A stretch of 64,000 nucleotides of DNA from NCBI GenBank assembly GCA_948144175.1, contig CANXME010001279.1:1-64000 (forward strand). Reading direction: 5' to 3'. A program made the position numbers and the translations under genes. The notes beneath the pieces were generated by a model. It was not told the DNA's origin and searched no databases. It saw only the letters and a program-made list of their open reading frames with translations. Source of the DNA: Closterium sp. NIES-65 (taxonomy: Eukaryota; Streptophyta; Zygnematophyceae; Desmidiales; Closteriaceae). Below are positions 1-64,000 of the stretch, piece by piece (position 1 is the stretch's first letter; each line of letters opens with the position of its first letter).

Positions 1-672
1 CCCCCTGACGCGCCCCGCCGCCTCCATTGACGCGGCCCCCGCCGCCCCCCCTGACGCGCCCCGCCTCTGCTGCCGACGGCCCCGCCGCTGCCCCTCTAAC
101 GGCCCGCCGCTGCACCCTGCCGGCCCGTCGCTGCTCCTGCCGGCCCGCCGCTGCACACCCTGCCGCCCGCCGCTGCTCCTGCCGGCCCGCCGCTGCACCT
201 ACCGGCCCGCCGCTTCACCCATCGGCCCGCCGCCTCTTACGCCCCGCCACTTGCACCTGCCGCCCGCCGCTGCAACCTGCCGGCCCGACGCTGCACCTGC
301 CGGCCCGACGCTGCATCTCCCGGCGAGCCGCCCCAGCAGCCGAGCCGCCCGGACCCGAGCCGCCCTACCGCGCGAGCCGCCCGGGAGCCGAGCCGCCCTG
401 CACCCGAGCCGCCCAGCCGCCGAGCCGCCCGGGAGCCGAGCCGCCCTGCACCCGAGCTGCCCAGCCGCCGAGCCGCCCCGGAGCCGAGCCGCCCTGCGCC
501 CGAGCCGCCCAGCCGCCGAGCCGCCCGGGAGCCGAGCAGCTGTGCCACCGAGCCGCCCGGATCGCTGAGCCCGCCTTCTGCTGACTGCACGACCTGCCCT
601 GCCTGGTGAGCACTGTCCCACTGACACTGCGAGCTCTTTCCCTACTGCTTGCACTGCGTCGCTGTCGTCACC
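1..672 (+). repeat. GC-rich repetitive 5' leader of copia A
   Basis: Untranslated leader between the missing primer-binding site and the gag start. It consists of imperfect short repeats built on GGCCC and CGCCGC, and from about 379 to 530 of a tandem unit of roughly 48-54 bp built on GAGCCGCCC. Long open frames on both strands here are by-products of the repeats and GC content. The same kind of leader precedes gag in B, C, K and L. Confidence 0.8.
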
Positions 673-2069
673 ATGGCTACCCCTAGTGTCCTAGCTTTTG
701 ACGCTGAGGGTCGCGCCATTGATTTTGAGGTCTGTTAGACGACCTGCAGCTGTTCTTACAGTGCGACAGGGCTGACGACCTTTCTCTCTTTGACCTCACC
801 TCTGGCGCCTCTCCTGCCCCTGCTGCTGATGCTGATCCCGCTGTCCGCATCTAAGTGGGCCACCCGCGATGCTGCTGCACGTCTTGCTGTGCGTCGCCAA
901 CCTCCCTACCTCTGAGCGTGCGCACTTTAGTCAGTACAAGAGTGCTCAGACCTTGTACGACGCTGTAGTTGCGCGCTACTCCTCCCCTGCCACTGCTGCA
1001 CTGAGCCGTCTCATGCTTCCCTACCTCTTTCCTGACCTCTCTGCATTTCCCACTGTCGCTGACCTCATTACGCACCTCCGCACTAGTGACACTCGCTACC
1101 CCGCGCCGCCCTTCCTGCTGAGTTCTGCGCTAAGAACCCCCCCCCCATGTACATCGCTCTCTACTACGTAGTCGCACGCCTCCCTGACTCCCTTCGCGTC
1201 GTCAGGGACCACTTTCTCGCAGTCTGTCCCACCACTCTCACCGTCGACCTCCTCGAGAAGGCCCTCCTTGCAGCGGAGAAGAGCATAGTCGCTGTAGGTG
1301 CTTCTCGTGGTGACCCTCGCACCCCCATCTTTGAGGGGTGCTCTCCTTCCCCCTTGCTGCCCTCTGTTGCCTCTGCTGCTGCTGCCGACCTGCTTGGTCT
1401 TGAGTCGGTCGGCGCGGCGTCCTGCCCCTAGTGGGAGACGTCGCTCCAGCAAGGGCAAGGGGGGGCAAGGGCGCGGGTGGAGCTGGAGGGGGCGGTGGCA
1501 GTGGCGGCGGTGGCGGCGGAGGGAGTGGGGGTGGCGGCGGGGCTAGTGGCGGGGGTGGTGGTGGTGGTGGCGGCAGCAGCGGCGGAGACGGTGGTGGTGG
1601 TTCCAGCGGTGGTGGTGGAGGCAGCGGCGGAGGTGGAGGCGGCGGAGGTGGAGGCAGTGGAGGAGGCAGCGGAGGAGGCAGTAGTGGTGGAGGAGGTGGA
1701 GCTGGTCGGGGTGGTACCCAGCAGCGTAGCGGCGGTGGTGGTGGCCAGCGCTCGCACCGCAGCAGCAGCAGCGCTCGCGGGACATCCCTTCGCCTCAGCA
1801 CCTTCGTGAGTGGTACGCTGGGCGTCAGAGGGGTGGGGGTACTGGTCCCTGCACCTACGTTCTTCGTTCCGGCGACTCGCGCGGGTGAGCAGTGTGGGGG
1901 TGCCCACGCCACCCAGCGCTGCTTTGGCCGCCTGACGGACGCTTGGCGTCAGCAGTTCCCTGGGGCTAGTGAGATCCCTCACTGGGATGAGCTTCTCAGG
2001 GCTGGTGTAGCGATCTTTGATCTTGATTTTGATGCTATCCTTACTGCTATGTATGATTGTGGATTATAG
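673..2069 (+). pseudogene. gag of copia A (nucleocapsid-like, broken)
   Basis: Starts with the family-typical MATPSV at 673. It would encode the capsid/nucleocapsid part of the polyprotein. It is broken almost at once: an in-frame TAG at 736-738 follows a small deletion, and further shifts follow. The C-rich run near 1137-1146 has 10 C, the in-frame length. About 1431-1730 encodes a poly-glycine tract, followed by the Cys/His cluster near 1860-1930 that corresponds to the zinc-binding region in element C. A one-base insertion near 2056 breaks the join to protease. Confidence 0.82.
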
Positions 2070-4830
2070 TGAGGAGAATGAGGGTTACGGGTGTTTTCAG
2101 CCCGACCCGGGCATTGGTACTGCTGCGCTAGGTGCTTGTGCGGCTGCTGCTCTAGGTGCCAGTGCGTCTGCGCTCTCAGGTACTGGTGAGACTGCGCTCT
2201 CAGGTACTGAGTCGTCCTCGTCCTCCCTCACTTTCACACTTGACTCCGGAGCTTCTCGCTCCTTCTTTCGAGACCGCACTACCCTTTCGCCGCTCGCCAG
2301 GCCGGTTGCGGTCTCCCTTGCTGACCCCTCTGGGGGTCCTGTCCTGTCTCACTTCTCCACTGTCCTCCCGTGTCCGGCTGCCCTTCGGGCACCCTGTCGG
2401 GTCTGTACCTTCCCTCGTTCTCTACGAACTTGGTGAGTGGAGCGGACCTGCAGGATGGGGTGTTCACCAGTTCACTCCTGCGCGTCAGAGGGTGACCCAC
2501 TGCACGGAGGCTTGCACAGGGCCGACACCTGGCCACGTTCTCACGTCGGCCGGGGTCGAGTCTCTACACCCTGACCGTTGAGTCTCCTCCTGTCCCTGCG
2601 TCTGGTCAGGTGGCTGCGTCGGGTCAGGTACTTGCTGCTGCGTCCCGGTCAGGTCCTGAGTCTGCCCCCTGTTCTTGTCGCCTCCTGTCTCACGAGACTC
2701 TCCTGTGGCACCACCGTCTTGGCCACCCTCCTTGCCCGTCTTCGGAGCATGGCTTCCCGTGTCCTTGTCTCTGGTCTTCCCCAGTCTCTCCCTCCTCTCC
2801 CTCCGGGCCAGGACCTTCCTGTGTCCCCTGTGTCGAGGGTCGCCTCCGGGCTACTCCTCACTCCTCCCACTTCCCCCGACAGAGGCTCCCCTGCAGACGC
2901 TTCACATGGATGTGTGGGGCCCAGCCCCCGTCCGTGGGCAGGGTTACGAGCGCTACTTCCTGTTGGTGGTTGACGACTACTCGCGTTACACCACAGTCCT
3001 CCCCTTGCGCAGCAAGGGTGCGGTCACTGAGGTGCTAATCGACTGGATCCGCGAGGCTCGTCTCCAGCTCAGGAAGAGCTTCGGCTCGGACTTTCCTGTT
3101 CTGCGTCTGCACTCTGACAGAGGCGGAGAGTTCTCTTCTCGCCTTCTACGAGACTACTGTCGTGCACGGGGGATCCGCCAGACCTTCACGCTTCCGGACT
3201 CACCACAGCAAAATGGGATTGCTGAGCGCCGCATTGGCATGGTCATGGATGTCGCTCGTACGTCCATGATGCATGCGGCTGCCCCCCATTTTCTGTGGCC
3301 GTTTGCGGTGAGGTACGCGGCGCATCAGCTCAACCTTCACCCCCGGGTCTCTCGGCCAGCGATGTCCCCAGCCTTGCTGTGGACGGGGGAAGGTTGGCGA
3401 TGCGTCTTTGTTCCGTGTCTGGGGATCTCGGGCGTTTGTCCGCGACTTGTCTGCGACAAGCTGTCCCGTCGTGCTGCTCCCTGTGTCTTCCTTGGCTTCC
3501 CCACTGACAGCCCCAGGGTGGCAGTTTTACCACCCCTCCTCTCGTCGTGTTCTGTCCTCCCAGGACGTCACGTTCGACGAGTCAGTCCCCTTCTACCGTC
3601 TCTTCCCCTACCGCACTCCTTCCCTCCCCCCTCCCCCGGACTTCCTTGTGCCGGTTCCCCCCCCGGTAGACCCCCTCCCCCTCAGGTTCCTGCCCCCTCA
3701 GGTGTGTCCCAGGTAGACGCCGTTGACCCGGTCGAGGTTACTGGTGACTCTGGTGCTGCTGCGAGTGCTGAGCCTGGGGGTGCTGACTCTGGGGGTGCTG
3801 TGCGCGGGGGTGCTGAGCCTGGGGGTGCTACTGCTGGGGGTGCTGGGCCTGAGGGTGCTACTGCGAGGGTGCGGAGCCTGGGGGTGCTGAGCCGGGGGGT
3901 GCTGTGCCTGGAGGTGCTGGGTCTGGGGGTGCTGGGTCGGGAGCTGCTGAGCCTGGGGGTGCTGAGCTGGGAGCTGCTGAGCCTGGGGGTGCTGCGTCTG
4001 GAGCTGCTGAGCCTGGGGTTTCTCCTGCTGCTGCGTCTCGCCGGGAGCCCCTCTCTCCACAGGAGCTGCGCGAGTGGTTCGCTCGCCGCTGGAGGCGTGC
4101 TGCTGAGTCTGGAGGTGCTGCTGGAGCTGGAGCTGGGGCTTCTTCGACCGTCGAGGGTGCGGGTGCAGCCGGTCCCGGAGCTGCTGGCCCTGCAGGTCCT
4201 CCTGGAGCTGGAGCTGCTGAGGGCGTTCGTGCTGAGCCTGCTGCTGTTGGTCCTGCCGCTGGAGGTGTGGGTGGCGCTGGTGTTGTCGCTGAGGGTGCTG
4301 GTGCTGTCCGCTGCTGAGTCTGGAGCTGCCGCGCGGCCTCGGCCGTACTTCGTTCCGCTCCTTCAGCAGGTTCTTGGTCTTTCTCCTCCAGTAGAGGGTC
4401 CACCGCCTGTCCAGTCGCAGCCCCTACTGGAGCCTTCCTCTCCACTGCCTGCTCCCTCTCCTTACACTGGTCCTACTGGAGGTCTTGCTGAGCGTCGTGA
4501 GCCTGCGTCTCGTCCCGCGTCGCCTGTTCGTGCTGCTCGCGCTAGTGGTCGCAGTTCGCGTCAGCGTCCTCCTCCTGTCCCTGGCACGCACCGGATGTCT
4601 CTGCGTCCGTCCACTGCTCCTCTGCGTGCCCCTTTGCCTTCTCCTCCTGAGTCCTCTCTTCCTGCGCTTGCGGACCCTGAGTCGGACTCTCTTCGTGCTG
4701 CCAGTCCCACTGTCACGCGTCTGCTTGCTACTGTCGTCACTGACCCCTCTTTTGAGTCCACTGCTGCGTCTGCTCTAGTCGCTGAGCTCGTCCGACTTTG
4801 CTGCTCGCTGTCGTCTCGACTACGCTGCTA
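2070..4830 (+). pseudogene. Protease-integrase part of copia A pol, with linker
   Basis: Aspartic protease motif LDSGAS lies in frame near 2243-2262. Integrase follows in the frame 2675-4831: zinc-binding H/C residues near 2700-2830, LHMDVWGP near 2905, HSDRGGEF near 3110 and NGIAERRIG near 3215, which supply the D, D and E of the catalytic triad. The frame is lost near 3390, where GKVGDASAF-type sequence is altered. From about 3760 to 4030 a Gly-Ala-Glu-Pro repeat linker joins integrase to RT. Several shifts make this copy non-functional. Confidence 0.85.
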
Positions 4831-6585
4831 GTCTTGTTGCTGAGTCTGCGTCTGTCTGTCCTCCGTCCGTCGGGGGTGAGTGTGCTCTTGGCACGGACGT
4901 CCCTAGAGGACAGGCAGGAGGAGTTACAGTGTCTAGCGGCTGCTTCACCTCATCTCGCGTCTGTACTGCTTGCCCCTGAGGGAGACCCGGATGCACTAGA
5001 CATCCCGACTCCGCGTTCTTACGCGGAGGCCGTAGAGGGTCCCTACTCCTCTCAGTGGCAGGCAGCTATGGATGCAGAGATGGCTTCCTGGAAGTCCACA
5101 GGCACCTACGTTGACGCGGTTCCCCTCCTGGGGCGAACATCGTCAGTGGCATGTGGATCTTCAGGGTGAAGCGGCCGCCGGGCTCTCCACCTGTCTTCAA
5201 GGCAGCGGTACGTTGCTCGTGGCTTCAGTCAGCGGCAGGGAGTTGACTACTTTCAGACCTTCTCTCCCACCCCGAAGATGACTACTCTTCGGGTGCTGCT
5301 GCACATAGCCGCTCAGCGCGACTACGAGCTTCACTCTCTCGACTTCAGCACTGCGTTCTTGCAGGGTAGCCTGCACGAGGAGATCTGGCTTCGCCGTCCA
5401 CCTGGCTTCACTGGGACTTTCCCTCCTGGCACCCAGTGGAGCCTCCGACGGCCAGTCTACGGTCTCCGCCCAGGCACCGCGTGAGTGGCACGACACACTG
5501 AGGACTACGCTTGCGGCTCTTGGGTTTTGCTCCTTCTACTGCTGACCCGTCGCTGTTTCTTCGCACCGACACTTCCCTGCCGCCGTTCTACATCCTCGTG
5601 TACGTCGACGACCTGGTCTTTGCCACAGCGGACACTGCTGGACTCGCCTACGTGAAGTCCGAGCTGTTGAAGAGACACACGTGCACAGACCTGGGTGAAC
5701 TGCGCAGCTACCTTGGCTTGCAGATCACTCGGGACAGAGCACGCCGCACCATTACCTTGACTCAGTCACACATGGTGCAGCAGGTCCTTCAGCGCTTCGG
5801 CTTCACGTACTCCTCGCCTCAGGCCACTCCTCTGCCTACTCGCCACTCACTCTCAGCTCTGCCTTCGGATGAGTCCGTAGAGTCGAGTGGTCCGTATGCG
5901 GAGCTTGTTGGCTGCCTCATGTACCTGATGACCTGCACACGACCTGACCTTGCATACCCTCTGAGCATTCTTGCACGCTATGTTGCTCCTGGGAGACACA
6001 GACCGGAGCACATGGCTGCAGCGAAGAGGGTATTGCGCTACCTGTGCAGTACGTCAGGCATGGGGCTAGTGCTTGGAGGGCGGAGTCCAGTGGTCCTTAC
6101 CGGCCACGCGGACGCTTCTTGGGCTGACGACCAGGCTACGCAGCGGTCGTCACAGGGTTACACCTTCAGCCTTGGTTCCGGCTCTGTCTCGTGGCGGTCT
6201 ACTCGCTCGTCTTCGGTTCTCGGCTCCAGTTGTGAGGCTGAGATCTACGCCGGGGCCATGGCTGCACAGGAGCTTCGCTGGCTCACCTACCTGCTGACTG
6301 ACCTTGGAGAGCCGCCTCGTTCTCCTCCAGTGCTGTACGTAGACAACAAGGCTATGCTGGCCTTGTGTCGAGAGCAGCGCTTGGAGCACAGAACGAAGGC
6401 ACATTGCTCTCCGCTACTTCCTTGCTCGTGAGCTGCAGCAGCGTGGTCAGTTGCGACTTGCGTACGTGGCCTCTGAGGCCAACACTGCTGATGTGTTCAC
6501 CAAGGCACTTGCGACTTGTGACCATCAGCGCTTCTGCACCCAGCTGGGTCTTGTGCCTGTCTTGCCTCACTTGGTCTCCTCTTGA
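4831..6585 (+). pseudogene. RT-RNase H of copia A (frameshifted)
   Basis: RT (RVT_2 type) and RNase H of the copia polyprotein. Visible motifs are the WIFRVKRPPG block near 5155 (shifted by an extra base near 5205), LDFSTAFLQG near 5340 and YVDDLVFA near 5600, the polymerase active site. RNase H motifs are HADASWADD near 6105, SCEAEIYAG near 6232 and YVDNKAM near 6338. Frame breaks occur near 5130, 5205, 5475 and 6400, where an extra base disrupts RTKHIAL. The family stop is TGA at 6583-6585. Confidence 0.88.
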
Positions 6586-6791
6586 CTTCACTTGTACTGT
6601 GACATATATATATACCTGCTCTTGCTTGTCTAGCTTTATATATATGTCTGTACTCTTGCTTGTGAACTGGCCTTTGGCCTTGCTCTTGTGCTCGGACTGT
6701 GTGGTGACTTGTGATCCACCCTGAGCTTTGCTTTGTCTTGCTTGACTGGTCTTGTGACCCCTTGTTCTCCCCCACTTTGCCTATGGGGGTG
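6586..6791 (+). other. Copia A 3' untranslated region and polypurine tract
   Basis: Contains TA-dinucleotide runs near 6604-6650 and ends in ATGGGGGTG directly before the LTR, which serves as the plus-strand primer. CCCCCA (6769-6774) and TGGGGG (6784-6789) can pair, giving a hairpin that includes the polypurine tract. The same arrangement is in B, C, K, D and M. Confidence 0.7.
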
Positions 6792-6930
6792 TGTCAGAAC
6801 ATATCTATAGCTATACTGCTGTGTAGGCTGTAGTGGGGTATCCCATAGGGGGTACAACCCAGTTAGGGTTTCATATTTGTACTGCTTTCGTTCATAGTTC
6901 ATTCATTCCTGTTTTCCTATTGTCACAACA
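6792..6930 (+). repeat. 3' LTR of copia A
   Basis: Begins TGTCAG right after the polypurine tract and ends at CA (6927 or 6930; the following CA repeat makes the end ambiguous). It holds the LTR core shared by the group, GGCTGTAGTGGGGTA followed by GGGGGTACAACCC and then GTTAGGGTTT. The last is the reverse complement of a plant telo-box (AAACCCTAA). Confidence 0.85.
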
Positions 6931-7470
6931 CACACATACACACATACACACGCTCACACATACACACACCCACACACACGCTCGCACGCACACGCACACA
7001 CTCACGCGCACATACTCACACACACGCGCACACACACACGCACACTCACACACTCACACACACACACACTCACACACACGCACACACACACGCACACACA
7101 CGCACTCACACACACTCACACACACACACTCACACACACGCTCACACACACACACACACACACTCACACACCCACACACTCACACACACACACTCACACA
7201 CACGCGCACACACACACACACTCACGCACTCATACACATACACACTCACATACACACACACACACACTCACACACCCACACACACGCTCGTACGCGCGCG
7301 CACACACTCACGCGCACACACTCACACACACGTGCACACACACACGCACACTCACACACTCACACGCACACACATACTCTCACACACACACACACACACT
7401 CACACACACACACACACACACATACATACACACATACACACACAAACACACACACACAAAAACAACCAAA
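6928..7470. repeat. CA/GT simple repeat, about 540 bp
   Basis: Almost pure (CA)n interrupted by CT, CG and AT steps, giving ACAC, ACTC and ACGC blocks. The long Thr/His-rich open frame across it is spurious. It directly follows the copia A LTR. Confidence 0.95.
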
Positions 7471-7556
7471 CAAACACGATACACGTTAGCTTTGTTGAAC
7501 GAGTCAAAGCTTTACAATTCTATCCAAGTTGCATATAGGCGTTCGACAAGACATAC

Positions 7557-8334
7557 CTTGACGCAATGTGTGCTGTGGACTTTGGACAAATCCTTTCGTG
7601 CCCCATGTGTCGGCGCGCTCTCCATTTCCATCACATGTTGCATCTGTCCTTCCTCCGTCCGGAAAGTGAGAGGATACTCCATGTTACTCAGCTCCTCCCT
7701 CGGAACGGTGCACCTGGGGCATGGAAGACGAGTTTTGATGCCAGACTTGGTCCATGCAACCTTGCACTGCTCTGGATAGTCGCCGATGTAGGAGTACGTG
7801 ATCGGGTATACCGTACGAAGAATGCCATACGGGTCCGTCAACTCCATTCCCCTGCAAGCAACAGATACATAACGGTATTGTAAAGTGGTGTATGGCGATA
7901 CAACACTCCAACACGCACAATAGACGATTACAACTTATTGAGATCGCGTTCAATCCACTTACAAGTGTTGCGCCTTCTTCAGGTCTTCCATGATGAGATC
8001 AAGCGCTTCTTGGAACACCTCAAGCCGCCGTTTCTTCCTAGCCGCGTCCGTGAAGAGAGAGCCATCATCCTCGGGCAAGAGAGCACAGAGCCTGTGCCCG
8101 TGGGGTTTCCATCGATTCCCAGGAGCGATGTTGGCCAGCGAAATGTACATTGGCCAACCTTTCAGCCCGCCATCGGTCGTCAGGGTCGTTTCATCTGAAT
8201 AGATGATCACCGCAGCTACGGCCGTGGGTGGGTCAGCACCAGCAGGCAGTCGACGCAAAACCTCCCGCCACCAACTTCCCGTCTCAGGACCCTTGTAGAT
8301 TTGTTTGCCTTGGGTAGCTTTCTTCCGAGGACTC
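7557..8334 (-). pseudogene. Plavaka-like transposase, 3' segment (two exons)
   Basis: Continuation of the gene at 15620-16274, separated from it by copia B. Read on the minus strand, 8334-7963 encodes IIYSDETTLT, then KGWPMYISLANI, a block typical of Plavaka/CACTA-group transposases (DDE-type nucleases that move DNA transposons). A GTAAGT donor lies at 7962-7957 and a TTGCAG-type acceptor at 7852, removing 111 bp. The next exon, 7851-7557, carries YSYIGDYPEQCK and CPRCTVP, again typical of the family. It ends at a second GTATGT donor (7556-7551), so the remaining C-terminus must lie further left; it is not visible before the CA repeat and copia A. Family assignment comes from motif memory, not a search. 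Confidence 0.72.
7852..7962 (-). other. Spliceosomal intron in the Plavaka-like gene
   Basis: The donor is GTAAGT (minus strand, 7962-7957). The acceptor is a pyrimidine-containing tract ending TTGCAG at 7852. Removing these 111 bp keeps the frame open from the KKAQH region into MELTDPYG. Without splicing the frame stops at once. Confidence 0.75.
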
Positions 8335-8462
8335 TGTCAGATTTATATGACATAGTTGCTGTAGGCTATAGTGGGGTAGCACATATGGGGTACAAGTTTC
8401 TAGGGTTGTATTTGTACCCCAATCTTTCCTTAGTCAATTCATTCCTGTTCATTACTTTCACA
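8335..8462 (+). repeat. 5' LTR of copia B
   Basis: 128 bp, TGTCAG...TTTCACA. Contains the group LTR core (CTATAGTGGGGTAGC, then ATGGGGTACAA, then CTAGGGTTG). Confidence 0.95.
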
Positions 8463-8500
8463 TGGTATAGAGCGGGTTCCCTGTGGGAACTTGGCCTAGG
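8463..8500 (+). promoter_or_regulatory. Primer-binding site and adjacent hairpin of copia B
   Basis: TGGTATAGAGC starts immediately after the LTR and resembles the TGGTATCAGAGC site complementary to initiator methionine tRNA. It is followed by GTTCCC-TGT-GGGAAC, a perfect 6-bp stem. The same stem with a different loop occurs in C, K and L. Confidence 0.8.
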
Positions 8501-9338
8501 GCCCACCGAAGCGCGCCCCGAGGCGCGCGATCTCCTTTTTTTTAGCGAACCCCCGAGTCGCCCTTTCCCTCGCGGCCCCGCTGCCCTTCTCACGGCCCCA
8601 CCGCCCTTCAGACGCGGCCCCGCCGCCCTTCCTAGCGGCCCCGCCCACCCTTCGAGCGGGCCCCGCCGCCCCTTCACGGCCCCGCCGCCTCTTCTCTCGC
8701 GGCCCCGCCGCCCCTACTTCAGCGGCCCCGCTGCCCTGATCTCGCGGCCCTTGCCGCCCCTAATCTCGCGGCCCCGCCGCCCCAGCACTCGCGGCCCCGC
8801 CACCCCAGCACTCGCGGCCCTGCCGCCCCTTCTCTAGCGGCCTCGCTGCCCCAACGCTCACGGCCCCCGCTGCCCCTGATCTCGCGGCCCCGCCGCCCCA
8901 GCGCTCTCAACCCCGCCGCCCCTGATCTCGTGGCCCCGCCGCCCCAGCGCTCACGGCCCCGCCACCCCTACTACTACCGCGACACCGCCACCCCTACTCA
9001 CGGCCCCGTCGCCCCTGCTCTCACGGCCCCGCCACCCGGTACCGGAGCAGCCGAGCCGCCCCGCCCGAGCCGCCCTACAGCCGAGCCGCCCAGCAGCAGC
9101 CGAGCCGCCCAGCAGCAGCCGAGCCGCCCAGCAGCAGCCGAGCCGCCCAGCAGCTGCCGAGCCGCCCAGCAGCAGTCGAGCCGCCCAGAAGCCGCCGAGC
9201 CGCCCAGTCGCAGCCGAGCCGCCCCGCAGCGGCCGTGCCGTCCTGCAGCCGTCGAGTCGCCCGACCTGCCCTGCCTGGTGAGCACAGCACTGCTTCCGCT
9301 TGCCCTTTCCCCACTGCTTGCACTGATAGTCTGTCGTC
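8501..9338 (+). repeat. GC-rich repetitive leader of copia B
   Basis: About 840 bp of imperfect repeats. First come units of the type GCGGCCCCGCCGCCCCT, about 20-30 bp apart (8560-9030). Then come CAGCAGCCGAGCCGCC units of 15-18 bp (9040-9220). No credible coding frame. It precedes the gag start at 9339. Confidence 0.85.
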
Positions 9339-10790
9339 ATGGCTACCCCCAGTGTCCTAGCCTTTGACGCTGAGGGCAGAGCCATCGACTTTGAGGTCTG
9401 GGTCGACGACCTCCAGTTGTTTTTGCAGTGCGATAGGGCAGACGGTCTTTCTCTCTTTGACCTCACCTCTGGCGCCTCTCCTGCTCCTGCTGCTGATGCT
9501 GACCCCACTATTCGCTCTCATTGGCCACCCGCGATGCTGCTGCACGTCTTGCTGTGCGTCGCCACTTGCCCACAACTGAGCGCGCGCACTTTAGTCAGTA
9601 CAAGAGTGCTCAGACCCTGTACGACGCTGTAGTTGCGCGCTACTCTTCCCCTGCCACTGCTGCACTGAGCCGTCTCATGCTACCGTACCTCTTTCCTGAC
9701 CTCACTGCCTTTCCCACTGTCGCTGACCTCATTACGCACCTCCGCACTAGTGACACTCGCTACCGCGCCGCCCTTCCTGCTGAGTTTCTGCGCCAAGAAC
9801 CCCCCCCCCCATGTACATCACTCTCTACTACGTAGTAGCACGCCTCCTTGACTCCCTTCGCGTAGTCAGGGACCACTTTCTCTCAGTCTGTCCCACCACC
9901 CTCACTGTCGACCTCCTCGAGAAGGCCCTCCTAGCGGCGGAGAAGAGCATCGTCGCTGTAGGAGCTTCTCGTGGTGACCCTCGCACCCCCATCTTTGAGG
10001 GGTGCCCTCCTTCCCCCCTGCTGCCCTCTGTTGCCTCTGCTGCTGCTGCCGACCTGCTTGGTCTTGAGTCGGTCGGCGCAGCGTCTGCCCCTAGTGGGAG
10101 ACGCCGCTCTGGCAAGGGCAAGGAGGGTAAGGGCGCGGGTGGAGCTGGAGGCGGCGGTGGAGGTGGCGGTGGAGGCGGCGGAGGGAGTGGGGGTGGCGGC
10201 GGGAGTGGTGGCGGAGGCGGTGGTGGTGGTGGCAGCGGCGGAGGAGGCTGCGGTGGTGGCGGCAGCGGTGGGAGTGGTGGCGGCGGTGGAGGCGGAGGAG
10301 GAGGAGGCGTTGGCGGAGGAGGTGGAGCTGGTCGGGGTGGTGCCCCGCAGCGGAGCGGCGCTGGTAGTGGTCAGCGCCAGCAGCAGCAGCAGCAGCAGCG
10401 TTCGCGGGACATCCCTCCGCCCCAGCAGCTCTGTGAGTGGTACACTCGGCGTCAGAGGGGTGGGGGTGCTGGTCCGTGCACCTACGTCCTTCGTTCCGGC
10501 GACCGCGCGGGTGAGCAGTGTGGGGGTGCCCACCCCACCCAGCGCTGCTTTGGCCGCCTGACGGACGCTTGGCGTCAGCAGTTCCCCGAGGCTAGTGAGA
10601 TTCCCCGCTGGGATGAGCTTTCTAGGGCTGGTGTAGCGATCTTTGATCTTGACTTTGATGCTATCCTTGCTGCTATGTATGCTGTGACTATTAGTGAGGA
10701 GGGTGACTGTTACCGGTGTTTCCCGCCCGACCCGGGCATTGGTACTGCTGCGCTAGGTGCTTGTGAGGCTGCTGCTCTAGGTGCCAGGTG
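9339..10790 (+). pseudogene. gag of copia B (frameshifted)
   Basis: MATPSVLAFDAEG at 9339 opens the gag domain (capsid-like, retrotransposon gag/UBN2 type). Frame breaks occur near 9525 (a base lost before the ATRDAAARLAVRRH block) and at the C run before 9811 (11 C instead of the in-frame 10). The frame 9811-10815 then carries YITLYYVVARLLDSL, a poly-Gly tract (about 10140-10330), a Gln run, and the Cys/His motif with C-x11-C-x3-H-x4-C spacing (about 10475-10560). A further shift near 10785 separates gag from protease. Confidence 0.85.
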
Positions 10791-12367
10791 CGTCTGCGCT
10801 CTCAGGTACTGGTGAGACTGCGCTCTCAGGTACTGCGTCGCCTTCATCCTCCCTCACTTTCACACTTGACTCAGGGGCTTCTCGCTCCTTCTTTCGAGAC
10901 CGCACCACCCTCACGCGGCTTGGTCGGCTGGTTGCGGTCTCCCTGGCTGACCCCTCTGGGGGTCCTGTCCTCTCTCACTTTTCCACTGTCCTCCCGTGTC
11001 CGGCTGCCCCCTCGGGCACCCTGTCTGGTCTGTACCTTCCCTCGTTCTCGACGAACTTGGTGAGTGGTGCGGACCTACAGGATGCGGGGGTTCACCAGTT
11101 CACTCCTGCGAGTCAGCGGGTGACCCACTGCACGGACGCACGCACGACGCACGCAGGCCGGCACCTGGCCACGTTCTCGCGTCGGCCGGGGTCGAGCCTC
11201 TACACCCTGACCACTGAGTCTCCTCCTGTCCCTGCGTCTGACCAGGTAGCTGCGTCAGGTCAGGTGTTTGCTGCTGCGTCCCGGTCTGGCCCTGAGTCTG
11301 CCCCCTGTTCATGTCGCCTCCTGTCTCACGAGACTCTCCTGTGGCACCACCGTCTTGGCCACCCCTCCCTGTCCCGTCTTCGGGGCATGGCTTCCCGTGT
11401 CCTTGTCTCAGGTCTTCCTCGGTCTCTCCCTCCCCTTCCTTCGGGACCAGGACCTTCCTGTGTCCCCTGTGTCGAGGGGCGCCTCAGGGCTGCTCCTCAC
11501 TCCTCCCAGTTTCCCCCGACAGAGGCTCCTCTGCAGACACTTCACATGGACGTGTGGGGCCCGGCCCGCGTGCGTGGGCAGGGTCACGAGCTCTACTTCC
11601 TGTTGGTGGTTGACGACTACTCGCGTTACACCACAGTCTTCCCCTTGCGCAGCAAGGGTGATGTCACTGCGGTGCTGATCGACTGGATCCGCGAGGCTCG
11701 TCTCCAGCTCAGGAGGAGCTTCGGCTCAGACTTTCCTGTTCTGCGTCTGCACTCTGACCGAGGTGGGGAGTTCTCCTCTCGCCTTCTGCGAGACTACTGT
11801 CGTGCACGGGGGATCCGCCAGACCTTTACGCTTCCAGACTCTCCACAGCAAAATGGGATTGCTGAGCGCCGCATTGGCATGGTCATGGATGTCGCTCGTA
11901 CGTCCATGATGCATGCGGCCGCCCCCCATTTTCTGTGGCCTTTTGCGGTTCGGTACGCGGCGCATCAGCTCAACCTTCACCCCAGGGTCTCCCGGCCGGA
12001 GACCTCCCCAGCTCTACTGTGGACGGGGAAGGTTGGCGATGCGTCTGCGTTCCGTGTCTGGGGATCTCGGGCGTTTGTGCGCGACTTGTCTGCGGACAAG
12101 CTGTCCCCTCGTGCTGCTCCCTGTGTCTTCCTTGGCTTCCCCCCTGACGCTCCAGGGTGGCAGTTCTACCACCCCTCCTCTCGTCGTGTTCTGTCCTCCC
12201 AGGACGTCACGTTCGACGAGTCAGTCCCCTTCTACCGCCTCTTCCCCTACCGCACTCCTTCTCTCCCCCCGCCACCGGACTTCCTTGTGCCGGTTCCCCC
12301 CCCCGGTAGACCCCCTCCCCCCTCAGGTTCGTTCACCCTCAGGTGTGTCCCAGGTAGACGCCGTTGA
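10781..12367 (+). CDS. Protease-integrase of copia B (open, 528 codons)
   Basis: Open segment of the polyprotein; the ATG at its start is internal, not a true start. The aspartic protease motif L-D-S-G is at D30. Integrase has the HHCC zinc-binding module (LWHHRLGHP ... CVPCVEGR, about 195-235). The catalytic core has D257 (HMDVWGP), D326 (HSDRGGEF) and E362 (IAERRIG), with the expected 35 residues between the last two. The C-terminal part has the copia WGSRAFV and FLGFPPDAPG blocks. Integrase inserts the cDNA, making the 5-bp duplications seen here. The frame shifts near 12300 in a C-rich stretch. Confidence 0.9.
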   Translation: MPGASALSGTGETALSGTASPSSSLTFTLDSGASRSFFRDRTTLTRLGRLVAVSLADPSGGPVLSHFSTVLPCPAAPSGTLSGLYLPSFSTNLVSGADLQDAGVHQFTPASQRVTHCTDARTTHAGRHLATFSRRPGSSLYTLTTESPPVPASDQVAASGQVFAAASRSGPESAPCSCRLLSHETLLWHHRLGHPSLSRLRGMASRVLVSGLPRSLPPLPSGPGPSCVPCVEGRLRAAPHSSQFPPTEAPLQTLHMDVWGPARVRGQGHELYFLLVVDDYSRYTTVFPLRSKGDVTAVLIDWIREARLQLRRSFGSDFPVLRLHSDRGGEFSSRLLRDYCRARGIRQTFTLPDSPQQNGIAERRIGMVMDVARTSMMHAAAPHFLWPFAVRYAAHQLNLHPRVSRPETSPALLWTGKVGDASAFRVWGSRAFVRDLSADKLSPRAAPCVFLGFPPDAPGWQFYHPSSRRVLSSQDVTFDESVPFYRLFPYRTPSLPPPPDFLVPVPPPGRPPPPSGSFTLRCVPGRRR

Positions 12368-12963
12368 CCCGGTCGAGGTTACTGGTGACTCTGGTGCTGC
12401 TGCGGGTGCTGAGCCTGGGGGTGCTGACTCTGGGGGTGTTGTGCGCGGGGGTGCTGAGCCTGGGGGTGCCGAGCCTGGAGGTGCTGCTACTGGGGGTGCT
12501 GAGCCTGGGGGTGCTACTACTGAGGGTGCTGAGCCTGGGGGTGCTGAGTCGGGGGGTGCTGTACCTGGAGCTGCTGAGCTAGGGGGTGCTGAGTCTGGGG
12601 GTGCTGAGTCTGGAGCTGCTAAGCCTGGGGGTGCTGCGTCTGGAGCTGCTGAGCCTGGAGGTGCCGAGTCTGGGGGTCCTGCGCCTGGAGCTGCTGAGCC
12701 TGGGGTTTCTCCTGGTGCTCCGTCTCGGCGGGAGCCCCTCTCTCCACAGGAGCTGCGCGAGTGGTTTGCTCGCCGCTGGAGGCGTACTGCTGGAGCTGGA
12801 GCTTCTTAGACCACCGAGGGTGCTGGTGCCGCTGGTCCCGGAGCTGCTGGGCCTGCGGGTCCTACTGGAACTGGAGCTTCTAAGGGTGTTGGTGCTGAGA
12901 CTACTGCTGTCTGTCCTGGCGGTGGTCCTGCTGCTGGTGCTGCTGTAGGCCCTGCCGCTGGAG
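12300..12963 (+). pseudogene. Integrase-RT linker of copia B (repeat-rich, shifted)
   Basis: The correct frame here encodes tandem GGAEP-type pentapeptide repeats (about 12400-12700), then a region ending REWFARRWRR (about 12760). DNA repeats of the GAGCCTGGGGGTGCT type cause frequent length change. The frame switches again near 12800 before RT. Confidence 0.75.
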
Positions 12964-15279
12964 GTGTTGGTGGTACTGGTGCTGCCGCTGAGGGTGCTGG
13001 TGCTGTCCCTGCTGAGTCTGGAGTTGCCGCGCGGGCCTCGGCCGTACTTCGTTCCGCTCCTACAGCAGGTTCTTGGTCTTTCTCCTCCCGTAGAGTGTCC
13101 ACAGCCTGTCCAGTCGCAGTCACTGTTGGAGCCTACCTCTCCACTGCCTGCTCCCTCTCCTTACACTGGTCCTACAGGGGGTCTTGCTGAGCGTCGTGAG
13201 CCTGCGTCTCGTCCCGCGTCGCCTGTTCGTGCTGCTCGCGCTAGTGGTCGCGGTTCGCGTCAGCGTCCTCCTCCTGTCCCTAGCACGCACCGGATGTCTC
13301 TGCGTCCGTCCACTGCTCCTCTGCGTGCCCCTTTGTCTGCTCCTCCTGAGTCCTCCCTTCCTGTGCTTGCCGACCCACAGTCGGACTCCCTTTGTGCTGC
13401 CAGTCCTACTGTCACGCGTCTGCTTGCTACTGTCGTCACTGACCCCTCTTTTGAGTCCGCTGCTGCGTGTGCTCTTGTCGCTGAGCTCGTCGACTTTGCT
13501 GCTCGCTGTCGTCTAGACTACGCTGCCAGTCTTGTTGCTGAGTCTGCGTCTGTCTGTCCTCCGTCCGTCGGGGGTGAGTGTGCTCTTGGCACGGACGTCC
13601 TTGAGGACAGGCAGGAGGAGTTCCAGTGTCTGGGTGCTGCTTCACCTCATCTCGCGTCTGTACTGCTTGCTCCTGAGGGAGACCCGGATGCACTAGACAT
13701 CCCGACTCCGCGCTCTTATGCGAAGGCCGTAGAGGGTCCCTACTCCTCTCAGTGGCAGGCAGCTATGGATGCAGAGATGGCTTCCTGGAAGTCCACAGGC
13801 ACCTACGTTGACGCGGTTCCCCCTCCTGGGGCGAACATCGTCAGTGGCATGTGGATCTTCAGGGTGAAGCGGCCGCCGGGCTCTCCACCTGTCTTCAAGG
13901 CGCGGTACGTCGCTCGTGGCTTCAGTCAGCGGCAGGGAGTTGACTACTTTCAGACCTTCTCTCCCACCCCGAAGATGACTACTCTTCGGGTGCTGCTGCA
14001 CATAGCCGCTCAGCGCGACTACGAGCTTCACTCTCTCGACTTCAGCACTGCGTTCTTGCAGGGTAGCCTGCACGAGGAGATCTGGCTGCGCCGTCCACCT
14101 GGCTTCACTGGGACTTTCCCTCCTGGCACCAAGTGGAGCCTCCGACGGCCAGTCTTCGGTCTCCGCCAGGCACCGCGTGAGTGGCACGACACACAGAGGA
14201 CTACGCTTGCGGCTCTTGGGTTTGCTCCTTCTACTGCTGACCCGTCGCTGTTTCTGCGCACCGACACTTCTTTGCCGCCGTTCTACATCCTCGTGTACGT
14301 CGACGACTTGGTCTTTGCCACAGCGGACACTGCTGGACTCGCCTACGTGAAGTCCGAGCTGCTGAAGAGACACACGTGCACAGACCTGGGTGAACTGCGC
14401 AGCTATCTTGGCTTGCAGATCACTCGGGACAGACGACGCCGCACCATTACCTTGACTCAGTCACACATGGTGCAGCAGGTCCTTCAGCGCTTCGGCTTCA
14501 CGTACTCCTCGCCTCAGGCCACTCCTCTGTCTACTCGCCACTCGCTCTCAGCTCTACCTTCGGATGAGTCCGTAGAGTCGAGTGGCCCGTACCAAGAGCT
14601 TGTTGGCTGCCTCATGTACCTGATGACCTGCACACGACCTGACCTTGCATACCCTCTTAGCATTCTTGCACGCTATGTTGCTCCTGGGAGACACCGACCA
14701 GAGCACATGGCTGCAGCGAAGAGGGTGTTGCGCTACCTGTGCAGTACGTCGGGCATGGGGCTAGTGCTTGGAGGGCGGAGTCCAGTGGTCCTTACAGGAC
14801 ACGCGGACGCTTCTTGGGCTGACGACCAGGCTACGCAGCGGTCGTCACAGGGTTACACCTTCAGCCTTGGTTCCGGCTCTGTCTCGTGGCGGGCTACTCG
14901 CTCGTCTTCGGTTCTCGGCTCCAGTTGTGAGGCTGAGATCTACGCAGGGGCCATGGCTGCACAGGAGCTTCGCTGGCTCACCTACCTGCTGACTGACCTT
15001 GGAGAGCCGCCTCGTTCTCCTCCAGTGCTGTACGTAGACAACAAGGCCATGCTGGCCTTGTGTCGAGAGCAGCGTCTGGAGCACAGAACGAAGCACATTG
15101 CTCTTTGCTACTTCCTTGCTCGTGAGCTACAGCAGCGTGGACAGTTGCGGCTTGCGTACGTGGCCTCTGAGGCCAACACTGCTGATGTGTTCACCAAGGC
15201 ACTCGCGCCTTGTGACCATCAGCGCTTCTGCACTCAGCTGGGACTTGTACCTGTCCTACCTCACTTGCTCACCTCTTGA
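12964..15279 (+). CDS. RT-RNase H of copia B (open, 771 codons)
   Basis: Longest intact frame in the window. The first 250 residues are a Ser/Pro-rich linker. RT starts around the AAMDAEMASWKSTGTY block. It has LDFSTAFLQG, then YVDD at residues 445-448 (polymerase active site). RNase H has HADASWADD, SSCEAEIY and YVDNKAM, and the C-terminus has ANTADVFTKAL. Together these convert element RNA to cDNA in virus-like particles. No stop or catalytic change is visible in this segment. The first ATG is arbitrary because in the intact element it is fused to gag-integrase. Confidence 0.92.
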   Translation: MLVVLVLPLRVLVLSLLSLELPRGPRPYFVPLLQQVLGLSPPVECPQPVQSQSLLEPTSPLPAPSPYTGPTGGLAERREPASRPASPVRAARASGRGSRQRPPPVPSTHRMSLRPSTAPLRAPLSAPPESSLPVLADPQSDSLCAASPTVTRLLATVVTDPSFESAAACALVAELVDFAARCRLDYAASLVAESASVCPPSVGGECALGTDVLEDRQEEFQCLGAASPHLASVLLAPEGDPDALDIPTPRSYAKAVEGPYSSQWQAAMDAEMASWKSTGTYVDAVPPPGANIVSGMWIFRVKRPPGSPPVFKARYVARGFSQRQGVDYFQTFSPTPKMTTLRVLLHIAAQRDYELHSLDFSTAFLQGSLHEEIWLRRPPGFTGTFPPGTKWSLRRPVFGLRQAPREWHDTQRTTLAALGFAPSTADPSLFLRTDTSLPPFYILVYVDDLVFATADTAGLAYVKSELLKRHTCTDLGELRSYLGLQITRDRRRRTITLTQSHMVQQVLQRFGFTYSSPQATPLSTRHSLSALPSDESVESSGPYQELVGCLMYLMTCTRPDLAYPLSILARYVAPGRHRPEHMAAAKRVLRYLCSTSGMGLVLGGRSPVVLTGHADASWADDQATQRSSQGYTFSLGSGSVSWRATRSSSVLGSSCEAEIYAGAMAAQELRWLTYLLTDLGEPPRSPPVLYVDNKAMLALCREQRLEHRTKHIALCYFLARELQQRGQLRLAYVASEANTADVFTKALAPCDHQRFCTQLGLVPVLPHLLTS

Positions 15280-15491
15280 CCTTGCTTGTACTCTTGCATA
15301 TATATATATATATACCTGCTCTTGCTTGTTTAGCCTTATATATATATGTGTTCTTGCATGTGAACTGGTCTTGTGGCCTTGACCTTGTGCTCGGACTGTG
15401 TGGTGACTTTGTGATCCACCCTGAGCTTTGCTTTGCTTTGCTTGACTGGTCTTGTGACCCCTTGTTCTCCCCCACTTTGCCTATGGGGGTG
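15280..15491 (+). other. 3' untranslated region and polypurine tract of copia B
   Basis: TA-repeat blocks near 15299-15313 and 15337-15348. A conserved GTGATCCACCCTGAGC segment follows near 15410-15426. The end is CCCCCA...TATGGGGGTG directly before the LTR. Confidence 0.75.
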
Positions 15492-15619
15492 TGTCAGATT
15501 TATATGACATAGTTGCTGTAGGCTATAGTGGGGTAGCACATATGGGGTACAGGTTTTTAGGGTTGTATTTGTACCCCAATCTTTCCTTAGTCAATTTATT
15601 CCTGTTCATTACTTTCACA
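15492..15619 (+). repeat. 3' LTR of copia B
   Basis: 128 bp, about 3 substitutions from the 5' LTR by eye, followed by the duplicated GACTC. Confidence 0.96.
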
Positions 15620-16274
15620 GACTCACCACGAAGCCGTGCGCATTCGCCACGTTCTCGTATAGACCTTGTACGCACGACAGAGCCGAACGCCGCCAGAGAA
15701 TCACAGGCTTCAAATCCCCTTCCTTCGTCAACTCCACCTGCTCGAACGGTTCAATCTTCGCCCCTGCCAATTGCTCCTCCTCGTACTTGTCGAACTCTAC
15801 AAGAGACTTAATGGTTAGCCGTCCGGGATTGGCCAACACTTCGACGAGAATGGATAGTAGTTCCTTTATATCCACACGCGATAGCCCAGATCCACCAGCT
15901 GCCGTGCGAACCAACCGGTACACCCGAGCATCAATATCAACCGAAGTTGCATCGCACTCAGGGGCAAACAAGTAGCCCGTCGCATCCTCATTCAATTCAG
16001 CCGCGTCCGGTTGGTGATCCAAACGGCTCGGCCCTGGTTGTGTTTGACTTCGTGGGCGTTTGCTGGATTTCGAGAGAATGCGGTCTGCAGCTTCTTGAAG
16101 ACTTCCTACAGCTCCTTCCTGGCTGCTGTCATCTCGCAATCCCTCAGATGCTGCCTCAGCTGGTTGGAATTTGTGCTTTCCTGCCTTGACGTGACGTGCT
16201 TTCTGATGTGCAAAAGAGAACGTCGCTATACATCCAGGGTAGCCACACTTGAAAGGCCTCAACTGATCAGCCAT
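15620..16274 (-). pseudogene. Plavaka-like transposase, N-terminal exon
   Basis: ATG at 16274. The N-terminus has a C2H2 zinc finger (C-x4-C-x12-H-x4-H pattern within KCGYPGCIATF to KAGKH), as in fungal Plavaka transposases. An acidic/Ser linker follows, then a helical region with WRRSALS and LYENVANAHG. The exon is cut by copia B at the GACTC duplication. Counting that 5-bp site once, the minus-strand frame runs without a stop from here into 8334-7963. The gene was therefore open before the insertion. The role would be a DNA-transposon transposase. A host zinc-finger gene is less likely because of the downstream motifs. Confidence 0.72.
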
Positions 16275-16380
16275 GTTGCAGAAAGGTACGGTAGGTTGCA
16301 GGTATCCAACTGTAGCACAATAATGCGCTGTATTACATTAAAGTACACAAAACACCCACTCCAAGCTCCTCAGTGCTACT
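16275..16380. other. Short region upstream of the Plavaka-like start
   Basis: 106 bp between the transposase ATG and the 5' LTR of copia C; probably the 5' leader or promoter of the transposase gene, which continues at 23739. No terminal inverted repeat was recognised. Confidence 0.4.
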
Positions 16381-16515
16381 TGTCAGATGATTATATTACT
16401 GATGCATATATTTAGGCTGTACTGGGGTAGCCCATAGGGGGTACAACCCAATTAGGGTTGGTACTTGTACTTGTTTCATTTCATAGTGCACTCATTCCTC
16501 GCCTCTATCTCAACA
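16381..16515 (+). repeat. 5' LTR of copia C
   Basis: 135 bp, TGTCAG...CTCAACA, with the group core. TGGTATCGAGC (primer-binding site) starts at 16516, followed by the GTTCCC-TAGT-GGGAAC hairpin. Confidence 0.95.
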
Positions 16516-17523
16516 TGGTATCGAGCAGGTTCCCTAGTGGGAACTGTTCCTAGGGCCCACCTACTATTCCGTCCTGCCCGGAGCGCGCTCTGCCCTAGCC
16601 CGAGTCGCGCTGGGCCTTTTTTTTTTCCTTTGGCGGCCCGATCGCGTCGAGCCGCCCTCGAAATTCTGACGCGCCACCTACGCGGCCTCGTCGCGCCGCC
16701 CCTAGACGGCCGCGCCGCGTCGCGCGTGCCGCCCTCCAGTCGCGCGCCGCCCCCCCCCCTCTGACCCTCGCGACGCCGGCGCCGTCGCTGACGGCCCCGC
16801 GATCGCCTGCGACGGCCCCGCCGTCCCCTCTACCGGCCCCTCCGCTGCGCTTGACGGCCCCGCCGTCCCCTCTGCCGGCCCCGCCGCTGCGCTTGACGGC
16901 CCCGCCGTCCCCTCTGCCGGCCCCGCCGCTGCACCCGACGGCCCCGCTGTCCCCTCTGCCGGCCCCGCCGCTGCTTCAGACGGCCCCGCCGCTGCACCTG
17001 ACGGCCCCGCCGTCCCCTCTGACGGCCCCGCCGCTGCACCTAACGGCCCCGCCGTCCCCTCTGACGGCCCCGCCACTGCACCTACCGGCCCCGCCGCTAC
17101 CCCTGACGGCCCCGCTGCTGCATCTGCAGGCCCCGCCGTCTCACCTGCCGGCCCCGCTGCTGTACCTGACGGCCCCGCCGCTTCACCTACCGGCCCCGCC
17201 ACTCCCCCTAACGGCCCCGCAGCTGCATCTCCCGGCCCCGCCACCCCAGCAACTGCGCCGCCCCAGCAGCCGAGCCGTCCCAGCAGCCGAGCCGCCCCAG
17301 CAGCCGAGCCGCCCCAGCAGCCGAGCCGCCCCAGCAGCCGAGCCGCCCCAGCAGCTGAGCCGCCCGAGCCGCCCGAGCCGCCGAGCCGCCCGAGCCGCCC
17401 AGCAGCCGACCCGCCGAGCCGCCCGAGCCGCCCGAGCCGCCCGAGCCGCCCGAGCCGCCTGCACTGCCCTGTCTGGTGAGCACTGAGCTTTACTCTGCGC
17501 ACTGCCCTCACCCTACTGCTGTC
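16516..17523 (+). repeat. Primer-binding site and GC-rich leader of copia C
   Basis: Primer-binding site and stem-loop at 16516-16550. A T run (16618-16627) and then tandem CGGCCCCGCCG(C/T)CCCCT-type units of about 18-36 bp follow (16790-17240). Next is a CCCAGCAGCCGAGCCGC block (17260-17400) and CGAGCCGCC repeats to 17460. The open frames on both strands are repeat by-products. Confidence 0.85.
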
Positions 17524-18600
17524 ATGGCTACCCCCAGTGTCCTCACCTTTGACGCTGAGGGCAGAGCCATAGACTTTGACGTATGGGTAGATGACCTGCT
17601 GCTTTTCCTACAGTGCGACAGAGCTGACGGCCTCTCTCTCTTTGATCTCACTTCTGGTGCCTCTCCCGCCCCTGCTGCTACTAAGGATGCCACTGTTCGC
17701 TCAGTGTGGGCCACACGCGATGCTGCTGCACGTCTTGCTGTGCGTCGCCACCTCCCTCCCTCTGAGCGTGCACACTTTGGGTCGTACAAGAGTGCTCAGA
17801 CCTTGTACGACGCCGTTATTGCACGCTACTCCACCCCTGCCACTGCTGCACTGAGCCGCCTCATGCTACCGTACCTCTTTCCCGACCTTGCTTCTTTTGC
17901 CACAGTCGCCGACCTCATTACCCACCTGCGCACTAGTGACGCTCGCTTCTGCGCTGCGCTTCCTGCTGAGTTCTGCGCCAAGAACCCCCCCCCCAAGTAC
18001 TTCACTCTCTACTACATTGTCACCCGCCTCCCTGACTCCCTCCGCGGAGTCAGGGACGACTTACTCTCAGTCTGCCCCACCACTCTCACTGTTAACATCC
18101 TCGAGAAGTCCCTCCTAGCAGCTGAGAAGAGCATTCTCGCTGTAGGGGCCTCTCGTGGTGACCCGCGCACCCCCATCTTTGAGGGGTGTTCCCCCTCCCC
18201 CCTCCTGCCCTCTTTCGCCTCTGCTGCTATGGCCGACCTAGTTGGTTTTGAGTCGGTCGGTGCGGCGTCTGCCCCCAGTGGGAGACGTCGCTCTAGCAAG
18301 GGCAAAGGGGGCAGGAGCGGTGGTGGAGGCGGCGGGGGCGGTGGGAGCGGCGGTGGAGGCAGCGGAGGAGGTGGGGGTGGTAGCGGGAGTGGTGTCGGGA
18401 GTGGAGGTGTCAGCGGCGGCAGTGGAGGCGGGGGTGGCAGCGGCGGTGGTGGTGGGGGTGGAGGCGGAGGCGGCGGTGGCGGCAGCGACGGTGGGAGTGG
18501 CGGTGGCAGCGGAGGTGGTGGCGGCGGCGGCGGAGGAGGCGGCGGAGGAGGTCGTGGCTCGTCGCAGAGGAGTGGCTCCGGTGGCGGTCAGCGCCAATAG
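17524..18600 (+). CDS. gag of copia C (to first stop)
   Basis: MATPSVLTFDAEG at 17524. The capsid-like region runs to about residue 200 (VWVDDLLLFLQCDRA, ARLAVRRHLP, THLRTSDA). A 10-C run encodes three in-frame prolines. From about 18305 to 18560 comes a tract that is almost all Gly with Ser. The frame stops at TAG 18598-18600, where other copies have a CAG glutamine codon. It then stays open in the same frame into the zinc-binding motif (C-x11-C-x3-H-x4-C, near 18690-18765) and protease. Gag and pol are therefore one reading frame in this family. Confidence 0.88.
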   Translation: MATPSVLTFDAEGRAIDFDVWVDDLLLFLQCDRADGLSLFDLTSGASPAPAATKDATVRSVWATRDAAARLAVRRHLPPSERAHFGSYKSAQTLYDAVIARYSTPATAALSRLMLPYLFPDLASFATVADLITHLRTSDARFCAALPAEFCAKNPPPKYFTLYYIVTRLPDSLRGVRDDLLSVCPTTLTVNILEKSLLAAEKSILAVGASRGDPRTPIFEGCSPSPLLPSFASAAMADLVGFESVGAASAPSGRRRSSKGKGGRSGGGGGGGGGSGGGGSGGGGGGSGSGVGSGGVSGGSGGGGGSGGGGGGGGGGGGGGSDGGSGGGSGGGGGGGGGGGGGGRGSSQRSGSGGGQRQ

Positions 18601-20967
18601 CAGCGGCAGCAGCGTGGTCGGGAGACCCTCTCCCCGCAGCAGCTCCGTGAGTGGTACGCTGCACGTCAGAGGGGTGGGGGTACTGGTCCGTGCACCTACG
18701 TCTTGCGCACGGGCGACCGTGCGGGTGAGCCGTGTGGTGGTCCACACCCCGCCCAGCGCTGCTTCGGCCGCCTGACTTACGCTTGGCGCCGCCAGTTTCC
18801 TGACGCCTCTGAGATCCCTCGCTGGGACCAGCTGTTTAGGGCAGGAGTAGCTATCTTTGATCTTGACTTTGATGCTATTCTTGCTGCCATGTATGCTGTG
18901 ACTATTAGTGAGGAGGGTGACTGTTACCGGTGTTTCCCGCCCGACCCGGGCATTGGTACTGCGGCTCTAGGTGCTGTTGAGGCTGCTGCTCTAGGTGCTG
19001 GTGAGGCTGTCGCTCTAGGTGCCAGTGAGTCTGTGTCCTCAGGTGCTGGTGAGTCTGCTCTCTCAGGTACTGCGTCGGCTCCGCCCTCTCTCACCTTCAC
19101 TCTTGACTCAGGGGCGTCTCGCTCCTTTCGAGACCGCACCACACTCACGCCGCTTAGTCGGCCAGTGGCGGTCTCCCTGGCGGACCCCTCTGGGGGTCCT
19201 GTTCTGGCTCGCTACTCCACTGTCCTGCCGTGCCCTGCGGTCCCGTCTGGCGCCCTGTCCGGTCTCTACCTCCCCTCGTTCTCTACGAACTTGGTGGCGG
19301 GTGCTGACCTACAAGATGCAGGGGTCGACCAGTTCACCCCTGCACGCCGACGGGACACCCACTGCACAGACGCGGACACGGGTCGACACTTGACCACGTT
19401 CACACGTGGGCCGGGGTCGAGCCTGTACACACTCACTGTTCCGTCTCCTCCTCCTGCGTCTGGTCAGGTAGCTGCGTCTGGTCAGGTGTTTGCTGCAGCG
19501 TCCAGGTCTGGTCCTGAGTCTGCCCCCTGCTCCTGTCGCCTCCTGTCCCACGAGACCCTCCTGTGGCACCACAGGATGGGTCACCCCTCCCTGCCTCGTC
19601 TCCGGGGCATGGCCTCTCGCCTTCTTGTCTCTGGCCTTCCCCGGTCCCTCCCTCCCCTTCCTCAGGGGCCTGGCCCTCCCTGTGTCCCCTGTGTCGAGGG
19701 TCGCCTGCGGGCTACCCCTCACTCCTCCCCGTTTCCTCCGACGGAGGCCCCGATGCAGACGCTTCACATGGACGTGTGGGGCCCAGCCCACGTCCGTGGA
19801 CAGGGTCACGAGCGCTACTTCCTGCTGGTGGTTGACGACTACTCGCGTTACACCACAGTCTTCCCCTTGCGCAGCAAGGGTGAGGTCACTGAGGTGTTGA
19901 TCGACTGGATCCGCGCAGCTCGTCTCCTGCTCAGGCGGAGCTTCGGCTCGGACTTTCCTGTTTTGCGTCTGCACTCGGACAGAGGCGGAGAGTTCTCCTC
20001 CGGCCTTCTGCGAGCCTACTGTCGGGCACGAGGCATCCGCCAGACCTTCACACTTCCGGACTCTCCACAGCAGAATGGGATTGCTGAGCGCCGCATCGGC
20101 ATTGTCATGGACGTCGCCCGTACGTCCATGGTGCATGCGGCTGCCCCCCATTTTCTGTGGCCGTTTGCGGTTCGGTACGCCGCACATCAGATCAACCTTC
20201 AGCCCAGGGTCTCCAGACCGGAGACCTCCCCAGCTTTGCTGTGGACGGGGAAGGTTGGCGATGCGTCGGCGTTCCGTGTCTGGGGATCTCGGGCGTTTGT
20301 CCGCGACTTGTCTGCGGACAAGCTGTCCCCTCGTGCTGCTCCTTGCGTCTTCCTGGGTTTCCCCCCTGACGCACCTGGGTGGCAGTTTTACCACCCCACC
20401 TCTCGTCGTGTTCTGTCCTCCCAGGACGTCACGTTCGACGAGTCGGTTCCCTTCTACCGGCTCTTCCCCTACCGCACTCCGTCCCTCCCCCCCCCGCCCC
20501 TCTTCCTGGTCCCAGGTCCCCCCCCGGTAGACCCCCTCCCCCCTCAGGGTCCTGCCCCTTCAGGTGTGTCTCAGGTAGACGCGGTCGAGCCTGTCGAGGT
20601 CACTCGTGACTCTGGTGCTGCTGCGGGTGCGGAGCCTCGGGGTGCTGAGACTGGGGGTGCTGAGACTGGGGGTGCTGAGCCTGGGGGTGCTGAGACTGGG
20701 GGTGCTGAGCCTAGGGGTGCTGAGCCTAGGGGTACTGAGCCTGGGGGTGCTGAGACTGGGGGTGCTGAGAGCTGCGTGAGTGGTTTGCCCGGCGCTGGAG
20801 GCGAGCTGCTGGAGCCGGGGGTACTGCGGGTGCTGGAGGTTCCGTTGCTGCCGAGGGGGCTGGTACCACGGGTCCCGGAGGTGCTCGTACTGAGGGTACT
20901 GGAGCTGCCGGGCCCGGAGGTGCCTCTGGAGCTGGAGCTGCTGCGGGTGCTGGCGCTGAGGTTATGA
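18601..20967 (+). CDS. gag C-terminus, protease and integrase of copia C
   Basis: Same frame as 17524-18600. The order is: zinc-binding motif near 18690-18765; protease LDSGAS near 19100; integrase zinc module near 19520-19700; HMDVWGP near 19770; HSDRGGEF near 19975; NGIAERRIG near 20078. From about 20620 the GGAETGGAEPGG repeat linker begins. At about 20770 roughly 80 bp present in the other copies is missing, and the frame is lost until 20967. Protease, processing and integration functions look otherwise complete. Confidence 0.88.
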   Translation, partial: QRQQRGRETLSPQQLREWYAARQRGGGTGPCTYVLRTGDRAGEPCGGPHPAQRCFGRLTYAWRRQFPDASEIPRWDQLFRAGVAIFDLDFDAILAAMYAVTISEEGDCYRCFPPDPGIGTAALGAVEAAALGAGEAVALGASESVSSGAGESALSGTASAPPSLTFTLDSGASRSFRDRTTLTPLSRPVAVSLADPSGGPVLARYSTVLPCPAVPSGALSGLYLPSFSTNLVAGADLQDAGVDQFTPARRRDTHCTDADTGRHLTTFTRGPGSSLYTLTVPSPPPASGQVAASGQVFAAASRSGPESAPCSCRLLSHETLLWHHRMGHPSLPRLRGMASRLLVSGLPRSLPPLPQGPGPPCVPCVEGRLRATPHSSPFPPTEAPMQTLHMDVWGPAHVRGQGHERYFLLVVDDYSRYTTVFPLRSKGEVTEVLIDWIRAARLLLRRSFGSDFPVLRLHSDRGGEFSSGLLRAYCRARGIRQTFTLPDSPQQNGIAERRIGIVMDVARTSMVHAAAPHFLWPFAVRYAAHQINLQPRVSRPETSPALLWTGKVGDASAFRVWGSRAFVRDLSADKLSPRAAPCVFLGFPPDAPGWQFYHPTSRRVLSSQDVTFDESVPFYRLFPYRTPSLPPPPLFLVPGPPPVDPLPPQGPAPSGVSQVDAVEPVEVTRDSGAAAGAEPRGAETGGAETGGAEPGGAETGGAEPRGAEPRGTEPGGAETGGAESCVSGLPGAGGELLEPGVLRVLEVPLLPRGLVPRVPEVLVLRVLELPGPEVPLELELLRVLALRL

Positions 20968-22052
20968 CTGTCGGTCCTACTGCGGGTACTTCTGCAGCTG
21001 CTGGTGGTGCTGGAGTTGGAGCTGCTACTGGTGCTGGTGCTGCCTCTGGAGGTGTTGGTGCTGTCCCTGCTGTCTCTGGCGGTGCTGCGCGGCCTCGGCC
21101 GTACTTTGTTCCGCTCCTTCAGCAGGTTCTTGGTCTCCCGCCTTCCACTGGTCCTTCTCCTCCCGTAGAGTGTCCGCAGCCTGTCCCGTCACAGTCACAG
21201 TTACAGCCCGCCTCTCCCCTGCCTTCTCCTTCTCCCTACGCTGGTCCTACAGGAGGTCTTGCTGAGCGTCGTGAGCCTGCGTCCCGCCCTGCGTCGCCAG
21301 TCCGAGCTGCTCGCTCTAGTGGTCGCGGTTCGCGTCAGCGTCCTCCTCCTGTCCCTGGCACACACCAGATGTCTCTGCGTCCGTCCACTGCTCCTCTGCG
21401 TGCCCCTTTGCCTTCTCCTCCTCAATCTTCTCTTCCTACACTTGCCGACCCGGAGTCGGACTCTCGCCGTGCTGCCAGTCCTACTGTCACGCGTCTTCTT
21501 GCTTCTCTTGTCACTGACCCTTCCTTTGAGTCTGCTGCTGTGTCTGCCCTAGTTGCTGAGCTGGTCGACTTTGCTGCTGCGTGTCGTCTGGACTACGCTG
21601 CCAGTCTTGTTGCTGAGTCTGCTGAATCTACGTCTGCTGCGTCTGCGTCTGCCTGTCCTCCGTCCGTCGGGGGTGACTGTGCTCTTGGCACGGACGTCCT
21701 TGAGGACAGGCAGGAGGAGTTCCAGTGCTTTGCCGCCGCTTTGCCCCATCTCGTGTCCATGCTTGTTGCCCCTGAGGGAGACCCGGATGCTCTAGACATC
21801 CCGACCCCACGCTCTTACGCAGAGGCGATGGCCGGTCCCTACTCCTCTCAGTGGCAGTCAGCCATGGACGCAGAGATAGCTTCCTGGAAGTCCACAGGCA
21901 CCTACGTTGACGCTGTCCCCCCTCCTGGGGCGAACATCGTCAGTGGCATGTGGATCTTCAGGGTGAAGCGGCCGCCGGGTTCTCCGCCTGTCTTCAAGGC
22001 GCGTTACGTGGCTCGTGGCTTCAGTCAGCGACAGGGAGTTGACTTCTTTTAG
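20964..22052 (+). CDS. Linker and N-terminal RT of copia C (to second stop)
   Basis: Frame 0 segment. A Gly/Ala-rich linker is followed by RPRPYFVPLLQQVLG, a Ser/Pro-rich stretch, and the start of RT (SWKSTGTYVDAVPPPG, WIFRVKRPPG, KARYVARGFSQRQG). It ends at TAG 22050-22052, where B has CAG. The same frame continues after the stop. Confidence 0.85.
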   Translation: MTVGPTAGTSAAAGGAGVGAATGAGAASGGVGAVPAVSGGAARPRPYFVPLLQQVLGLPPSTGPSPPVECPQPVPSQSQLQPASPLPSPSPYAGPTGGLAERREPASRPASPVRAARSSGRGSRQRPPPVPGTHQMSLRPSTAPLRAPLPSPPQSSLPTLADPESDSRRAASPTVTRLLASLVTDPSFESAAVSALVAELVDFAAACRLDYAASLVAESAESTSAASASACPPSVGGDCALGTDVLEDRQEEFQCFAAALPHLVSMLVAPEGDPDALDIPTPRSYAEAMAGPYSSQWQSAMDAEIASWKSTGTYVDAVPPPGANIVSGMWIFRVKRPPGSPPVFKARYVARGFSQRQGVDFF

Positions 22053-23378
22053 ACCTTCTCCCCGACCCCGAAGATGACCACTCTTCGGGTTCTACTGCAC
22101 GTCGCTGCTCAGCGTGACTACGAGCTACACTCTCTTGACTTCAGCACTGCTTTCCTGCAGGGCCGCCTGCACGAGGAGATCTGGCTGCGCCGCCCTCCTG
22201 GCTTCACTGGGTCGTTCCCTCCTGGTACCCAGTGGAGCCTCCGGCGGCCAGTCTACGGTCTCCGCCAGGCGCCGCGTGAGTGGCACGACACACTGAGGAC
22301 TACACTTGCGGCTCTTGGGTTTGCTCCTTCTACTGCTGGCACGTCGCTGTTTCTGCGCACCGACACCTCGCTGCCGCCGTTCTATATCCTCGTGTACGTC
22401 GACGACTTGGTCTTTGCCACTGCAGACACTGCCGCACTCGCCCACGTGAAGTCCGAGCTGCAGAAGAGACACACGTGCACAGACCTGGGTGAACTGACAA
22501 GCTATCTTGGCTTGCGGATCACCCGGGACAGAGCACGCCGCACCATTACCCTGACTCAGTCACACATGGTGCAGCAGGTCCTTCAGCGCTTCGGCTTCAC
22601 GTACTCCTCGCCTCAGTTCACTCCTCTGCCTACGGGACACTCGCTCTCAGCTCTGCCTTCGGATGAGTCCGTAGAGTCGAGTGGTCCGTATCCAGAGCTT
22701 GTGGGCTGCCTCATGTACCTGATGACCTGCACTCGACCTTACCTCGCATACCCTCTCAGCATCTTAGCACGCTATGTTGCTCCCGGCCGTCACCGGAAGG
22801 AGCACATGGATGCAGCTAAGAGGGTGTTGCGCTACTTGTGCAGTACGTCGGGCATGGGGCTAGTGCTTGGAGGGCGTGAGCGGCCTGTGCTCATTGGGCA
22901 CTTAGACGCTTCTTGGGCTGACGACCAGGCTACTCAGAGGTCGTCTCAGGGTTACACCTTCAGTCTTGGCTCTGGCTCTGTCTTTTGGCGCTCTACTCGC
23001 TCTTCTTCGGTTCTCAGCTCCAGCTGTGAGGCTGAGATCTACGCCACGGCCATGGCTGCCCAGGAGCTTCGCTGGCTCACCTACCTGCTGACTGACCTTG
23101 GAGAGCGGCCTCGTTCTCCTCCAGTGCTGTACGTCGACAACAAGGCAACCATTGCCTTGTGTGAGGAGCACAGACTGGAGCACAGGACGAAGCACATTGC
23201 TCTGCGCTACTTCCTTGCTCGAGAGCTGCAGCAGCGTGGTCACCTTTGCCTGCGTTTCGTGGCCACTGAGGCCAACACTGCTGATGTGTTCACCAAGGCA
23301 CTTCCGCCTCGTGACCATCAGCGCTTTTGCACTCTGCTAGGCCTTGTGCCCACTGGGCCTCACTTGCTTACCTCTTGA
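22053..23378 (+). CDS. RT-RNase H of copia C
   Basis: Continues the frame after the TAG. LDFSTAFLQG lies near 22135 and the active-site YVDD at 22395-22406. RNase H residues include HLDASWADD near 22905 (HADASWADD in the other copies), SSCEAEIY near 23020 and YVDNKAT near 23130. ANTADVFTKAL near 23270 and the family C-terminus with TGA at 23376-23378 follow. No catalytic change is seen. Confidence 0.9.
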   Translation, partial: TFSPTPKMTTLRVLLHVAAQRDYELHSLDFSTAFLQGRLHEEIWLRRPPGFTGSFPPGTQWSLRRPVYGLRQAPREWHDTLRTTLAALGFAPSTAGTSLFLRTDTSLPPFYILVYVDDLVFATADTAALAHVKSELQKRHTCTDLGELTSYLGLRITRDRARRTITLTQSHMVQQVLQRFGFTYSSPQFTPLPTGHSLSALPSDESVESSGPYPELVGCLMYLMTCTRPYLAYPLSILARYVAPGRHRKEHMDAAKRVLRYLCSTSGMGLVLGGRERPVLIGHLDASWADDQATQRSSQGYTFSLGSGSVFWRSTRSSSVLSSSCEAEIYATAMAAQELRWLTYLLTDLGERPRSPPVLYVDNKATIALCEEHRLEHRTKHIALRYFLARELQQRGHLCLRFVATEANTADVFTKALPPRDHQRFCTLLGLVPTGPHLLTS

Positions 23379-23598
23379 CCTTGCTTGTACTGCTGCATAT
23401 ATATATCCTTGCTCTTGCTTGTTTAGCACTGTTATATATATATGCTCTGGTGCATGTGAACTGGCCTTGTGGCCTTGACCTTGTGCTCGGAATTTGTGTG
23501 GTATCCTTGAGATCCACCCTGAGCTTGCTTTGCTTTGCTTTCCTTTGCTTGACTGGTCTTGTGACCCCTTGCTCTCCCCCACTTTGCCTATGGGGGTG
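23379..23598 (+). other. 3' untranslated region and polypurine tract of copia C
   Basis: TA runs near 23396 and 23432. The conserved GATCCACCCTGAGC segment lies near 23510. The end is CCCCCA...TATGGGGGTG. Confidence 0.75.
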
Positions 23599-23733
23599 TG
23601 TCAGATGATTATATTACAGATGCATATATTTAGGCTGTAGTGGGGTAGCCCATAGGGGGTACAACCCAATTAGGGTTGGTACTTGTACTTGTTTCATTTC
23701 ATAGTGCACTCATTCCTCGCCTCTATCTCAACA
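23599..23733 (+). repeat. 3' LTR of copia C
   Basis: 135 bp, two substitutions from the 5' copy by eye, followed by CTACT. Confidence 0.96.
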
Positions 23734-23738
23734 CTACT

Positions 23739-25241
23739 GTATCTACAACTTCTACAACCAGAAACTGTCTTGTGCTAAGGGTAAAACAGCAACCTTGTAA
23801 TTTCCTGCAGGATCAGAACAAAACGAAAATCCAGGACATGTTAAAAACGCCAACCACTTCCAGTAAAACAATAATAACAAAGCACAATTGGACAGGAATC
23901 AAACGAACACATACGCTAAATTGTTAGACAACGTTCTGCAGCATGATCGAAAATGCTTACCAAGAGCTTCAGTGTAAAGGCGTAAATGGAGATGAGCGGA
24001 CCACAAGGAGAGACGATTGCAGATTGCCAAACCTTGGTATGATAAAAATGGGGGAATCGGGAAAACATCAAAGAAAATCGAGGCAGAAAATAACGACAGA
24101 CGTCAACGCATAAAAATCCGTCATAAAATCACATTGTCAGATTGATCGACTCAGCAAAGACAAAGGTTAGTGACATTTAAACATAAAGTTGAAACTACGT
24201 TGATATGGTAGCGAAATGAAAGTGGACCTGCCTACAACATTAAAAAAAAAAATCACCTACATTTGTCACAGTGACGGACTCCGATGGCTCTCGTGGTGCT
24301 GTATCAATATCCTCAATGCGCCTATTCGAATCCGACACGAGCGTGAGGTGGCAGGGACGTAGCCTAGGCGCTGGAGCTTCTGGAGAAGCTTGAGTTAAGG
24401 AACGTGAAAAACAGAAAAACCAATCTGAGAGAAACAAGTGAGAAATGACGAAGCCTCAGAGACTACCCCCCCGACCAGAAATGCTTGGGGGGAGGGCGAG
24501 GAATGGTTGAAAGGGACCTCTGAAGGACGAGGTGTCATTACATGTGTGTTACACACCCAACCTGAAAGTTTACAACAGTTGTTTAGACACGTTTGACCTC
24601 GCACAACCGCACTTCACCTTTAATTTCATTACGAACTCACGTTTTTGTTCGTTGCGATGGAGGAAAATACGATTGGTTTCCAACGGTGCAGGTCAACCGA
24701 GGGTAGCAGGCTTGTTTTTATTGGTTCAAAAACAATCGCGGCGATTATTTGCCACGCGTCAATGAATCCACCAGGCGTGCACCTAGACAAGTGATTTTGC
24801 TCGAGGCTCCGTAACCAGGGCCACGTAAAGGGTGAGGGTTACTTTGTCCTCACGCGGGACACGCCAGAAAAACGACGAACCAAGGGCTGGGCACTAAGCC
24901 AAATCGGGCGGCTGATCCTTGGGCGCTGTTGGGGGCCGAGCCAAGATCGCACGTGGCTCGGTCGAAAGCTGACACAGCCCGGGCCCAGCTCGGCTGGGAC
25001 CACCTGACCCAACTACACCAGGGCTGTGCCAAGCTGACGCAGCACACATTTTCGACTGGTTACCCAGCGAAAAGAGAATCTGGCGCGCAAACACCTGACG
25101 CGCCAGCATTTCTGTTGTGCGAACTGCAGAAGCGAAGTATCCACCTACCTGCAATGTTTTGCGCTGGCAAAGTATTGATTCGCCTGCAACCTCCAAATTC
25201 CCCCAACCTTTGTGCACCTGGACAGACCCGAACGTTGAACG
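23739..25241. other. Unassigned sequence between copia C and element D
   Basis: Lower GC than the elements. Before the insertions it was contiguous with the region upstream of the Plavaka-like gene. A minus-strand open stretch 24437-24240 ends at a possible splice donor near 24266 and could be an exon, but I recognise no domain. No element ends were found. Confidence 0.4.
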
Positions 25242-25246
25242 ATCTG

Positions 25247-25375
25247 TGTCAGAATGTTATCTTATGCTCTAGCCTGTAGTGGGGTGCTCTATAGCGAGTA
25301 CAACCCTTCTAGGGTTTGCTATTTGTATCCTCATTCTTGCTAGTTCAATTCTCTTTCTTCCTCCTAATTTTGTCA
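25247..25375 (+). repeat. 5' LTR of element D
   Basis: 129 bp, TGTCAG...TTTTGTCA. Core variant GCCTGTAGTGGGGTG, then AGTACAACCC, then CTAGGGTTTG. The primer-binding site TGCTATCAGAGC follows at 25376. Confidence 0.95.
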
Positions 25376-26621
25376 TGCTATCAGAGCAGGTCGATCCCCT
25401 TGGATTGATCCTGTGGGTGGGCTACCACCTCGCTTCCGCTGCTACTTTTCCTTCCCGCCGTGCGCCCCGAGGCGCGCGGCGGTTTTCTGCCCGCCGTGCG
25501 CCCCGAGGCGCGCGGCGGTTTTCTGCCCGCCGTGCGCCCCGAGGCGCGCGGCGGTTCTCTGCCCGCTGTGCGCCCCGAGGCGCGCGGCGGGCGTCTGCCC
25601 CGTCGTTCGTCGCGTCGCCTTCTGAAGGCGCCGCGACGGGCGACGGGGACCCGTCGCGGCCCCGCTGCCCGACCCGTCGCGGCCGCCCGCCGCCCTACCT
25701 TCGCGGCCCACCCGCCGCCCTACCTTCGCGGCCCACCCGCCGCCCTACCTGCGGCCACCCGTCGCCCTACCTTCGCGGCCCACCCGCCGCCCTACCTGCG
25801 GCCCGCGAGCCGCCCTACCTGCGGCCACTCGCCGCCCTACCTGCGGCCCACCAGCCGCCCTACCTGCGGCCCTACCGCCGCACTACATGCGGCCCGTCGC
25901 CCTACCCGTCGCGGCCCCGGCCCCGTCCCCGCCTTCCCCCCCCCCCCTTTTCCCGTCGCCTGTCGAGGCGACCTGAGGGGGCCGCTTGCGAGCGGTGGGG
26001 TGTCGGGTATGGGGGTGGCCGGTGTGCCTTCCTCCCTTTGCTCCTCCTCCTCCTTCGTCTCCCACTCCTGCAGCTGTCGCTGAGGGGGGTGGTTGTGTGG
26101 GAGACTGGGGTTTAGGGTTTAAGGGGGGTGCGTGGGAGTGGAGCTAGCGGTGTAGCAGCGGGTGTGTATCAGGGGGGGTGGGACTGTGTGCGGGAGGATG
26201 AGCGGAGATTGCCAGTTTGTCGTCAGCAGCACCTGTAGTCCGGGGCGCTGTCCCGGTAGCCCAGTGAGCTAGACTTCTACGCCAGCCGCCCGTGGGTCCG
26301 TTGCCCGTCTACCGCAACTTGAGCCGCGGGGCCTGTTACTCCTGTAGTCCGGGCGCTCTCCGGTAGCCGCTGTGCCAGTCTGCCTCCTGTTGCCCGTGTG
26401 TCTGCAGCTTCAGCCGTCGCCTCCTATCTCCTCTCCCCTCACTCTCTCTCCTCCTCCTCACTTGCCCGTTGTGACTACCACTAGCTTTGCTCATAATTAT
26501 GAACTCTAAACTATTGCTTCTTAAACTTGTGCTCAGAATGTGTGGTGACATTGTGATCCACCCTGAGCTTGTACTGCTTTGCCTGCTCTGCTGATTACAC
26601 CCCACTTTGGCTATGGGGGTG
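25376..26621 (+). other. Interior of element D (leader repeats, no gene)
   Basis: 25450-25600 has four near-identical 39-bp units encoding nothing convincing (CGCCGTGCGCCCCGAGGCGC type). 25660-25900 has CCGCCCTACCTGCGG units. 25954-25971 is GTCGCC-TGTCGA-GGCGAC, a hairpin also found in element H. The frame 25279-26115 starts in the LTR and is judged spurious. Confidence 0.75.
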
Positions 26622-26750
26622 TGTCAGAATGTTATCTTATGCTCTAGCCTGTAGTGGGGTGCTCTATAGCGAGTACAACCCTTCTAGGGTTTGCTATTTG
26701 TATCCTCATTCTTGCTAGTTCAATTCTCTTTCTTCCTCCTAATTTTGTCA
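26622..26750 (+). repeat. 3' LTR of element D
   Basis: 129 bp, identical by eye to the 5' copy, followed by ATCTG. Confidence 0.96.
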
Positions 26751-26755
26751 ATCTG

Positions 26756-27588
26756 TCCCTGCTAGGGCCCACGCGCGATCTATCTGTACATGGGCTCCTC
26801 GCATGTTGAGTGGGCGATATTTTACAGATTGAACGGCCAGGATGACTCGTATGTGCAACGTTTCCTATCTGTTTAGTGAATTTCTCGGACATGTTCAACA
26901 ATACTCACAACAAGCGTCGAAAAGGCAATGACCTTGCGATTATGTGTTATGGAGTATACAACTTGAAGGTACCCAAAACTGTACCAATTTCTTGTAATTT
27001 ATGAACGATTTCATTACATGTGTAGCAGGTGTGTGATTCTAATTCCACTACAACTCTAAATTCATGTATTTCCAACGTAATTCATACGCCATGTTATGTC
27101 TGCATTGTATGTTAATTATCATGTTATATTTCCATAGTAAAAATTTGCATGAGTTAAATACGCAAAAAAATTCAACAACATATTCATAAATCACAGTAAA
27201 TGTTTTCACGTACATAAATCTACATCAACTAACACGATAAGTTACACTGGGAACATTTATACAAGATATTGGAATCTCAATCCATCGATGGTAGGGGCAA
27301 AATTTCGACCAACCAGAACGTGCAGGCGTGGAGCTTCGCGACTGGCCAAAAACTTCAGAGCTACTTCCAAACCTGTGCCAAACCTACAACTCACCATCCA
27401 TGCCTCGAAATCAGGTGCGACTTCTCGGTCTCGCGCTGGACAACACGCAACCGATACGCCACCAAAGCATCCAAATCGCAAACCATTGGCCAAAGCCAAT
27501 GGTTTGCAAGTCGGAACGACTGGTTTTACCCAGCCAGTCGCTGGCAACTGGTTTCCGATACGAAAGCGAGAAAACATAGTTTGGCGAT

Positions 27589-27670
<82 letters not shown>

Positions 27671-27705
27671 AAAAAAAAAAAAAAGACCCCGGTGATGTTG
27701 GCCAT
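26756..27705. other. Intergenic, AT-richer, with hairpin and CT repeat
   Basis: No gene recognised. 27478-27507 is a perfect 13-bp inverted repeat around a 4-base loop (GCAAACCATTGGC / GCCAATGGTTTGC). A CT repeat is at about 27590-27668, then a poly-A run. Confidence 0.6.
27590..27668. repeat. (CT)n microsatellite
   Basis: About 39 CT units, followed by 14 A. Confidence 0.97.
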
Positions 27706-29079
<1,374 letters not shown>

Positions 29080-31628
29080 AGTGTTGCATTGACAGTGCCA
29101 AAGGCAAATCACACTGGTGTAGTCATTAGGAAGCAATATTCTGCTTTTGTTTTGAAACGGAACTATAGCACAAGGATACACAAGAGTCCATACACATGTA
29201 TTCTACTTGCATTTATAACCTACAGTTTCAAAAGAATCACCAACTTTCAGCATTGTCAACATGAGAGTTAAGGTGAACAATGGGGATGCGGGGGGTAGAG
29301 GGAGGGAGGGGAGGGTAGGGAGCAAGATTTTACGATAAGGAATTAAGTCAAGAACATTCCTGTGCGTAACAGCAGCCAACACTACTGAGTACAAAGTCGA
29401 GGAGTCGGGCGAACCGAACCAACAAAGATTGTTGTCAGATAAAAACATTTCCACGCAGAACCATTTGAATGGTAAAAGGCGACAACAGGTTTGAAACGGG
29501 TTCCCGCACCACACAACTGAATCTCGATGCAGTAAGAGAATCTAACCCTTAGAATACATGGCTAGCTAAGCAGTTTGGTATTTCATACAGAGAGACATGC
29601 TCTAGGAGCTGGTCTCTTTGCCTCTCCTTCCTAGTACAAAGGCACCGGAGCCTTCGGCGCACATGAGGAACGGCGAGCAACATGCTGAAAAACTTACTAG
29701 AAAGGAGAGCAAGTTACAACATGAAAGAGTGACAAGAACACATACAAAGCCCCAAAGTTTGTAAATTCCACCTCTTGTATGACAATGTCCAGCCCAGCTC
29801 CCTACTAGAAAGGCATAGTGCCGGCGTAGCGGAAACGTGTTTGTAGAAAGAACAAGATAGAAAGCTTGCATTGGAAATGAGTTGAGAATTGATTGATTGA
29901 GAAGTGACACAGCAGGGCATTGATGGACCCACCTAACTCTCATAGGATGGCCCCATTCACACCAATAATGGTGCACCAATAATTCTCCCCCCTACCCTCT
30001 AATAATGATAGGCTCCAATGATTCTGGCCCTACAATAATTGTGACAATTATTGTAGGACCTGGAGGCTTATAAAGGGGACTACACTAAAACCAAACAGCA
30101 CACTGGTATACAGTATTCGTTATACTGTACTCGGATTTCCAACACTCCCAAGGCTAATCTTCAGCCATCAGCACCAAACGCCCCTTTGTCCACGGAGTGC
30201 AGACGCACTTGCAGAAGTAAGACCAACGCCGTTCTCCTGTTCTGCCACAGCCAAGAATGCGCAAAGGACAGAGGCGCCGGTGCCATCATTCTGCCCCAGC
30301 ATGTCAAGAACGTGTGGGAGGTGCAACAGATCTCACAGTAGTGAGGCAAATGCACGATTCACCCACAACTGCTGCACCTAGCTCAGCACTGGATCACGGG
30401 CTTCAGGGAGATGGGCCTTGAACATGTCATGCAGCTGGTCAAGCACAGTTTCCGTACTCGCTGCAAATGGCGCTCCAACCGAAGCGGCGATGCCTTGCCC
30501 AAACCCTGACCAATTGGCCACGACACATCATCAGGAGACGTCAGGCAGCCCTCGTGCTAATCCACATCTGGGCACAATGCTTTGTGGTGGCGTATTAGGC
30601 CATCTCGATGGGTCCTCTACCACCACCTCTTCCTCAAGCTTGGTGTTAGGAATGTACTCCGTCAGCGGCGGGGCCTGGTGTTACAGCTGTTGCTTGGTCT
30701 GCCATCGCAACAATGCTAAACGTTGCGGCTGAGCTATCTCCCGCCGTTGTTGCTGCTGCTGCTGTCGCTGCAGTTGCTGCAACCTCTGTTGCTATTGATG
30801 TTGTTGTTACTGGCGCTGCTGTATCTGGTGATGCCGCGTCATCCGTCAGGGTTCTGCCGGTGCCCCTGGCGGGCGCCGACGGGGAAGGCGGAACTGCTGC
30901 TTCGAAGGGGGCGACCGAAATGTCCATGCACGGGTTAGCGGGGAACGGTATCGCAGGGCCTGCCTTTCACACCTACCCGGGCAGCTCGCCGATCTCATCG
31001 CCTTCAGACAGCGCCGGTGCAACTCAAAGCAGGGCTGGCACCTGGCCACCCTGGCCTGCTGTCGGGGTTGCTACACTGAAGCCAGCAGCGAGGGTGCACC
31101 AAAGTGGAGTCACGCATCCTCGTCCATCAACGAGACACGCTGACGCAAAAACTGGGTATGCATGTGAGCAATGGGAGGCAAAAACCACAAGAGTCGTCGT
31201 TGCAGACGTCGCTACAGCACAGGCGACCACAACACAAGCGGCCATGCGGCGGGGGATGTGCAAGACCATACGAGAGGGATGAGTACGTTGAGGAGCCCCA
31301 AGAGGGAGTGCATTGTGAATCCTTACAGGGGGTGCACCATGACAGTGGCAGGTGGAGGGAGGGGAGTAGCGGACGAAGGGGTTGGGGAGGGGGGAGATCC
31401 AAAGGTGTGCAATGGCCACATAAAACCGGAGTCCGAAACAGCCCAAAACTGCCTCAACCTTCCTAACTTTGGTTGGGGGTTATTTGGTAGATGACAGTCA
31501 ACTTCGTGAAGTGTGGGAACGATTTTGACGACCCGAAATCCGTGTACTAGCAATGACGACAGCAGTGACGATTTCGCCTATTGAAGTTGCTCTAAATTTG
31601 AAATTCTCGCGAAGGAGTTCACGGGTTG
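29080..31628. other. Unassigned sequence with possible promoter
   Basis: 29080-30000 shows no gene. 30029-30057 is a perfect 13-bp inverted repeat with a 3-base loop, followed by TATAAA at 30069-30074. That is a plausible promoter or LTR-like U3/R, but no LTR ends were confirmed. The plus frame 30713-31282 (Ala/Val-rich) and an overlapping plus-strand frame near 30945-31140 with a CC-x2-C cluster are open but unrecognised. Confidence 0.4.
30029..30074 (+). promoter_or_regulatory. Inverted repeat plus TATA box
   Basis: CCTACAATAATTG, TGA, CAATTATTGTAGG (30029-30057), then TATAAA at 30069. No coding frame nearby is convincing, so the regulated unit is unknown. Confidence 0.35.
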
Positions 31629-32816
31629 TGTTAACAGGAATGGAGTGTTGGCCTCGCCCTCGCTTGGGCAACGCCGACGACTTGGTCGGATGTACGGGAG
31701 TAGCAGCCGACCGTTCACAGTGGGAGAGCTGCTCGACAGGCTTCGTCGAGCTGCAGAAGACCGCTGTGGTGTTGCTGTGGACCAGGGAGCTCGACAGCCG
31801 CAAATGACTGGTCTGGGCGATGGGTGGGACGTCGACCAGGACCTACAGCTCGACCGGGTGGTCTCCTAAGCATCCCGTCGACTTGCCGTTCGACCGTGAG
31901 GTCTCCGGAGCATCCCGTCGACCTGCCGTTCGACCGGGAGGTCTCCGGAGCATCCCGTCGACCTGCCGTTCGACCGGGAGGTCTTCGGAGCATCCCGTCG
32001 ACTTGTCGTTTGACCGAGAGGTCTCCGAGGCATCCTGTCGACCTACAGTTCGACCGGGAGGTCGACGGAGCAGTCCGTCGACCTGACAAGTGAGCAGCGG
32101 TCGACGAGGGGAGCTCGCGGACAACCGCTGACGGTTCTGGTCGACGGAAGGGGTCCGTCGACCAGAGGGTAGCTCGACGAGAGTTGTGATCGACCAGAGG
32201 GACCTGGGGGTCGACCAGAAGCAGTGGTGGTCGACCGGAAGCACCTAGTGGTCGTCCGGGTTGACCGGGTAACCTGCTCGACGAGTTCTGCGGAGGCGGC
32301 GAACGTCGTGGAGGTCGCGATGGCGAAGGAGACTGCCTTCTGGTATCCTGAAGTCGATGTGGCTCGTCAGGCACAGACAACAGCCGACAGATGCCCAACG
32401 AGGCAAGTCGCGCCAATTGTCTGCGCGCACCTGCGAGCGTGTGCATTGCTGTGTTCTACGGGGCAACGCTGGACAGCCACTCTGCTGCAACGTTGGCATG
32501 CCATCGACCTGCTCTGTTGGTAGGTCGCCTTTGTGCAGTGCTGGCGCGGCTCCTCTACGCAACGCTGGCAGGCGGTCGACCGAGCTGTGCTGGCGGTCGA
32601 CCAGGCTAGCAGCAGGGTTGCTAGGTGCTTGATGTAGTCATTCTGTCATTGCTTGTTCAATTATTTTGTAATTCCAACTTTGCTAGTGGAAACTCTTGCC
32701 AATTTCTCCCGTGAATGTGCAAGCACTAAGGAACCAAGCAAAGCTACGATCACCTCTAGTAGTTCGTGCCAACCCCTGTAGTCTAGCCCACTACCGTTGT
32801 AGAGTGTCTCTCCGCA
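31629..32816 (+). mobile_element. Solo LTR of the LTR3 family (TSD GGTTG)
   Basis: Begins TGTTAA, ends CTCCGCA and is flanked by GGTTG at 31624-31628 and 32817-32821. It matches the 3' LTR of copia Z (59208-60174). A solo LTR with intact duplications is the product of LTR-LTR recombination. 1188 bp, longer than the Z copy because it carries more 40-bp repeats. Confidence 0.93.
31861..32090. repeat. 40-bp tandem repeats inside LTR3
   Basis: Five full units and a partial one of about 40 bp, each containing GGAGCATCCCGTCGAC and TTCGACCG. The Z copy has about two (59384-59475). Units differ by a few substitutions. Confidence 0.88.
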
Positions 32817-32821
32817 GGTTG

Positions 32822-33799
32822 CATTTGGGATCTGGTAACCCTCACGACAGTATATCACTCAGCGATCTGTGGCTTCCAATTTCGGCACCCACCCTAGTTC
32901 GCGAGCCAGTTGCGGCTCTTTTCCCAACCAACCTTCCTAACTTTGAAACCTATGAGACTTCGGTTTTAAATTTGGAACTTGGTGTGGACATCACGGGAGA
33001 CTAGAAGTGTTAGCTTCTCAAGCTAATGATAGGCCTGCTAATTGTGAAAAGTGAGGAAAGAGGGAAATGATGCCCTCAGAAAACAAGGAATGTGATGTCT
33101 CATTGAAGGAGGAACCCTAGATGGGCAACCACCACGTCGATCGAGGGAGAAATCAGGCAGAAACAAGAACGAAGCTCGGCATGAAGTGCTAGCGAACCAA
33201 CAAAATACAGAGGCTGGGAGCTGCGATGTTTGGTCCCTGTTGAAGATAGCTGATGATGCTGAAGTTTGGAGGCTCATTGAAGGATGGTCTGTGGAACCTC
33301 TTAGGAACAACGCCCAACCATTCCTGGTTCAGAAACTCCCCCTCCGAATTCCTGGGAAGGTACATCTATCCCACTCTTACGACTGATAAAATGCCCTACC
33401 TACCTAGGAGCTTGGCGCGTTTTGCCGTTTTGACCCAATTGACCTTTCGCGCCAACACTTGTGTTCTTTTGGGAAACCGTTGGTCAGCAGAAGAAGCGAG
33501 GCTCCAGCTTTTTCGCACTGAAGATTGGGAGTCGCTATATCAGTAGGCCAGCACCATCACAAACAGCTTACAACCGATCTGAACTGGACCCCGAGGGTAT
33601 GTGTGCTAGGGCAGAAGGTCTCGTGCGGAAAGCTAATCTGGTGAAAGCTGTTGCATCACAGTACATCTTCACATCATCACATCACTCCCTCTTGGCAAAG
33701 TCATAGCGAAGTGCCATGGAATTGGGGCGGGAACATCATGGATGTGCTCTAAACACCTATGTAAACTAGCCTTCTCAAATGGAGAAGCCTTGACGCACC
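32822..33799. other. Unassigned sequence
   Basis: No domain or repeat recognised. It could be the 5' part of the decayed non-LTR element that follows, but I cannot support that. Confidence 0.35.
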
Positions 33800-34683
33800 T
33801 CCTTGGTATAGATAATACAACTCGCACACTTCCCAACCTTCGGTGCGAGATCTCTTCAACAATTTCCTGCTTAAAACATTGAACAATAACCTCCTTTCGA
33901 TACCGAATAGCCTTGCAAAAGGTAGGAGGCGCAATTAGACCTATCACGATAGGAGAAGTGCTTCTATGTCTAGCTGCCAAAACTGCTTTACGTCAGTTAG
34001 GCAGTTGGATCTGCAAATTCTACTCACAAGTTCAGTTCAGGGTAGCACTCAAAGGAGGAGCTGAATGCGTCATCCACACCGTGATGGGACTACTCAAAGG
34101 ACCCTACTAGGATCGCCCTGCAGCTCAATGCCGAAAACGTCTTCAACTGAGCTGAGTGTGCTACATTCTTATATCACTACAGTGGACAGGACCATATAGA
34201 ATTCCCCCCTTGTCTGCCTACTATAAGGTGCCCCATCTAACTTATTTGTGGATGCCGGGTTCGGCACGCCTTAACTCAGGAGCATGCGAGGACTAGCGGA
34301 ATCCACTCGGCCCACTGTTGTTTGCTGCTGCAATTCATCTGGCCTTCCTTATGGCGGCCTTGGTCTTCCCCTCAGCAGCGATCATGGCATACACTCACAG
34401 CAATACCATCGTCGAATCGCCGCATGATGTCCGCGAGGTGCAAGACAAGGAACTGCGTGGCGGTGGCTTGAGATGTAACCTATCCAAATCATCGGCGTGG
34501 ACCCTGGCGTGAACAATGGCGGACTTTCCGGAAGGGTTAGTGGCAGAAATGGAAGGCATTGTGTCCTTGGTAGCCCAGTTGGCACACATGACTACAAGAT
34601 GTGCTTTATTTGCACCGCTGGACCTTATCAACAACCTACACCCACAGCACAATCTCTTGCTATTGCCACGCTGCATTTCAAGG
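33800..34683 (+). pseudogene. Decayed non-LTR-type reverse transcriptase, 5' part
   Basis: Broken frames still show RT blocks in the right order. IRPITIGEVLLCLAAK lies near 33925. A degraded LQLNAENVFN (LQLDxxNAFN type) lies near 34120. PLGPLLFAAAIH lies near 34300, and AYTHSNTIV near 34390 sits where a YxDD site is expected, so the catalytic Asp pair is lost. GLRCNLSKSSAWTL follows. Many stops. Element Y is inserted after the AGAGT at 34684-34688. The continuation is on the minus strand at 52744-52070, because of the inversion. Confidence 0.68.
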
Positions 34684-34688
34684 AGAGT

Positions 34689-35564
34689 TGTTAGAGACTA
34701 AGGACGGAGTCTATGAAGATTAGGTGCCTAAATCTCTCAAAAATCGTTGGTCTCTATTTCTGGACAGAATAGTCGCGCTCACAAGAAACGCCGTCGACAA
34801 AAAACGCACTGTCAAAACTTCACCAAGTTCGGATATGTTGTAGCTCTATTTTGTGGCTACAATTTCCAAGTTGAATCATACGAAAAAGTGAAGTATTTCT
34901 TGAGTTATCAATTTTGGCGCACTAGAGGGTATGCTGCCATGGAATCTTAACTCAATCACAATTGTCTCACACAAGTTCACAATTACTACACAAGAGAGTT
35001 AGAGTAGCAATAAACCAGGTGGGATGGGATGAGGAGGACAAGAGGGAAGGTCCCAAGATACTCCCCAACCAAGAAAACCCCATGCCACACAATTCCCCTC
35101 TCCATAGGCAATCCCACATTCACTTTTGTCACTTTCCCAACCCATGCAATCCACCTTGCCCAACTTGGCCACACTTGCCAACCTGGTTTGGTTTCACCCA
35201 ACCATTTGGCAGCAACTACAGTAGAAAGGACGAATTTCCCAACCCCCAAAAGTCTGTACCCCATATTGAGTCAACCCCACAACTTCCCACAGTTGCCACA
35301 ATCAAATATGAAAAGCATACGAACTTCAACGTTCGTAACTTTCCTGTTCGTGCTCCGATTGAAGCGATACTTGGTTCTTCGGAAAGCTCTTGAGCAGAGG
35401 AGTCACTTCAGATATCTGCTCAAGCCAAATAACATTCACACACACTCAGAAAAACCAAACCGCACAAAACACAAATTCTTGCACATGCTCACACCACCAA
35501 GCAGCGCACGAGCACATAATGGGAGGCAGACAGACATGAATGCATATGATTGCATCACACAACA
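34689..35564 (-). repeat. LTR1, 3' LTR of element Y
   Basis: 876 bp. Read on the minus strand it begins TGTTGTGTGATGC after a GAGGGGGAG polypurine tract (about 35566-35577) and ends CTCTAACA. It is preceded on the plus strand by the TSD AGAGT (34684-34688). The partner LTR1 at 52750-53626 is about 97% identical by eye but in the opposite orientation. Confidence 0.93.
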
Positions 35565-37473
35565 AACTCCCCCTCTGGCTGCCAACCATCATCCCACATG
35601 CCATAGCTCAAGCATGCACCCTCAATGCACACTCATCCCAGCAAGCTTCATGCCCTTCCAATGCTCAGATTCAGCCAGGGGCTTGGTGAGAATGTCAACC
35701 GCCTGGTGATGGGTCTTCACAATCTCCAGCCCCACCTCCTTGTCCAGGAGCCTCCTCACCCAGTGCCACTTAGGCCTGATGTGTTTGGTCAGCCCATGAA
35801 GACAAGCATTCTTTGCTAGCTTCACCGCCGACTCATTGTCACAGAAAATCACTGTCGCCTCCCTCTGGCACACTCCGATCTCCTCCAACAAACGCCTTTG
35901 CCACACCACCTACTTTGCCCCATGATGCAGGGCCATGTAATCTGTCTCACACGAGGACTGCCCCATCTCGTTCTGCTTCTTGCTGCGCCCGCTCACTGCA
36001 CCACCTCCAAACAGGCACACATAGCCTCCAATGCTGGTGCCATCCGCCTTCACAGAGTTGAAGCTGGCGTCGGTGTAGCAGGTCAGGAGCATCTCCCCCT
36101 TGCCCAAATCAGTTGCACCCCTCTGCAGCCTCTGTCGCACAGCACTGTACTCCAAGCCCACTGATGCCGTAGCGCTCACATAGCGGACCAAACTCTTGGC
36201 CGCTTCCAGCTACTCATGACTGGGGCGTGAAACCACACTAGCAAGCCTAGATGTAGCAAAGGCAATGTCAGGCCGCGTGTGGTTAGCCGCATAGTTGAGT
36301 GCCCCCACCATGGAATGAAAAAGTTTCCTGTCACTCTCACCCACTACCTCTTCATCAGCACATGGCTCCACAGTGAACCCCGAAGGCAGTGGGGTGGCTG
36401 GCTTTCCTCCATCTTGCAGCCCATACTTCTCGGCCAGCCCCTCACAGTACTTCCTCTGGTGCAACCTCAACACTCCCTTGTCAAGGTCCCTCTCCACATG
36501 CATCCCCAGGTAGTACTTCACATCTCCCATCTTGGAACACTTGAACTGCATCTCCAGCATCTCCTCCACACGCTCAATCATTGCATACGACTCAGAGAAG
36601 AGCAGGATGTTGTCCACATACACCAGGAGCATGAGAAACTGCTCCTTGTAGCAGGAAAAAGCTGTGGTCACACCCACTCTTCTTAAACCCCCCTGCCAAC
36701 AGTGTCTCCTCTAGCTTGTGGTACCATGCACGAGGAGCCTGCTTCAGGCCATAGATGGCCTTCTTCAGCCTGCACACCCTGCCGCTCCCATCATCCAAAC
36801 CCTCAGGTTGTAACATGTACAGCTCCTCCAGAATGATCCCATTGAGGAAGGCGGTGGTGATGTCCATCTGCTTCACCCGCCATCCACGGTTTGCTGCCAT
36901 TGCCAGCGACACTTTCAATGTTGTGCCTTTCCCCACAGGAGCAAAGATCTCGTCATAATCCTTCCCCTTTGTCTGCTGAAACCCCTTAGCCACAAGCCTT
37001 GACTTGTAGCGGGTCAGCTCCCCATCAGGTCCGTACTTGTGCCTGAAAATCAGCTTGGAAGAAATGGCCTTCTTCCCAGGTGGCAGCTCACACAGCTCCC
37101 ACGTCTCATTCTCCAGCAGAGAGTCATACTCCTCCTTCACACTCTGCTTCCATTTTTCAGCATCCGGCCCACTCAATGCCTCAGCTAGCGTCTTGGGCTC
37201 AGGGACAGCTGCCCAGTAGCAGTGTGCTATCTCCTCCTCATCACACTGCTCAGCCACACTCCCAGCCCTTACCACCTTTGGCTTGCCAAAGCTCGGATAG
37301 GTCAGCCGGTTAGGAGGGCGCACATCCCTCCTTGGACGGTTTGCCGGACGTGCGGCACCTTATGGAGCACCTTGCTGCTGCTGCTACTGCGGCTGCTGCT
37401 GCTGCTGCTCCACCTCAGGTTCTCCCCCATCCTCAGTCACCCTAGAGATCTCCTCCTCTAAGACAGTGACCTG
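35565..37473 (-). pseudogene. RT-RNase H half of element Y pol
   Basis: Copia RT and RNase H, read leftwards from a Gln-rich linker. 37323-36592 is open, with WELCELPPGKK, IFRHKYGPDG, MDITTAFLNG and KAIYGLKQAPRAWY. The next frame has VYVDNILLF near 36615: the second Asp of YVDD is Asn, consistent with a C-to-T change at a CG on the other strand. RNase H blocks (CYTDASFNSVK, SCETDYMAL, FCDNESAVKLAKN, VDILTKPL) run to the end at 35622 in shifted frames. Protease and integrase are absent; the sequence to the right belongs to element X. Confidence 0.87.
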
Positions 37474-38286
37474 CACTTGTCTCGAAGGCCGCTGCACCTC
37501 ATCGGCCTCATTGCCCTCCATTTTCCCGCCTCCCTTTCCTGACCGTTTGCCATCACGGCCTCCACCACGTCCCGTTCCCTTGCCACCTTGCTGATCTGAG
37601 GGCTCCTCATCCTTAGTGGCCCCCCTCCCCGCCCCTTGCCACTTCTTGCCTTTACCCCCTTTGCCTCCTTGCACGGCGTAGCTGCTGCTCCCCTCTTCAC
37701 TTCCTCTCAATTGGCGCCTACAGAAGTCCTCTTCAAGAATTTTTGTGTGGATCCACTCCAACGTCCAAAGACTCTGGTTCTGGGGAAGGCTTAAGCCGCT
37801 CGTGAAGATCATCCAAGACTCTGGCAGCAGTGACAGCATCTTTACACGCTTGGTTTGCTCGGGGTAGACAATTCCGGCGATGGCAAGCTTGGCGTAGAGT
37901 TCTCTCACCTTGTCTAGGACCGGGTGAACAGATTCTCCTTCACTAAGGCGAAAGGTGGAGAGCTCTCTCTCCAACTTGAGAGTAGCTACAACTGATGTGG
38001 GGGCATGGAGGTCCTTGAGCACGGCCCATGCCTTGGGACCGCACTCTTCATCCGGAAGGAGGTGGGTGATGTGCTGGCGTTGGGTGAGATCTAAGCTTTG
38101 AGATAAGTAGTACCCGGCGGAAGAACGTTCGTCCCACTCGTTTTGAAGCTCCAGGGCACTAGGTCGTTTCTCGCTACCTATCATGAGCTTCAAAAGACCT
38201 ATCTGCCAAAAATACAGCCGCATCTTCCAAGACCAATCGTCATAGCCCTCTCCACTCAACTTGTCAATGGAGAAGTTCTTCAACAC
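37384..38286 (-). CDS. gag of element X, fused to Y linker
   Basis: ATG at 38286. The N-terminal two thirds is a copia gag domain (KLSGEGYDDWSWKM, YYLSQSLDLTQRQHI, PKAWAVLKDLHAP, LERELSTFRLSEGESV). A basic Gly/Lys-rich tail follows. No CCHC knuckle is seen. After about residue 260 the sequence passes through the 30-bp breakpoint into the Glu/Gln-rich linker upstream of Y RT, without a frame break until the TAG at 37384-37386. The open frame is therefore a fusion created by rearrangement. A different gag belonging to Y is at 53863. Confidence 0.82.
   Translation of the reverse strand: MLKNFSIDKLSGEGYDDWSWKMRLYFWQIGLLKLMIGSEKRPSALELQNEWDERSSAGYYLSQSLDLTQRQHITHLLPDEECGPKAWAVLKDLHAPTSVVATLKLERELSTFRLSEGESVHPVLDKVRELYAKLAIAGIVYPEQTKRVKMLSLLPESWMIFTSGLSLPQNQSLWTLEWIHTKILEEDFCRRQLRGSEEGSSSYAVQGGKGGKGKKWQGAGRGATKDEEPSDQQGGKGTGRGGGRDGKRSGKGGGKMEGNEADEVQRPSRQVQVTVLEEEISRVTEDGGEPEVEQQQQQPQ
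37474..37503 (-). other. Left inversion breakpoint, 30-bp shared sequence
   Basis: This 30-bp sequence is repeated exactly, on the plus strand, at 54287-54316. To its left lie Y linker and RT; to its right lies X gag. It is the best candidate for the site of the exchange between X and Y. Confidence 0.65.
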
Positions 38287-38424
38287 CTCTCTTAGCGGCC
38301 CTGGCTCGTCCGGGCTATCCTAGGCGCGGAGACACCAGATTCTTGGCTACCACTACTCGCGGGGGCTGAATTCCCTTCTCCAGGCGACCCCATTGATGGA
38401 TACGTTGAGAATGGCTAAGGACCA

Positions 38425-38436
38425 GCTCTGATACCA
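38425..38436 (-). promoter_or_regulatory. Primer-binding site of element X
   Basis: TGGTATCAGAGC on the minus strand, two bases inside the LTR2 end. It shows that the LTR to its right is a 5' LTR. Confidence 0.88.
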
Positions 38437-38438
38437 CG

Positions 38439-39655
38439 TGTTGACTCTAAATACTATGCGGAAGTGTTTAAAACTGGACCACGAAAACAAACTTGGCAAC
38501 ACTTAACTTCACTTTGAACCCTCCGAGTGTGACAGCTTGTCACCTCATAGCCAAGGGTATAACAGAAACAAAGTGAGTAGTTATGCCTTGCTTGATTTGT
38601 GGAGTGAGGAATCTGGTCGAGCAGCGTTTTGGCAGCACCACGTTACTTTTCTACTCTCGTCAATACGTAGTAGTAGAATTCCGAGCTTGAAAAAGCATAA
38701 TCGCATTGATTGACTTGAAGCAAATACAAGCACACATATATATAAAGTCCTAAACACACAAAGGAAAACATAAAGCAGATGCTTAACTGGAATCCAGGCC
38801 TTCGCTTTGCTGTAGTAGAAAACGGTTGTGAAGCTGCTGAAGAATTTGGCTCAATCTGCCTCATTGGAATTAACAGTAATCCACTTGAATTAAAAACAAA
38901 GTCCCCTGCTGATTCACGTCATGAATTTCCGCGAGTTCTCATGAGGAATCATGGATACTCGTGTGAGAAACCGTTTCCAGTTATAGAACGGATTTTACCG
39001 TTTTGTACCTGCGTCGAAATGATCACGCTAAGCAGCATGACTTTCGCGCGAAATCGGCTGTGTTCCAGGTCAGCGTGGGATACGGTTAGTCAACCAAAAT
39101 CCCGGCGCACCCTCGGTCAAGCAGAAAAATCCGATCGCTGATGCGATCGTGCTTTGTCCTGCGCATGACAGGGCCATAATGAGCCCTGTGTTGTTGCGAT
39201 CGTGCAACTGTGCACGGTCGCAACAGTTGCGGCACACACACGGGCCCTGTGGGGCCACATGCGCATGTCCGGACCCCATGCGCGGGTCCTGACTTTCGCA
39301 CACTTTTTGACCAGCTCGAAATTGGTCAAAGGGGCCGAGTCAAAGACTCGAGCCCAGCACCCCCCGACACACTCGACACTCGCCACGAGTACTCATGAAA
39401 ACTCGTGAGCTTTCATGAGCTTTCATGATGCTCGTAATTATCATGAACGTTCTTAGTAGTTCATGAAAATCAGTAAACAAACATGAGTCGTCATGAGAAT
39501 TCATGACTCGTCATGATCCGTCATGACTTGTCGTGTGCCCACAACAAAAACACATGAAACAGAATGCAAAAACGAATGCGCACAGAACACACACAAAATA
39601 CGGGAATTTATGCAGGCGGCTGGTTGCCGTGCAAAATTAAGATTTGCACCCAACA
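38439..39655 (-). repeat. LTR2, 5' LTR of element X
   Basis: 1217 bp. Minus strand: TGTTGGGTGCAAATC...AGAGTCAACA. It is followed on the plus strand by CGAAA (39656-39660), the reverse complement of TTTCG found after the other LTR2 (62043-62047). The first 50 bases and the last 500 or so match the LTR2 at 60706-62042 closely; the middle differs. Confidence 0.9.
39385..39535. repeat. Cluster of TCATGA palindromes in LTR2
   Basis: About nine CATGA-centred palindromic hexamers (mostly TCATGA) within 150 bp, in the part of LTR2 that would be U3. Absent from the corresponding part of the other LTR2. Confidence 0.7.
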
Positions 39656-39683
39656 CGAAATTTTCGCGCAGCTGTTGACATAG

Positions 39684-41027
39684 TGTGAGAATTCTAGCAA
39701 GGCTTAGGAGCCATAGCTAGTTAGGTAGGAGAAGTTGAGTTCGAGTTTAGGAAAGAATATCGAGAGGAATGAGTTCACTAATCAGAATGACAAGCACAAA
39801 TAGGTAAACAGCAACACAAGGAGGTGCACCACCAAACATGATGCAATATCTACACTACAACTGCAAACGATTATATAAAATATGTAAACATATTTTGACA
39901 CGCCCCCATAATTGATTGCAGGAGTAAGTGTAAAACGCCCACTCTGGTAAGTGTAAACCGCCCACGCTGGTCACCCACTCCATCCCCTCACCCTCCCCCT
40001 CCCCCTCCCCTTCCCCCTCCCCCACACACTGCTGCAGGAGCAGCAGAGGGGGGGAAGAGAGGAGAGGTGGAGGGACGGCTGCTGGGTGGTCTCACACCCG
40101 CCACCCCAGTGCCACTCCCCGGGCTCCCCCACACCCTCACACCCTCCCCCCCAGCGGCAGCTGCAGCAGTGGGAACAAAAGGAGGAGGAGGGGGGGGGGG
40201 GGGGGGGGGGGGGGGGCGACGCACGGCCTCCCCAGGCGCCAAAGCAGGCGGTAGAGGGGGCGACACCTGCCCCCCCCTTCCACGCGGCCCCCTCAGGTCG
40301 CCTCGACAGGTGACGGGAATAGGGGGGGGGGGGGGGGGGGGGCGGTGCACGTGCCCCCGGTTTGCCGCGGCTGGCGACGGGGCATGGCCAGGGCGGGGTC
40401 GGGGCCGCAAGTGGGCGGGGCCACAGGTAAGGTGGCGGGGCCGCAGGTACGGCGGCGCGTCGTACGGGCGGCGACGGGCCGGGACAGGCGGCGCACGGGC
40501 GGCGACGAGCCGGGACGGGCGGCGACGGGCCGGGACGGGCAGCGCACGGGCGGCGACGGGCCGGGACAGCGGCGTGGGGCCGGGACGGGCGGCGCACGGG
40601 CGGCGACGGGCTGGGACGGGCGGCGACGGGCCGGTACGGGCGGCGCCAGGGCGGCGACGGGCCGCGTAGGGTGGCGACGGGCCGCTAAGGGCGGCGACGA
40701 GGCCGCGTGAAGTAAGGCAAGGGGCACGTCACGGGGCGTGCCGAACACAGATTAGCAGCGGAAGCTATAGGGTAGGCCCACAAGTCAGGACCTTAGTAGC
40801 TCTGATACCATGTGAGAATTCTAGCAAGGCTTAGGAGCCATAGCTAGTTAGGTAGGAGAAGTTGAGTTCGAGTTTAGGAAAGAATATCGAGAGGAATGAG
40901 TTCACTAATGAGAATGACAAGTACAAATAGGTAAACAGCAACACAAGGAGGTGTACTACCAAACACGATGCAATATCTACACTACAACTGCAAACGATTA
41001 TATAAAATATGTAAACATATTTTGACA
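39684..41027 (-). mobile_element. Element H, non-autonomous LTR element (TSD CATAG)
   Basis: 217-bp LTRs at 39684-39900 and 40811-41027 with about 5 differences. CATAG is at 39679-39683 and 41028-41032. The primer-binding site (TGGTATCAGAGC, minus strand) is at 40799-40810. The interior is a GC-rich leader, poly-G runs (40192-40216, 40323-40342) and no gag or pol. The leader shares the GTCACC...GGCGAC hairpin region with element D, but the LTRs are a different family. Confidence 0.95.
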
Positions 41028-41032
41028 CATAG

Positions 41033-41559
41033 GCCCGACGTCGTCAACTGCCACTCATCGTGACAACTTCCGAAAATTTCATGCAGGTGCCGACGGAGGT
41101 CTGCTGACGCCACCTGCCACAAAAAACTTCCGAAATCGTTGGTAAATCGCAGCGGGATAGTAACTCGCGTTTTGACGTCGCGACAGCTACAACTGCTCGT
41201 TCCCCTGCAGGAGGGAGGTGACGGTCAATCGTGACCGCTCGAGGCAAGGATCTGGCGGTGCCGAAGGAGTGCCCTACAAAATTATGGCCGCGAGGAGCAA
41301 CTAACTCATTCTCCTGCCTGGCCTACGCAGCTCCTGGACCCCTAGACATCCTTTCTCGTTCCCCCCCCCCGAGGGGTAATACACTCTAAAAAGCAGTTTA
41401 GGCTAGGAAAGTAGCTCTGATACCAGATGTTATGAATAAACTTGCAGAGTGCGCAGTAAAACAAATGACAAGAATGGTTGACTACAGAATGATTGAATAC
41501 ACAAAGTGGCGAGGCCTAATTAGGAAAGAACTAGCTAGGCAAAGAGATAGGGCGAAGAT
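41033..41559. other. Unassigned, with primer-binding site and possible LTR end
   Basis: 41414-41425 reads TGGTATCAGAGC on the minus strand, two bases from a CA end at 41428. This fits the 5' LTR end of a fourth long-LTR element on the minus strand, cut by element K and perhaps continuing to 48095 (…ACTAACTAACA). No coding part of it was found. Confidence 0.4.
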
Positions 41560-41681
41560 TGAGAAAAGTAAAACGAGAATGAATGAACTATGGAATGAAA
41601 GTGATACAAGTATGCAACCCTAGAAATGTGTACCCCCTATGGGCTACCCCACTATAGCCTACAGAATATTATAATTTGACA
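41560..41681 (-). repeat. 3' LTR of copia K
   Basis: 122 bp with the group core (minus strand GGCTATAGTGGGGTAGCCC). The polypurine tract and its hairpin partner lie at 41682-41705. Confidence 0.94.
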
Positions 41682-41900
41682 CACCCCCATAGGCAAAGTG
41701 GGGGAGAACAAGGGGTCACAAGACCAGTCAAGCAAAGCAAAGCAAAGCTCAGGGTGGATCACAACGTCACCACACATTCTGAGCACAAGTTCAAAGGCCA
41801 AAAGTCCAGTTCACATGCAGGAGCACATATATATATATATATATATAAGAGGCTAAGCAAGCAAGAGCAGGAGTATATATATGTGACAGTACAAGCAAGG

Positions 41901-44155
41901 TCAAGAAGTGAGCAAGTGAGGCAAGACAGGCACAAGACCCAGCTGAGTGCAGAAGCGCTGATGATCACAAGGTGCAAGTGCCTTGGTGAAGACATCAGCA
42001 GTGTTGGCCTCGGAGGCCACGTACGCAAGCCGCAACTATCCACGCTGCTGTAGCTCACGAGCAAGGAAGTAGCGGAGAGCAATGTGCTTTGTCCTGTGCT
42101 CCAGTCGCTGCTCTCGACACAAGGCCAGCATGGCCTTGTTGTCTACGTACAGGACTGGAGGAGAACGAGGCGGCTCTCCAAGGTCGGTTAGCAGGTAGGT
42201 GAGCCAGCGAAGCTCCTGGGCAGCCATGGCCCCAGCTTAGATCTCAGCCTCACAACTGGAGCCGAGAACAGAAGACGAGCGGGTAGCCCGCCACGAAACA
42301 GAGCCGGAACCAAGACTGAAGGTGTAACCCTGTGACGACCGCTGCGTAGCCTGGTCGTCAGCCCAAGAAGCGTCCGCGTGCCCAGTGAGGACCACTGGAC
42401 TCCGCCCTCCAAGCACTATCCCCATGCCCGACGTACTGCACAAGTAGCGCAACACCCTCTTCGCTGTAGCCATGTGCTCTGGTCAGTGTCTCCCAGGAGC
42501 AACATAGCGTGCAAGAATGCTAAGAGGGTATGCAAGGTCAGGTCGTGTGCAGGTCATCAGGTACATGAGGCAGCCAACAAGCTCTGGATACGGGCCACTC
42601 GACTCTACGGACTCATCCGAAGGCAGAGCTGAGAGCGAGTGGCGAGTAGGCAGAGGAGTGGCCTGAGGCGAGGAGTACGTGAAGCCGAAGCGCTGAAGGA
42701 CCTGCTGCACCATGTGTGACTGAGTCAGAGTAATGGTGCGGCGTGCTCTGTCCCGGGTGATCTGCAAGCCAAGGTACCTGCGCAGTTCACCCGGGTCTGT
42801 GCACGTGTGTCTCTTCTGCAGCTCGGACTTCACTTAGGCGAGTCCAGCAGTGTCAGCTGTGGCAAAGACCAAGTCGTCGACGTACACGAGGATGTAGAAC
42901 GGCGGCAGAGAGGTGTCGGTGCGCAGAAACAGCGACGGGTCGGCAGTAGAAGGAGCAAACCCAAGAGCCGCAAGTGTAGTGCTCAGTGTGTCGTGCCACT
43001 CACGTGGCGCCTGGCGGAGACTGTAGACTGGATGCCGGAGACTCCACTGGGTACCAGGAGGGAAAGACCTAGTGAAGCCAGGTGGGCGGCGCAGCCAGAT
43101 CTCCTCGTGCAGACTGCCCTGCAAGAAAGCAGTGCTGAAGTCCAGAGAGTGCAGCTCGTAGTCACGGTGAGCAGCAACGTGCAGCAGGACCCGAAGAGTG
43201 GTCATCTTCGGGGTGGGGGAGAAGGTCTGAAAGTAGTCAACTCCCTGCCGCTGACTGAAGCCACGAGCCACGTAACGCGCCTTGAAGACAGGCGGAGAAC
43301 CCGGCGGCCGCTTCACCCTGAAGATCCACATGCCACTGACTATGTTCGCCCCAGGAGGGGGGACAGTGTCAACGTAGGTGCCTGTGGACTTCCAGGAAGC
43401 CATCTCTACATCCATAGCTGCTTGCCACTGAGAGGAGTAGGGACCCTCTATCGCCTCCGCGTAAGAGCGCGGAGTCGGGATGTCAAGTGCATCCGGGTCT
43501 CCCTCAGGGGTAAGCAGTACGGACACGAGATGAGGTGAAGCTGCTGCCAGACACTGGAACTCCTCCTGCCTTTCCTCAAGGACGTCCGTGCCAAGGGCAC
43601 ACTCACCCCCAACGCACGGAGGACAGATAGACTCAGACTCAGCGACAAGACTAGCAGTGTAGTCTAGGCGACAGCGAGCAGCAAAGTCGACGAGCTCAGT
43701 AACAAGGGAAGACGCAGCAGAAGACTCGAAGGAAGGGTCAGTGACGGCAGTAGCAAGGAGACGCGTGATAGTAGGACTGGCAGCACGAAGAGAGTCCGAC
43801 TCCGGGTCGGCAAGAGCAGGAAGAGAGGACTCAGGAGGAGAAGGCAAAGGGGCACGCAGAGGAGCAGTAGACGGACGCAGAGACATCCGATGCGTGCCAG
43901 GGACAGGCGGAGGACGCTGACGCGAACTGCGACCACTAGCGCGAGCAGCACGAACAGGCGACGCAGGACGACACGCAGGCTCACGACGCTCAGTAAGGCC
44001 TCCAATAGGACCAGCGTAGGGAGAAGGAGCAAGCAAAGGGGAGGCAGGCTTTAGCTGTGGCTGTGACGGGACAGACTGGGGACCCTCCAAGGGAGGAGGA
44101 GGACCAGTAGAAGGTGGAAGACCAAGAACCTGCTGCAGGAGAGGAACGAAGTACG
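41901..44155 (-). pseudogene. RT-RNase H of copia K (stops and shifts)
   Basis: 44090-42834 is open for 418 codons: Ser/Pro-rich linker, SWKSTGTYVDTVPPPG, KARYVARGFSQRQG, LDFSTAFLQG, and YVDDLVFA near 42890. Stops at about 42834 and 42237 are both TAC to TAA changes. RNase H (HADASWADD, SSCEAEI, YVDNKAM) continues to 42036 and, after a shift, to the family end near 41901. Confidence 0.86.
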
Positions 44156-44591
44156 GTCAAGGCCGCGTGGCGACGCCAGAAACAGCAGGGACAGCACCAG
44201 AACCCCTAGCAGGAGCACCCGCTCCAGCAGCACCTCGAGCAGCTCCAGAACCTCCAGCAGCACCAGGAGCACCCCCAGCAGGACCCTCAGTGGTAGTCTC
44301 AGCGCCAACACCCTCACCAGCACCAGCTCCAGTTGAACCCGCATGCCCAGCAGCTCCAGTACTCCCAGTACGAGCACCTCCGGGACCCGCGACAGCAGCA
44401 CCCTCAGTAGGAGAAGAACCTCCAGCACCAGCAGCACAGCTCCAGCGCCGGGCAAACCACTCGCGCAGCTCCCGTGGCGAGAGTGGCTCCCGGCGAGACA
44501 AAGCACCCGGGGAACCTCCAAGTCCGAGCCAAAGCTCTGCCTGAGCTGGAGACGAGCTGCGCGGATCCAGTCGATCAGCACCTCAGTGACA
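44156..44591 (-). pseudogene. Deleted integrase remnant and linker of copia K
   Basis: A short remnant MLIDWIRAARLQLRQSFGSDL (integrase core, after the first catalytic Asp) is joined directly to linker sequence (SRREPLSPRELREWFARRW and Gly/Ala-rich repeats). The stretch from HSDRGGEF to the end of integrase is gone. Confidence 0.75.
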
Positions 44592-46031
44592 TCACCTCAG
44601 TACACAGGCAGGGCCAGGGCCCTGAGGAAGGGGAGGGAGGGACCGGGGGAGACCAGACACAAGAAGACGGGAGGCCATGCCTCTGAGCCGAAGCAGGGAG
44701 GGGTGACCAAGACGGTGGTGCCAGAGGAGAGTCTCGTGAGACAAGAGACGACACGAATAGGGGGCAGACTCAGGACCAGACCTAGACGCTGCAGCAAACA
44801 CCTGACCGGACGAAGCGACTCTACCAGACTCAGTAATGGGAGGAGACGCAGTGGTCAGTGTGTACAGGCTCGACCCCGGCTGACAGGTAGACGTAGCCAG
44901 GTGCCGGCCTGTGCTAGCCTCTGTACAGTGCGTCACCCGCTGACGCGCAGGAGTGAACTGGTGCGCAGACTCACCAGTACCTGAGGACGCAGACACACTA
45001 GCACCTAGAGCAGCAGCGTCACAAGCACCTAGGGCATCAGCCTCACCAGTACCTAGAGCAGCAGTCTCAATGCCCGGATCGGGCGGGAAACACCGGTAAC
45101 AGACACCCTCATCACTAATAGACACAGCATACTTGGAAGAGAGAATAGCATCAAAGTCAAGATCATAGATGGCAACACCCGCCCTAGACAGCTCGCCCCA
45201 GCGAGGGATCTCTGAGGCCTTCGGGAACTGGTGACGCCACGCGTCCGTCAGGCGGCCAAAGCAGTGCTGGGTGGGGTGCGCACCCCCACACTGCTCACCC
45301 GCACGGTCGCCGGTGCGCAAAACGTAGGAGCACGGACCAAAACCCCCACCCCGCTGGCGCGCAGTGTACCACTCACGAAGCTGCTGAGGGGAGAGGGTCT
45401 CACGACCGCGCTGGTGCTGCTGGCGCGAGCCACCACCGGAGCCACTCCTCTGCGAAGACCCGCGACCAGCACCACCCCCACCCCCACCGCCTCCGCCGCC
45501 TCCGCCGCCTCCGCTACTGCCGCCACCTCCGCCTCCGCCTCCACCGCCGCCACCTCCGCCACCTCCGCTCCCACTGCCACCGCTGCCGCTACCTCCGCCT
45601 CCACTGCCGCCACCGACCCCTCCACCCCCACCTCCACTCCCACCGCCACCCCCACTCCCCCCACCGCCGCCACCTCCGCCTCCACCGCCCCCGCTCGCTC
45701 CTCCAGCGCCCTTGCCCCCCTTGCCCTTGCCAGGGCGGCGTCTCCCGCTAGGGGCAGACGCCGCACCGACCGACTCAAGACCAAGGAGGTCGGCCGCAGC
45801 AGCAGAGGCAACAGAGGGCAGAAGGGGGGAGGGGGAACACCCCTCAAAGATGGGGGTGCGCGGGTCACCTCGAGAGGCTCCTACAGCGACTATGCTCTTC
45901 TCTATCGCTAGGAGGGCCTTCTCGAGGAGGTCGACAGTGAGAGTGGTGGGACAGACTGAGAGGATGTGGTCCCTGACTACACGGAGGGAGTCAGGGAGAC
46001 GAGTGACTATGAAGTAGACAGTGATGTACAT
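44592..46031 (-). CDS. gag C-terminus and integrase zinc module of copia K, protease deleted
   Basis: 479 open codons after the G/C-run frameshift (12 C instead of 10). It runs YITVYFIVTRLPDSL, a poly-Gly tract (about 45470-45700), the zinc-binding motif, then SGTGESAHQFTPARQR. There the whole protease segment, including LDSGAS, is missing. The integrase zinc module (LWHHRLGHP) follows and the frame ends after PGPACVLR, before the HMD catalytic block. Confidence 0.84.
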   Translation of the reverse strand: MYITVYFIVTRLPDSLRVVRDHILSVCPTTLTVDLLEKALLAIEKSIVAVGASRGDPRTPIFEGCSPSPLLPSVASAAAADLLGLESVGAASAPSGRRRPGKGKGGKGAGGASGGGGGGGGGGGGSGGGGGSGGGGGGVGGGSGGGGSGSGGSGSGGGGGGGGGGGGGGGGSSGGGGGGGGGGGGGGAGRGSSQRSGSGGGSRQQHQRGRETLSPQQLREWYTARQRGGGFGPCSYVLRTGDRAGEQCGGAHPTQHCFGRLTDAWRHQFPKASEIPRWGELSRAGVAIYDLDFDAILSSKYAVSISDEGVCYRCFPPDPGIETAALGTGEADALGACDAAALGASVSASSGTGESAHQFTPARQRVTHCTEASTGRHLATSTCQPGSSLYTLTTASPPITESGRVASSGQVFAAASRSGPESAPYSCRLLSHETLLWHHRLGHPSLLRLRGMASRLLVSGLPRSLPPLPQGPGPACVLR

Positions 46032-46504
46032 GGGGGGGGGGGGTTCTTGGCGCAGAAGTCAGCAGGAAGCGCAGCGCGGTAGTGAATGTCACTAGTGCGG
46101 AGGTGGGTAATGAGGTCAGCGGCTGTGGGAAAGGCAGCAAGGTCAGGGAAGAGGTACGGTAGCATGAGACGGCTCAGTGCAGCAGTGGCAGGGGAGAAGT
46201 AGAGCGCGACTACAGCGTCGTACAAGGTCTGAGCACTCTTGTACTGACTAAAGTGCGCACGCTCAGAGGTAGGGAGGTGGCGACGCACAGCAAGACGTGC
46301 AGCAGCATCGCGTGTGGCCCACTGGGAGCGAACAGTAGGGTCAGCATCAGCAGCAGGGGCAGGAGAGACGCCAGAGGTGAGGTCAAAGAGAGAAAGACCG
46401 TCTGCCCTATCGCACTGTAAGAACAACTGCAGGTCGTCGACCCAGACCTCAAAGTCAATGGCTCGACCCTCAGCGTCAAAAGCTAGGACACTAGGGGTAG
46501 CCAT
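46007..46504 (-). CDS. gag N-terminus of copia K
   Basis: ATG at 46504, MATPSVLAFDAEGRAIDFEVWVDDLQ-type start. Capsid-like region open to the C run near 46031, where 12 C shift the frame. Confidence 0.86.
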   Translation of the reverse strand: MATPSVLAFDAEGRAIDFEVWVDDLQLFLQCDRADGLSLFDLTSGVSPAPAADADPTVRSQWATRDAAARLAVRRHLPTSERAHFSQYKSAQTLYDAVVALYFSPATAALSRLMLPYLFPDLAAFPTAADLITHLRTSDIHYRAALPADFCAKNPPPPCTSLSTS

Positions 46505-47570
46505 GACAGTAGTAGACTAACAGTGGTGACTGTAGGACAGGGGCCGTGCAGTGACAGAGGTGCCGTTCTCACCAGACAGGGCGGTTCGGGCAGTTCAGTA
46601 GCACAGCAACACGGCAACACTGCTGCTCGGCCGGCCCAGCAGCAACAGCAGCTCCGCAGGTTCAGCGGCTCGGCTCCTCATGCGGCTCGTGCGGCTCGGG
46701 CGGCGCAGGCGGCTCGGGCGGCTCGGGCGGCTCGGGTCTTCAGCGGCACAGGCGGCTCGGGCGGCTCGGCTCCTCAGCGGCTCGGGCGGCTCGGGCAGCT
46801 CAGGTGATTCGGGCGGAGCGGGCGGTGCAAGGCGGCGGGGCTGCAAGGGAGGTGGCGGGTCCGCGGTGGAGAATGGCGGCGGGGCCGCAACGAAGGGCGG
46901 CAGGACCGCGACGAAGGGCGGCAGGGGCCGCGAGGAAGGGCGGCAGGGCCGCTAAGAAGGGCGGCGGGGCCGCGTCGAGAGAGGCGGTGGGGCCGCAAAG
47001 AAGGGTGGTGGGGCCGCGACGAAGGGCGGCAGGGCCGCGATGTCAGAGGCGGCGGGGCCGCGACGACAGAGGCGGCAGGGCCGCGACGTCAGAGGCGGCG
47101 GGGCCGCGACGAGGGGTGGCGGGGCCACGACAAAGGGCGGTAGGGCCGCGACGAAGGGCGGCAGGGCCGCGTCGAGAGAGGCGGCGGGGCCGCGACGAGG
47201 GGTGGTGGGGCCGCGACGAAGGGCGGGGCAGCGACGAAGGGCGGGGCCGCGTCGAAGGGCGGGGCCGCGTCGAAGGGCGGGGCCGCGATGAAGAGCGGGG
47301 CCCCGACTAAGGGCGGGGTCGCGACGAAGGGCGGGGCCGCGACTAAGGGCGGGGCCGCGACTAAGGGCGGGGCCGCGACTAAGGGCGGGGCCGCGACGAA
47401 GGGCGGGGCCGCGACTAAGGGCGGCGGGGCCTAATCGACGGGCGGCAGGGCCTCTAGGGCGGCTCGACAAAACGAGAGAGGGCCCGGAGCGCGACTCAGG
47501 GCGAGCGCGCTTCGGGCAGGAAAAAAAAATCGATGTGGTGGGCCCTAGGCATAGTTCCCACGGGGGAACC
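46505..47570 (-). repeat. GC-rich leader of copia K
   Basis: Minus-strand leader. Near gag it has CCGAGCCGCC units (46560-46800), then GCGGCCCCGCCCTTC/CGTCGC-type units of 18-22 bp in tandem (47090-47430). The hairpin GTTCCC-CCGT-GGGAAC lies next to the primer-binding site (47552-47582). Confidence 0.8.
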
Positions 47571-47582
47571 TGCTCGATACCA

Positions 47583-47704
47583 TGAGAAAAGTAGAACGAG
47601 AATGAATGAACTATGGAATGAAAGTGATACAAGTATGCAACCCTAGAAATGTGTACCCCCTATGGGCTACCCCACTATAGCCTACAGAATATTATAATTT
47701 GACA
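47583..47704 (-). repeat. 5' LTR of copia K
   Basis: 122 bp; TGGTATCGAGC (minus strand, 47572-47582) lies directly inside. Confidence 0.94.
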
Positions 47705-47709
47705 AAGAT

Positions 47710-47937
47710 GGCTCGGTGATGGTTGCGATTGGAGCGGAGGCCGACTCGGGAGTGGTTCGGCCGACGAAATAGGCTGAATAGGTTCGTTGCGTGACCCTCA
47801 GGATGTACTCGCGAAAGTGCGAGTACAGTAAGGAATTACAATTCCTTACAGTATGATTTGCATGTCAAATTACCACAATACCCATGATAAAAGACCCTAG
47901 GGTTTATAAGACTCCAACCCAGAAAATGAGGGAGGAG

Positions 47938-47969
<32 letters not shown>

Positions 47970-48600
47970 AGGGTTCTTAACAGTTGGCATATAATTTCAT
48001 AGGACCCAGGTCTTGGAAGCAATACATGTGAAACGTACCCCGATTCAAGCAGCAGAAAAAAAAAATCAAACAAACAAACCAACAAACTAACTAACACGCG
48101 GAATGAACTCAACGACCGTCAACGGTACGTCACCCAGCAATCATGCTGGGTGCCTTCTCCCATTGGTCACTTAACGCGATTGCCACATCAGAATCTTGCG
48201 GGGCCTAGCGCACCAATGCCTTGCCACCTCATCCTCCTTCGAACACATGCACGTCTTCCTTTCTAGGGTGCATTTCACCTCATGCTCCTCCAAACCCTTC
48301 TCTAAGGCACGATGCCTTGCTGTGCTCGGCAGGCTTATTGTTATGGGTTTTGTTGTGAAAAACGGCAGAAAAACTATTAAAAAAAAAAAATCAATGTTTG
48401 GCTATAAAAAGACAAGGTCTCGAGGGGAAGGGGGGGGGTCATATAATGTTAGCTACCATTTAGGGGTTTATAACTATTATATACTCGGGGTCTACATTTG
48501 GTGGGGGTCTTCCATACGGGGTCTTTCAGGCAAAGCCCAGTCCTATTGGAAGTGCCTCTTACTCAGGGGGTTCTAGTTAGGAAGTAAAGTTAGCGACAGC
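47710..48600. other. Unassigned, with long G run
   Basis: No gene recognised. A G run of about 29 lies near 47941-47969. Possible end of the fourth LTR candidate near 48095. Confidence 0.35.
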
Positions 48601-49349
48601 AACGAGAAGGGCAGAGACAGACAGAGGAGGAGCAGTGGAGTCTGTAATCAGGGAGGAAAGGACATGTTAGACTCTAGGACAAGTGGCGTAAACAAAGTTA
48701 AAGAACAAAGGAGGGGATACAGCAAGAGGCGATAAAGGAGGCGATAAGAGAACAGAGGGTGATGGAGTACGAGAGTCACAAGGTTGAAGGAGGATAGGGT
48801 GTACACTAGGAAGGGGAGACAAGGGGCGAACACGAGAGGGATGTTAGACCTAGCAGTGGGAGGGAGGAGATGGCATAGAAGAGGAGATAGAGGGGGAGAC
48901 AGCTGTGAACGCAGAAGAGGACAAGCTAGGGACGAGACCGGTGGAGGAAACGTGGGACCGTAGACTGGGAGAGACGATGGGGGAGGAGCAGGTGGCCGGT
49001 TAGCTAGCCAAAAGAATGACCAAGAAGGCAAAGTGCAGGCATAGGTGGCGGTGGCGATGACGGTTGTTGCTGTGGCAACAGCTATGGCTCTTTGACGCCA
49101 GATGTCCCGCGTCCGCGGCACCCCAAATACCAGTACTTTCAAGGGGCAGCACCCCCAAAACCAGCACTCCCAGCACCAGCACCCCAGTACCAGCATCCCT
49201 AGAGCCGGAACCCACAGCAGCAGCACCCCCACAACCAGCACACCCAGCGGTAGCAATAAAGGATGCTGCAGCGCTTGCGAGGACGACACCGGTGATAACA
49301 GCTGCCGCAACTGCAACATAAGGCAGTGAAGGTGCTGATACATAAGGCA
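48600..49349 (-). pseudogene. Decayed copia relic: integrase-RT linker region
   Basis: The minus strand shows GCTGGGGGTGCTGG-type repeats (about 49130-49230) like the linker of A-C, followed by sequence similar to the Pro/Ser-rich region upstream of RT. It is heavily mutated. It is the downstream part of the relic at 51285-52060, separated from it by element M. Confidence 0.5.
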
Positions 49350-51279
49350 TGTCAGATATAGTAGGAGTACGGCCTAGGCTTAGTAGCCTAGGCCGCAGTA
49401 GGACTAGAGTAGTGAGGCGCCAAGTACGAGCTAGGTTGTGTGTGGGAATGAAATCGAGAATGGAATGATTGAACTAGCAAGCAGTAGGATACAAATAGCA
49501 AACCCTGAGGGGCTGTACTCACTATTGAGTGCCCCACTGCAGGCTACACAAACAACATATTTTGACACACCCCCATAGCCAAAGTGGGGTGTAATCAGCA
49601 CAGTAAGCAAAGCAGAACAAGCTCAGGGTGGATCACAATGTCACCACACATTCTGAGCACAATTACAAGAAGCAACAGTTTAAAGTTCACAATTATGAGC
49701 AAAGCTAGTGGTAGTCACAGCGGGCAAGTGAGGAGGAGGAGGGACTGTGAGAGGAGAGAAGATGGGAGACGATGGCTGAAGCTGCAGACACACGGGCAAC
49801 AGGAGCGGCTGGCACAGTGGCTACCGGGACAGCGCCCCGGACTACTGGAGTAACTGGCTCACGGGACACAACGAGCTACAGGAGCAACGGACCCACGGGC
49901 GACAGGCGCAGCAGGCTCTCTGGGCTACCAGGACAGCGCCCCGGACTACAGGTGCTGCGGACGACTAGACGGCAGCCTCCTCTCAGCCTCCCCAAGCAGT
50001 CCTACACCCCCCTACACACACCCCCAGTTTCACCCCTAGCTCCACTCCCACATCACCCCCATAGCTCCACTCCCCACATCACCCCCACAGCTCCACTCCC
50101 CACAGCTCCCACACCTCCACCCCCCTCAGCGGCAGCTGCAGCAGTGGGAGATGAAAAAAGGAGGAGGGGAGAACCCACATCGTTCACCCCCATGCTAGCC
50201 ACCCCACCCCCCAACCACCGCGGAACACACGGCAGAACGGGAGAATGGGCAGCACGGGGGGGGGGGGGGGAGGGACGGGCCGCGGGCTGCTGCAGGGGTC
50301 CTGGGACGGCTGCTGCAAGCAGTGGGCGGCTCCAAGAGCTGCTGCTTTAGAGATGGGCGGCTCCAGGGGCGGCCGCTGCAGGTGAAAGTGAGGAGGAGGG
50401 AGGAGAAGGAAGGGGCGCCCCTAGGGGCGACGAGAAAGGAGCCGAGCGCCCCCCCCCCCCCCCCCCCCGGGGCGCCACGACGGGCACCAGAGAGGGCGCC
50501 GCGACGGGCCACCAGAGCCGCCTCGACGGGCGACGGGGAGAGCCGTGCATGCCCCCCGAAGTCGCCACGACGGGCGACGGGGAGGGCGCCGTGCGGGCCC
50601 CCCGAAGTCGCCACGACGGGCGACGGGGAGAGCCGCGCACGGCCCCCGAAGTCGCCTCGACGGGCGACGGGGAGGGCGCCGCGCACGGCCCCCGTGGTCG
50701 CCACGACGGGCGACGAGGAGGGCGCCGCGGACGGCCCCCTTGGTCGCCACGACGGGCGACGGGAGGGGAGGCCGCCCGGGTCCCCGAGGTCGCCTCGACG
50801 GGCGACCGGAGGGAAGGCCGCGCGGGTCCCCGAGAGCGCCTCGATGGGCGCTACGACGAGAGGGGACCGCGGAGGCCCCCCCAAGGGCACCACGAAGGGC
50901 GCCACGGAAGGGAAACCCACCAGGCGCCCCGAGCGCGCGGCGGGCAGAAATTAGGGTTTCGCCGCCGCGCACTACGGGGCGCGCGGCGGACGGTAGGGCA
51001 GCGGAAGCAGGTGGTGGGCCCATACACAGGAAGGCGGCAGAGATGCCGCCCTCTGATACCATGTCAGATATAGTAGGAGTACGGCCTAGGCTTAGTAGCC
51101 TAGGCTGCAGTAGGACTAGAGTAGTGAGGCGCCAAGTACGAGCTAGGTTGTGTGTGGGAATGAAATTGAGAATGGAATGATTGAACTAGCAAGCAGTATG
51201 ATACAAATAGCAAACCCTAAGGGGCTGTACTCACTATTGAGTGCCCCACTGCAGGCTACACAAACAACATATTCTGACA
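49350..51279 (-). mobile_element. Element M, non-autonomous LTR element (TSD AGGCA)
   Basis: 218-bp LTRs at 49350-49567 and 51062-51279 with about 5 differences. AGGCA is at 49345-49349 and 51280-51284. The total is 1930 bp. Primer-binding site (TGGTATCAGAG, minus strand) at 51051-51061. The 3' region resembles that of D and the autonomous elements (GTGATCCACCCTGAGC near 49625-49640). No gag or pol. The LTR has a diverged group core. Confidence 0.95.
50500..50860. repeat. Tandem hairpin repeats in the leader of element M
   Basis: About six units of roughly 60 bp, each with GTCGCC(A/T)CGACGGGCGAC, which can fold on itself, separated by GGGCGCCG-type spacers. Related single copies lie in D (25954) and H (about 40300). 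Confidence 0.75.
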
Positions 51280-51284
51280 AGGCA

Positions 51285-52060
51285 TACCCCAATGAATTGG
51301 GCGTAACGGAGGGAAGGTAAGTGGCATACATCACACTAGGCAGGGCAGTACGTGTAGGTAGGGGAGCGAACCAAGAAGAAGGGGTGAGAATGAAGCAAGA
51401 GGGGGACGACTAGGGTACCTCGGTAAGGGAAGGGAGTATACAAGCAGATGAACTCATCAAATGACATTACAAGAGTGGAGGAAATGGTGAGACAAAGGGT
51501 GGCATAACAGCCTATTAGGGGCGTCGAGGGGGACACCTAGGAAGACACATGGGAGAGTGTGGGCTAATAGCTTGTTCACGCGAGAGTCGCGGCGAGAGCA
51601 AGGCAGCCCCAAATGCAGAATGCAGGCACATCACTATGGGACCCAGTCTAGAGGAGGGTCGGCAAAGCCTGCGGCCATGAGACATAGGTTAAGTTGGGAC
51701 GCGGCGTAGCAGACTGCATACAGCAATAGGACATGAGGGGCACTAGCATGAATCATGGAGGTACGATTGATCACCATAGCCAAGCCAATGCAATGCTCAT
51801 CTACCCCATTCTGGTGCGGAGATTCTGGGAGCGAGTATGTCTAGGTGATGCCCTCCGCATGACAAAATTGGCCAAGGTGACATCCGTCACCCAGGCCTCC
51901 CCAGACTCAGGATCATTAATGGCCAAGTATGCTTGCTTAGAGTTCATTGGGGTGAGAAGATGCTTGTGTAGTGAAGCGTGTGGAATCCAGATTCTTTGAC
52001 CATGCGCAACGCCATGTACACCAGAGGGTGTGTCTTGGTTTGGTCCCCCTCTTCGGTGCA
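51285..52060 (-). pseudogene. Decayed copia relic: integrase C-terminal part
   Basis: The minus strand aligns by eye with A-C integrase from just before NGIAERRIG (near 51815) to the FDESVPFYRLFPYRT block (FDEFICLYTPFPYRG near 51450). INRTSMIHASAPH and YAASQLNL lie between. Many stops. Much older than the other copies. Confidence 0.62.
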
Positions 52061-52069
52061 CCTAAGCAG

Positions 52070-52744
52070 GCGGTAAGCTTTTGCCTGGGATGTCCGTTCG
52101 CCTTCCTACGTCTGGGTAATTTTCTGCGACAACGAGTGTTAGGCCTAGATGAAAGCCCAGGGCAATATAGGATTGCCTCCGGGAAAATAGCAAGTCAGCT
52201 CTCGTTGGGGCCGCGTGAAGCCAGTCCCTAATTCCTCTAGCCTGGAGGCTAGGGAGGCAGACCTCGTGACCATTATCCTCCCCCAACTTATCTACTCTGG
52301 TCTCCTCTATGAACCCCGTCCAACTCCCTGCTATTGGTATTTGTGCAGAATCTCTTGTGCCAACCCTGACAGGCAAGCTCTCGTATCAACCAGTGACTCC
52401 CCTCCTTCCGTTGCTGGTGGAGTACTATCTGCCATGAGTACCGGTACATGTGCTTCCCGTTGCAAGGGTGATTATGCGTGGTTGGTAGGTTGCTTAAGAG
52501 GAGGTGTGAGCAGTTGATTGAGAAAAGATAGGCAGCTAGCGCATTTAAAATCGGGCCGATCAGGCCCAAACTGTCAAGGAATACCGGTAATATGGCTTGG
52601 CACCAGAGCAGACTCTACTCTAGTTCATCGATAGGTGCGTGCAAGTGGGCAGCCCGCAGTGTAGTCTTCAATAGCCTCTCACTCCAACCCCTCAATTTTT
52701 CCCGCGATAGCAAGTTAGCCAGCATTGAATGGAGAAGGTATGAT
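52070..52744 (-). pseudogene. Decayed non-LTR-type reverse transcriptase, 3' part
   Basis: Minus-strand continuation of the relic at 33800-34683. A W-L-x-A-x-P block (RDWLHAAPTRADLLF) followed by ALGFHLGLTL, near 52100-52230, is typical of the region downstream of RT in some non-LTR elements. It meets element Y at the TSD (52745-52749, ACTCT, the reverse complement of AGAGT). Confidence 0.58.
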
Positions 52745-52749
52745 ACTCT

Positions 52750-53626
52750 TGTTGTGTGATGCAATCATATGCATTCACGTCTATCTGCCTCCCATCATGT
52801 GTTCGTGCGCTGCATGCGTGGTGTGAGCGTGTGCAAGAATTTGTGTTTTGTGCGGTTTGGTTTTTCTGAGTGTGTGTGAATGTTATTTGGCTTGAGAAGA
52901 TATCTGAAGTGACTCCTGTGCTCAAGAGCTTTCCGACGAACCAAGTATCGCTTCAATCGGAGCACGAACAAGAAAGTTGCGAACGTTGAAGTTCGTATGC
53001 TTTTCATATTTGATTGTGGCAACTGTGGGAAGTTGTGGGGTTGACTCAATATGGGGTACAGACTTTTGGGGGTTGGGAAATTCGTCCTTTCTACTGTAGT
53101 TGCTGCCAAATGGTTGGGTGAAACCAAACCAGGTTGGCAAGTGTGGCCAAGTTGGGCAAGGTGGATTGCATGGGTTGGGAAAGTGACAAAAGTGAATGTG
53201 GGATTGCCTATGGAGAGGGGAATTGTGTGGCATGGGGTTTCCTTGGTTGGGGAGTATCTTGGGACCTTCCCTCTTGTCCTCCTCATCCCATCCCACCTGG
53301 TTTATTGCTACTCCAACTCTCTTGTGTAGTAATTGTGAACTTGTGTGAGACAATTGTGATTGAGTTAAGATTCCATGGCAGCATACCCTCTAGTGCGCCA
53401 AAATTGATAACTCAAGAAATACTTCACTTTTTTGTACGGTTCAACTTGGAAATTGTAGCCACAAAATAGAGCTACAACATATCCGAAATTGGTAAAGTTT
53501 TGACAGTGCGTTTTTTGTCGAAGGCGTTTCTTGTGAGCGCGACTATTCTGTCCAGAAATAGAGACCAACGATTTTTGAGAAATTTAGGCACCTAATCTTC
53601 ATAGACTCCGTCCTTAGTCTCTAACA
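52750..53626 (+). repeat. LTR1, 5' LTR of element Y
   Basis: 877 bp, TGTTGTGTGATGC...CTCTAACA. TGGTATCAGAGC at 53629-53640 shows it is a 5' LTR. Its TSD ACTCT (52745-52749) is the reverse complement of the one at the other LTR1. Confidence 0.93.
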
Positions 53627-53628
53627 AG

Positions 53629-53640
53629 TGGTATCAGAGC
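53629..53640 (+). promoter_or_regulatory. Primer-binding site of element Y
   Basis: TGGTATCAGAGC, two bases inside the LTR1 end; the classic plant copia form. Confidence 0.9.
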
Positions 53641-53862
53641 TGATTAAGGACCTTGTGGGGAGTCGACTGAAGTGTGAAGACCATCCTAGACCCACCATGG
53701 CCTGTGGGCGTGCCTAAGTGGAGTTCTGGAGGTTGGATGTGACTTCCGCTAAGGGGAAACTCTGCCGAAATTTCGTTGGCGCCGGCACTTGTGAAGATTG
53801 TGTGGATCTACATTGTGACCAGCAAAGGGGGGAGCTGAAACCTCTGATTGGGAGCATAGGAG

Positions 53863-54225
53863 TTGAATCAAGGGAGTGGAGATGCAGCTGAGAAGAGGAG
53901 TGAGCCGTCACCATCCAAGATCGAAGCTTTGGATGGCTCCAACTATGAGGAATGGAGCGGGCGGATGAGGAGCGCCTTCAAGCGCTACAACCTGCTGAAA
54001 TTGGCTATGGGAGAGGAGAAGATGCCCGAGGAAGGAGATGGCCACGATCGGTGGATTGAGCGGAGCGCGGTGCTGTACGACTTGATTCTACAGTCGGTCA
54101 ACAACGACATGTTCCAACTCATCAAGGATTTGGTGGAGTTGGATGATTCCGGACTTCATCGGTTACCGCTCTGGCGCCACTCCCATCCTTGGTCCTGTTG
54201 GAGGGGGTCCACCATGAAGGTTTAG
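53863..54225 (+). pseudogene. gag of element Y, 5' fragment
   Basis: Copia gag N-terminal domain (KIEALDGSNYEEWSGRM, RYNLLKLAMGEE, ERSAVLYDLILQSVNND). It is recognisable to about 54150, after which the frame enters unrelated sequence and stops. A different gag from that at 37384-38286, so X and Y are distinct elements. Confidence 0.78.
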
Positions 54226-54316
54226 AACGACACTTGAACCAAGGATGACCCACCCTTTCGCAATACCAGGGTTTAGGGTTTTGGTCGATGAGGTGCAGCG
54301 GCCTTCGAGACAAGTG
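54156..54316. other. Right inversion breakpoint zone
   Basis: Plus-strand Y gag ends near 54156. The minus strand of 54156-54290 then encodes a gag-type zinc knuckle (C-E-R-V-G-H-x4-C with the first Cys replaced). 54287-54316 is the 30-bp sequence shared with 37474-37503. After it comes truncated element G. The order suggests a small foldback or local inversion at the breakpoint. Confidence 0.55.
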
Positions 54317-55116
54317 GGAGACGAAGGAGGAGGAGGAGCAGGGGAGACCACACATCCGTCACCCCCTACTCGCCACCCCCAGACCCTAACGTAGGGCAGG
54401 GCGGGACAGCGGGTAGGGAGGTTAGGGGGGGGGGGGGGGGGGACGCGCGGTCTCCTAGGGCGCCAAAACAGGCGGCATAAGGGGCGATACTCGCCCCCCT
54501 CCCCCAGGTCGCGGCCCCCGAAGGAGCTGCGACGGGCAACGGGAAAAGGGGGGGGGGGGGGGGCGGTGTACATGCCCCCGGTGCGCCGCGGCTGGCGACG
54601 GGGCCGCGAGGGTCGGCGACGGGGCCGCTGGCGGCGGCGACGGGGCCGATAGGAGCGGCGACGGGGCTGCTAGGGTCGGCGACGGGGCCGCTGGCGGCGG
54701 CGACGGGGCCGATAGGGGCGGCGACGGGGCCGCGAAGGGGCCGCGAGGGGCCTGGAAGGGCAGCGACGAGCCGCAAAAGGGGCGGCGACGGGGCCGCGAA
54801 GGGGCCGCGAGGGGCCTGGAAGGGCGGCAACAGGGCCGCGAAGGGGCCACGAGGGGCCTGGAAGGGCGGCAACGGGGCCGCTAAGAGTAGGGCGAGGGGC
54901 ACGCTACGGGGCGTGCCGAACACAGAGTAGCAGCGGAAGCAGTTGGGTGGGCCCACAGGCTAGGACCGTAGATGCTCTGATAGCATGTGAAGATTAGAAC
55001 GAGAATGAAGAAGAGGAGGGGTTTCACTAGCAGCAATGAGGATACATATAGCAAACCCTAGATGGGTTGCACTCGCTATAGAGCACCCCACTACAGGCTA
55101 GAGAATAACATTCTCA
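54317..55116 (-). mobile_element. Element G, D-like non-autonomous element, 3' end deleted
   Basis: Minus strand: a D-type LTR at about 54987-55116 (GCCTGTAGTGGGGTG core, CTAGGGTTTG), a primer-binding site (TGCTATCAGAGC, rc at 54974-54985), and a GC-rich leader with GGCCCCGTCGCCGCC units (54600-54900). The end is abrupt at about 54317, inside sequence that in D precedes the 3' part. No second LTR. It abuts the zinc knuckle of copia Z, so it was probably inserted in Z gag. Confidence 0.75.
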
Positions 55117-56014
55117 TAGGGAGTGCTGAATCTGCGGCGACCCCGACCATCTCTCCTTCGAGTGCCCCGACCGCGATGACATCGACGAGGATGACAACAA
55201 GGGAGGCCGTGGTTGATCAGCCAATCGTCGCCTGTGTCGAGATGAGAAGCGGCGCAAGGAGAAGCAAGAGTCGAAGAAGACGTCGTCGACGAAGGATGTC
55301 GACAGCTCCAGCGGCAAGAGCCGGGGCGACGGGGAAGCGTCGTGCTCGATGGTCGGCATGGTGGAGCCGGCGGTCTTGCTAGCGCCGGAGGCTGGCGAGG
55401 ACTTCCACGCGGTGGCGGCAGCTGTGCAGGCCAACCCGATGGCGGTGCTGCTCGACAACGGGTGCTCCCACCACCTGATGGGGACGAAGTCAGTCTTCGT
55501 CGACATGGGGCCGAGCGACGGGGTGAAGCACGTGTGTGGGTTCAACGGGGTATTGCAGCCTGTCGAGGACCGCGGAACCATCGCTCTGCAAGGAGAGGCT
55601 GGAAAGCGGGTCCTCATCCCCGACGTACTCTACGTTCCGGGCGTTCAGGCGAACCTGCTGTCTGCTGGCTAGCTGAAGGAGAGCGGAGTGCTGCTGTAGG
55701 GCGATGGAGACGAGATGCTGCTCGTCGCCGTGACCGGGGAGGTGCTCGGTCGAGCATCCTACACCGGACGAGTCCTCTGCACCAACCTTCGCCCCTGCTT
55801 GACGCAGTCGAAGTCGACCGAGGTGGTGGCTCTGCGGACGATCGTCTCGGCGACGAAGACGACCCCCGATAGGATGCATGCGCGGCTCGCACACGTCAAC
55901 GTCGACACGATCAAGAGCTCGGCAAAGCATGATGTTGCTACTGGGCTCGACATCACGTCGTCGACCGGAGCAGACCCACCGTGTGTCTCGTGCGTAGGAG
56001 GAAAGCTGGCGTGA
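55117..56014 (+). pseudogene. gag zinc knuckle, protease and pre-integrase of copia Z
   Basis: The zinc knuckle C-x2-C-x4-H-x4-C at 55124-55165 has a TGA (55127-55129) as its second residue. The protease site reads LLDNGCSHHLMG (near 55451), with Asn where D-S/T-G is expected, which would probably inactivate it. The pre-integrase module has HARLAHVN and C-x2-C. In-frame stops are at 55670-55672, 55697-55699 (both from CAG) and 56012-56014 (from CGA). Confidence 0.8.
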
Positions 56015-57270
56015 CACACCTTCCCTACCAAGGGCTCGGACGCAGCGGATGCGCTGGCTGTCGTGCACATTGACTTGTGCGGGCCATTTCGGGTGGCTGC
56101 CAAGGATGGCAGCTTGTACTTCCTGCTGCCAAGGATGGCAGCTTGTATGGGCAATGCCGGTCGCTAAGAAGAGCGACGTGCTGCGGGAGTTCCAGCGGTG
56201 GCTGGTGCTAGTGGAACGGCAGTCGAAGAAGTCGGTGCTGTCGCTTCGATCCGATCGAGGAGGGGAGTTCCTCGGGAAGGCGTTCACCGACTTCGTCGAC
56301 GAGAAGGGCATCGTCCACGACCTGACGTGCCCCTACACTCCGCAGCAAATGGCATGGCTGAGCGGGAGATGCGCACGGTCATCGAGTCCGTGCGGACGAT
56401 GCTGTTGCACATGGGCGTGCAGCACCACTGGTGGCACCTTGCTCTACGACAAGCGGTCTGGGTGCGCAACTGCTTGGAGTGATCGACGACGCCACCGGGA
56501 ACGACTCCGTACCAGCTGCTGACCGGGCAGAAGCCCGACCTTACGCTAGCGCGGGTGTGGGGCTGCATGGTGCAGTTCATGGTTCCCGAGCAGCAGCGCG
56601 GTTGGAAGCTGGCGCCGAAGGCTCGTTGGGGGCTTCACCTGGGTGTGTCGTCGGAGAGCAAGGGCTGGGAGGTGCTCAACCTGACCGCCAACAAGGTGGT
56701 CACATCGGTCGAGGTGATCTTCTATGAGACGCTGTCGCTGGAGGTGTGGAGGGCGAAGTATGGGCCGGCGTCGGAGCGGACGCAGGCACACCCGCCGACG
56801 GACACCTCGACGGCAACGGTTCCACTACTCGTCGGAGTCGATGAGCCTGCTGATGAGGATGTTGTGGAGGTTCTTCCACCTCCCCCTTTTCTTGCTCCTC
56901 CTTCTCCCGTCGCAGATCGACCTATTTCGACACCTGTGCCGGCCACCGGCGATGAGGGGAGCCTTGAGGCGTCGCCTGTGGCGCAGGCCAGTGGCATCAC
57001 CGGCGGACGACAAGGCGCCAAGCTCGTCGACCACAATGGGAAGCCGTCGACGACAGGGGAGCAGCAGACAGGGGAGCCGGTCGAACAGGAGGCAACAGCA
57101 GGGGTACACTTGACAAGGGGAGCAGCAGCCTGAGCGGTCGACATGGGAGCTGTCGAAGTCAGCAGCAGACGAGCAGCCGGTCAACGGGTCGAAGCAGCTG
57201 GTCGACGATGAGGACGTCGATGAGGAAGGGGAGCAGTCGGCGGGTGAGGAGTCCACCGACAGCAACGAGG
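56015..57270 (+). pseudogene. Integrase of copia Z
   Basis: HIDLCGPF near 56070 (first Asp) and SDRGGEF near 56255 (second Asp). A one-base loss just before MAEREMRT near 56350 puts the catalytic Glu out of frame. A 29-bp tandem duplication (22-bp repeats at 56097 and 56126) disrupts the core. 56555-57133 is open and carries the C-terminal domain (WGCMVQFMVPEQQRGWKL) and an acidic/Pro-rich linker. Confidence 0.8.
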
Positions 57271-59079
57271 TGGAAGTGCCAATCACGAAGCCTGAGCCGC
57301 GACGCACAGGTCGAGCTCGACGGCCGCCGGAGCGGTTGAGCTTCCACGCCTGCCTACCGCCAGCTGCCTTCACCACGGTGTACGACGAGGTCAACGACGA
57401 CCTGTGGTTTGACGATGCCGAGGAGGATGAAGACCTGCCGGAGCTCGACCCTGACGTGCATGCTGATCCCAAACGCCGCTGGGACATCGCCACGATGACG
57501 GTGAAGGAGGCGCTGTCGAGCTGGAAGGGCGAGGCAGTGAAGGCCGCCATGGAAGAAGAGATCTGCAGCTTCATCGGTATGGGGACTTGGGAGCTGGTCG
57601 AACGCCCACGCGAGGTGAACATCATGAAGAACCAGTGGGTGCTGACGATGAAGTACCGCATCGACGACACCATCGAGCGCGAGAAGGCGAAGCTGGTCAT
57701 GAAGGGCTTCACGCAAGTGTACGGTTCCAACTACGACGAGACGTACTCGCCGGTGAACAGCTACGTAACGCTGAGGATCTTCCTCAACATCGTCGCCGTC
57801 CTCGACCTCAACCTGATGCAGCTCGAAATTAAGAACGCTTTCTTGCAGAGCAAGCTCGACAGGGTGCTCTACATGTACCAGCCGGACTACTTCGACGACG
57901 GGACCGGCCGGGTGTGTAAGCTGCTGAAGAGCCTCTACGGGCTGAGCAGTCGCCGCTGCTATGGTATAGAGCTCTTGACAGTGTGCTGCTGGGCGCTGGC
58001 TTGAAGAAGAGCCAGGTCGACAAGGCGCTCTACTTCAAGGCCGGCGACGACGGAGTGACCTGCTGGGTGCTGGTCTAGGTCGACGACCTGCTCGCCGCCA
58101 GCAGCAGCATCGCGATGCTGAAGGAGCTGCTGGAGGCCGCCTTCAAGCTGCGTGAGATCTCGCCGGTGGTGAAGTACCTTGGGCTGGAGATCGTGCGCGA
58201 TAGGCCGGCTAGGAAGCTGTGGCTGCACCAGCAGGGCTAGGCCGACAAGCTGAGCAGGCGCTTTATCGACGAGGAGCAGGACGGTCGAGTCCCGAAGACG
58301 CCGGTCTCGGTCGACGCCTACGCTCAGCTGACGTTCAACTGACAAGGAGGCTCAGGAGCGCAAAGAGGAGGAGTACCGGCAGAAGATAGGCTCGCTGTAG
58401 TTCGCGGTGATGACGACGAGGCCACACATTGCATTTGCCTGCAGCAAGATGGGGAGCGGCCTCATGGAAAGGAGCGACCAGCATTGGCGCAAGGCCGACC
58501 GCTGCCTCGCCTACCTCGCCGACACCCACGACACTGCCCTAGAGTTCGGCGGTGGACCGGAATCATTGGAGCTGATCGGCTACGTCGATGCCGACGACGT
58601 AGGCGACAAGCAGAACTGGACGAGCACGGGAGGCTACGTCTTCGTCTACAGAGGGGCCGTCGTCTTTTGGTCGGGCTCGCGCATCAAGTGCGTGACATTG
58701 TCATCGACCGAGTCGGAGTACGTGGCGGCCACGGATGCCGGCAAGGAGGGGCGTCGACTTCGCTTCCTCCTTGCGGAATTCAAGCTGCTTAACGCTGGAA
58801 AGCCGACCATCCTCCGCGTCGACAACAAGTCGGCAATCACGGTCGCTGAAGGCTTGGGGTTGACGGGCAACCTCAAGCACATGGAGCGACGCTACGCCTG
58901 GCTGTAGCATATGGTGAGGCGCGGGAAATTTGTGCTGAAGTACATCCCGACCACCGAGCAGCCGGCGGACTTCCTGACAAAGGCGCTGCATTTTCCTTCT
59001 TTCAACCGGTGCTCGTTCGCCATCGGCCAAGCTCGTCTAGCCGACGTCAGCGACGGCAACGACGAGGTACAGCATTAGG
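57270..59079 (+). pseudogene. RT-RNase H of copia Z
   Basis: 57270-58004 is open: RRPPERLSFHACLP, MGTWELVERPREVN, YDETYSPVNSYVTLR, LEIKNAFLQ and LKSLYGL, then a shift. The active site reads V-stop-V-D-D (TAG at 58076-58078), where Tyr is expected. Further stops at 58238-58240, 58398-58400 and 58905-58907 are all TAG at expected CAG. RNase H motifs are YVDADDVGD, SSTESEYVA, RVDNKSAITVAEG and ADFLTKAL (near 58970). Confidence 0.82.
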
Positions 59080-59207
59080 TGCCGTGGCCTTCTGCACGGC
59101 TGGTGCGGTGACGGCGTGCTGTGTGTGGGGTGCACGCTGAGGATGAGTTTTCTCTGTGAAGTACTGCCGTGTGGGCTGGAGGCCCAAGCGTGAGCGCGGC
59201 AGGGGAG

Positions 59208-60174
59208 TGTTAGAGGGAGTGGAGTATTGGCCCCGCCCTCGCTTGGGCAACGGAGACGACTTGGTCGGATGTACGGGAGTAGCAGCCGACCGTTCACAGT
59301 GGGAGAGCTACTAGACAGGCTTCGTCGAGCTACAGAGGACCGCTGTGGTGTTGCTGTCGACCAGGACCTGCAGTTTTACCAGGAGGTCTCCGGAGCATCC
59401 CGTCGACCTGCCGTTCGACCGGGGGGTCTCCGGAGCATCCCGTCGACCTGCAGTTCGACCGGGAGGTCGACGGAGCAGTCAGAAGGGGTCCGTCGACCAG
59501 GGGGTAGCTCGACGGGAGTTGTGGTTGACCAGAGGCACTTGGTGGTCGACCTGAGGGACCTGATGGTCGACCAAAAGCAGTGGTGGTCGACTGGAAGCAC
59601 CTGGTGGCCGACCGGGTCGACCGGGTAACCTGCTCGACGAGTTTTGCAGAGGCACGCGAACGTCGTTGAGGTTGCGATGGCGCACGCGACTGCGGGCTGG
59701 TATCCCTGAGTCGATGTGGCTCGTCACGCGCAGACAACAGCCGACAGATGCCCAATGAGGCAAGTCGGGCAAATCGTCTACGCGCACCTGCGAGTGTGCA
59801 CACTGCTGTGTTCTACGGGGCAATGCTGGACAGCCGCTCCGCTGCAGCGTTGGCACGCCGTCGGCCTGCTCTGTTGGCAAGTCGCCTTTGTGCAATGCTG
59901 GCGCGGCTCCTCTATGCAACGCTGGCAGGCAGTCGACCGAGCTGTGCTGGCGGTCGACCAGGCTAGCAGCAGGGTTGCTAGGTGCCTGATGTAGTTATTG
60001 TTGTCATTGCTTGTTCAATCATTCTGTAATTCGAACTTTGCTAGTGGAAACTCTTGCCGATTTCTCTTGTGAATGTGCAAGCACTAAGGAACCAAGCAAA
60101 GCTACGATCACCTCTAGTAGTTCGTGCCAAACCCCGTAGTGTAGCTCACTACCGTTGTAGAGTGACTCTCCGCA
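59208..60174 (+). repeat. 3' LTR of copia Z (LTR3)
   Basis: 967 bp, TGTTAGAGGG...CTCCGCA, preceded by GGCAGGGGAG (polypurine tract). Homologous along its length to the solo LTR at 31629-32816, except for fewer 40-bp repeats. CGAGA follows and would be the TSD; its partner is lost with the 5' end. Confidence 0.9.
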
Positions 60175-60612
60175 CGAGAGAGGGAGTTGTTTCTCACAAG
60201 GTATGCTGATGCAATTTGGGCATCGGAAAAGGAAGACATGTCCTCTGTGGGAGGATATGTGTGCGTGATTGGTGGTGGGCCTGTGAGCTGGAGGTCTAAG
60301 AAACAGGTGGAAACGGCGGGATCTTCTGCTGAAGCCGAGTATATGTCCATGTACTGTGCAGCCAAGGAGCTGATTTGGCTGAGGAAGCTGCTGGAGGAGA
60401 TAGGACTTGAGCAGAAAACGACGACACCGCTGTTTTGTGACAGCTCCAGTGCCATTGCAATGTCAAAGAACGCGGTGCTGCATGGGCTCACCAAGCACAT
60501 GCAAATTAAATGGCATTGGCTGCGCAAGGAAGTGCAGAGGGGATCCATTCAGCCTCTCTATGTGAAAACGCAGCAGCAGCCGGAATATTTTCTCACGAAG
60601 CGGCTGGCTTAA
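60175..60612 (+). pseudogene. RNase H fragment of element X
   Basis: Copia RNase H C-terminal part: RYADAIWASEKEDM, GGYVCVIGGGPVSW, SSAEAEYMSM, FCDSSSAIAMSKN and GLTKHMQIKWHWLR, with TAA at 60610-60612. Open from 60187. The RT and first RNase H part are absent upstream, replaced by copia Z. Homologous to, but distinct from, the RNase H of Y at 35622-36191. Confidence 0.83.
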
Positions 60613-60705
60613 GAACCTCACTGGCGCTGTGCTAAGCTGTGCGGTATGAGCCTTAACTAGGCTCATGCAAGGAGGTGCGAGCAGGCGACTGCTTGAGGGG
60701 GAGTT

Positions 60706-62042
60706 TGTTGGGTGCAAATCTCAATTTTGCACGACAACCAGCCGCCTGCATGAAGTCCCGCATTTCGTTTTGGGCCCCCCGGACAAATCAGGGGGCCCGG
60801 CATGTATGACCCTGTATTCAGCAGGGTTGGGGCGAATCTCGGCCCTTTAGGCTTCAGGGCTAAAAAATCGGGAGCGTCATTTCAACTACCAAGCTTACAA
60901 CTACGTTTGAGATCAACGACAAGCAAGTAAACACGACAAGAAGAGAAATAATTAGCGTCATATCACTACGCACGCTTTGCAGGCTTCCTAGCCTTTGCAG
61001 AACCGATGATCGTCTGCACATCTACTACCCAACCTTCAGGGTAGTTCTTGTGCACTTCTACCCAACCTTAACCGTCACCCACTCCACAGAGAGCGAGCTG
61101 TGATTGGTTTAAGCACAAGTTCTAGGCTGAGTTGAATTTGTGGCCCAACCAAGCAACTCGAAATCGCCTTGTTGGATGCAATCAGGTTAGAAACGAAGGG
61201 GGAAGGAGAGGAGGAGTGGTGGGGGGGGGGAGGGGAGTGGAAGGGGGGTCTCGAGAGATTTTGTTCCAGGGCTCGCCTAAAATCTGCCCTTTACACACCA
61301 AGCCTGAGCCCGAAATCAGCCCTGTAAAGAATCAGGGCCAGAATATTTCCAACCCATCAATTTCAGTTTTCAAGGGCAACCGAGCCATGTAATTCAAGGT
61401 CCAGCAGGGCAAACGCCCTGCAAGCGACAGCCCTGGTGCACAGTTGCACAATCGCAACAAGACAGGGCTCATTATGGCCCTGTCACGCGCAGGACAAAGC
61501 ACGATCGCGTCAGCGATCGGCTTTTTCTGCTTGACCGAGGGTGCTTCGGGATTTTGGTTGACTAACTGTATCCCGCGCTGACCTGGAACACAGCCGATTT
61601 TGCGCAAAAGTCACGTTACTTAGCGTGATCATTTCGACGCAGGTACAAAACGAAGCGTTTTCTACTACAGCAAAGCGAAGGCCTGGATTTCAGTTAAGCA
61701 ACTACTTTATGTTTTCCTTTGTGTGTTTAGGACTTTATATAAATGTGTGCTTGTATTTGCTTCAAAGTTAATCAATGCGATTATGCTTTTTTAAGTTCGG
61801 AATTCTACTACTATGTGTTGAAGAGAGTAGAAACGTAACGTGGTGCTGCTGAAACGCTGCTCGACCAGATTCCTCACTCCACAAATCAAGCAATGCATAA
61901 CTACTCACTTTTTTTCTGTTATACCCTTGGCTATGAGGTGACAAGCTGTCACACTCGGAGGGTTCAAAGTGAAGTTACGTGTTGCCAAGTTTGTTTTCGT
62001 GGTCCAGTTTTAAACGCTTCCACATAGTACTTAGAGTCAACA
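60706..62042 (+). repeat. LTR2, 3' LTR of element X
   Basis: 1337 bp, TGTTGGGTGCAAATC...AGAGTCAACA, preceded by a TTGAGGGGGAG polypurine tract (60692-60703) and followed by TSD TTTCG (62043-62047). It matches the left LTR2 at both ends but has a different middle part. Confidence 0.92.
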
Positions 62043-62047
62043 TTTCG

Positions 62048-62115
62048 GAGTTCGTTTGATGCGGCAAGTTACGACGGTGGCTCGTCGTCATTTTGCGCGC
62101 ATGACTCGCGAAATG
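62048..62115. other. Flank between X and copia L
   Basis: 68 bp with nothing recognised; AAATG at 62111-62115 should be the TSD of L. Confidence 0.4.
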
Positions 62116-62246
62116 TGTCTCTGTTCAACTTATATGCTATAGTCTGTGTAGGCTGTAGTGGGGTAGACAATATGGGGTACAACATTTCTAGGTTTTCCTA
62201 CTTGTACCCACCTCTTTCCTAGTTAATTCATTCCTAATTCTTCACA
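62116..62246 (+). repeat. 5' LTR of copia L
   Basis: About 131 bp, TGTCTC...TTCACA with the group core. The primer-binding site TGGTATAGAGC starts at 62247, followed by GTTCCC-TCGT-GGGAAC. Confidence 0.88.
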
Positions 62247-63220
62247 TGGTATAGAGCAGGTTCCCTCGTGGGAACGCTTCTCAGGGTCCACGCTCCTGCC
62301 CGAGGCGCGCCCCGTAGGCCGCCCTCACATCGCGCTCCCTTAGCGGCCCCTCTCACGGCCCCTCGCGCCACCCTTAGCGGCCCCATCACCACCCCTTACA
62401 GCCCCGTCACTGTCCTTTGCTGCCCCGTCGCCGCCCCTCTAGGCCCCTCACGGCCCCTTCACGGCCCCGTCGCCGCCCCTCTAGGCCCCGTCGCCGCCCC
62501 TCTAGGCCCCGTCGCCGCCCCTCTAGGCCCCTTGCGGCCCCTTCGCGGCACCGTCACCGCCCCTAGCGGCCCCGTCCCCACCCCTCTAGGCCCCTCACAG
62601 CCCCTTCGCGGCCCCATCGCCGCCCCTATAGGCCCCGTCGCTGCCCCTCAAGGCCCCTCGTGGCCCCTTCACGGCCCCATCGCCGCCCCTAGCGGCCCCG
62701 TCGCCGTCCTTTGCGGCCCCGTCGCCGCCCCTCTAGGCCCCTAACGACCCCTTCGCAGCCCCGTCGCCGCCCCTCTAGGCCCCGTCGCCGCCCCTAGCGG
62801 CCCCGTCGCCGCCCTTCACGGCCACCTCGCCGCCCTTCGCGGCCCCGTCGCCGCCTCTAGCGGCCCCGTTGCCGCCCTTCGCGACCACGTCACCGCCTCT
62901 ACCGTCCCCATCGCCGCCTCTACCGGCCCCGTCGCCGCCTCTACCGGCCCCGTCGCCGCCCTTCACGGCCCCTTCACCACTGAGCCGCCCAGCAACCGAG
63001 CCGCCGAGCCGCCCAGCAGCCGAGCCGCCGAGCCGCCCAGCAGCCGAGCCGCCGAGCCGCCGAGCTGCCCAGCAAACCAGCCGCCGAGCCGCCCCGCAGC
63101 CAAGCCGCCGAGCCACCGAGCCGCTCCCGTCGAGCCGCTACTGTCACTGCCGAGGCGCTGTCATCGCGGTTCCCGCCCTGTTCCTACCGACGCGCCCCGG
63201 CCCTACCCATTCGGACAATC
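62247..63220 (+). repeat. Primer-binding site and GC-rich leader of copia L
   Basis: After the primer-binding site come tandem units of the CGGCCCCGTCGCCGCCCCTCTAG type, about 18-36 bp (62400-62960), then GAGCCGCCGAGCCGCCCAGCA units (62985-63120). No coding frame. Confidence 0.85.
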
Positions 63221-63683
63221 ATGGCTACCCCAAGTGTCCTTACCTTTGATGCTGAGGGTTGTGCTCTTGACTTTGAGGTCTGGGTCGATGACCTCCAGCT
63301 TTTCCTATAGTGTGATAGGGCAGACGGACTCTCCCTGTTCGATCTCACCTCTTGTGCCTCTCCTGCCCCGCCTGCTACTGCTGACAACACTGTTCGCTCA
63401 CAGTGGGCCACACGCGATGCTGCCGCCCGTCTTACTGTGCGTCGCCACTAGCCGACCGCTGAGCGTGCGCACTTTAGTGAGTACAAGAGTGCTAAGACCT
63501 TGTACGACGCTGTAGTTGCACGCTACTCTTCCCCTGCCATTGCTGCACTTAGCCGCCTCATGATGCCGTACCTGTTCCCTGACCTTGCTGCCTTTCCCAC
63601 AGTCGCTGACCTCATTACGCACCTTCGCACTAGTGACACTCGCTACCGCGCTGCGCTTCCTGCTGAATTCTGTGCCAAGAACC

Positions 63684-63715
<32 letters not shown>

Positions 63716-64000
63716 ACATCACCCTCTACTACATAGTCACCCGGCTCCCTGACTCCCTTCGCTTGGTTAGGGACCACTTCCTCTCAAATTGCCCCACCAC
63801 ACTCACCGTTGATCTCCTCGAGGAGCGCCTCCTGGCAGCAGAGAAGAGCATAGTCGCTGTAGGAGCCTCTCGTGGTGACCCTCGTACCCCCGTCTTTGAG
63901 GGGTGTTCCCCCTCCCCCCTCTTGCCCTCTGTTGCTTCTGCTGCTGTGGCTGACCTCGCTGGCTTCGAGTCGGTCGGCGCTGCGTCTGCCCCTAGCGGGA
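63221..64000 (+). pseudogene. gag of copia L, 5' part
   Basis: ATG at 63221 (MATPSVLTFDAEG). In-frame TAG at 63308-63310 where other copies have CAG, and another TAG near 63449. The proline-coding C run is expanded to 27 C (63686-63712) and shifts the frame before YITLYYIVTRLPDSL. Cut by the window end before the poly-Gly tract. Confidence 0.85.

Follow-up and report, generated by a model that had tools for sequence, protein, structure and literature searches.

In inversion 2z3 of Drosophila buzzatii, Galileo elements of one family underwent homologous exchange, and their target-site duplications (TSDs) were exchanged (PMC2775673). The scars of polymerase theta (Pol theta) comprise deletions and mostly short inserts, among which reversed inserts form a minor class (PMC5068794). 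At yeast breaks, inverted copies of ~5-34 bp originate from beside the break, and the other side is closed with 0-5 bp microhomology (PMC11724301). Reinsertions of extrachromosomal circles give duplications at other places (PMC7188851). These statements follow the accessible parts of the four sources. A literature search retrieved no LTR-retrotransposon inversion with exchanged TSDs or chimeric LTRs, which does not establish that none is in print.

The stretch of Closterium sp. NIES-65 DNA analyzed here (64,000 nucleotides; GCA_948144175.1, contig CANXME010001279.1, positions 1 to 64,000; hereafter the window) carries two elements of the Ty1/copia type, X and Y. Part of each lies at a left site on the minus strand, and another part at a right site on the plus strand. 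A 16.6-kb chromosome segment appears to have been inverted, splitting these two different retrotransposons; the event looks real, and old. As in the published account of Galileo 2z3, two opposite-facing elements have exchanged TSDs, both are chimeric, and the inversion is read from the TSDs; unlike that case, two families, non-homologous joins, losses, and inserts are involved. The locus resembles Pol theta alternative end joining, as reported, in small microhomology, loss at the break, and inserts from beside the break ends, but differs from those scars in being an inversion with pieces of 116, 16, and 31 bp, the two long ones reversed. A 31-bp Y duplicate falls in the size range of the yeast inverted templated insertions; unlike the described foldback on one end, it lies at the other junction of the inversion. 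A circle opened at a new point would yield the same piece order, but the segment here stays at its locus, unlike in the circle cases described. The inversion is of an already known kind, though unusually readable.

Structure and Pairing of the Two Elements

The features of the locus are listed in Table 1. Both X and Y have LTRs with TG..CA ends, a primer-binding site (TGGTATCAGAGC, perfect in both), and a 5-bp TSD, as is usual for Ty1/copia elements. On the left minus strand, Pfam detected the copia gag domain of X (PF14223; within 37384-38319) and the RVT_2 domain of Y (within 36592-37359). The gag sequences are 37% identical over 78 aa, a comparison indicating that X and Y belong to different families. 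The RNase H of Y was labelled by similarity, its polypurine tract by eye, and its gag start by similarity only. The RNase H frame that the earlier note assigned to X had no Pfam match, and the label is retained on its similarity to Y frames (54% over 61 aa and 49% over 80 aa).

Table 1. Positions of the features of the inversion locus in the window.
Feature	Position	Strand	Basis or remark
TSD of Y, 3' copy	34684..34688	-	ACTCT on minus strand; read directly
3' LTR (LTR1) of Y	34689..35565	-	97.6-97.7% to 52750-53627
3' half of Y: linker, reverse transcriptase, RNase H, polypurine tract	35566..37510	-	RVT_2 PF07727; relatives
Left junction	37510..37511	.	X gag joined flush to Y linker; on C1276, C1709, C1253
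Inverted segment	37511..54154	.	16,644 bp; TSDs and two empty-site tests
5' half of X: primer-binding site (38425-38436), gag up to zinc knuckle	37511..38438	-	Pfam, relatives
5' LTR (LTR2) of X	38439..39655	-	partial likeness to right LTR2
TSD of X, 5' copy	39656..39660	-	TTTCG on minus strand; read directly
TSD of Y, 5' copy	52745..52749	+	ACTCT; read directly
5' LTR (LTR1) of Y	52750..53627	+	pairs with 34689-35565
5' part of Y: primer-binding site (53629-53640), start of gag	53628..54154	+	10 relatives
Reversed X zinc-knuckle piece, 116 bp	54154..54269	-	family position starts 3 bp beyond X's break
Telomere-like filler, 16 bp	54270..54285	.	sequence; TTTAGGG arrays in genome
Y linker duplicate, perfect 31 bp of 37474-37504	54286..54316	+	34 bp with one mismatch
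Truncated TRIM-like element	54313..55110	-	pieces 83-92% like 25247-26750
Third copia element W, zinc knuckle to 3' LTR (59208-60174)	55111..60174	+	RVT_2 91 bits
3' end of X: RNase H frame, polypurine tract	60175..60705	+	X-family matches, frames
3' LTR (LTR2) of X	60706..62042	+	middle ~60763-61436 a dispersed repeat
TSD of X, 3' copy	62043..62047	+	TTTCG; read directly

The two LTR1 copies, lying in opposite orientation, share 856 matches with 20 mismatches. The LTR2 copies are alike in parts only (390 bp at 94.6%, 217 bp at 93.5%, and ~60 bp at 92%). The middle of the right copy was matched at 35 other places (40 scored of 870 candidates), and the family member C1813 has a spacing of the LTR2 matching parts much like that of the left copy. 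Two unrelated LTR2 elements with differing middles were considered and rejected, the right middle being a dispersed repeat and the X flanks joining cleanly. Of the proposal that X is one element with an LTR2 pair, the pairing was retained on the joined flanks, and the likeness was reduced to the parts given above. Family sequence has been lost from the right LTR2 beside the inserted repeat, a loss that the inversion model leaves unexplained.

As had been pointed out, the TSDs pair across the sites: ACTCT at 52745-52749 is the reverse complement of AGAGT at 34684-34688 (Y), and TTTCG at 62043-62047 that of CGAAA at 39656-39660 (X). The chance of both cross-site matches is ~5e-7, given the local 5-mer make-up. 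Duplications of 5 bp also occur at four other insertions in the window, each at its own site; three TRIM-like elements there have the TSDs ATCTG, CATAG, and AGGCA, and one solo LTR has GGTTG. For an empty-site test, the host flanks were joined across each element and compared with relatives in the 874-Mb genome. The joined X flanks gave an unbroken match through the join at 37 of 40 scored places, the remaining three being the inversion locus itself; the query lacked base 41033, with a 1-bp gap at that point in the alignments. The joined Y flanks aligned without gaps over 263 bp, spanning the join, to one distant relative (C1851), with 114/186 identities on the right side (the best register of all, reached in 0 of 20,000 shuffles) and coding-frame scores of 106 on the left and 155 on the right. 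These alignments support the pairing of the halves, strongly for X and more weakly for Y, and with the TSDs they bear out the swap of halves proposed earlier. From the TSDs matching across the sites and the joined host flanks of X and Y, it follows that 37511-54154 is inverted.

Breakpoints and Junction Sequences

At the left junction, 35 of the 37 non-self X-family matches end exactly at 37511, and the other two stop short. The relatives place the zinc-knuckle region at this point of native X; on the 37510 side, the linker context of Y is as in relatives L054 and L010. The microhomology at this join is 0 bp. On the right, the Y relatives leave at 54154 (7/10) or 54148 (3/10) and then run on in native sequence, and all 39 non-self X-family matches (89-92%) at the 3' end of X begin at 60176 or 60178. 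Since the junction coordinates were taken from relatives, the segment measures 16,644 bp, not ~16.8 kb as in the earlier note, whose inversion as such is upheld by the TSDs and the empty-site tests. A check for the uninverted arrangement found no such copy, the inner flank of the right junction being matched elsewhere only in parts, at <=75%.

Comparison with relatives placed the right junction between 54154, the end of the Y gag, and 54313-54316, a patchwork of 163 bp. The reversed X piece was supported by 39/39 non-self scored matches (40 scored of 265 candidates) and by alignment to L055 and L056; an earlier treatment of 54155-54285 as unassigned sequence was dropped, reversed X extending up to 54269. 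The telomere-like filler GGTTTAGGGTTTTGGT has a 13-base match also in the TRIM-like kin at 26108-26120. The source of the 31-bp duplicate lies 6 bp inside the broken end of Y, and its sequence is a Y-family linker, present in both Y relatives covering that part. The duplicate meets the TRIM-like element, whose boundary was set from three of its kin in the window, at AGTG; the microhomologies at the two right joins are 1 bp and, at AGTG, 4 bp. With an X piece from 3 bp past X's break and a Y duplicate from 6 bp inside Y's end, one junction thus combines fragments from next to both breaks. Copy C32 is 97% like the 116-bp piece but 89% like X's gag; therefore, either X may be a mosaic or another copy may have supplied the piece.

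Missing from Y, between gag and the linker preceding the reverse transcriptase, are ~2.26 kb (2257 bp when measured against C53, 2253 against C1592), and X is without ~2.98 kb relative to C1813. The missing Y pieces have no match within the window, and the missing X piece has only one, of 159 bp at 77%, in Y's reverse transcriptase and not at a break. With these sequences missing and reversed X present, flipping back 37.49-54.30 kb would not give two normal elements, contrary to the expectation of the earlier note. The data show that the segment is inverted, where the breaks lie, what was lost by comparison with relatives, from which families the 116- and 31-bp pieces stem, and that X and Y are of different families.

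Proposed Course of Events and Alternatives

Breakage and error-prone end joining, with the segment rejoined flipped, probably explains the locus best (probability of roughly 0.78). The breakpoints are non-homologous with microhomologies (0, 1, and 4 bp) in the 0-5 bp range of such joining, sequence is lost at the breaks, and the short inserts come from beside them. Originally, Y would have occupied older coding-like sequence on the minus strand, and X, ~13 kb from Y, a dispersed repeat on the plus strand. X would already have contained W, and W the TRIM-like element; we infer this nesting, since the far sides of both are gone. In Y, the break would have fallen between gag and the linker that precedes the reverse transcriptase; X would have broken at its zinc knuckle and a second time within the TRIM-like element nested in it. 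The intervening 16.6 kb would then have been reinserted in the wrong orientation, X's gag end being joined flush to Y's linker end on the left, and Y's gag end to the TRIM end on the right via 116 bp of X, 16 telomere-like bases, and the 31-bp Y duplicate. Y would thereby have lost ~2.26 kb and X ~2.98 kb, and W would have lost its start and the TRIM-like element a part of its length. We infer that all this was one episode, in which the pieces would have arisen through either replicative template switching or alternative end joining, polymerase theta being one repair enzyme that may have acted. Both 31-bp copies exist now, so the 31-bp piece needed DNA synthesis; the 116-bp piece may be a moved fragment. 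Several points speak against the model: the right junction and the spacing of 16.6 kb are read from a single contig; the C32 comparison allows another source for the 116-bp piece; 116 bp is long compared with the short templated inserts in the published cases consulted; the 116- and 31-bp pieces are reversed to the nearest uninverted flank, which is unusual for inserts copied from the opposite end; and Y's middle could have gone before the inversion.

Within the end-joining reading, it is conceivable, though doubtful, that the right junction records failed repair attempts, i.e., contacts of broken ends with wrong partners. Y's gag end would have been extended by 116 bp with X's broken end as template, and the TRIM end by 31 bp with that of Y, starting from the 4-bp match; copying would have stopped within 3 and 6 bp of the breaks, and the extended ends would then have been tied together. 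In both copies, a template strand with its 5' end at the break is needed, which is not the usual template and lowers the odds. If true, one sequenced chromosome would tell which ends met during the inversion.

It is improbable that the segment and the 116-bp X piece were excised as a circle, which closed, reopened at the border of segment and piece, and was reinserted flipped. Reinsertion of circles is described in the accessible part of PMC7188851, and the order Y linker, flipped segment, flipped piece, and TRIM is one of the two predicted outcomes, but the reopening must fall within ~116 bp of where the 16.6-kb circle had closed, and a copying step is still needed for the 31-bp Y duplicate. 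The closure would have joined the X end to the Y gag with 1-bp microhomology.

A misjoin in the assembly near 45 kb, or else a reciprocal exchange involving two distant loci, would accord with the contig ends: the overlapping contigs C1709 and C1253 both stop at 44.7-45.2 kb of the window, inside a copia copy. As these ends lie between the two sites, which among the contigs seen are linked by C1276 only, the 16.6-kb spacing is read from that contig. The right junction was found on one contig, but the left one on three (Table 1), the window contains no N, and a junction of scraps from beside both breaks would be unexpected from an assembler, which makes this origin distinctly improbable.

Little credence is given to staggered breaks in Y that were filled in, with a separate Y deletion capturing the X fragment. 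Such inversions appear in the Drosophila literature, as far as it was accessible, and the 31-bp inverted duplication at both junctions is oriented as the flipped segment. However, the right 31 bp are not contiguous with their native upstream sequence, being separated from it by reversed X and the telomere-like bases, and an extra deletion with filler is required.

The earlier note's reading, ectopic homologous recombination between X and Y as inverted-repeat substrates, has almost no likelihood: the exchanged TSDs and chimeric elements in opposite orientation are as in the Galileo case, and a perfect 31-bp inverted repeat lies at the junctions, but the two elements are not copies of one family, the joined positions are non-homologous with loss on both sides, and the right junction contains a reversed X insert. 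Recombination at the 31-bp repeat itself was likewise rejected, the repeat being Y-family linker in relatives, whereas native X at the break is zinc knuckle.

Exchanged TSDs at an inversion are by themselves no proof of homologous recombination between elements. TSD-bearing retrotransposons and repeated insertion sites serve as a ruler for reading an inversion from one assembled sequence; even without an uninverted copy, they show how the locus was once ordered, where its two breaks fell, what it lost, and where the junction scraps probably came from.

Neighboring Elements in the Window

Scans of the window gave no Rfam hit at gathering level and no tRNA; four ORFs of its left half had no Pfam match, and viral contigs searched with two window proteins yielded no relative. 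Between the right junction and the RNase H of X lie two elements unnamed before: a truncated miniature LTR element and the greater part of W. W is without its 5' LTR and the start of gag; its rve match scored 30.6 bits, under the Pfam cut-off of 32.6. The zinc knuckle of W was read by eye, and its LTR has kin at 31629-32816.

Exchanged TSDs and LTR divergence

An inversion of about 16.8 kb that swapped the halves of two LTR retrotransposons, with TSDs matching across the two sites, had been proposed in the earlier note, and re-reading of the window bore out each of the four TSD copies and the four LTRs. The two Ty1/copia-type elements, X and Y, are each split between a left site (minus strand) and a right site (plus strand), and the inverted segment covers 37511..54154 (16,644 bp). 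Neither site contains a matching TSD pair of X or Y, and both pairs match across sites, for which the chance is about 5e-7 given the local 5-mer make-up. Four other insertions in the window have 5-bp TSDs at their own sites. The K2P distance was 0.023 (876 sites) between the copies of LTR1, the LTR of Y, and 0.053 (389 sites) and 0.068 (217 sites) between those of LTR2, the LTR of X (common parts only); therefore, X is probably older than Y.

The middles of the LTR2 copies do not match, contrary to expectation for LTRs of one insertion. Relatives in the genome explain most of this mismatch by a gain of a repeat and a loss of family sequence in the right copy, because its middle is a dispersed repeat (query 74 or 76 to 746-751 at 35 other places; 40 scored of 870 candidates) and the spacing in a family member on contig C1813 resembles that of the left copy (gaps between matching parts of 382 and 190 bases vs. 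377 and 171). By eye, the repeat has a terminal hairpin, after which come CTGG and a T, an arrangement that may recall a Helitron end.

Breakpoints and junctions

The X-family search gave 40 scored places (1522 candidates), three of which were the own locus; the other 37 stopped at query 930 (35), 928 (1), or 907 (1), with query 930 corresponding to window 37511. Past this point, native X continues into the zinc-knuckle region (two relatives read) and the window into the Y linker, the left join being flush. Ten Y relatives (from 30 loci) running into gag, some so alike that they may be mutual duplicates, diverge from the window at 54154 (seven) or 54148 (three) and continue with native sequence.

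The right junction is a patchwork. Positions 54154-54269 matched the X family, reversed, in all 39 non-self scored places at 89-97% (265 candidates); by coordinate comparison, this piece starts exactly 3 bp beyond the X gag cut in seven copies (C1813, C2371, C2126, C1782, C1530, C1479, and C1416). It is followed by 16 telomeric-looking bases. A 13-base match to these, in the opposite orientation, also occurs in a TRIM-like relative (26108-26120), 42 bp beyond the equivalent of the TRIM break; therefore, they may stem from telomere-type sequence or from the TRIM-like element, or the likeness may be due to chance. Next come 31 bp identical to 37474-37504 of the Y linker; this piece begins 6 bp inside the broken Y end, or, at 34 bp with one mismatch permitted, 3 bp inside. 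AGTG, its final four bases, also begins the truncated TRIM-like element, as seen by comparison with three relatives in the window. Both long pieces are oriented like the flipped segment. Two Y copies, on C53 (with one mismatch) and C1592 (without any), natively have the linker that contains the 31-bp stretch. Of the other loci compared, only the window and the overlapping contigs C1709 and C1253 have the stretch within six substitutions, but most of the rest do not extend to that part of the element.

The distance from the Y gag break to the 31-bp stretch is 2263 bp in C53 and 2259 bp in C1592, or 2257 and 2253 bp lost after subtraction of 6 bp. Beyond the 116-bp piece, X lost 2976 bp (C1813 as reference); the start of W, a third copia element probably nested in X, and the end of the TRIM-like element were also lost. 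Searched against the window at E 1e-5, the lost Y pieces (C53 sequence) gave nothing, and the sole match of the lost X piece was 159 bp at 77% to the Y reverse transcriptase. The W insertion point in X was placed by 39 non-self X-family matches beginning at 60176 or 60178, and one native X was read across it.

Ancestral flanks

The empty site of X was rebuilt from 41034-41333 reversed (300 bp), 39656-39683 reversed (28 bp), and the 203 bp that begin at 62048. In 37 of 40 scored places (2554 candidates), matches extended from query 1 to 398-402 at 85-87%, running through both joins (query 300 and 328; two viewed base by base); the remaining three were the own locus on C1276 (the contig of the window), C1709, and C1253 (query 1-306). 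The empty site of Y, rebuilt from 34389-34688 and 52445-52744 reversed (300 bp each), gave eight matches: five to the own locus (C1276 and C1709 twice each, C1253 once), two weak and left of the join only, and one crossing the join, on C1851 (65%, query 224-486, E 6e-6). The latter is ungapped, with 114/186 bases identical right of the join, a value reached by 0 of 20000 shuffles in fixed register, and its register is the best among all registers on both strands. Reading-frame scores left/right of the join were 106/155 in one frame and 66/44 and 34/29 in the other two. The Y test is much weaker than the X test, because BLAST with the Y right flank by itself did not match C1851 at E 1e-3. The Y insertion site (34389-34688 plus 52445-52744 reversed) has the look of an old coding sequence, distantly related to C1851:556469-556731, and presumably resembles a retroelement protein.

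Assembly support

The initial 45 kb of C1709 overlap the window in three aligned pieces, with 22 mismatches and 86 gap openings; C1253 overlaps it over all its 44 kb, with 61 mismatches and 127 gap openings. Both carry the left junction, and their matches end at window 45,240 and 44,667. The right junction and the linkage across 45 kb depend on the single contig C1276, because the overlaps stop there and the inner flank 51300-52760 is whole on C1276 only, the next matches being partial and at most 75%. This genome search (40 scored of 1975 candidates) found no uninverted copy. The overlaps (C1709:1-45157 and C1253 vs. window 1-45240; 44-45 kb, about 99.4-99.9%) were left unmerged in the assembly.

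Mechanism

The scraps from next to the breaks, together with 0-4 bp of microhomology, are consistent with alternative end joining or with template switching, as outlined in PMC11724301 and PMC5068794. A circle reinserted in flipped orientation, of the sort treated in PMC7188851, is possible but less likely, as is fragment capture plus staggered breaks. Exchanged TSDs are read as a sign of ectopic recombination in the work on Galileo (PMC2775673); unlike there, those of X and Y cannot mark it, because the two elements belong to different families and were broken at different positions, and the junctions show losses and scraps. The kind of event is already known, and the worth of this inversion lies in the completeness of its record.

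Genomic setting

C1276 is 995 kb long (genome of 874 Mb in 2400 contigs), and its first 64 kb form the window. LTR elements make up much of the window, and its primer-binding sites are TGGTATCAGAGC. These sites and the TTTAGGG arrays of the genome would point to the green lineage. Neighbouring elements are listed in the table.

Elements in the window besides X, Y, and W
Feature	Position	TSD	Remarks
TRIM-like element	25247-26750	ATCTG, intact, 5 bp	LTRs roughly 130-220 bp; internal GC-rich arrays
TRIM-like element	39684-41027	CATAG, intact, 5 bp	LTRs roughly 130-220 bp; internal GC-rich arrays
TRIM-like element	49350-51279	AGGCA, intact, 5 bp	LTRs roughly 130-220 bp; internal GC-rich arrays
Solo LTR, W family	31629-32816	GGTTG	
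Related copia-like copies (n = 4)	400-6856, 9047-15551, 16867-23717, 41560-47251 (-)		80-90% alike over long stretches; GC-rich minisatellites
Dispersed repeat, about 0.7 kb	60763-61436		Middle of right LTR2; matched at 35 other places

In the genome, four units of TTTAGGG gave 2267 forward and 788 reverse matches, and the backwards units used as controls gave 0 and 2. Arrays are located at C64:136584-136730, C64:142086-142495, and C131:130405-130677.
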